A stretch of DNA of 36,198 nt from positions 1 through 36,198 of the forward strand of contig CATKHK010000168.1 in assembly GCA_949751835.1 (NCBI GenBank). The letters run 5' to 3'. Under the pieces are notes generated by a model, which saw nothing but the letters and a program-made list of their open reading frames with translations, searched no databases and was not told the DNA's origin. Positions 1 to 36,198 of the stretch are shown here, piece by piece. The stretch is from Blepharisma japonicum (lineage: Eukaryota > Ciliophora > Heterotrichea > Heterotrichida > Blepharismidae). Each line of letters starts with the position of its first letter. The stretch's first letter is position 1. Both the position numbers and the translations under genes were made by a program.

Positions 1-64
1 AATACTTTTGGGAATAAAATCAGTCAAAAATTGCCAAGCTAAAAATAATAATTCAGATAACCAT
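1..64 (-). CDS. Family A membrane protein, N-terminal part only (cut by window edge)
   Basis: The first 21 codons of a family A gene run off the left edge of the window. They read M-V-I-W-I-I-I-F then a SLAIFDWFYSQKY-like segment, with TGA at the Trp positions. The segment is nearly identical to the starts of the copies at 605-1636 and 15917-16095. It is the first hydrophobic helix of the multi-pass protein. Whether the rest of the gene is intact cannot be seen. Confidence 0.6.
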
Positions 65-239
65 TTTATAAGCTTATAATGTGATAGGAGAGTCAGTTAA
101 AACTTTTAGCTATATTTAATGGGTTCTTTATAGTTTTCTGCAGAGATATATGCCATAAAAATTAACTTTTTATATTAGCTGGTCAAGAGCATTGCAGAGT
201 TTTTGAGGCCTGCTTTATTAATAAAATAATAGTAATTAT

Positions 240-472
240 TTCTTTTCTCTTAATAAATTTTCTCATATTGCAATCTAAGCGAAAGATTTACTCATAAAAT
301 TTCAATTCTATAATAAAATATACATAATTTATATCTATAGTAGGCATATATTATTGCTGAAAATGCCATAAATAATTTTAATGAGAATTGAGGGTTTTTC
401 TGTGCCAGAATTCCTATAATGCAAATTCTAGCGATCCCTTTGCTCAAGGGTCACTTATTCATTTAAATTAAT
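240..472 (-). pseudogene. Decayed Rab-like GTPase, N-terminal half
   Basis: The minus strand shows a blurred copy of the family B 5' end: an ATG at 470-472, a degraded intron-1-like stretch, then a P-loop region matching GNSGTGKT except for two single-base losses that break the frame. A worn switch I region follows. No second half with NKCD is recognisable before the next family A gene. The gap 65-604 holds only this relic and AT-rich spacer. Confidence 0.55.
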
Positions 473-604
473 ATTTGCTTAAAAATAAAAATTGAGCTTA
501 ATTAATCAGAGAATTTAAAGCCAATAAAACTGAATAAAATGCTTCATATTTTCAATATAATTATGAACAAGCCTATTATATTTATTCTTTGGTATAATTT
601 AAAA

Positions 605-1636
605 TTAAAATATTATGTTAATAATTGCTCGTATAATCCAAATTTGACAATAAACTGAGATCATGTTTGGTCTAGTTTTATTTGGAAAGTGGGAACAGTA
701 ATCACCTTCTGGGTAAGCTAAAATGTATCCTGCACTCCCAGATCCTATAATAAACAAAATTTCTCTTAAAACTTATAAATCTCCTCATAAATTTCTGACT
801 AATTCATATGAAATATACATAAAATATGTAAAAGTCACAAGCAGTCCATATATCTTGCATATCTTTCACTCATTTTCCTCTAAATTAAAACTGTTTTTTC
901 GCTTTTCCTTGGTTTCTTTTCAAATATCATCCAAATATATAAGAGTTGTATCATAGGAAAGGCTAAAATAAACCAAAATGAGAAATGTAATTATAAACGA
1001 AAAACATAAAAAAATACAAATATACAAAAATTCAAAAAAATCAAGATCAGGGTAAAAAATTAATTTCAGAATGAACACTGTATTGATAATAGTAAAAATA
1101 TTATATTTTTCTAAGATATTATCAAACTCTAACATTCAAAAATCTTCATATTTTATTTTGGTTCATGTCAATAAATAAATTCCAAGCATTATTGCAAATA
1201 AGATAAAATATTCAGATTTTTCTGCTGAAAAATGATAGAGTAAAAGGAAAAAAGAATTTCACATTCCAAGAAGGACAGATTTCTTAGCTTTTAGAGGTTG
1301 TCATCTATTATAGGACATAAAAAGTAAGGATAAGATGCCTGAAATTCAAAAGCTAATTCAATAGATGACATTTGTATATTGAAAAAGATTGAGAATCCAA
1401 ATTCATAAAAATCTTAAAAGGTCTTTTAGGTTGAAATCTTCTAACAGCAAAATCCTTAGGAAAAAGGAGGTTTCGCTCTGATAAAATTCAAAAAGTGCTA
1501 AAGGAATATAATTTACAAAGAAAAGCAAAAATCAACTAAATACAGCTTTTTCACCCTTTTCAGTTGGACCTAAATACTTTTGGGAATAAAATCAGTCAAA
1601 AATTGCCAAGCTAAAAACAATAATTCAGATAATCAT
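605..1636 (-). pseudogene. Family A membrane protein with one in-frame TAA
   Basis: With TGA read as Trp this is 344 codons from ATG at 1634-1636 to TAA at 605-607. It has the family layout: N-terminal hydrophobic helix, several further membrane segments, a basic KEKRK loop, the conserved WKICKIY and LWG(D/E) segments and the late YPEGD motif. One TAA falls after LWGDL, where paralogues have Arg (LWGEFRIL). No 15/16-nt intron can remove it, so the last ~70 residues would be lost. The frame is otherwise perfect, so the lesion is young, or a sequence error. It is the most divergent near-complete A copy and groups with the fragments at 1-64 and 15917-16095. Confidence 0.7.
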
Positions 1637-1883
1637 TTTATAAGCTTATAATATAATAATATCTGCCAGATCAGTAATTAGGCCATTTTAAATGGCAATA
1701 AGACTTTCAGCACTAAGAGTGTTTATTTTAAAAATTAATTTGCTAATAACAGAGGGTAAGTTTCTTAATAAAAATCGTGATTTTTTAATTATTTATTCAC
1801 TACGGAGGGGAGATTGACCAGAAAATATCTACTGAAATAAAAGTAGTGGCCAAAAGACATGCTACAGAATTTATTTGTGTCTC

Positions 1884-2897
1884 TTAAATTATCACTATAA
1901 AAATTCTCCTGATTATCCATACTAGACTATTTACTGAGAAAAAATTTAATATGCGCTGAGCAACATAATCAGCGTTACCATCTTCTGGATAAATTAAAAT
2001 TTCTCCTATTTTCCCAGCAGCAATAAAGATCATTACTTCTCTTAGAACTCAAAATTCTCCTCATAGATTTTCAACTAAATTATAAACCAGATATAGGGCA
2101 TATGTAAAAAATATAATGAGACTATAAATCTTGCATATTTTTCATAAGCTCTCTTCAATATGGATGAATTTTTTGCGTTTTTCTTGAAGCTCTGTTCAAA
2201 TTAATCTAAAACACTTATAAGTAGATACGTAGCAAGTTATAAAATAAGAACTTATTAAGCACACTATAATAGTATAAAAACAAAAAATAAGAAGAAATAA
2301 TAAAATATCAAAAATATTGTAATTGAAAAACATTCGCATTAGTGTGAAAATTGTTTCAGCTATCATAAGATTCATGTAATCCATAATAATACCAGATAAA
2401 CATTTTCTTCGTTGGCCAAGGTAGGTGAGCTTAATATGTGCTAGCCAGAATAGTCCAATTGATATTGCATATAACGAAAAATACTCTTTATTTGCCGATG
2501 AAAAATTGTAAAGTAATAAGAAAATAGAATTTAGTATTGCAAAATAGAATGATCAAAATGCTTGTCTGCCTTGAGAGGTTTTATATAAAGTAACTACTGA
2601 TGCAAATCCAGATATCCAAAATCCATAGCAATAAATTTTTCCTGGATATTCTAAAAGCAAGTCATATAAAATTTTTAAATAACTTGCAGGATTGATATTG
2701 CTGAGAAACTTATATTCTTCATATGAAGTAATTTCATTTTGATAAGCTTCAAAAAATGCCAAAGGGATATAGTTGATAAAAAATAAGAAAGTGCAAGAAT
2801 AAGAAACTTTTTCTTGATCTCTGGCTTGTGATAAATATTTTGCAGCATAAAATAAATCAAAAATGATCAAGCACAACAGAAAAGCAAAGATAGCCAT
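1884..2897 (-). CDS. Family A multi-pass membrane protein (MAIFAFLL subtype)
   Basis: An open frame of 338 codons (TGA=Trp) runs from ATG at 2895-2897 to TAA at 1884-1886, without introns. I do not recognise the family. The protein has about seven or eight hydrophobic segments: residues 1-18, 34-50, about 90-107, 118-130, 137-155, 165-188 and 200-225, plus one after the basic loop EKRKKFIHIEESL. The C-terminal third carries WKICKIY, LWGEFWVL and IYPEDGN. It differs from the main A group in several places (EKVSYSC for EKVTHYC; NFSSANKEY for NVSALNNEY). The pseudogene at 16340-17351 is its segmental duplicate. A TATAAA lies 14 nt upstream of the ATG. Confidence 0.85.
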
Positions 2898-3401
2898 TTT
2901 AGGTAATTATTTTTATAAAGATAAATGAAAGCAAAAGCTTAAAAAATAGCAAAGAACAATGATTTAAAATAGATATTTAAAATTATCTTACTTTTAGAGA
3001 TCTAATTGATTGTGTTCATTATGAATTAAAGTTGGCTTTTAAAAGTTTGGAATATTAATAAAAGACAGCTTGAATCGTTTGAAATTTCTTTTTTGATTGC
3101 AGGAAATTGCCAATATATAAATTTTGTTTTTGTACTAATATTCAATAAATGAAAAGGATCAAGTATTTGCATTTGAAAGGACTTAGAAAAAATCAAAACT
3201 TAGATGCAGCTAAGTTGCAATTTGGACAATAAAGAAATTTAATTTAAGGGGTTTTTAAAACCTAAGGAATTAAAAAGACTGATAAATAAGTCCAAAAATG
3301 ACATAGTCTATTAACGAAAAACCTTAATAATAATTTTTTTCCAATGTATTAAATCGTAAACAATCACAACTATAAAATTTTAAATTTCAGCATTAATATC
3401 G
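2898..3401. repeat. Intergenic stretch with block R, copy 1
   Basis: No gene is seen. From about 3020 (tatgaattaaagttgg) to about 3345 it carries block R, a ~320-bp non-coding sequence found downstream of family A genes. Other full copies start at 7798, 17484 and 28815. This copy has several substitutions in the internal hairpin. Confidence 0.75.
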
Positions 3402-4430
3402 TTAAATTATCAATCCATAAACTCCCCTAAATGCCAAAATTTGACTGTAAACTGATAAAAAATTTAATAAAAGCTGGTAACCATCTTTGAAGTTTCCATC
3501 TTCTGGATAAATTAAAGTTGCCCCTGCACCACCAGCTGCAATTAAAAACATTAATTCCTTTAATATTCTAAATTCTCCTCATAAAATTTCAACCGAATTA
3601 TAAGTGAGATATAGCGCATATGTAAAAAATGTAATTAAAGCATAAATCTTGCATATTTTTCATAAACTTTCTTCAATATGGATGCAATTTTTGCGTTTAT
3701 CTTGAAACTCTGTTCAGACGAATACAAAAAATTCATAGGTAAATATATAGGAAATGAGAAAATAAGCACCCACCATATATGCTATTAAAACGGAAAAGCA
3801 AAAAATAAGCGATGATAATGAAATATCAAAAATATCATAATTATTGAAAAAAATCCGTTTTAGAGTGAAAATTGTTGCAATTATAATAAGAGAAATATAT
3901 CCCATAGTAATACCAGATAAATATTCTCTTCTTATGTCAAAATAAATGAGTTTAATAAATGTTAATACAAACAGTCCAATAGCTATTCCATATAATATCA
4001 AATACTCATTATTTAATGCTGAAACATTATAAAGCAAGTAAAAAGCAGGATTTATCATTGCAAATAAGGAAGATCAATATGCTAGCTTTACTTGAGCATG
4101 CTTATATACGATAACCAGGGATGTGAATCCTGATGTCCAGAATCCATATCAATAAATTAAGCCTGAATATTGAAGAAAATTAAGAAATCAGCTTCATAAC
4201 ATTCTTAAATAGGTTGTAGGATTAATTCTACTGGGAGCTAGAGATTCTTCATAGAGATAAAGTTCGTCTTGATAAACTTCAATAATTTTCAAAGGGATAT
4301 AGTTGATAAAAAATAAGAAAAAGCAGTAATGAGTGACTTTTTCTTTACCCATAGCTGGTGGTGATCAGAATCTTGCAACATAAATAAAGTCAAAAATGAT
4401 TAAGCACAAAAGTATAATCAAAATAACCAT
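3402..4430 (-). CDS. Family A multi-pass membrane protein
   Basis: The 343-codon frame runs from ATG at 4428-4430 to TAA at 3402-3404, intronless, with several TGA codons read as Trp. It starts MVILIILLCLIIFD, the first membrane helix, and has the main-group signature segments: HYCFFLFFINYIPL, YGFWTSGF, WSSLFAMINPAFYLLYNVSALNNEY, a basic DIRREYLSG loop, QDKRKNCIHIEESLWKICKIY, LWGEFRILKE and IYPEDGN. It is one residue longer than its sisters (SPPAMG for SPxMD), and Trp replaces the usual Leu just before. A decayed B-II GTPase lies immediately upstream. Function unknown; an integral membrane location is clear from composition. Confidence 0.87.
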
Positions 4431-4444
4431 TTTAGGTTGTTTCC

Positions 4445-4450
4445 TTTATA
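4445..4450 (-). promoter_or_regulatory. TATAAA element upstream of family A genes
   Basis: TATAAA(GG) sits 14-15 nt before the ATG. The same element at the same spacing lies at 2912-2917, 6142-6147, 9208-9213, 18891-18896, 23346-23351, 30227-30232 and 35045-35050. Its conservation in copies whose flanks have drifted supports a promoter or start-site signal, but common descent of the copies is an alternative explanation. Confidence 0.4.
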
Positions 4451-4672
4451 AATTTAAGAAAAATATGATCGCTCTCTAAGAATAAAAGAAAAATATTTTT
4501 CAAACTATATTGCTTTAGATATCTGATGAGATAAGTAATCCCAATAAGAAGAGATTGATACTAAAATGTTGAAAACATAAATAAAAAATAGGATTATATA
4601 TATATAAATCTATGCTTAAAACTGAAAAGTTTTGGCTAAGTATTTTAAATGTATTTTGATTTTTTACCTTAT

Positions 4673-4962
4673 TTATTTGACCCTTAAGTTGCAATCATTT
4701 AGAATAATTTCGCAGAATAGCCTAAAAGTGCATTCTATATTAAAACCTATTTTCTCAGACACTTCTATATAAAAAATTGCTAATTCATCAGCTAATTTTT
4801 TAGCTTCTTCATATGGGACTTCTCTTTATTTTTTAAATCACATTTATTTCCTACCAGTATTATCAAAGGATTTTTGCTTTAGAATTTTTAATATAGCTCA
4901 TAAATAGCTTAACATCTTCAATTGAGCTTTTATCAGTTACACTTAATATAAGGAGAAATACT
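4673..4962 (-). pseudogene. B-II Rab-like GTPase, truncated and frameshifted
   Basis: Only the C-terminal half remains, from the FLLILSVTDKSSIEDVKLF region through the GNKCD motif to the terminal LRVK-TAA. One base is missing before the GNKCD strand and another in the stretch after NKCDLK, so the frame is broken twice. At 4962/4963 the gene stops abruptly and is joined to the inner end of block R (taaggaattaaaaagact). The P-loop and switch I are gone. Confidence 0.8.
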
Positions 4963-5101
4963 AAGGAATTAAAAAGACTAATAAATAAGTCCAAAAATGA
5001 CATAGTCAATTAACGAAAAACCTTAATAATAATTTTTTTCCGATGTATTAAATCGTAAACTAGCACAACAATAAAATTTTAAATTTCAGGATTAATATCG
5101 A
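4963..5101. repeat. Partial block R fused to a broken GTPase
   Basis: About 80 bp of the inner part of block R begins exactly where the GTPase copy ends, then runs into the 3' flank of the next family A gene. The same internal break point of R recurs at about 22167. Confidence 0.7.
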
Positions 5102-6127
5102 TTAAATTATCAATCCATAAACTCCCCTAAATGCCAAAATTTGACTATAAACTGATAAAAAATTTAAAATGAGCTGAGAATCATCTTTGGCATCTCCATC
5201 TTCTGGATAAATTAAAGTTTCCCCTGCACCACCAGCTGCAATTAAAAACATTAATTCTTTTAATATTCTAAATTCTCCTCATAAAATTTCAACCGAATTA
5301 TAAGTTAGATATAGCGCATATGTAAAAAATGTAATCAAAGCATAAATCTTGCATATTTTTCATAAACTTTCTTCAATATGGATGCTATTTTTGCGCTTAT
5401 CTTGAAGTTCTGTTCAGACGAATGCAAAAAATTCATAGGTAAATGTATAGGAAATGAGAAAATAAAAAATAATCAAGTAGGCTATTAAAACGGAAAAGTA
5501 AAAAATAAACGTCGATAATGAAATATCAAAAATATCATAATTATTGAAAAAAATCCGTTTTAGAGTGAAAATTGTTGCAATTATAATAAGATAAAAATAT
5601 CCCATAGTAATACCAGATAAGTATTCTCTTCTTATGTCAAAATAAATGAGTTTAATAAATGTTAATACAAACAGTCCAATAGCTATTCCATATAATATCA
5701 AATACTCATTATCTAATGCTGAAACATTGTAAAGCAAGTAGAAAGCAGGATTTATCATTGCAAATAAGGAAGATCAATATGCTAGCTTTACTTGAGCATG
5801 CTTATATACGATAACCAGGGATATGAATCCTGATGTTCAAAATCCATATCAATAAATTAAGCCTGAATATTGAAGAAAATTAAGAAATCAGCTTCACAAG
5901 ATTCTTAAATAGTTTGTAGGATTAATTCTACTGAGAGCTAGGGATTCTTCATAGAGATAAAATTCGTCTTGATAAACTTCAATAATTTTCAAAGGGATAT
6001 AGTTGATAAAAAATAAGAAAAAGCAGTAATGAGTGACTTTTTCTTTATCCATACCTGGTGATAAGAGTCTTGTACCATAAATAAAGTCAAAAATGATTAA
6101 GCACAAAATGATAATCAAAATAACCAT
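5102..6127 (-). CDS. Family A multi-pass membrane protein
   Basis: The 342-codon frame runs from ATG at 6125-6127 to TAA at 5102-5104, without introns. It is close to the copy at 3402-4430 along its whole length. The differences are concentrated in the last membrane segments (YLIIFYFLISY for YMVGAYFLISY) and in the acidic tail after IYPEDG (DAKDDSQ for NFKDGYQ). The late loop reads QDKRKNSIHIEESL. It is followed upstream by a truncated B-II pseudogene and then by the intact B-I GTPase at 6936-7509, so this unit has lost most of its B-II and block T. Confidence 0.88.
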
Positions 6128-6369
6128 TTTAGGTTGTTTCCTTTATAAATTTAAGAAAAATATGCTCGCTCTCTAAGAATAAAAGAAAAATATTTTTCAA
6201 ACTATATTGCTTAGATATCTGATGCCTTTTGAGATAAGTAAGCCCAATAAGAAGAGATTGATACTAAAACGTTGAAAACATAAATAAATAATAGGATTAT
6301 ATATAAATCTATGCTAAAACTGAAAAGTTTTGGCTAAATATTTTAATGCATTTTGATTTTTTACCTTAT

Positions 6370-6605
6370 TTATTTGACCCTTAAGTTGTAATCATTTAGA
6401 ATAATTTCGCATAATAGCCGAAAAGTGCACTCTATATTAAAACCGATTTTCTCAGACACTTCTATATAAAAAATTTTACATTCATCAGCTAATTTTTTAG
6501 CTTCTTCATATGGGACTTCTCTTTGATTTTTTAAATTACATTTATTTCCTACCAGTATTATTGAAGGATTTTTACTTCAGAATTTTTAAAATAGCTCATA
6601 AACAG
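6370..6605 (-). pseudogene. B-II Rab-like GTPase, 5' truncated
   Basis: It begins within the ELFMSYFKNSE segment and keeps GNKC, the EEAKKLADE helix, a VSEKIGFN stretch in place of TSAKTGFN, and the LRVK-TAA end. One A is missing in the run before the GNKC strand, breaking the frame. NKCD is altered to NKCN. The 5' half, including P-loop and switches, was removed by a deletion that joins it to block S at 6605/6606. Confidence 0.8.
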
Positions 6606-6935
6606 TTCTAGATAAATTTGTAGGAGAACTTATTTATCATTGATATGAGGTATTATTTTTAGAAATAAAATTCTCAAAGTATATAGACTTGAAGGCAGAG
6701 GTGAGTGTAAAAAGTTACTAATAAGAAAAACTTAAAATCTTCAGGATATTAGCTCGTATAAGAATCATCAGTTCATATGCTCATACTCATATATCGCATT
6801 TTCAGAGCACAAAACATTTAATCAGAGATGAATTTAGGATTTCAAAAGCTTTAGAAATTAAACAAGATGATATTGATACTTAAAATTTGAAATGTAATAT
6901 ATTTAATGCTAATCAATGCTATTTAATTCTTGACC
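6606..6935. repeat. Block S, copy 1 (B-I downstream flank)
   Basis: This is a non-coding block found downstream of B-I GTPases, also at about 10366-10728, 20061-20443 and 31291-31682. Shared landmarks are agataaatttgtaggagaac and a gatgatattgatacttaaaa segment. I see no reading frame kept among copies. Confidence 0.65.
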
Positions 6936-7509
6936 TTATCTATCAGACCTTGCATTTAAATCCTTTAAAATAGTTTCACATAATAGCCGAAAAGTAGATT
7001 CTATATTAAAACCTGTTTTAGCAGACGTTTCTATATAAAAAATTCCTAATTCATCAGCTATTTTTTTAGCTTCTTCATATGAGACTTCTCTTTCATTTTC
7101 TAAATCACATTTATTTCCAACAAGGATTATCAAAGGCCTACTTGTATTATAATTTTTAATGTCGGTCATAAATACCTTCACATCTTCAATGGAACTTCTA
7201 TCAGCTACACTAAATATAAGGAGAAACCCAAAAATATGCCGATAGTAAGCAATATTTGTACCTCTATGACTCTTATCTCCACTTGTATCTCATGCTTGCA
7301 AAATAGAGTTGTTTTCTCTGTTGTTCACATGGTAATTACATATAGATCTGATTCTCTATCGTAGAAAATACAAAATATATGTCGATTGTGGGTATATATG
7401 CATCGCTAAAAACTCTATCAAAGTATTTAAGAAAAACTGCGGTTTTTCCAGTGCCAGAATTTCCTAAAATGCAAACTTTAATCAAGCTGCTTAAGAGTTA
7501 CTAATCCAT
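6936..7509 (-). CDS. Rab-like small GTPase, subgroup B-I (two mini-introns)
   Basis: It starts at ATG 7507-7509 and ends at TAA 6936-6938. Removing GTAACTCTTAAGCAG (7487-7501, 15 nt) and GTATTTTCTACGATAG (7356-7371, 16 nt) gives 180 residues. The fold is Ras/Rab: P-loop GNSGTGKT at 11-18, switch I Thr36, LQAWDTSGD at 60-68 with TGA as Trp63, NKCD at 122-125, ETSAK at 150-154. Canonical DTAGQ is DTSGD here, so the glutamine that positions the hydrolytic water is absent. Switch I is worn (TIDIYF for TIGIDF). The protein ends about nine residues after the last helix with no cysteine, so no prenylation site. GTP binding is likely; effector unknown. Confidence 0.88.
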
Positions 7510-8167
7510 TTAAACAACTTTTATTTATTATAAGTCCATTTTCTCATCATAATAATATATGTTTTTATAAATGCTAGGAAAAAATTCGATAGTCTAACAC
7601 TTTTGTATGAATTTTTCAAGAATGTCTATTTGATTTGAATATGATTATATTTCTGACAACAGCAAAGGGCATGCTTCGCCATTTAACTTTTTTCTAACTT
7701 AAAAGAGTTTAATTTATAGAAAACAGCTGATCCGGTTGTATTTTTTAGCTTTTAAGGTTTTTAGTCAAAATAATTACTTATATAATTCAGATTTGTTTAT
7801 GAATTAAAGTTGGCTTTTAAAAGTTTGGAATATTAATAACAGCTTAAACTGTTTGAAATTTCTTTTTGATTGCAGGAAATTGCCAATATATAAATTTTTG
7901 TTTTTGCACTAATATGCAATAAATGCAAAGTATCACGCATTTGCATTTAAAGGACTTGGGAAAAAATCAAAACATAGATGCAGTTAAGTTGCAACTTTGA
8001 CAATAAAGAAATTTAATTTAAGGGTTTTTAAAACTTAAAGAATTAAAAAAGACTGATAAATAAGTCCAAAAATGGCATAGTCAATTAACAAAAAGACTTT
8101 AATAATAAGTTTTTTCGATGTATTAAAATAGTAAACAAGCACAACAATAAAATTTTAAATTTCAGCA
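7510..8167. repeat. Block U (B-I upstream flank) and block R, copy 2
   Basis: No gene is seen. About 7510-7775 is block U, the shared upstream flank of B-I genes (landmark aaagggcatgcttcgccatt), also at 11321-11600, 21042-21300 and 32284-32580. It should hold the GTPase promoter. Block R copy 2 spans about 7798-8115, downstream of no gene in this direction except the family A gene's far 3' side. Confidence 0.7.
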
Positions 8168-9193
8168 TTAAATTATCAATCCATAAACTCCCCTAAATGC
8201 CAAAATTTGACTATAAACTGATAAAAAATTTAAAATGAGCTGAGAATCATCTTTGGCATCTCCATCTTCTGGATAAATTAAAGTTTCCCCTACACCACCA
8301 GCTGCAATTAAAAACATTAATTCTTTTAATATTCTAAATTCTCCTCATAAAATTTCAACCGAATTATAAGTGAGATATAGCGCATATGTAAAAAATGTAA
8401 TCAAAGCATAAATCTTGCATATTTTTCATAAACTTTCTTCATTATGGCAGCAATTTTTACGTTTATCTTGAAGCTCTGTCCAGACGAATGCAAAAAATTC
8501 GGAGGTAGATATATAGGAAATGAGAAAATAAGCACCCACCAGATATGCTATTACAACGGAAAAGCAAAAAATAAATGTCGATAATGAAATATCAAAAATA
8601 TCATAATTATTGAAAAAAATCCGTTTTAGAGTGAAAATTGTTGCAATTATAATAAGATAAATATATCCCACAGTAATAGCAGATAAATATTCTCTTCTTA
8701 TGTCATAATAAATGATCTTAATACATGTTAATATAAACAGTCCAATAGCTATTCCATATAATATCAAATACTCATTATTTAATGCTGAAACATTGTAAAG
8801 CAAGTAAAAAGCAGGATTTATCATTGCAAATAAGGAAGATCAATATGCTAGCTTTACTTGATCATGCTTATATACGATAACCAGGGATGTGAATCCTGAT
8901 ATCCAAAATCCATATCAATAAATTAAGCCTGAATATTGAAGAAAATTAAGAAATCAGCTTCATAACATTCTTAAATAGTTTGTAGGATTAATTCTAATGA
9001 GAGCTAGGGATTCTTCATAGAGATAAAGTTCGTCTTGATAAACTTCCAAAATTGTCAAAGGGATATAGTTGATAAAAAATAAGAAAAAACAGTAATGAGT
9101 GACTTTTTCTTTATCCATAGCTGGTGATAAGAATTTTGCACCATAAAATACGTCAAAAATGATTAAGCACAAAAGTATAATCAAAATCACCAT
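8168..9193 (-). CDS. Family A multi-pass membrane protein
   Basis: The 342-codon frame runs from ATG at 9191-9193 to TAA at 8168-8170. It is almost identical to the copy at 29187-30212, sharing ILTCIKIIY, YISTSEFFAFV and CCH in the basic late loop. The two therefore come from a recent duplication of a whole unit. Hydrophobic segments follow the family layout, with a short basic DIRREYLS loop in the middle and the KRKN loop before the last membrane segment. A TATAAA lies at 9208-9213. Its upstream neighbour is a B-II pseudogene 242 nt away. Confidence 0.9.
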
Positions 9194-9435
9194 TTTAGGT
9201 TGTTTCCTTTATAAATTTAAGAAAAATATGCTGCTCACTAAGAATGAAATTAAGATATTTCAAACTATATTGCTTTAGATATCTGATGCCTTTTAAGATA
9301 AGTAATCCCAATAAGAAGAGATTGATACTAAAACGTTGAAAATATAAATAAATAATAGGATTATATATATAAATCTATGCTAAAGTTTGAAAGTTTTGGC
9401 TAAATATTTTAATGCATTTTGATTTTTTACCTTAT

Positions 9436-10004
9436 TTATTTGACCCTGAAGTTGTAATCATTTAGAATAATTTCGCAGAATAGCCGAAAAGAGCATTCTA
9501 TATTAAAACCTATTTTCTCAGACACTTCTATATAAAAAATTCCTCATTCATCAGCTAATTTTTTAGCTTCTTCATATGGGACTTCTCTTTATTTTTTAAA
9601 TTACATTTATTTCCTACCAGTATTATCGAAGGATTTTTTACTTCAGAATTTTTAATATAGCTCATAACAGCTTTAATTTTTTATTGAGCTTCTATCAGTT
9701 ACAATAAATATAAGGAGAAATCCTAAAGCTTATAAATAATAAGTAAGAGCTATATTTCTTCATCTCATATCGTCACCTGTGTCTCATACCTGCAATGTAA
9801 ATGCATTATCTCTGTTCATGTCATATTTACTCATATATTTAATTTTCTATAGTAGAAAATACAAAATCCATGCCGATTGTGAGTATGCATGTATTGCTAA
9901 AAAAGCTATCAAAGTATTTAAGAAGGATTGAGGATTTTCCAGTGCTAGAATTTCCTATAATGCAAAGTTTAGCTATGGTGCTAAACTAGGAGTTACAGAT
10001 TCAT
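9436..10004 (-). pseudogene. B-II Rab-like GTPase, disabled
   Basis: It is full length from ATG 10002-10004. B-II intron 1 is GTAACTCCTAGTTTAG (16 nt) and intron 2 is GTATTTTCTACTATAG. The spliced start has an intact P-loop GNSSTGKS and a G3 region LQVWDTGDD. It is disabled by a TAA after TYYL (paralogues have Asp at this site) and by a one-base loss after the NKCxLK motif. The copy at 30466-31037 has the same TAA, so the stop predates their duplication. The end is LRVK-TAA. Confidence 0.8.
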
Positions 10005-10728
10005 TTTATAATAACTTTTATAACTCTATTTTCTCATGCAAAAAATGTCAACTTCCCTTCAACAGGCAAAAAAAATTATTGCTTATTTTTTTAAAAATTA
10101 AAATTAATTTAATTTGTAAATTTATGTTTTAGAATGTAAAAAATTAAATTCAACAGGTTCAACATAATAAGGCAAAAATCATTTAACCATAATTAAAAAG
10201 AAGTTAATAAATCTATTATGATTAAGAACTCGAGAAAAAGCCCACCTGCCATGCAAAGCAGGGTTTGCCTAGCCCCATTAAGCTCATTGACACTATTTTT
10301 TTGCCTCTGAAGACCCTTACCTCTCATTCAATTTCAGCATTTCTAAGAAAAAAAATCATGAAATTTGAGATAATCAGAATATTTATATATAAATTCATGA
10401 TTCCAGATAAATTTGTAGGAGAACTTATTTATTATTGATATGAGGTATTTATTTTTTAGAAATAAAATTCTCAAAGTATATAGGCTTCAATGCAGGAGGT
10501 GAGTGTAAAAAGTTACTAATAAGAAAAACTTAAATCTTCAAGATGTAAGCTCGTATAAGAATCATCAGTGCATGTGCTCATATATCGAATTTTATCAGAG
10601 TCCAACACATTTAATCAGAAATGAATGTAGGATTTCAAAAGCTTTAGAAAGTCAATAAGATGATATTGATACTTAAAATTTGAAATGCAATATATTTAAT
10701 ACTAATAAATGCTATTTAATTTTTGACC
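10005..10728. repeat. Spacer with blocks T and S, copy 2
   Basis: From about 10240 to 10365 lies block T, a comparatively GC-rich stretch (cagggtttgcctagcccc) shared with 19940-20060 and 31180-31290. Block S follows to 10728. No reading frame is conserved between copies. Block T is next to the B-II start and S next to the B-I end, so the pair forms the fixed linker between the two GTPase genes of a unit. Confidence 0.65.
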
Positions 10729-11320
10729 TTATCTATCAGACCTTGCATTTCAATCATTTAAAATAATTTCACATAATAGCCGAAAAGTAAATTCTATATT
10801 AAAACCTGTTTTAGCAGACGTTTCTATATAAAAAATTCCTAATTCATCAGCTATTTTTTTAGCTTCTTCATATGAGACTTCTCTTTCATTTTTTAAATCA
10901 CATTTATTTCCTATAAGGATTATCAAAGGTCTACTTGCACTATAATTAATCAAAGGATCACTTGCATTATAATTCTTAATGTAGGTGTAAAATAACTTCA
11001 CATCTTCAATAGAACTTCTATCAGCTACACTAAATATAAGTAGAAACCCTATAGCATCATGATAGTAAGGACAATTTGTAGCTCTATCTCTACTTGTATC
11101 AAATGCTTGCAGAAGAGAGCTGCCTTTTCTGTTGTTCACATCATAATTACCTATAGATCTGCTTCTCTATTGTAAAAAATACAAATTCTAGGCCGATTGT
11201 GGGTATATATACATCGCTAAAAACTCTATCAAAGTATTTAAGAAAAACTGCGGTTTTTCCAGTGCCAGAATTTCCTAAAATGCCAACTGTAATTATGCTG
11301 CTTAAGAGTTACTAATCCAT
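10729..11320 (-). CDS. Rab-like small GTPase B-I with internal duplication and altered G3
   Basis: It starts at ATG 11318-11320 and ends at TAA 10729-10731. Introns are 11298-11312 (GTAACTCTTAAGCAG) and 11167-11182 (GTATTTTTTACAATAG). The product is 186 residues. The P-loop GNSGTGKT, switch I PTIGLEF, NKCD and ETSAK are present. The G3 motif reads FDTSRD, so both the invariant Gly and the Gln are lost and a short deletion follows. A 9-residue tandem repeat of the NYxASxPLI type sits just before the NKCD strand, shared with the copies at 20444 and 31683. Loss of the G3 glycine predicts that it cannot switch normally, so it may be on the way to becoming a pseudogene though still open. Confidence 0.8.
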
Positions 11321-11720
11321 TTCAAAAACTTTTATTTATTATAAGTCCATTTTCTCATAATAATAATAATAATATATGTTTTTATAAATGCTAGGAAAAA
11401 AATTGATAGTCGAACACTTTTTGTGTGAATTTTTAAAGAATATCTATTTGATTTGAATATGATTATATTTCTGACAACAACAAAGGGCATGCTTCGCCAT
11501 TTCAATTTTTTCTAACTTAAAAAAGTTTAATTTATAGAAAACAGCTGATCCGTTTGTATTTTTAGCTTTTGAGGTTTTTATAGTATATCTTTTTAATTTG
11601 CATTATTTTATAGTAAACGTTTTACAATTGTTTTTTTAGTAAGTCAAAAAGGATATTGATACATAAAATTTGAAATGCAATATGATTAAAAATAAATTTC
11701 TATGCTAAAAGCTAAAATTT
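11321..11720. repeat. Block U, copy 2
   Basis: No gene is seen. This is the common upstream flank of B-I genes, with a short AAT microsatellite near 11360 and the aaagggcatgcttcgccatt landmark near 11480. It also holds the 3' flank of the B-III copy. Confidence 0.6.
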
Positions 11721-12326
11721 TTAAATGCCTAATGCTTTATTTCTTGAACTTATTATATCTCTGTACTTTCAATTAAAATCATTTAGAATAGTTTCACATA
11801 ATAGCCGAAAAGTAGATTCTATATTAAAACTGTATTTGCAGACGTTTCTATATAAAAAATTCCCCATTCATCAGCTATTTTTTTAGCCTCTTCATATGAG
11901 ACTTCTCTTTCATTTTCTAAATCACATTTATTTCCTACAAGGATTATCAAAGGCCTTTTTGAATTATAATTTTTAATACATCCCATAAATAGCTTCACAT
12001 CCTCAAGTGAACCTCTATCAGTTACACTAAATATAAGGAGGAACCCTGAAGCAGCTTCATAATAAGAAATTGCTTCAATTCTATGTATCATATTGCCACT
12101 TATGTCTTTTACATGCAAAACAGAGGAGCCATCTCTGTTGTTTAAATGGTATTTACTAATATATTTAGCTCTCTATAGTAAAATATGCATGATCTATGCC
12201 GACTGTGGGCTTGTATGTATCGCTAAAAACGCCATCAAAGTATTTAAGTAAAATTGCAGTTTTTCCAATGCCAGAGTTTCCTATAATGCAAAGATTAACC
12301 ATGCTGCTTAAGAGTTACAAATTCAT
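11721..12326 (-). pseudogene. B-III Rab-like GTPase, single frameshift
   Basis: It starts at ATG 12324-12326. Intron 1 at 12304-12318 is GTAACTCTTAAGCAG. The intron 2 site at 12173-12188 reads GCATATTTTACTATAG, that is GC at the donor where the sister gene at 32738-33344 has GT. One G is missing in the GFN segment after ETSAN, giving a stop at 11819-11821. Past it the homologous frame continues to TAA at 11721-11723. The P-loop is GNSGIGKT and the G3 region is VKDISGN, lacking the WDT core. With all other motifs open this is a recent loss or a one-base sequence error. Confidence 0.7.
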
Positions 12327-12837
12327 TTTCAAAAAACTTTAATTTATTATCAGTCCATTTCTTATCATAATAATATATTTATTAAATGCCGAGCTAAAGT
12401 ACCTAATATATTATTCCTCAGTACTTATTTTTACCTTTAGAGGCTATTAATAGATATAAATTCTCAAATTATAAGTTTGAAAAGAGGGGTATATTGAAAA
12501 ATATGCCTGATCACAATCTTAAATCTTTCTCCTATATTGTCCATAAAGAATTATCGGCGTATATGTTCATAAATATTGAATTCTATAATAGCCCGAACTA
12601 CATGGAGGATTATCTTTTTGGACTAAAACAAGGTGATAGTCAGTGATCATTCTCTTATGGCCTGAACAGCTCTTTAATCTTTTGGAATTTTGATATTTTA
12701 TTATCTAATACCTGCGGTACTACACTTATAAGAAGAGTTATTAATGCCTAAATTATCATAATGTTGAGAAATTTAAAAAAATAAGAAAATAGTTATGAAT
12801 ATAATAAGCAAAAATGAATTGTTTTTTGTATGATAAT
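12327..12837. repeat. B-III upstream flank
   Basis: About 12410-12610 is shared with 33600-33800 (landmark cagtacttatttttacctttagagg), both upstream of B-III genes. From about 12610 to 12837 the sequence is unique and I see no gene in it. Confidence 0.5.
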
Positions 12838-15498
12838 TTAACTAATATAATTGAATTTTAAGATAATATTATCATTGTTAGAAACAGGATCATTTCTCTT
12901 GATCAAAATCCGGGTGTATTTTTCCATATATTTTTCACTTTTATGTGCTTGATTCATCATTTTATAACAAACTGCAATAATATTATATAATTTTTCAAAT
13001 AAATAGTGCTCAGAATAATTCCTCTTTAGGCGCTTTAATGATTTAATTAAGATTTCTTTTGCTTTTTGATAATTTTCTTGAATAAATCATACCAATGCTT
13101 TAATATAGCTCCTTTCAACAGAATTGGGTATTTTATCATAAGTAAATTTTTTAGATTCATTAATTCAGATTTTAACTTCTGTAACATTTTCTTTTATTAT
13201 AATTCATCAATAAGCTTGGTTTAAACAAAATGCAAAATGTGTTTTTAAGTTTTTGACTTTCATTTTTCTATGTAAATAAGCAGCTTCTATAAAAAAATTT
13301 TCGGATTCTTCAAGATTTATTAATAAATTTGAAACCGCAATATTGTTATATAAATTAAATATAATTTCGAATGATTCAAGCTTTATTCCAAAAATGTAGA
13401 AAGATTTTGCAAAATAATCAACAGATTGTTTTAGCTCTTGTTTCAATCCATAAAAAACGCCTATATGTAGGAATAAATCACCTAATTTTGGATTATCATA
13501 GGCACAACATTGTTCAAAAAGTTTGGTTGACTCCAAAAATAAATCAATAGCGGCGTCATATTTACTGGATATGTAATATAAAGTGCCTATGAGGTAATTA
13601 AATTTTAAAAATTGCCATTTATCTAATAATTTTTTTGAGTTTAAATATATTTTTCATTTCATAAGCCATGATTCAGATTCTTCATAATCTTTTAAATAAA
13701 TACTTTTGAGTGCATTTAAACAGTAAATTTCACCTTTTTCATCACTATCATGCTGCAGCAATACTTTTCTATTTTGTTGCCAAATATCAATAAGAGTATT
13801 TACCTGATCTATATTCTGACTAAATAAATAAAATGTGCATAAAATATCATAAAACAAAAAGCTATTATTGTTTTTATCCTTCAACTTCTCTATTTTTTCA
13901 TTTAATCTCTGTATTCGATTATCAGCTTCATTGAAATTGTGAGTTATAATATAAAATTCAAAAATATTAAGCTCTATAATAAAATAAAGCCAATTAGAGT
14001 TAGGATTTTTTTGACAAAAATTAATGCTTCTTCACAAAAATAGTTCACATTTTTCAAAATTTACTTCACTCAATTTAATATTTCCAAGAATCCTGTATGC
14101 AGAACTAAATTTCATAGTTTCTATAAACTCAGAATTTTTGCATAATTTTAAACATTTTTTTGCCATTTTTTTAGCTTGCTCAAATTCAAAATTTTTTAAA
14201 TAGAGCTCAGACAGTTTAAGATATATATCTATCAGATTTATTTTTTTGTATTTCTGTGATTTATTTTTTGCTTTTAGATAATGCTGTTTTGACTTTTCAA
14301 AATTGTTCAGATAATTATAAGCTTCTGCTAGTTTAAAATGCAAATTAATATAAATTTGATAATTTTTTGGTTTTTTCTTGCATAGATTTATGCCAAAAAT
14401 ATACTTTTCTATTGCTATTTCATACTCGCCTTTCAAAATATGAAATTCTGCTATATTTAAATACCAATTCTGCAATTCAGATTGTGAGTTAATGACTGAA
14501 GAGTCAATGGAATTTTCGCATTTATCATAGTAAAATTTTGCATTTTCTAAATCTAGTCTGCTTTGATATAAAAATCCAATATAAAGTCATATATAAAATT
14601 TTTCTCGCTCATCTTGAACTCCTTCTTCGCACTCTAGGCTATATTTTATAGCTTTTTTATAGTTTTCGATAGAAACATAAATCCTTGACACTTCATAAGC
14701 AATTAAATTTTTTTTAGCAGGAAATGTTAATATGAGATTCTTTTTAGTTTGCTTTATTGATAAACTTATTTCTGCTGTTTCTTTTTCTCTAAAAATTTGA
14801 TCTGTGACGCTTAAGGCTAAATTTAAAATTTCTTTACAAATATTTGAATATGAAATTACTTTTTCACTTATTGACTTGCACAATAAAAATGATATTTTAG
14901 CATAGTAATATTTTTTAAACCATAAGCATTCAATTCCTCTTTGGTAAGAAAAAGCGAATAAATCATTATTATTTTCTAATATCCAATTAATTTCACATCC
15001 CATTAGATCAATGAGTGTAAAATAATTAAAATTGTAAATATGAAGGATAATTTTTTCAATTTGTAAAAAATCTATCACATCGTTTTGGAATATATTTTCT
15101 AAGGAAATTTCTTCAATAAATTTATTTGTTTCATCCTGAGGTCTACTTAAAAAGAATTCTATTGGACTAAGAAATAAATCATTTTTAATATATTTTGCAT
15201 TCTGAACAAATTCCAATAAGTTGTCAACTTGCTTAATTTGCCTGCATAATTCACTATGATATCTTGCATCTGTTCTAGGTAGAGATAGACTTGAATTTAT
15301 AATAGATTTTATTTGCTCTAAATATAAAAATAGTTTCTTTCGAGATTCTTCGTCAATATTTATGTATAAACTTATAATGATTTTGTTTAATAAATCAGAG
15401 CACTTGTGATCTTCTACATGATTTTTGCAAAGATAGGTCGAACAAGCACAAAAGCTTAATGCATCTTCTCTACAGACTTCGCAAATTATATTTTCCAT
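12838..15498 (-). CDS. B-box-like zinc finger + TPR-repeat protein
   Basis: One open frame of 887 codons runs from ATG 15496-15498 to TAA 12838-12840, with in-frame TGA as Trp (for example at 14585 and 13535) and no intron. The N terminus has a compact zinc-binding pattern C6, C9, C17, C19, C24, H27, H31, C33, like a B-box or related cross-brace finger. The middle has helical pairs of TPR type, clearest at about residues 342-490 (AEFHILKGEYEIAIEKY, LAEAYNYLNNFEKSKQHY, LSELYLKNFEFEQAKKMA), and weaker repeats follow to about 870. TPR solenoids bind other proteins and the finger may also be a protein contact; the partner is unknown. It interrupts the GTPase array and is unrelated to its neighbours. 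Confidence 0.88.
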
Positions 15499-15649
15499 TT
15501 AATTATTATAGAATTATAAAGTATTTCTATAATTTATGATTGAAATAAAATTTAAACTAAAATCTGTATGATATTGAAAGTTAAATATTTTAATACCTAC
15601 TGGCATGCTATATTTTATAATAAAATTTTTATTTCGAATCTTGAATTAT
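15499..15649. other. Upstream flank of the TPR gene
   Basis: AT-rich spacer in which I see nothing beyond the likely promoter of the TPR gene. Confidence 0.3.
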
Positions 15650-15900
15650 GAAGCTATGGAATTTTCATATAAGCCTAATGGTGCATTTATATTATATCTT
15701 GTTTTAAAGAGCTTCTATTTATAAAATATCTCTCAAACCCAAATTTTAGCTTTTTTATTAGAGTTTTTCATGATTTATAGTCACATTTATTTGCAATTAT
15801 ATTTCAAACTATTTTTTGTGCAAAATCATTAAATAGTCCAATCATAGATTCAATTCTTAAGTGGCTGCTATCAGTTGCATACAAGTACTCCTTAGATTAT
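15650..15900 (-). pseudogene. Old GTPase relic retaining NKCD
   Basis: A heavily diverged stretch follows the family B order: TDSS (paralogues VTDRSS), a helix, a hydrophobic strand ending in ANKCD, then a Lys-rich helix. Stops and shifts occur in the C-terminal part. The relic ends at a sharp junction with a family A fragment near 15917. It is more decayed than any other copy and hence older. Confidence 0.5.
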
Positions 15901-15916
15901 TACTTGCCTCATAATT

Positions 15917-16095
15917 AGGAAAAAGGAGGTTTCGCTCTGATAAAAGTCAAAAAGTGCTAAAGGAATATAGTTTACAAAGAAAAGAAAAAATCAACTAAAT
16001 ACAGCTTTTTCACCCTTTTCAGTTGGACCTAAATACTTTTGGGAATAAAATCAGTCAAAAATTGCCAAGCTAAAAACAATAATTCAGATAACCAT
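15917..16095 (-). pseudogene. Family A N-terminal fragment
   Basis: From ATG 16093-16095 about 59 codons match the start of the gene at 605-1636 (SLAIFDWFYSQKYLGP, then EKAVFSWF and VNYIPLALF). The match stops after the FYQSETSFF-like segment, where it abuts the older GTPase relic. It is the left edge of a segmental duplication of 1455-3060. Confidence 0.8.
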
Positions 16096-16339
16096 TTTAT
16101 AAACATATAATGTAATAATTTCTACCGGATCAGTAATTAGACCATTTAAATGGAAATAAGACTTTCAGCTAAGAATGTTTATTTTAAAAAATTAATTTGT
16201 TAATAACAGAGGGTAAATTTCTTAATAAAAATCGTGATTTTTTTAATTATTTATTCGCTACTGAGGTGAGATTGACCAGAAAATATCTACTGAAAAAAGT
16301 AGTGGCCAAAAGACATGCTACAGAGTTTATGTGTGTCTC

Positions 16340-17351
16340 TTAAATTATCACTATAAAAATTCTCCTGATTATCCAAACTAGACTATTTACTGAGAAAAAA
16401 TTTAGCATGCGCTGAGCAACGTAATCAGCGTTTCCATCTTCTGGATAAATTAAAATTTCTCCTATTTTACCAGCAGCAATAAAGATCAGAAATTCTCTTA
16501 GAACTCAAAATTCTCCTCATAGATTTTCAACTAAATTATAACCCAGATATAGGGCATATGTAAAAAATATAATGAGGCTATAAATCTTGCATATTTTTCA
16601 TAAGCTCTCTTCAATATGAATGAATTTTTTGCGTTTTTCTTGAAGCTCTTTTCAAATTAATCTAAAAAACTTATAAGTAGAGACGTAGCAAGTTATAAAA
16701 TAAGAACTTATTAAGCACACTATAATAGCATAAAAACAAAAAATAAGAAGAAATAATAAAATATCAAAAATATCGTAATTGAAAAAAAATCGCTTTAGTG
16801 TCAAAATTGTTTCAGCTACCATAAGGTTAATGTAATCCATAATAATACTAGATAAGCATTTCTTCTTTGGCCAAGGTAGGTGAGCTTAATATGTGCTAGC
16901 CAGAATAGTCCAATTGATATTGCATATAACGAAAAATACTCTTTATTTGATGATGAAAAATTGTAAAGTAATAAGAAAATAGAATTTAGTATTGCAAAAT
17001 AGAATGATCAAAATGCTTGTCTGCCTTGAGAGGTTTTATATAGTGTAACCACGGATGCAATCCGATATCCAAAATCCATAGCAATAAATTTTTCCTGGAT
17101 ATTCTAAAAGCAAGTCATATAATTTTTTTAAATAGCTTGCAAGATTGATATTACTGAGAAATGTATATTCTTCATACGGGGTAATTTCATTTTGATAAGC
17201 TTCAAAAAATGCCAAAGGGATATAGTTGATAAAAAATAAGAAAATGCAAGAATAAGAAACTTTTTCTTGATCTCTGGCTTGTGATAAATATTTTGAAGCA
17301 TAACATAAATCAAAAATGATCAAAGCACAACAGAAAAACAAAGATAGCCAT
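16340..17351 (-). pseudogene. Family A (MAIFAFLL subtype), three frameshifts
   Basis: It is colinear with the intact gene at 1884-2897 from ATG 17349-17351 to TAA 16340-16342. There is an extra T in codon ~11, base losses in the YGFWISGFA region near 17058, and a further base loss near 16860 in the LGQRRK segment. The reading frame is therefore destroyed at both ends. Confidence 0.85.
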
Positions 17352-17850
17352 TTTAGGTAGTTATTTTTATAAAGATAAATGAAAGCAAAAGACTTAAAAA
17401 ATAGCAAAGAACAATGATTTAAAATAGATAGTCAAAATTATCTTACTTTTAGAGATCTAATTGATTGTGTTAATAATTTGAGTTTATGAATTAAAGTTGG
17501 TTGAAATATTATAAAAAGATAATTTGAACCGTTTGAAATTTCTTTTTAATTGCAGGAAATTGCCAATATATAAATTTTTGTTTTTGCACTAATATGCAAT
17601 AAATGCAAAGTATCAAGCATTTGCATTTGAAAGAACTTGGAAAAAATTAAAACTTAAGTGCAGTTAAGTTGCAGCTTGGATAATAAAGAAATTTATATAA
17701 GGGGTTTTAAAGCCTAAGTAATTAAAAAGACTGATAAATAAGTCAAAAATGGCACTTCAATTAAAGAAAAACCTTAATATTTTTTTTATATGCATTAAAA
17801 TCGTAAGCAAGCAAAATAATAAAATTTTTAAATATCAGCATTAATATCGA
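17352..17850. repeat. Spacer with block R, copy 3
   Basis: Block R runs from about 17484 to 17785. It contains a clean hairpin: AAATGCAAA at 17601-17609 and its reverse complement TTTGCATTT at 17620-17628. No gene is seen. Confidence 0.7.
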
Positions 17851-18876
17851 TTAAATTATCAATCCATAAACTCCCCTAAATGCCAAAATTTGACTATAAA
17901 CTGATAAAAAATTTAATATGAGCTGAGAATCATCTTTGGAGTCTCCATCTTTTGGATAAATTAGAACTTCCCCTGCACCACGAGCTGCAATCATAAACAT
18001 TAATTCCTTTAATATTCAAAATTCTCCTCATAAAATTACAACCAAATTATAAGTTAGATATAGCGCATATGTAAAAAATGCAATCAAAGCATAAATCTTG
18101 CATATTTTTCATAAACTTTCTTCAATATGGCAGCAATTTTTGCGTTTATCTTGAAGCTCTGCTCAGACGAATGCAAAAAATTCACAAGTACATATATAGG
18201 AAATGAGAAAATACATACTCACCAAGTATACAATTAAAACGGAAAAGCAAAAAATAAGAGACGATAATGAAATATCAAAAATATCAAAATTACTGAAAAA
18301 AATCCGTTTTAGAGTAAAAATTGTTGAAATTATAATAAGATAAATATATCCCACAGTAATACCAGATAAATATTCTCTTCTTATGTTAAAATAAATGAGT
18401 TTAATATCTGTTGATATAAACAGTCCAATAGCTATTCCATATAATATCAAATACTCATTATTTAATGCTGAAACATTGTAAAGCAAGTAGAAAACAGGAT
18501 TTATCATTGCAAATAAGGAAGATCAATATGCTGGCTTTACTTGATCATGCTTATATACTATTGCCAGGGATGTGAATCCTGATGTCCAAAATCCATATCA
18601 ATAAATTAAGCCTGAATATTGAAGAAAATTAAGAAATCAGCTTCATAAGATTCTTAAATAATTTGTAAGATTAATTCTACTGAGTGCTAGGGATTCTTCA
18701 TAGAGATAAAGTTCGTCTTGATAAACTTCAAAAATTACCAAAGGAATATAGTTGATAAAAAATAAGAAAAAGCAGTAATGAGTGACTTTTTCTTTATCCA
18801 TAACTGGCGATAAGAATCTTGCACCATAATATAAGTCAAAAATGATTAAGCACAAAAGTGTCATCAAAATCACCAT
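17851..18876 (-). CDS. Family A multi-pass membrane protein
   Basis: The 342-codon frame runs from ATG 18874-18876 to TAA 17851-17853. It belongs with the copy at 22306-23331: both have MINPVFYLLYNVSALNN, YFNIRREYLSGITVGY and a VYLVSMYFL/VYMVSIYFL helix. It carries a few unusual replacements, such as LISTDIKLIYF and YPKDGD for YPEDGD. A TATAAA lies at 18891-18896. Its upstream neighbour is again a B-II pseudogene, 236 nt away, and then an intact B-I GTPase. Confidence 0.88.
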
Positions 18877-19112
18877 TTTAGATTGTTTCCTTTATAAATT
18901 TAAGAAAATATGCTCGCTCTCTAAGAATAAAAGAAAGATATATCCAAACTATATTGCTTAGATATCTGATGCCTTTTGAAATAAGTAAGCCCAATAAGAA
19001 GAGATTGATACTAAAACGTTGAAAACATAAATAAATAATAGGATTATATATAAATCTATGCTAAAGCTGAAAAGTTTTGGCTAAATATTTTAAATTATTT
19101 TAACTTTTTATC

Positions 19113-19684
19113 TTATTTATCTATTTTGACCCTTAAGTTGTAATCATTTAGAATAATTTCGCATAATAGCCAAAAAGTGCATTCTATATTAAAACTTATT
19201 TTTTCAGACACTTCTATATAAATAATTCCTCATTCGTCAGCTAATTTGTTAGTTTCTTCATCTGAGACTTCTCTTTGATTTTTAAATCACATTTATTTCC
19301 TATCAGTATTATCAACGGATTTTTTACTTCAGAATTTTTAATATAACTCATAAATAGCTTAACATCCTCATTTGAGCTTCTATCAGTTATAATAAATATA
19401 AGGAGAAATTCTAAAGCATCTGGATATAAACAAGAGCTACATTTCTTCATCTCATATCGCCACCTGTGTCTCATACTTACAATGAATTATCTCTGTTCAT
19501 ATCATATTTTATCATATATTTAATTTTCTATAGTAGGAAATACAAAATATATGCCGATTTTGGGCATGATGTATTGCTGAAAAAGCTATCAAAGTATTTA
19601 AGGAGGATTGAGGATTTTCCAGTGCTAGAATTTCCTATAATGCAAAATTTAACCATGGTGCTAAACTAGGAGTTACAGATTCAT
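19113..19684 (-). pseudogene. B-II Rab-like GTPase, several frameshifts
   Basis: It starts at ATG 19682-19684 with the 16-nt B-II intron 1 GTAACTCCTAGTTTAG. The P-loop GNSSTGKS is intact. Frame breaks are a one-base loss just before switch I (aatacatcatgccc) and a one-base loss after NKCDLK. The codon before VWDTGGD is TAA (CAG or CAA in sisters). The first two lesions are shared with 23575-24137, so they predate the split of these units. NKCD remains readable. Confidence 0.8.
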
Positions 19685-20443
19685 TTTATAATAGCTTTTA
19701 TAACTCCATTTTCTCATGAAAAGATGTCAAGTAAAATCCTTTATCCATAATTAAAAAAGAAATTAATAAATCTATTATTATTAATTAGCAATATTGAAAG
19801 AATAGATATTTTATAGAAATTACCAATATCCTTGGCCAAGCCAACACCTTCATAGAGCTTAACTTCCAGATAGACTAAGTAGATTCATATTTTGAGACTG
19901 CTAGACTCCCAAACTGCAAAACAGATGAAGAACTATAGAAAAATTCCGCCTGCCATACAAAGTAGGGTTTGACCAGCCCTATTAAGCTCATTGACACTAT
20001 TTTTAGGCCTTTATTAAAACATGAAGACCTTTCCTCTCACTCAATTTCAGCATTTCTGAATGAAAAAATCATGAAATTTTAGATAATCAAAATATTTATA
20101 TATAAATCCATGATTCCAGATAAAATGAGAGAATTTATTTATCATATATATGAGACACTTAGAAATAAAATTCTTAAAGTATATAGGCTTGAAGACAGGG
20201 GTGAGTGTAAAAAGTTACTAATAAGAAAAATCTTAAAATCTTCAAGATGTAAGCTCGCATAAGAATCATCAGTGCATGTGCTCATACTCATATATCGAAT
20301 TTTATCAGAGCCCAACACATTTAATCAGAGATGAATGTAGGATTTCAAAAGCCTTAGAAAGTCAACAAGATGATAATTGATACTTAAAATTTGAAATGTA
20401 ATATATTTAATGCTAATAAATGCTATTTAATTTTTGACCTTAT
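19685..20443. repeat. Spacer with blocks T and S, copy 3
   Basis: Between 19735 and 19940 there is sequence not seen in the other units (tccttggccaagccaacacc). Block T follows at about 19940-20060 and block S at about 20061-20440. No gene is seen. Confidence 0.6.
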
Positions 20444-21041
20444 CTATCCAGCCCTTGCATTTAAATCATTTAAAATAGTTTCACATAATAGCCGAAAAGT
20501 AAACTCTATATTAAAACCTGTTTTAGCAGACGTTTCTATATAAAAAATTCCTAATTCATCAGCTATTTTTTTAGCTTCTTCATATGATACTTCTCTTTCA
20601 TTTTCTAAATCACATTTATTTCCAACAAGGATTATCAAAGGTCTACTTGCACTATAATTAATCAAAGGCCTACTTGCATTATAATTTTTAATGCAGCTCA
20701 TAAATACCTTCACATCTTCAATGGAACTTCTATCAGCTACACTAAATATAAGGAGAAACCCTAAAGCATTTTGATAGTAAGCAATATTTATACCTCTATA
20801 TCTCTTATCTCCACTTGTATCTCATAATTGCAGAAGAGAGCAGCCTTCTCTGTTGTTCACATCGTAATTACCTATAGATCTGATTCTCTATTGTAGAAAA
20901 TACAAAATTTAGGCCGATTGTGGGTATATATACATCGCTAAAAACTCTATCTAAATATTTAAGAAAAACTGCACTTTTTCCAGTGCCAGAATTTCCTAAA
21001 ATGCAAAGTTTAATCAAGCTGCTTAAGAGTTACTAATCCAT
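20444..21041 (-). CDS. Rab-like small GTPase B-I with 9-residue insert
   Basis: It starts at ATG 21039-21041 and ends at TAG near 20444. Introns are 21019-21033 (15 nt) and 20888-20903 (GTATTTTCTACAATAG). The product is 188 residues: GNSGTGKS, PTIGLNF, LQLWDTSGDKRYRG with TGA as the Trp, NKCD and ETSAK. Before the NKCD strand it repeats NYNASRPLI as NYSASRPLI, an in-frame 27-nt tandem duplication. The switch II Gln is Asp and the tail ends LNARAG without cysteine. Compared with 10729-11320 its G3 Gly is kept, so it should still bind and respond to GTP. Confidence 0.88.
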
Positions 21042-21392
21042 TTCAAAAACTTTTATTTAATATAAGCCCATTTTCTCATAATAATAATAATAATATATGT
21101 TTTTATAAATGCTCCAAAAAAATCTATAGTCTAACACTTTTTGTGTGAATTTTTAAAGAACGTCTATTTGATTTGAATATGATTATATTTCAGAGAAAAA
21201 CAAAGGGAATGCTCGCCATTTCTATAAGCTTCGTTGATAAAGTCTCTTATAACCACATATCTTTTTAATTTGAATTATTTTATCGTAAACGTTTTATAAT
21301 TGTTTTGTTACCCACTAAAATTTTAATTTGGTCAAATAAACTTCATCTATAATTAACACCAAAAATAAATTTTATTTCTGCATTAATATCAC
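21042..21392. repeat. Block U, copy 3
   Basis: B-I upstream flank, ending in the 3' flank of the following A pseudogene. A shorter form of the aaagggcatgcttcgcc landmark is at about 21200. No gene is seen. Confidence 0.55.
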
Positions 21393-22167
21393 TTAAATTA
21401 TCACTTAAAAACTCCTCTAGCTACTAAAATTTGGTTATATAAAGAGATAAAATTTAATATGCGTTGAACCATACCATTGGAATTCCCATCTTCTGGATAA
21501 ATTAAAGCATCCTTCGTCCCTAGAGTGCCAATATAAGCATTGCTTCTTTTAAAACTAAAAATTCTCCTCATAGATTTTCAACTAAATAATAAGCTAATAT
21601 AGAGCATATGCAAAAAATATAATTAAAGCATAAATCTGGCATATTTTTCATAGACTGTCTTCAATATGGGTGCATTTTGTGCGTTTTTCTTTAAGTTCTA
21701 TATAAGTTAATTCAAGATGCTCACAGGTGCATATATAGAATCAAGAAAATAAAAAAGTAGCAAGCCCGCTATTAAAACGGAAAAACAAAAAATTTAGGAA
21801 TAATGATGAAATATCAAAAATATCCAAATTATTGTAAAAAAAACGTTTTAGAGCAAAAATTGTTGCAGATATCATAAGGTAAATATATTCCACAATAATA
21901 TTAGACAAATATTTACTTCTTATGTCATAATAAATGATCTGTGTTAATATAAATAGTCCAATAGCTATTGCATATAATATCAAGTACTCATTATTTAATG
22001 CTGAAACATTGTAAAGCAAGTAGATAATAGGATTTATCATTGCAAATACGGAAGATCAATATGTTGCCTTTTCTTGAGCATGATTATATACAATAACTAG
22101 GAATGCAAATCCTGATATTCAAAATCCATATAAATAAATTGAGCTTGAATGTTGAAGAAAATTAATA
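21393..22167 (-). pseudogene. Family A (subgroup of 34006-35031), 5' truncated and frameshifted
   Basis: It begins inside the LINFLQHSSSIYLYGFWISG segment, so the first ~80 codons are absent. It continues with INPIIYLLYNVSALNNEY and DISSLFLNF, then shifts frame at an extra T near 21790, and shifts again close to the C terminus. At about 22167 the truncated end is joined to the inner part of block R, the same break used at 4963. Confidence 0.82.
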
Positions 22168-22305
22168 AGGAATTAAAAAGACTGATAAATAAGTCAAAAA
22201 TGGCACGGTCAATTAACGAAAAACCTTAATAATTTTTTTTTCGGGTTTATTAAATCGTAAACAAGTAAAAATAATAAAATTTTTAAATATCAGCATTAAT
22301 ATCGA
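22168..22305. repeat. Partial block R, second fused copy
   Basis: It starts at ggaattaaaaagactgataaataag, directly after the truncated family A copy. It is about 90 bp of R, then the 3' flank of the next A gene. Confidence 0.65.
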
Positions 22306-23331
22306 TTAAATTATCAATCCATAAACTCCCCTAAATGCCAAAATTTGACTATAAACTGATAAAAAATTTAATATGAGCTGAGAATCATCTTTAGAGTTTC
22401 CATCTTCTGGATAAATTAAAAAAACTCCTGAACAACCAGCTGCAATTAAAAACATTAATTCCTTTAATATTCAAAATTCTCCTCATAAAATTACAACCGA
22501 ATTATAAGTGAGATATGACGCATATGTAAAAAATGTAATCAAAGCATAAATCTTGCATATTTTTCATAAACTTTCTTCAATATGGCAGCAATTTTTGCGT
22601 TTATCTTGAAGCTCTGTTCAGACGAATGCAAAAAATTCATAGGTAAATCCGTAGGAAATGAGAAAATAAATACTTACCATGTATACAATTAAAACGGAAA
22701 AGCAAAAAATAAACGTCGATAATGAAATATCAAAAATATCAAAATTATTGAAAAAAATCCGTTTTAGAGTAAAAATTGTTGCAATTATAATAAGATAAAT
22801 ATATCCCACAGTAATACCAGATAAATATTCTCTTCTTATGTTAAAATAAATGAGTTTAATAATTGTTAATATAAAAAGCCCAATAGCTATTCCATATAAT
22901 ATCAAATACTCATTATTTAATGCTGAAACATTGTAAAGCAAGTAGAAAACAGGATTTATCATTGCAAATAAGGAAGATCAATATGCTAGCTTTGCTTGAG
23001 TATACTTATATACAATAACTAGGGATGTGAATCCTGATGTCCAAAATCCATATCAATAAATTAAGCTTGAATATTGAAGAAAATTAAGAAATCAGCTTCA
23101 TAAGATTCTTAAATAGTTTTTAGGATTAATTCTACTGAGAGCTAGGGATTCTTCATAGAGATAAAGTTCGTCTTGATAAACTTCAATAATTGCCAAAGGG
23201 ATATAGTTGATAAAAAATAAGAAAAAGCAGTAATAAGTGACTTTTTCTTTATCCTTATCTGGTGATAAGAATCTTGCAGTATAAAATACGTCAAAAATGA
23301 TTAAGCACAAAAGTATAATCAAAATAACCAT
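22306..23331 (-). CDS. Family A multi-pass membrane protein
   Basis: The 342-codon frame runs from ATG 23329-23331 to TAA 22306-22308, intronless. It is closest to 17851-18876. Odd points are AAGCSGVFLIYPEDGN in the late loop, where sisters have AAGGAGETLIYPEDG, and FLSPDKDKEKVTYYC near the start. The hydrophobic segments and the basic loops are unchanged, so it appears functional. A TATAAA is at 23346-23351. A B-II pseudogene lies 243 nt upstream. Confidence 0.88.
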
Positions 23332-23574
23332 TTTAGGTTTGTTCCTTTATAAATTTAAGAAAAATATGCTCGATCTCTAAGAATAAAAGAAAGATATATC
23401 CAAACTATATTGCTTAGATATCTGAATGCCTTTTGAAATAAGTAAGCCCAATAAGAAGAGATTGATACTAAAACGTTGAAAACATAAATAATAGGATTAT
23501 ATATAAATCTATGCTAAAGTTGAAAGATTTTTACTAAATATTTTAAATGTCTTTTATTTTTTTATCTTATTTAT

Positions 23575-24137
23575 CTATTTGACCCTTAAGTTGTAATCAT
23601 TTAGAATAATTTCGCATAATAGCCAAAAAGTGCATTCTATATTAAAGCCTATTTTCTCAGACACTTTTATATAAAAAATTCCTCATTCGTCAGCTAATTT
23701 TTTAGCTTCTTCATATGAGACTTCTCTTTGATTTTTAAATCACATTTATTTCCTACCAGTATTATCAAAGGATTTTTTGATTCAGAATTTTTAATATAAC
23801 TCATAAAAAGCTTTACATCATCAATTGAGCTTCTATCAATTACACTAAATATAAGGAGAAATTCTAAAGAATCTGGATAATAAGCAAGAGCTACATTTCT
23901 TCATCTCATATCGCCACCTGTGTCTCATACTTACAATGAATTATCTCTGTTCATATCATATTTACTCATATATTTAATTTCTATAGTAGAAAATACAAAA
24001 TCTATGCCGATTGTGGGCATGATGTATTGCTGAAAAAGCTATCAAAGTATTTAAGGAGGATTGAGGATTTTCCAGTGCTAGAATTTCCTATAATGCAAAG
24101 TTTAACCATGGTGCTAAACTAGGAGTTACAGATTCAT
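23575..24137 (-). pseudogene. B-II Rab-like GTPase, several frameshifts
   Basis: It runs from ATG 24135-24137 to TAG 23575-23577. The P-loop GNSSTGKS is intact. It shares with 19113-19684 the base loss before switch I, the TAA in front of VWDTGGD and the base loss after NKCDLK. It also lacks one A right after intron 2. The 5' flank is cut at about 24196, where it is fused to the middle of another family A copy. Confidence 0.8.
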
Positions 24138-24196
24138 TTTATAATAACTTTTATAACTCCATTTTCTCATGAAAAGACGTGAAATTTAAAAGATGG

Positions 24197-24724
24197 AAGA
24201 GTAAGGTAAATATATCCCACAATAATATTAGACAAATATTCACTTCTTATGTCATAATAAATGATCTGTGTTAATATAAATAGTCAAATAGCTATTGCAT
24301 ATAATATCAAATACTCATTATTTAATGCTGAAACATTGTAAAGTAAGTAGAAAATAGGATTTATCATTGCAAATACGGAAGATCAATATGCTGCCTTTTC
24401 TTGAGCATGCTTATATACAATAACTAGGAATGCAAATCCTGATATTCAAAATCCATATAAATAAATTAAGCTTGAATATTGAAGAAAATTAATAAATCAG
24501 CTCCATAAGATTCTTAAATAGTTCTTAGGATTAGTTGTACTGAGAGCTTCTTCATAGAGAGAAATGTCTTCTTGATAAGCTTCAAAAAATGCTAGAGGGA
24601 TATATTTGATAAAAAATAAGCAATAATAAGCATTTTTTTCTCGATCCATAGCTGGCGATAAGAATCTTGCAGCATAAAATAAGTCAAAAATGATCAAGAA
24701 CAGAAGAGTAATCAAAATTACCAT
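24197..24724 (-). pseudogene. Family A, 3' truncated
   Basis: From ATG 24722-24724 the frame is open for about 176 codons (MVILITLLFLIIFD, YGFWISGFA, INPIFYLLYNVSALNN, IVGYIYL). At about 24196 it is joined to the upstream flank of the neighbouring B-II pseudogene. All later membrane segments and the C-terminal domain are missing. A two-codon deletion lies in the second hydrophobic segment. Confidence 0.82.
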
Positions 24725-24912
24725 ATCAGGCGGTTTCTTTATAAATTTATCTAAAAAAAAAGAATAGAATTAATATTGTAAAAATATAAAATGATAAACA
24801 TTTTGTTTTAAAAAATTTCCAGTGTTATGTGAGTCCAATAAACAATTTATGTATGCTAAAGCTAGAATTTTAATACCTAATAAATGCTGTTTGATTTTTT
24901 AACCTTATTTTA

Positions 24913-25483
24913 CTACCTAGCCCTTGAATTTAAATCATTTAGAATAGTTTCACATAATAGCCGAAAAGTAAATTCTATATTAAAACCTGTGTTTGCAGAT
25001 GTTTCAATATAAAAAATTCCCCAATCATCAGCTATTATTTTAGCTTCTTCATATGAGACTTCTCTTTCATTTTCTAAATCACATTTATTTCCAACAAGGA
25101 TTATCAAAGGCCTTCTTGCATTATAATTTTTAATATAGCTCATAAATAGCTTCACATCCTCAAGGGAACTTCTATCAGTTACACTAAATATAAGAAAAAA
25201 CCCTAAAGTATTTCGATAATAAGAAATAGTTGTAGTTCTATATCTCATATCGCCACTTGTGTCTCATGCTTGCAAAACAGAGGCACCATCTATATTGGTT
25301 GCATCGTATTTACTTATATATTTGATTTTCTATAGTAGAAAATACAAAATCTATGCCGATTGTGGGTATGTATGTATTACTAAAAACGTCATCAAAATAT
25401 TTAACAAGAATTGCTGTTTTTCCAGTGCCAGAGTTTCCTATAATGCAAAGTTTAATCACGCTGCTTAAGACTTACTGATCCAT
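24913..25483 (-). CDS. Rab-like small GTPase, subgroup B-I' (best-preserved switch regions)
   Basis: It starts at ATG 25481-25483 and ends at TAG near 24913. Introns are GTAAGTCTTAAGCAG (25461-25475) and GTATTTTCTACTATAG (25330-25345). The product is 179 residues. Motifs: GNSGTGKT 11-18; PTIGIDFKIKYI, the most Rab-like switch I here; LQAWDTSGDMRYRT with Trp encoded by TGA; NKCD; ETSAN in place of ETSAK. Switch II Gln is Asp, and the tail ends LNSRAR without cysteine. It sits just upstream of the truncated A copy at 24197, paralleling the pair 35292/34006. Confidence 0.9.
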
Positions 25484-26180
25484 TTTATAAAAATTTGTAT
25501 TTATTATCAGTCCCTCATTAATTATAATTCTTACGACAAAAATGGCTATGCCTCACCATTTCACTCTTTTTCTAAGAATAATATTTAAAAAGCCACAATA
25601 AATCATTTATAGAAATATATTTTAATTATGACTGCAGTAGAGAAACGAATATAATTGATTTATTCAATTATCAGCTTATAATCAGATAAATAGCGTTGCT
25701 TATAATTTATAAACGCTAAGACAGTTAGAAAAAAGCGCGTTGGAGGTTATTGCGCACCACATAAGACAGTATTAAGGACATAAAAAAGTTTATTAACTAT
25801 TTAAGTTTTTCTAATTTCTCAATTTTTTTATTATATATGGAGGAGAACTTCTAAATTTACCAAAAATTCAAGTTCAGGTTTGATAGAAAATAATCACATG
25901 AATTTATTTATTTCAGAGATTAATAATTAATTATAAGTTGGCATTATTTAATATCAAATTAAAATCCATTTTTAAGTTTTAGTGAGAGGCTAATAAATTG
26001 TGCAGAGAAATATTAGATTATGAAGTATTATATCATTTTCATTAATCATTCCTTATTCTATAGAAGATTTAAAGAATTCTATAAATTGAAGTGATTAATT
26101 TATCGTTAGCATTTATGCATAAACTTATGAAAAAATTTAAACTCTTAATCATCATATTTTTATAATAATTAATTATACTT
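25484..26180. other. Long spacer between GTPase and kelch/UDG-like gene
   Basis: The first ~75 bp match the flank upstream of 35859 (atggctatgcctc...ccattt). The rest is unique. Near 25690-25770 it is less AT-rich, with an imperfect palindrome (agcgtt...aacgct) and a gcgcgttggaggttattgcgc stretch. No reading frame or RNA gene is recognised. Confidence 0.4.
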
Positions 26181-27766
26181 CTAGTGATAAATAAATGAAT
26201 ATGCTAATTGAAACTGCTTGGATTCTTGAAACTTTTTGATTTTCTCTTCATTTGTTGATAGCAAACTGGCATTTCTTATTACAAGATGCTTAGATTGGTC
26301 AATAAATGCTGAATGGTTTCTTGCCTCTTTTCCCCATAGCATAAAAACCGCCTTATTCAAAATGGAATTTAAAATGTGAGCCATTTCAATCACAAATTCA
26401 TTAAATTTATTTGATGTTTCTATTGCCATATTCCTAAAAGCAACTGCAGGGCTAAGAACAATAATATCTTTTTTCAATTTTATCCAATGATGATTCAAAT
26501 CTATACTTCGACGAATCATACTAACCTTTTCAACTAGCCTACCATAATCAATTAGTTTTTTCTTTGGCATTGAAATCAAAATAATAATTTTTATAGTTCT
26601 TGGGTCTTTTTTAAAAATTTCGAAAAAATAATTTAATCTTTCATCAATTTCTAAATTATCAAATCATATTTCATTATCTGGACTTTTATTCAAAACTGAA
26701 GGGAAAAGTCCAAGATTTTCCTTTTGCAATACGATGAAGCTTCAAATTTGGTTTATGGCAGCAATTATTGTAGGACTAAGCAGATCTCTCCATAAAGGTA
26801 GGAATGATTTTAGTGTCTTTTCAAAAATTACTGAGCAGTCTAATCTATGAATTCCCCTTACAATATCTGGATTAGTTTTACTTATCTCTGCATCGATTTT
26901 ATTATGTCTCAATTCAAACTTTATCATATCTTGATTAAGAGTCATAATATAAACATCATTATGGTAATTTAGCCAATAAGAAAACTTACCAATTCCCCAC
27001 CTCTTAACGACCCCCATAAATTTTCATTTATAAAACACATTATTTTTAATAATATTTTTATTAATTATGTTTTAAATGATTTTGAATTACTATATTTTCA
27101 TTCATCTCAATCTCACAGGCCTAATGAGTATAAATATCCATCAGAATCAACAGCATATAGATTTTCTTGAAGTGTAAACAGATGCTTTGGTCCGCCTATA
27201 TCAATACTGCTCATAGTAGATTTAGAATTAGTCAAAATATCATAAACTTCAAAAGTGTGTCATTTTCAATCACTTGAAATAATGACATAATCATTAATCA
27301 ATGCACACGAATAATAAGTATGATTATTTCCCCCAAAAATAGTAAAATAAATATTTCTATATATATCTAGCTTATATCACTTTTTAAACCCAAATATGTA
27401 TACCATATCATTTTTATAATAAACTGCAATCGCTCTTGATATTTCTTTATGTGATGGTATTTTAAATTTAAATATATTCCCTTGAGAATCTAAAGAAAAT
27501 AAAACGCTTGAATCCTTCTGATTATGATGCCAAAAGCAAAGAACTTTATTATTTGGGAGTGCACAAAGAATCCAAAATTGCTTTTGTGCAAATTCCTCTG
27601 AATGAATTTGCATTAAACTCTTAGAATAATCATTTACATTTAAAAACCATGTATGCTCCGGTCTATGCTCTCGATAAAAATAAATATTAGAATTTGGTAT
27701 AGCTTCAGATTTGTGAGATACAATAGAGCTTGCAACTGCTTTTGGTGTTATATGTCGGTGCGACAT
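26181..27766 (-). pseudogene. Kelch-like propeller + UDG-like pseudoenzyme, interrupted by 74-nt insert
   Basis: From ATG 27764-27766 to TAG 26181-26183 the span is 1586 nt. Leaving out a 74-nt insert (27029-27102) makes exactly 504 codons. Residues 1 to about 270 look like beta-propeller blades of kelch type (VYIFG, LYAVDSDGYLYSL). Residues about 300-503 follow family-1 uracil-DNA glycosylase: a WRDLL start, FP segment, a KIIIL strand, an IVLSP strand, then MLWG at 451-454 and ID...H. The catalytic loop (GQDPYH in the enzyme) is ISMPKKK at 373-379, and the HPSPLS loop is NASLLS. Both catalytic residues are therefore gone. As written the insert adds a TAA; if it is removed from the nuclear copy or transcript the gene is functional. 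Confidence 0.75.
27020..27102. mobile_element. 74-nt AT-rich insert with 9-bp direct repeats (IES candidate)
   Basis: ATTTTCATT occurs at 27020-27028 and again at 27094-27102. One repeat plus the 65 nt between them is absent from the paralogue at 27839-28815, and its removal restores the reading frame exactly. It is almost entirely A/T and has no GT...AG ends of mini-intron size. The size and the flanking repeat fit an internal eliminated sequence of a ciliate; a small duplication or transposon footprint is the alternative. Confidence 0.5.
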
Positions 27767-27838
27767 TTTTATTATATGAATAGCTATAACTTATTTTAAT
27801 TTTCAAAAAGTAATTTTTGAATTTTATATATAATTATT

Positions 27839-28815
27839 TTATTGATAAAGATATGAGTGTGCTAATTGGAACTGCTTGAGCCCAGCAAACTTTTTATATT
27901 TTTCAGAACTAGTGTCCCATGAAAATATATTTGAATTTTTTATAATTAGATGCTTTGATTGATCAATAATTTCTGAGCATCTTCTTGCTTCCCCTCCTCA
28001 TAGCATAAATACGGCTTTCATCAACATGGAATTTAAAACTTTTGCCATTTCAATCATATATTCATTAAATGTATTAAATGTTTCTCCAGTCATATGATTT
28101 AAAACTACTAATGGGCTAAGCACAATAATTTTTTTTTTCAATTTTGACAATGTTTTATCAGCATCTAAACTTTTCCTTATTGCATTTATTTCCAGAATTA
28201 ACGAATTAAAGTCTACTGGTTTCTTAGGTTTTGATATTAAAATAACAATTTTTTTGGTTTTTAGCCCTTTCACTCTAAATAACTCAAAAAAATAATTTAT
28301 TTTTTCATAGGCTTCTGCATTAAAGAATCAGCTAGATCTACCTGGAGAATTTTCTAAAACTGTAGGAAAAATACCGATGTTTTTATTCTCTATTGCAATA
28401 AAATACCAGAATATTTTTAGTGCTTTAGTTATTGCAGGACTAAGTATTTTTTTTCATACTGGGAGAATATCAAAATTTTTATCTTCATAAATTCTTGAGC
28501 GATTGATCTCGTGAATTTCTCTTTGAGGATTGGGGGAGGTTTTGATTAATTCAACATTGAGGTTATTTTGCTTCATATCAAATTTTAAAATATTAAAATT
28601 TTCAGTTATTATATAAACTTCGCTATTCCAATAAAGCCAATAAGAAAAATTCTCAATTTGTCAAGGCTCTATAGATCCAATAAACTTCCATTCATCTGAA
28701 TTTCACAGTTCTAATGAAAATAAATATCCGCAAGCATCAGCTGCATAAACATTTTCATCGATAGAAAACAAATGTTTTGCCTTGCCTATTTCAATATTAT
28801 TCATAACTGAATTAT
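27839..28815 (-). pseudogene. Kelch/UDG-like gene, 5' truncated by block R
   Basis: It is a paralogue of 26181-27766, 73 nt downstream of it in transcription order. It is open from the block R junction at about 28815 to TAA 27839-27841, with the insert absent. About the first 200 residues (most propeller blades) are missing. The UDG-like part is complete: a WKKILSPAI start, GIFPTVL, KIVILISKPKKP in place of the GQDPYH loop, an IIVLSPLVVL strand, MLWGGEARR, IDQSKHL and NSNIFS in place of HPSPLS. It has no start codon of its own near the junction, so it is probably dead. Confidence 0.75.
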
Positions 28816-29186
28816 ATGAATTAAAGTTGGCTTTTAAAAGTTTGGAATATTAATAAAAAGAGAGCTTAAACTGTTTGAAATTTCTTTTTGATTGCAGGAA
28901 ATTGCCAATATATAAATTTTTGTTTTTGCACTAATATGCAATAAATGCAAAGTATCAAGCATTTGCATTTGAAAGGACTTGAAAAAACTTAAAACATAAT
29001 GCAGTTAATTGCAATTTGGACAATAAAGAAATTTAATTTAAGGGTTTTTAAAACCTAAGGAATTAAAAAGACTGATAAATAAGTCCAAAAATGACATATT
29101 CAATTAACAAAAAGACTTTAATAATATTTTTTTTCGATGTATTAAAATCGTAAACAAGCACAACAATAAAATTTTAAATTTCAGGA
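28816..29186. repeat. Block R, copy 4
   Basis: It starts at tatgaattaaagttgg exactly where the kelch/UDG-like gene is cut and runs to about 29135. It has a perfect 9-bp hairpin, AAATGCAAA 28943-28951 and TTTGCATTT 28962-28970. No gene is seen. Confidence 0.75.
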
Positions 29187-30212
29187 TTAAATTATCAATC
29201 CATAAACTCCCCTAAATGCCAAAATTTGACTATAAACTGATAAAAAATTTAATATGAGCTGAGAATCATCTTTGGCATCTCCATCTTCTGGATAAATTAA
29301 AGTTTCCCCTACACCACCAGCTGCAATTATAAACATTAATTCTTTTAATATTCTAAATTCTCCTCATAAAATTTCAACCGAATTATAAGTGAGATATAGC
29401 GCATATGTAAAAAATGTAATCAAAGCATAAATCTTGCATATTTTTCATAAACTTTCTTCAATATGGCAGCAATTTTTGCGTTTATCTTGAAACTCTGTCC
29501 AGACGAATGCAAAAAATTCGGAGGTAGATATATATGAAATGAGAAAATAAGCACCCACCAGATATGCTATTACAACGGAAAAGCAAAAAATAAATGTCGA
29601 TAATGAAATATCAAAAATATCATAATTATTGAAAAAAATCTTTTTTAGAGTGAAAATTGTTGCAATTATAATAAGATAAATATATCCCACAGTAATACCA
29701 GATAAATATTCTCTTCTTATGTCAAAATAAATGATCTTAATGCATGTTAATATAAACAATCCAATAGCTATTCCATATAATATCAAATACTCATTATTTA
29801 ATGCTGAAACATTGTAAAGCAAGTAGAAAGCAGGATTTATCATTGCAAATAAGGAAGATCAATATGCTAGCTTTACTTGAGCATGCTTATATACGATAAC
29901 CAGGGATATGAATCCTGATATCCAAAATCCATATCAATAAATTAAGCCTGAATATTGAAGAAAATTAAGAAATCAGCTTCATAACATTCTTAAATAATTT
30001 GTAGGATTAATTCTACTGAGAGCTAGGGATTCTTCATAGAGATAAAGTTCGTCTTTATAAACTTCCAAAATTGTCAAAGGGATATAGTTGATAAAAAATA
30101 AGAAAAAGCAGTAATGAGTGACTTTTTCTTTATCCATAGCTGGTGATAAGAATCTTGCACCATAAAATACGTCAAAAATGATTAAGCACAAAAGTATAAT
30201 CAAAATTACCAT
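29187..30212 (-). CDS. Family A multi-pass membrane protein
   Basis: The 342-codon frame runs from ATG 30210-30212 to TAA 29187-29189. It is the near-twin of 8168-9193; scattered changes include IYFDIRREYLSG for IYYDIRREYLSA and LKKIFF for LKRIFF. The late basic loop is QDKRKNCCHIEESL. It heads the best-preserved full unit of the array: block R, this gene, a B-II copy with an open frame but one stop, blocks T and S, an intact B-I and an intact B-III. Confidence 0.9.
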
Positions 30213-30465
30213 TTTAGGTTGTTTCCTTTATAAATTTAAGAAAAATATGCTCCAATCTCTAAGAATAAAGGAAAAATATATCCAAACCATATTGCTGTAG
30301 ATATCTGATGCCTTTTGAGATAAATAAGCCCAATAAGAAGAGATTGATACTAAAACGATAAAAACATAAATAAATAATAGGATTATATATATATAAATCT
30401 ATGCTAAAGCTGAAAAGTTTTGGCTAAACATTTTAAATGCATTTTGATTTTTTAACCTTATTTAT

Positions 30466-31037
30466 CTATTTGACCCTTAAGTTGCAATCATTTAGAATAA
30501 TTTCGTATAATAGCCGAAAAGTGCATTCTATATTAAAACCTATTTTCTCAGACACTTCTATATAAAAAATTGCTCATTCATCAGCTAATTTTTTAGCTTC
30601 TTCATATGAGACTTCTCTTTGATTTTTTAAATCACATTTATTTCCTACCAGTATTATTGAAGGATTTTTTACTTCAGAATTTTTAATATAGCTCATAAAC
30701 AGCTTTAAATCTTCAATTGAGCTTCTATCGGTTACAATAAATATAAGGCGAAATCCTAAAGCTTATGAATAATAAGCAAGAGCTATATTTCTTCATCTCA
30801 TATCGCCACCTGTATCTCATACTTGCAATGTAAATGCATTATCTCTGTTCATGTCATATATATTCATATATTTAATTTTCTATAGTAGAAAATACAAAAT
30901 CTATGCCGATTGTGGGTATGCATGAATTGCTGAAAAAGCTATCAAAGTATTTAAGAAGGATTGAGGATTTTACAGTGCTAGAATTTTCTATAATGCAAAG
31001 TTTAACTATGGTGCTAAACTAGGAGTTACAGATTCAT
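30466..31037 (-). pseudogene. B-II Rab-like GTPase, one TAA and a mutated P-loop
   Basis: From ATG 31035-31037 to TAG 30466-30468, removal of two 16-nt introns gives exactly 180 codons in frame. A single TAA follows AYYS (Asp in sisters), at the same site as in 9436-10004. The P-loop is ENSSTVKS, losing two of its glycines, so nucleotide binding would fail even with readthrough. NKCD and WDTGGD are intact, but ETSAK is EVSEK. It is the least frameshifted B-II copy. Confidence 0.82.
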
Positions 31038-31682
31038 TTTATAATAACTTTTATAACTCCATTTTCTCATGCAAAAATGTCAACTTCCCTTCAACAGGCA
31101 AAAAAAATTAATAAGGCAAAAATCATTTATTCATAATTAAAAAAAAAGTTAATAAATCTATTATGATTAATTAGCAATAGTAAAAGCCCACATGCCATGC
31201 AAAGCCGGGTTTGAATAGCCCCATTAAGCTCATTGACACTATTTTTTTGCCTCTGAAGACCCTACCTCTCATTCAATTTCAGCATTTCAAAGAAAAAAAA
31301 TCATGAAATTTGAGATAATCAGAATGTTTATATATAAACGCATGATTCCAGATAAATTTGTAGGAAAATTTATTTATCATAGATATGAGGTATTTATTTT
31401 TTAGAAATAAAATTCTCAGAGTATATAGGCTTGAAGGCAGGAGGTGAGTGTAAAAAGTTACTAATAAGAAAAATCTTAAAATCTTCAAGATGTAAGCTCG
31501 TATAAGAATCATCAGTGTATGTGCTCATACTCATATATCAAATTTTATCAGATTCCAACACATTTAATCAGAAATGAATGTAGGACTTCAAAAGCTTTAG
31601 AAAGTAAACAAGATGATATTGAATACTTAAAACTTGAAATGTAATATATTTAATGCTAATAAATGCTATTTAATTTTTGACA
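31038..31682. repeat. Spacer with blocks T and S, copy 4
   Basis: Block T is at about 31180-31290 (gccgggtttgaatagcccc), block S at about 31291-31675. A minus-strand frame of 77 codons inside S is not kept in the other S copies and is not called. Confidence 0.6.
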
Positions 31683-32283
31683 TTATCTATCAGTCCTTGC
31701 ATTTAAATCATTTAAAATAGTTGCACATAATAGCCGAAAAGTAGATTCTATATTAAAACCTGTTTTAGCAGACGTTTCTATATAAAAAATTCCTCATTCA
31801 TCAGCTATTTTTTTAGCTTCTTCATATGAGACTTCTCTTTCATTTTCTAAATCACATTTATTTCCAACAAGGATTATCAAAGGCCTACTTGCACTATAAT
31901 TAATCAAAGGCCAACTTGCATTATAATTTTTAATGTAGTTCATAAATACCTTCACAATCTCAATGGAACTTCTATCAGCTACACTAAATATAAGTAGAAA
32001 CCCTTTAGCATTTTGACAGTAAGTAATATTTGTACCTCTCTGTCTCTTATCTCCACTTGCATCTCATGCTTGCAAAAGAGAGCGGCCTTGTCTGTTGTTC
32101 ACATCGTAATTACTTATAGATCTGATTCTCTATCGTAGAAAATACAAAATCTATGCCGACTGTGGGTATATATGCATCGCTAAAAACTCTATCAAAGTAT
32201 TTAAGAAAAACTGCGGTTTTTCCAGTGCCAGAATTTCCTAAAATGCGAAGTTTAATCATACTGCTTAAGAGTTACTAATCCAT
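31683..32283 (-). CDS. Rab-like small GTPase B-I with 9-residue insert
   Basis: It starts at ATG 32281-32283 and ends at TAA 31683-31685. Introns are 32261-32275 (GTAACTCTTAAGCAG) and 32130-32145 (GTATTTTCTACGATAG). The product is 189 residues. GNSGTGKT, PTVGIDF, NKCD and ETSAK are intact. G3 is WDASGDKRQRG, with Thr to Ala and Gln to Asp. The NYxASxPLI repeat precedes the NKCD strand. The tail ends LNARTDR without cysteine. It lies between the disabled B-II and the intact B-III, in the fullest unit of the window. Confidence 0.87.
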
Positions 32284-32737
32284 TTCAAAAACTTTTATTT
32301 ATTATAAGTCCATTTTCTCATCATAATAATATATGTTTTTATAAATGCTAGAAAAAATTAAATAGTTTACACTTTTGTATGAATTTTTCAAGAATGTCTA
32401 TTTGATTTGAATATGATTATATTTCTGACAACAACAAAGGGCATGCTTCGCCATTTAACTTTTTCTAACTTAAAAGAGTTTAATTTATAGAAAACAGCTG
32501 ATCCGGTTGTATTTTTTAGCTTTTGAGGTATTTATAGTATATCTTTTTAATTTGCATTAGTTTATAGTAAACGTTTTATAATTGTTTTTTTACGTGTAAC
32601 AAAATAGGTAATTTAAAATTTATATTGCTTTCAAGATCTAAAGTCTTTTAAAGTTAGCAAGTCAAAAAGGATATTGATACTTAAAATTTGAAATCTAATA
32701 TGATTAAAAATAAATTTCTATGCTAAAAGCTAAATTT
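32284..32737. repeat. Block U, copy 4
   Basis: Upstream flank of the B-I gene (aaagggcatgcttcgccatt at about 32436) and 3' flank of the B-III gene. Nothing coding is seen. Confidence 0.55.
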
Positions 32738-33344
32738 TTAAATGCCTAATGCTTTATTTCTTGACCTTATTATATCTCTGTACTTTCAATCAAACTCATT
32801 TAGAATAGTTTCACATAATAGCCAAAAAGTATTTTCTATATTAAAACCTGTATATGCAGATGTTTCTATATAAAAAATTCCCCAGTCATCAGCTATTTTT
32901 TTAGCCTCTTCATATGAGACTTCTCTTTTATTTTGTAAATCACATTTATTTCCTACAAGGATAATCAAAGGCCTTTTTGGATTATAATTTTTAATATATC
33001 CCATAAATAGCTTCACATTCTCAAGTGAACTTCTATCAGTTACACTAAATATAAGGAGAAACCCTGAAGCAGCTTCATAATAAGAAATAGCTGCAATTCT
33101 ATATACTATATTGCCACTTGTGTCTCGCACATGCAAAACAGAGGAGCCATCTCTGTTGTTTAAATGATATTTACTAATATATTTAGCTCTCTATAGTAAA
33201 ATATACATAATCTATGCCGACTGTGGGTCTGTATGTATCGCTAAAAACACCATCAAAGTATTTAAGAAAAATTGCAGTTTTTCCAGTGCCAGAGTTTCCT
33301 ATAATGCAAATTGTAACCATGCTGCTTAAGAGTTACAAGTCCAT
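32738..33344 (-). CDS. Rab-like small GTPase, subgroup B-III (longer tail)
   Basis: It starts at ATG 33342-33344 and ends at TAA 32738-32740. Introns are 33322-33336 (15 nt) and 33191-33206 (GTATATTTTACTATAG). The product is 191 residues. The P-loop GNSGTGKT, PTVGIDY, NKCD and ETSAY are present. The G3 region is HVRDTSGN: the Trp before Asp is replaced by Arg and Gln is Asn. An in-frame TGA near the end is read as Trp, since the frame then continues WKYRDIIRSRNKALGI to TAA; the sister at 11721 has nearly the same extension. The tail is basic, with no cysteine, so it could bind acidic lipids weakly. Confidence 0.85.
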
Positions 33345-34005
33345 TTTCAAAAAGCTTTAATTTATTATCAGTCCATTCTCTATCATAATAATATATTTAT
33401 TATAAATGATGAGCTAAGATAAAGTTTTATATGCTAGCACTTTTTGTATAAAGTTTTCATTAATATCCACTTGATCTGAAGATGATTATATCTTACAAAA
33501 AATGCTATGCCTCGCAATTTCACACTTTTTCTGACTTAATATTAATCAATAAAAGCTATGATAAAATGCTTTGCCTATGATTTTCGAGACTTTTAGACCT
33601 AATAGATCATTTTCAGTACTTATTTTTACCTTTAGAGGCTACTAATAGATATAAAATCCTAAAAGATTATAAGTTTGAAAAGAGGAGATATTGAAAAATA
33701 TGCCTGATCAAAATCTTAAATCTTTCTCCTATATTGCTCATAAAGAATCATCGATGCATATGTTCATAAAAATTGAATTCTATAATAGCCCAAACAAGTG
33801 TCGAAGCATTTAATTATTTAATTCAAATAATAATAGTAAATGGATATCAAAATCCTACCAACTAAATTTTAATTTGGCCAGTCCAAATTTGAAATTCATT
33901 AGGCAGTTTACCCGTTTATGGGGCTGTTCAAAGAAGATTTATATACAATAAACTTCCTCTATAATTAGCACCAAAAATAAAATTTTATTTCTGCATTAAT
34001 ATCAC
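33345..34005. repeat. B-III upstream flank and spacer
   Basis: About 33600-33800 matches 12410-12610. From about 33800 to 33940 the sequence is unique (ttggccagtccaaatttg). The last ~60 bp match the 3' flank of the A copy at 21393. No gene is seen. Confidence 0.5.
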
Positions 34006-35031
34006 TTAAATTATCACTCTAAAAAATCCCCTAGCTATTAAAATTTGACTATATACAGAGATAAAATTTAATAAGCGCTGCTGCTGAACAGCACCATTGG
34101 ATTTCCCATCTTCTGGATAAATTAAAGCATCCTTTGTCCCTAGAGAGGCCAATATAAGCATTGCTTCTTTTAAAACCCAAAATTCTCCTCATAGATTTTC
34201 AACTAAATAGTAAGCTAAATATAGAGCATATGTAAAAAATATAATTAAAGCATAAATCTGGCATATTTTTCATAGAATGTTCTCAATATGGATGCATTTT
34301 GTGCGTTTTTCTTTAAGTTCTATATAAGTTAATTTAAGATGCTCACAAATGCATATATAGCAAATCAGAAAATAAAAAAGTAGCAAGCCCGCTATTAAAA
34401 CTGAAAAACAAAAATTTAGGAATAATGATGATATATCAGAAATATCAAAATTATTGTAAAAAATTCGTTTTAGAGCAAAAATTGTTGCAGATATCATAAG
34501 ATAAATATATCCCACAATAATTTTAGACAAATATTTATTTCTTATGTCATAATAAATGATCTTAATAAGTGTTAATATAAATAGTCCAATAGCTATTGCA
34601 TATAATATCAAATACTCATTGTTTAATGCTGAAACATTGTAAAGCAAGTAGAAAATAGGATTTATCATTGCAAATATGGAAGATCAATATGCTGCCTTTT
34701 CTTGAGTATGATTATATACAATAACTAGGGATGCAAATCCTGATATTCAAAATCCATATAAATAAATTGAGCTTGAATATTGAAGGAAATTAAGAAATCA
34801 GCTTCATAAGATTCTTAAATAGTTCGTAGGATTAGTTATACTGAGAGTTTCTTCATAGAGAGAAATGTCTTCTTGATAAGCTTCAAAAAATGCTAAAGGG
34901 GTATAGTTGATAAAAAATAAGAAAAAACAATAATAAGCAATTTTTTCTCGATCTATAGCTGGCGATAAAAATCTTGCAGCATAAAATAAGTCAAAAATGA
35001 TCAAGCACAGAAGAGTAATCAAAATTACCAT
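34006..35031 (-). CDS. Family A multi-pass membrane protein, divergent subgroup
   Basis: The 342-codon frame runs from ATG 35029-35031 to TAA 34006-34008. It represents a subgroup otherwise seen only as pseudogenes (21393-22167, 24197-24724): DREKIAYYC near the start, YGFWISGFA, INPIFYLLYNVSALNNEY, IIYYDIRNKYLSK, DISSLFLNFCFSV, KEKRTKCIHIENIL and an altered tail IYPEDGKSNGAVQQQ. The basic and hydrophobic pattern is unchanged from the main group. Its upstream GTPase neighbour is the intact B-I' gene at 35292, making this the one pair in the window with an A and an adjacent B both open. Confidence 0.9.
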
Positions 35032-35291
35032 TTCAGGCGATTTCTTTATAAATTTATCTAAAAAAAAGAATAGAATTAATATTTTGTTTTAAAAAATTCC
35101 GGTGTTATGTGACTCCAATAAACAATTTATATAACAATAATAAGATATATTATTTTAGAGATCTGATAACTTTTTGAGATAAATTAGTCAAGAAAATATT
35201 GATGCTTAAATTCTGATTAAATATAAAATTCTATGCTAAAGCTAGAATTTTATAACCTAATAAATGTTGTTTGATTTTTTAACCTTATTTA

Positions 35292-35859
35292 TTATCTGCC
35301 CCTTGAATTTAAATCATTTAGAATAGTTTCACATAACATCCGAAAAGTATTTTCTATATTAAAACCTGTATATGCAGATGTTTCAATATAAAAAATTCCC
35401 CATTCATCAGCTATTTTTTTAGCCTCTTCATATGAGACTTCTCTTTCATCTTCTAAATCAGATTTATTTCCTACAAGGATTATCAAAGGCCTACTTGAAT
35501 TATTTTTAATATAGCTCATAAATAGCTTCACATCATCAAGGGAACTTCTATCAGCTACGCTAAATATAAGGAGAAACCCTAGAGTATTTTGATAATAAGA
35601 AATAGTTGTAGCTCTATATCTCATATCTCCACTTGTGTCTCATGCTTGCAAAACAGAGGCGCCATCTATGTTGGTTGCATCGTATTTACTTATATATTTG
35701 ACTTTCTATAGTAGAAAATACAAAATCTATGCCGATTGTGGGTATGTATGTATTGCTAAAAACGTCATCAAAATATTTAACAAAAATTGCTGTTTTTCCA
35801 GTGCCAGAGTTTCCTATAATGCAAAGTTTAATCACGCTGCTTAAGACTTACTGATCCAT
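35292..35859 (-). CDS. Rab-like small GTPase, subgroup B-I'
   Basis: It starts at ATG 35857-35859 and ends at TAA near 35292. Introns are GTAAGTCTTAAGCAG (35837-35851) and GTATTTTCTACTATAG (35706-35721). The product is 178 residues. GNSGTGKT 11-18, PTIGIDFKVKYI, LQAWDTSGDMRYRA, NKSD (Cys to Ser), ETSAY. Switch II Gln is Asp; the tail ends LNSRGR without cysteine. It is close to 24913-25483. The intergenic gap to the A gene downstream is 260 nt. Confidence 0.9.
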
Positions 35860-36105
35860 TTTATAAAAACTTTTATTTATTATCAGTCCACTTTCTCATT
35901 AATTATAATTCTTACGACAAAAATGGCTATGCCTCTCCATTTCATTCTTTTTCTAACTTAATTGCAATATCAATAAAAGTATGACAAAAATGTTTTGCTT
36001 ATGATTTTCGACGCTTTGAGAAGTCATAAAAACAGTAGCCTGAGTTAAATAAAGATCAATGTACAGTCAATATATCAATCATAGAATTATTCCTAACCTA
36101 ACCTA
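35860..36105. other. Upstream flank of last GTPase
   Basis: The first ~100 bp match 25484-25560. The rest is unique and holds a short cctaacctaacct run near 36092. No gene is seen. Confidence 0.4.
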
Positions 36106-36198
36106 TTAAATTATGGCCATAAGACTATTTCAGTCTGACCTTTCCCAATTGAAACTAAACTTTTTCCTTATCTTCCATGCTTGTGTTGATCCCATCTT
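36106..36198 (-). CDS. Possible 3' end of a gene entering from the right edge
   Basis: A 30-codon frame open to the window edge ends at TAA 36106-36108. With TGA as Trp it reads MGSTQAWKIRK then a Trp-rich segment. It is less AT-rich than the flanks. It has no similarity to family A or B that I can see, and so short a frame may be chance. Confidence 0.22.

Follow-up and report, generated by a model that had tools for sequence, protein, structure and literature searches.

Why do genes for a multi-span membrane protein and genes for Rab-like GTPases recur side by side along one contig of Blepharisma japonicum? The window analyzed here is the entire contig CATKHK010000168.1 (C168; 36,198 bp), and the assembly searched alongside it comprises 45.19 Mb in 224 contigs. 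A sequence-only reading of the window had taken linkage kept through many duplications as a sign that the membrane protein, here called family A, and the GTPase may act together. The alternative is that the pairing follows from the way in which the array grew.

The window is a repeat array. Family A genes alternate with Rab-like GTPase genes on the minus strand of the contig (Table 1), and self-BLAST of the window (E ≤ 1e-10) returns 140 direct matches of at least 100 bases versus 0 inverted ones. The repeating unit proposed in the sequence-only reading is present at all four of its positions, its copies lie on one strand as claimed, and the exclusively direct repeats agree with the proposed growth of the array by block duplication. 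In the direction of transcription, the order is the same in 4/4 complete units: B-I comes first (at 7.5, 11.3, 21.0, and 32.3 kb), B-II follows after a spacer and is always broken or truncated (6.5, 10.0, 19.7, and 31.0 kb), and A closes the series with its frame intact (5.1, 8.2, 17.9, and 29.2 kb). Downstream of A lies R, a stretch repeated at 3.0, 7.8, 17.5, and 28.8 kb. The proposed order stands from B-I to A in 4/4 units, with the assignment of B-I being our own reading, whereas B-III, which had been placed tentatively at the head of the unit, occurs in only 2/4 (broken at 12.3 kb, intact at 33.4 kb). The units at 7.8–12.4 and 28.8–33.4 kb align as two pieces (95.2% and 88.6%, self-BLAST), and partial unit copies are found at 1.9, 3.4–4.9, 22.3–24.1, 24.2–25.5, and 34.0–35.9 kb. 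Collapsed or mis-joined repeats could have shaped part of this copy number and order during assembly: a 100-N gap lies inside an A copy on a second contig, C56, near-identical duplicate A-III pairs sit near the end of C56, and C168 itself begins inside an A-III copy. The copies, however, stand several per cent apart and carry distinct indels, and we regard an assembly effect as very unlikely.

Table 1. Genes and gene remnants of the array in C168, in order of position.
Feature	Coordinates	Strand	State
Family A, third subgroup (A-III)	611..1636	-	broken, one TAA within match
Family A, second subgroup (A-II)	1884..2906	-	intact frame
Family A	3402..4445	-	intact frame
GTPase B-II	4676..4970	-	fragment
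Family A	5102..6142	-	intact frame (TGA = Trp)
GTPase B-II	6373..6582	-	fragment
GTPase B-I	6936..7509	-	intact; 15- and 16-nt putative introns
Family A	8168..9208	-	intact frame
GTPase B-II	9433..10004	-	broken
GTPase B-I	10729..11320	-	open frame, switch II minus three codons
GTPase B-III	11770..12326	-	broken near 3' end; intron 2 with GC instead of GT
TPR protein	12838..15498	-	886 aa, within array
Family A (A-III and A-II)	15892..17437	-	A-III fragment (broken) and broken A-II copy
Family A	17851..18891	-	intact frame
GTPase B-II	19120..19684	-	broken
GTPase B-I	20444..21041	-	intact
Family A	21389..22172	-	broken
Family A	22306..23346	-	intact frame
GTPase B-II	23575..24137	-	broken
Family A	24188..24724	-	N-terminal half only
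GTPase B-IV	24913..25483	-	intact
Gene pair	26106..28823	-	no Pfam match at cut-off; one gene without 5' end
Family A	29187..30227	-	intact frame
GTPase B-II	30466..31037	-	broken (in-frame stop codon)
GTPase B-I	31683..32283	-	intact
GTPase B-III	32738..33344	-	intact
Family A	34006..35088	-	intact frame, 66% identity to main group
GTPase B-IV	35292..35859	-	intact

Family A encodes multi-span proteins of about 341 aa. The window holds eight intact frames of 337–342 residues from the first Met, all of which depend on TGA coding for Trp. Copies that are broken or incomplete number at least five, near 0.6, 15.9, 16.3, 21.4, and 24.2 kb. Mean hydropathy over 21 members displays 11 peaks, two of them adjoining, or about ten hydrophobic segments; single sequences have fewer at a stricter threshold. 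None of 23 members is matched in Pfam at E 0.1 (one reaches HemY_N at E 0.44, under the Pfam cut-off), none of three in NCBIfam at E 0.01, and a PDB search with the family profile returns just two chance-level sequences (E 0.48 and 0.55), all in keeping with the initial description of a multi-span family with no recognized relatives. AlphaFold2 yields no fold for nine window copies (mean pLDDT 48.1, pTM 0.29). We dropped the idea of a GOST-type seven-span likeness in the C-terminal part, which found no match whatever. The product is a membrane protein, most likely receptor- or transporter-like.

Fourteen GTPase copies are recognizable in the window, seven intact, five near full-length but broken, and two reduced to fragments; two further relics (286–493 and 15628–15876) are visible only by similarity to the GTPases of C56. 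All seven intact copies accommodate two putative introns: the first, 15 nt long, follows 8 coding bases, and the second, 16 nt long, lies past the switch I region. PF00071 (Pfam Ras) is found in both window GTPases scanned, and the best PDB sequence matches are Rab3, Rab27, Ypt1, and Rab8, which upholds the earlier Rab-like assignment. The G1, G4, and G5 motifs of a Ras-type fold, GNSGTGK[T/S], NK[C/S]D, and ETSA, are present in 7/7 intact copies, and with these motifs kept, the B-I proteins would retain nucleotide binding. The switch II motif that defines Rabs is DTAGQ, with its catalytic Gln. In the intact window copies this position reads DTSGD (4/7), DASGD (1/7), DTSRD (1/7), or DTSGN (1/7), and in both C56 copies DTGGD. 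A C-terminal or near-terminal cysteine for prenylation is found in 0/7 intact window copies and 0/2 C56 copies, with introns and stops as predicted from sequence. The predicted products thus fit, by Rab-like sequence and the lack of a C-terminal cysteine, a Rab-like class without a lipid anchor. Passages of one study of Tetrahymena describe 17 Rab-like proteins without prenylation residues, separated from 56 Rabs (PMC2954822). The C168 GTPases are like these in being Rab-like with no C-terminal cysteine; unlike the proteins described there, they stand in tandem with a membrane-protein family, carry DTSGD for DTAGQ, include many dead copies, and vary in switch II.

The genome around the array is of the Blepharisma type. 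The telomere repeat CCCTAACA gives 168 matches to three units versus 0 for a reversed control, the putative introns are 15 or 16 nt long, and TGA occurs in frame (as Trp); the initial call of a heterotrich-type genome was right. The somatic genome of Blepharisma stoltei is alike in all of these features, with UGA as Trp, introns of 15 and 16 bp, and CCCTAACA as telomere repeat, according to PMC9942806. Its main text contains none of the terms GTPase, Rab, tandem, and transmembrane and so makes no mention of the array under them, and the literature listings and passages searched hold no account of the C168 array or of family A.

The array contains genes of other kinds. All 12 match rows of the TPR gene fall on C168 and C56. 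The gene pair at 26106–28823 is an inverted copy, 95–97% identical, of positions 79740–82568 of contig C132, and the edge of the match lies within 8 bases of the start of the unit at 28.8–33.4 kb. The C132 copy reaches further upstream and has one TAA within its match. C132 gave no family A match in the search of the assembly contigs; among the candidates scored, the best GTPase matches outside the array clade lie there, at 52% (76558) and 49% (72755). The GTPases and the gene pair may share C132 as their source, or may have arrived together, a point that weighs against the by-product reading set out below. A search for RNA families and tRNAs found none.

Comparison across contigs bears directly on the linkage of A and GTPase. 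The family A search gave 35 match rows among 40 candidates scored, with some genes spread over two rows: 15/35 rows on C168, 6/35 on C56, 11/35 on C94, and 3/35 on C215. C27 has a weak match to a divergent C94 copy (26%, E 5e-4). Two GTPase searches, each with 150 candidates scored (out of 309 in one and 307 in the other), returned matches above 52% identity on C168 and C56 only. On C56, tblastn with six window GTPases over the stretch from 282 kb to the end finds two GTPase genes and two first-exon relics. Spliced by the intron plan of the window copies, both genes give open frames of 178 aa; the closest A is ~5 kb away from one and ~9.5 kb from the other. The same six queries detect no GTPase of the array clade in C215 as a whole or in C94 up to 30 kb. 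The clade was thus found on 2/4 contigs with clear A matches, and with A rows on C94 and C215, where these searches returned no clade GTPase, A often occurs without the clade, which is what the sequence-only reading had itself named as counting against it. Seen from the other side, the clade is found only on A-bearing contigs among the matches listed, an observation that runs counter to reading the pairing as a by-product.

Within the window, adjacency is of mixed quality. The nearest upstream GTPase is a dead B-II for 6/8 intact A genes (3.4, 5.1, 8.2, 17.9, 22.3, and 29.2 kb); A34.0 instead has an intact B-IV in this place, and the upstream neighbor of A1.9 is A3.4. Three intact A genes (1.9, 3.4, and 22.3 kb) lack an intact GTPase of their own, and the intact GTPase at 25.5 kb adjoins a truncated A. 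Looking past B-II, five A/GTPase neighbors are both intact, one in each complete unit (5.1, 8.2, 17.9, and 29.2 kb) and one in the pair at 34.0/35.9 kb. This observation favors the sequence-only reading and runs counter to a by-product, as joint function would also predict it; the three A genes and the one GTPase that have no intact counterpart weigh the other way.

We consider it probable that C168 is a block-duplicated, birth-and-death array that sweeps up neighboring genes, and that the pairing of A with GTPases is a by-product of this growth. Blocks between about 2 and 4.6 kb long, seen as direct repeats, were duplicated head to tail. Family A, which keeps open frames, would be the core of the array, and the short anchor-less Rab-like GTPases, the TPR gene, and the gene pair would have been carried along, as is observed for the pair and presumed for the others. 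The GTPase copies that adjoin A in the common unit are decaying. First, since the A/GTPase copies stem from block duplication, they do not count as independent cases of kept linkage. Second, the TPR gene and the gene pair are linked likewise, so block duplication or insertion carries whatever is nearby. The claim that linkage implies joint action is therefore unsupported, as the blocks are duplicated and 6/6 B-II copies are dead; nor is the linkage of A with GTPases special, with the TPR gene on the same two contigs and the gene pair copied in from C132.

The competing proposal is that A and the GTPase are partners, the multi-span protein recruiting to its membrane an anchor-less Rab-like GTPase and the linkage serving joint expression. 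A protein anchor would make sense for GTPases that have no C-terminal cysteine, both partners are intact in every complete unit and in the 34.0/35.9 pair, and the clade, among candidates scored, keeps to contigs with A. Against such a partnership stand the A genes of C94 and C215, the dead B-II copies, the distances on C56, and the equally tight linkage of the TPR gene and gene pair, and tail-less Rab-like genes also occur on other contigs of the genome with no A match. On balance, a partnership seems quite improbable.

For A, divergence is below that of intergenic DNA in 6/6 unit pairs, from 0.020 versus 0.064 to 0.070 versus 0.078. Five A-I copies are all 341 codons long and A3.4 has one extra codon, whereas the flanks carry 36 gap runs, none a multiple of three. 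One comparison of A with its own upstream flank shows no difference (0.114 versus 0.110). Omega is 0.35–0.71 over 28 pairs, or 0.41–0.80 after spectrum correction, with p < 0.05 in 1/6 pairs tested. Selective constraint on A is weak, which counts against the array reading favored here. A-I residues 205–238 are variable (scan p 0.002–0.008 for all changes, 0.03–0.17 for nonsynonymous ones); selection on this stretch was set aside, as synonymous change is raised too (13 S, 24 N). Chemoreceptor arrays are tandem birth-and-death families of multi-span proteins, and family A is similar in being clustered, mostly on one strand, weakly constrained, and rich in broken copies; unlike them, it matches nothing in Pfam or NCBIfam and has only chance-level PDB matches. 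B-II, whose window copies are broken or truncated in 6/6 cases, diverges at or somewhat under the intergenic rate (lower in 5/6 pairs).

B-I behaves differently along its length. Overall, its divergence is near intergenic and higher in 3/5 comparisons; omega is 0.93–2.35 over six pairs, or 1.0–2.5 by a second estimate, and differs significantly from neutral in 0/6, again a point against that reading. Gap runs within the gene are nonetheless all in frame (3, 9, and 27), versus 16/19 in the flanks that are not multiples of three. Switch II is normally among the most conserved regulator-binding surfaces of Rabs. In the four B-I copies, 24/66 of its columns are changed versus 65/496 elsewhere in the gene (p = 1.5e-5), 2.8 times the variation of the rest, for a segment chosen post hoc after inspection of pairwise windows; with any one copy removed, p is 0.0002–0.0025. 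A position-shuffled scan of B-I for nonsynonymous changes over 25 codons gives p = 0.0004, the lowest of eight scans. Under one column-counting rule for segments and flanks alike, switch II also exceeds flanking DNA (66/454, p = 7e-5). The stretch past it is slightly higher than the flanks (22/96, p = 0.047), and the 5' part equals them (27/196, p = 0.9); the 3' part falls below them (16/204, p = 0.015). Switch II shows no excess in broken B-II (10/68 versus 65/491, p = 0.7) or in the B-IV pair (p = 1), and a borderline one in the B-III pair (p = 0.08).

Since switch II of B-I changes faster than both the rest of the gene and the flanks, and this excess is absent in broken B-II copies, diversifying selection on B-I switch II is suggested. 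A mutational hotspot is unsupported, given the broken B-II copies without excess. Conversion by other window classes is a less likely cause, the share of minority bases common to another class being higher outside switch II (34/77) than within it (9/25). B-I might instead be relaxed and heading to decay, its switch II excess arising from conversion or chance. Near-intergenic divergence in five comparisons, omega of about 1, the copy that lacks three switch II codons, and those 9/25 shared bases would fit; gaps confined to the frame, a 3' third that diverges less than the flanks, the higher shared fraction outside, and a switch II rate above neutral, a level that relaxation by itself would not reach, speak against it, and we find this unlikely. 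In the four copies the B-I frames stay open while switch II outpaces the flanking DNA, and contacts of B-I with regulators or effectors may be diversifying, with A not needed.

A further possibility is that B-I proteins serve as decoys or in recognition within some conflict, such as one with intracellular bacteria acting on Rabs, the turnover of copies and the change in switch II being the arms race. A switch II excess relative to both the flanks and the remainder of the gene, its absence from broken copies, and the many dead GTPase copies agree with such a conflict. Yet only four B-I copies bear on it, nonsynonymous changes in a wider segment (44 N, 7 S) do not significantly exceed neutral expectation (p = 0.10), and there is no sign of any opponent, all of which gives the idea little chance. 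It is likewise a long shot that tandem anchor-less Rab mimics with a diversifying switch II, set beside a multi-span family, form a recognition or decoy system derived from a trafficking GTPase.

For the biology of compact ciliate genomes, the array indicates that block duplication can mimic a functional module, and that paralogous contigs allow the two to be told apart by test. The oddity worth testing is B-I, whose frame is maintained even as switch II outpaces the surrounding DNA.

Contig C56, which carries family A copies and two GTPase genes of the window clade, holds near-identical duplicate A-III pairs close to its end (L039-L041). A 100-N gap lies inside one A-III copy, and the A-III copy number there may therefore be an effect of the assembly. 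The variable segment of the A-I subgroup, residues 205-238, shows raised synonymous and nonsynonymous change alike (five A-I copies).

Outside the array, gene models were obtained for four of six Rab-like GTPase loci; at one of the four, the model has two alternative splicings. The GTPases at L049, L050, L051 and L053 (on C26, C132 and C18) are short, contain tiny introns and likewise lack a long C-terminal tail; one of the four ends in a single cysteine. Contig C94 has two side features, listed with the others below.

Coordinates of array-related and side features
Feature	Location	Remark
GTPase relic	window 286-493	adjoins A-III copy; nucleotide similarity to C56 GTPases only
GTPase relic	window 15628-15876	adjoins A-III copy; nucleotide similarity to C56 GTPases only
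A-I copy with variable segment	window 29187-30227	other A-I copies likewise
Duplicate A-III pairs	C56:299881-302612; C56:315198-317926	
Candidate frame	C94:24857-25330 (L044:4857-5330)	presumably resembles a reverse-transcriptase-associated zinc-finger fragment
Low-complexity stretch	C94:15213-16143 (L043:5213-6143)	long; several frames open

AT content is higher in the array than at eight further Rab loci from this genome: the GC fraction is 0.267 across the whole window, against 0.304-0.350 at those loci.
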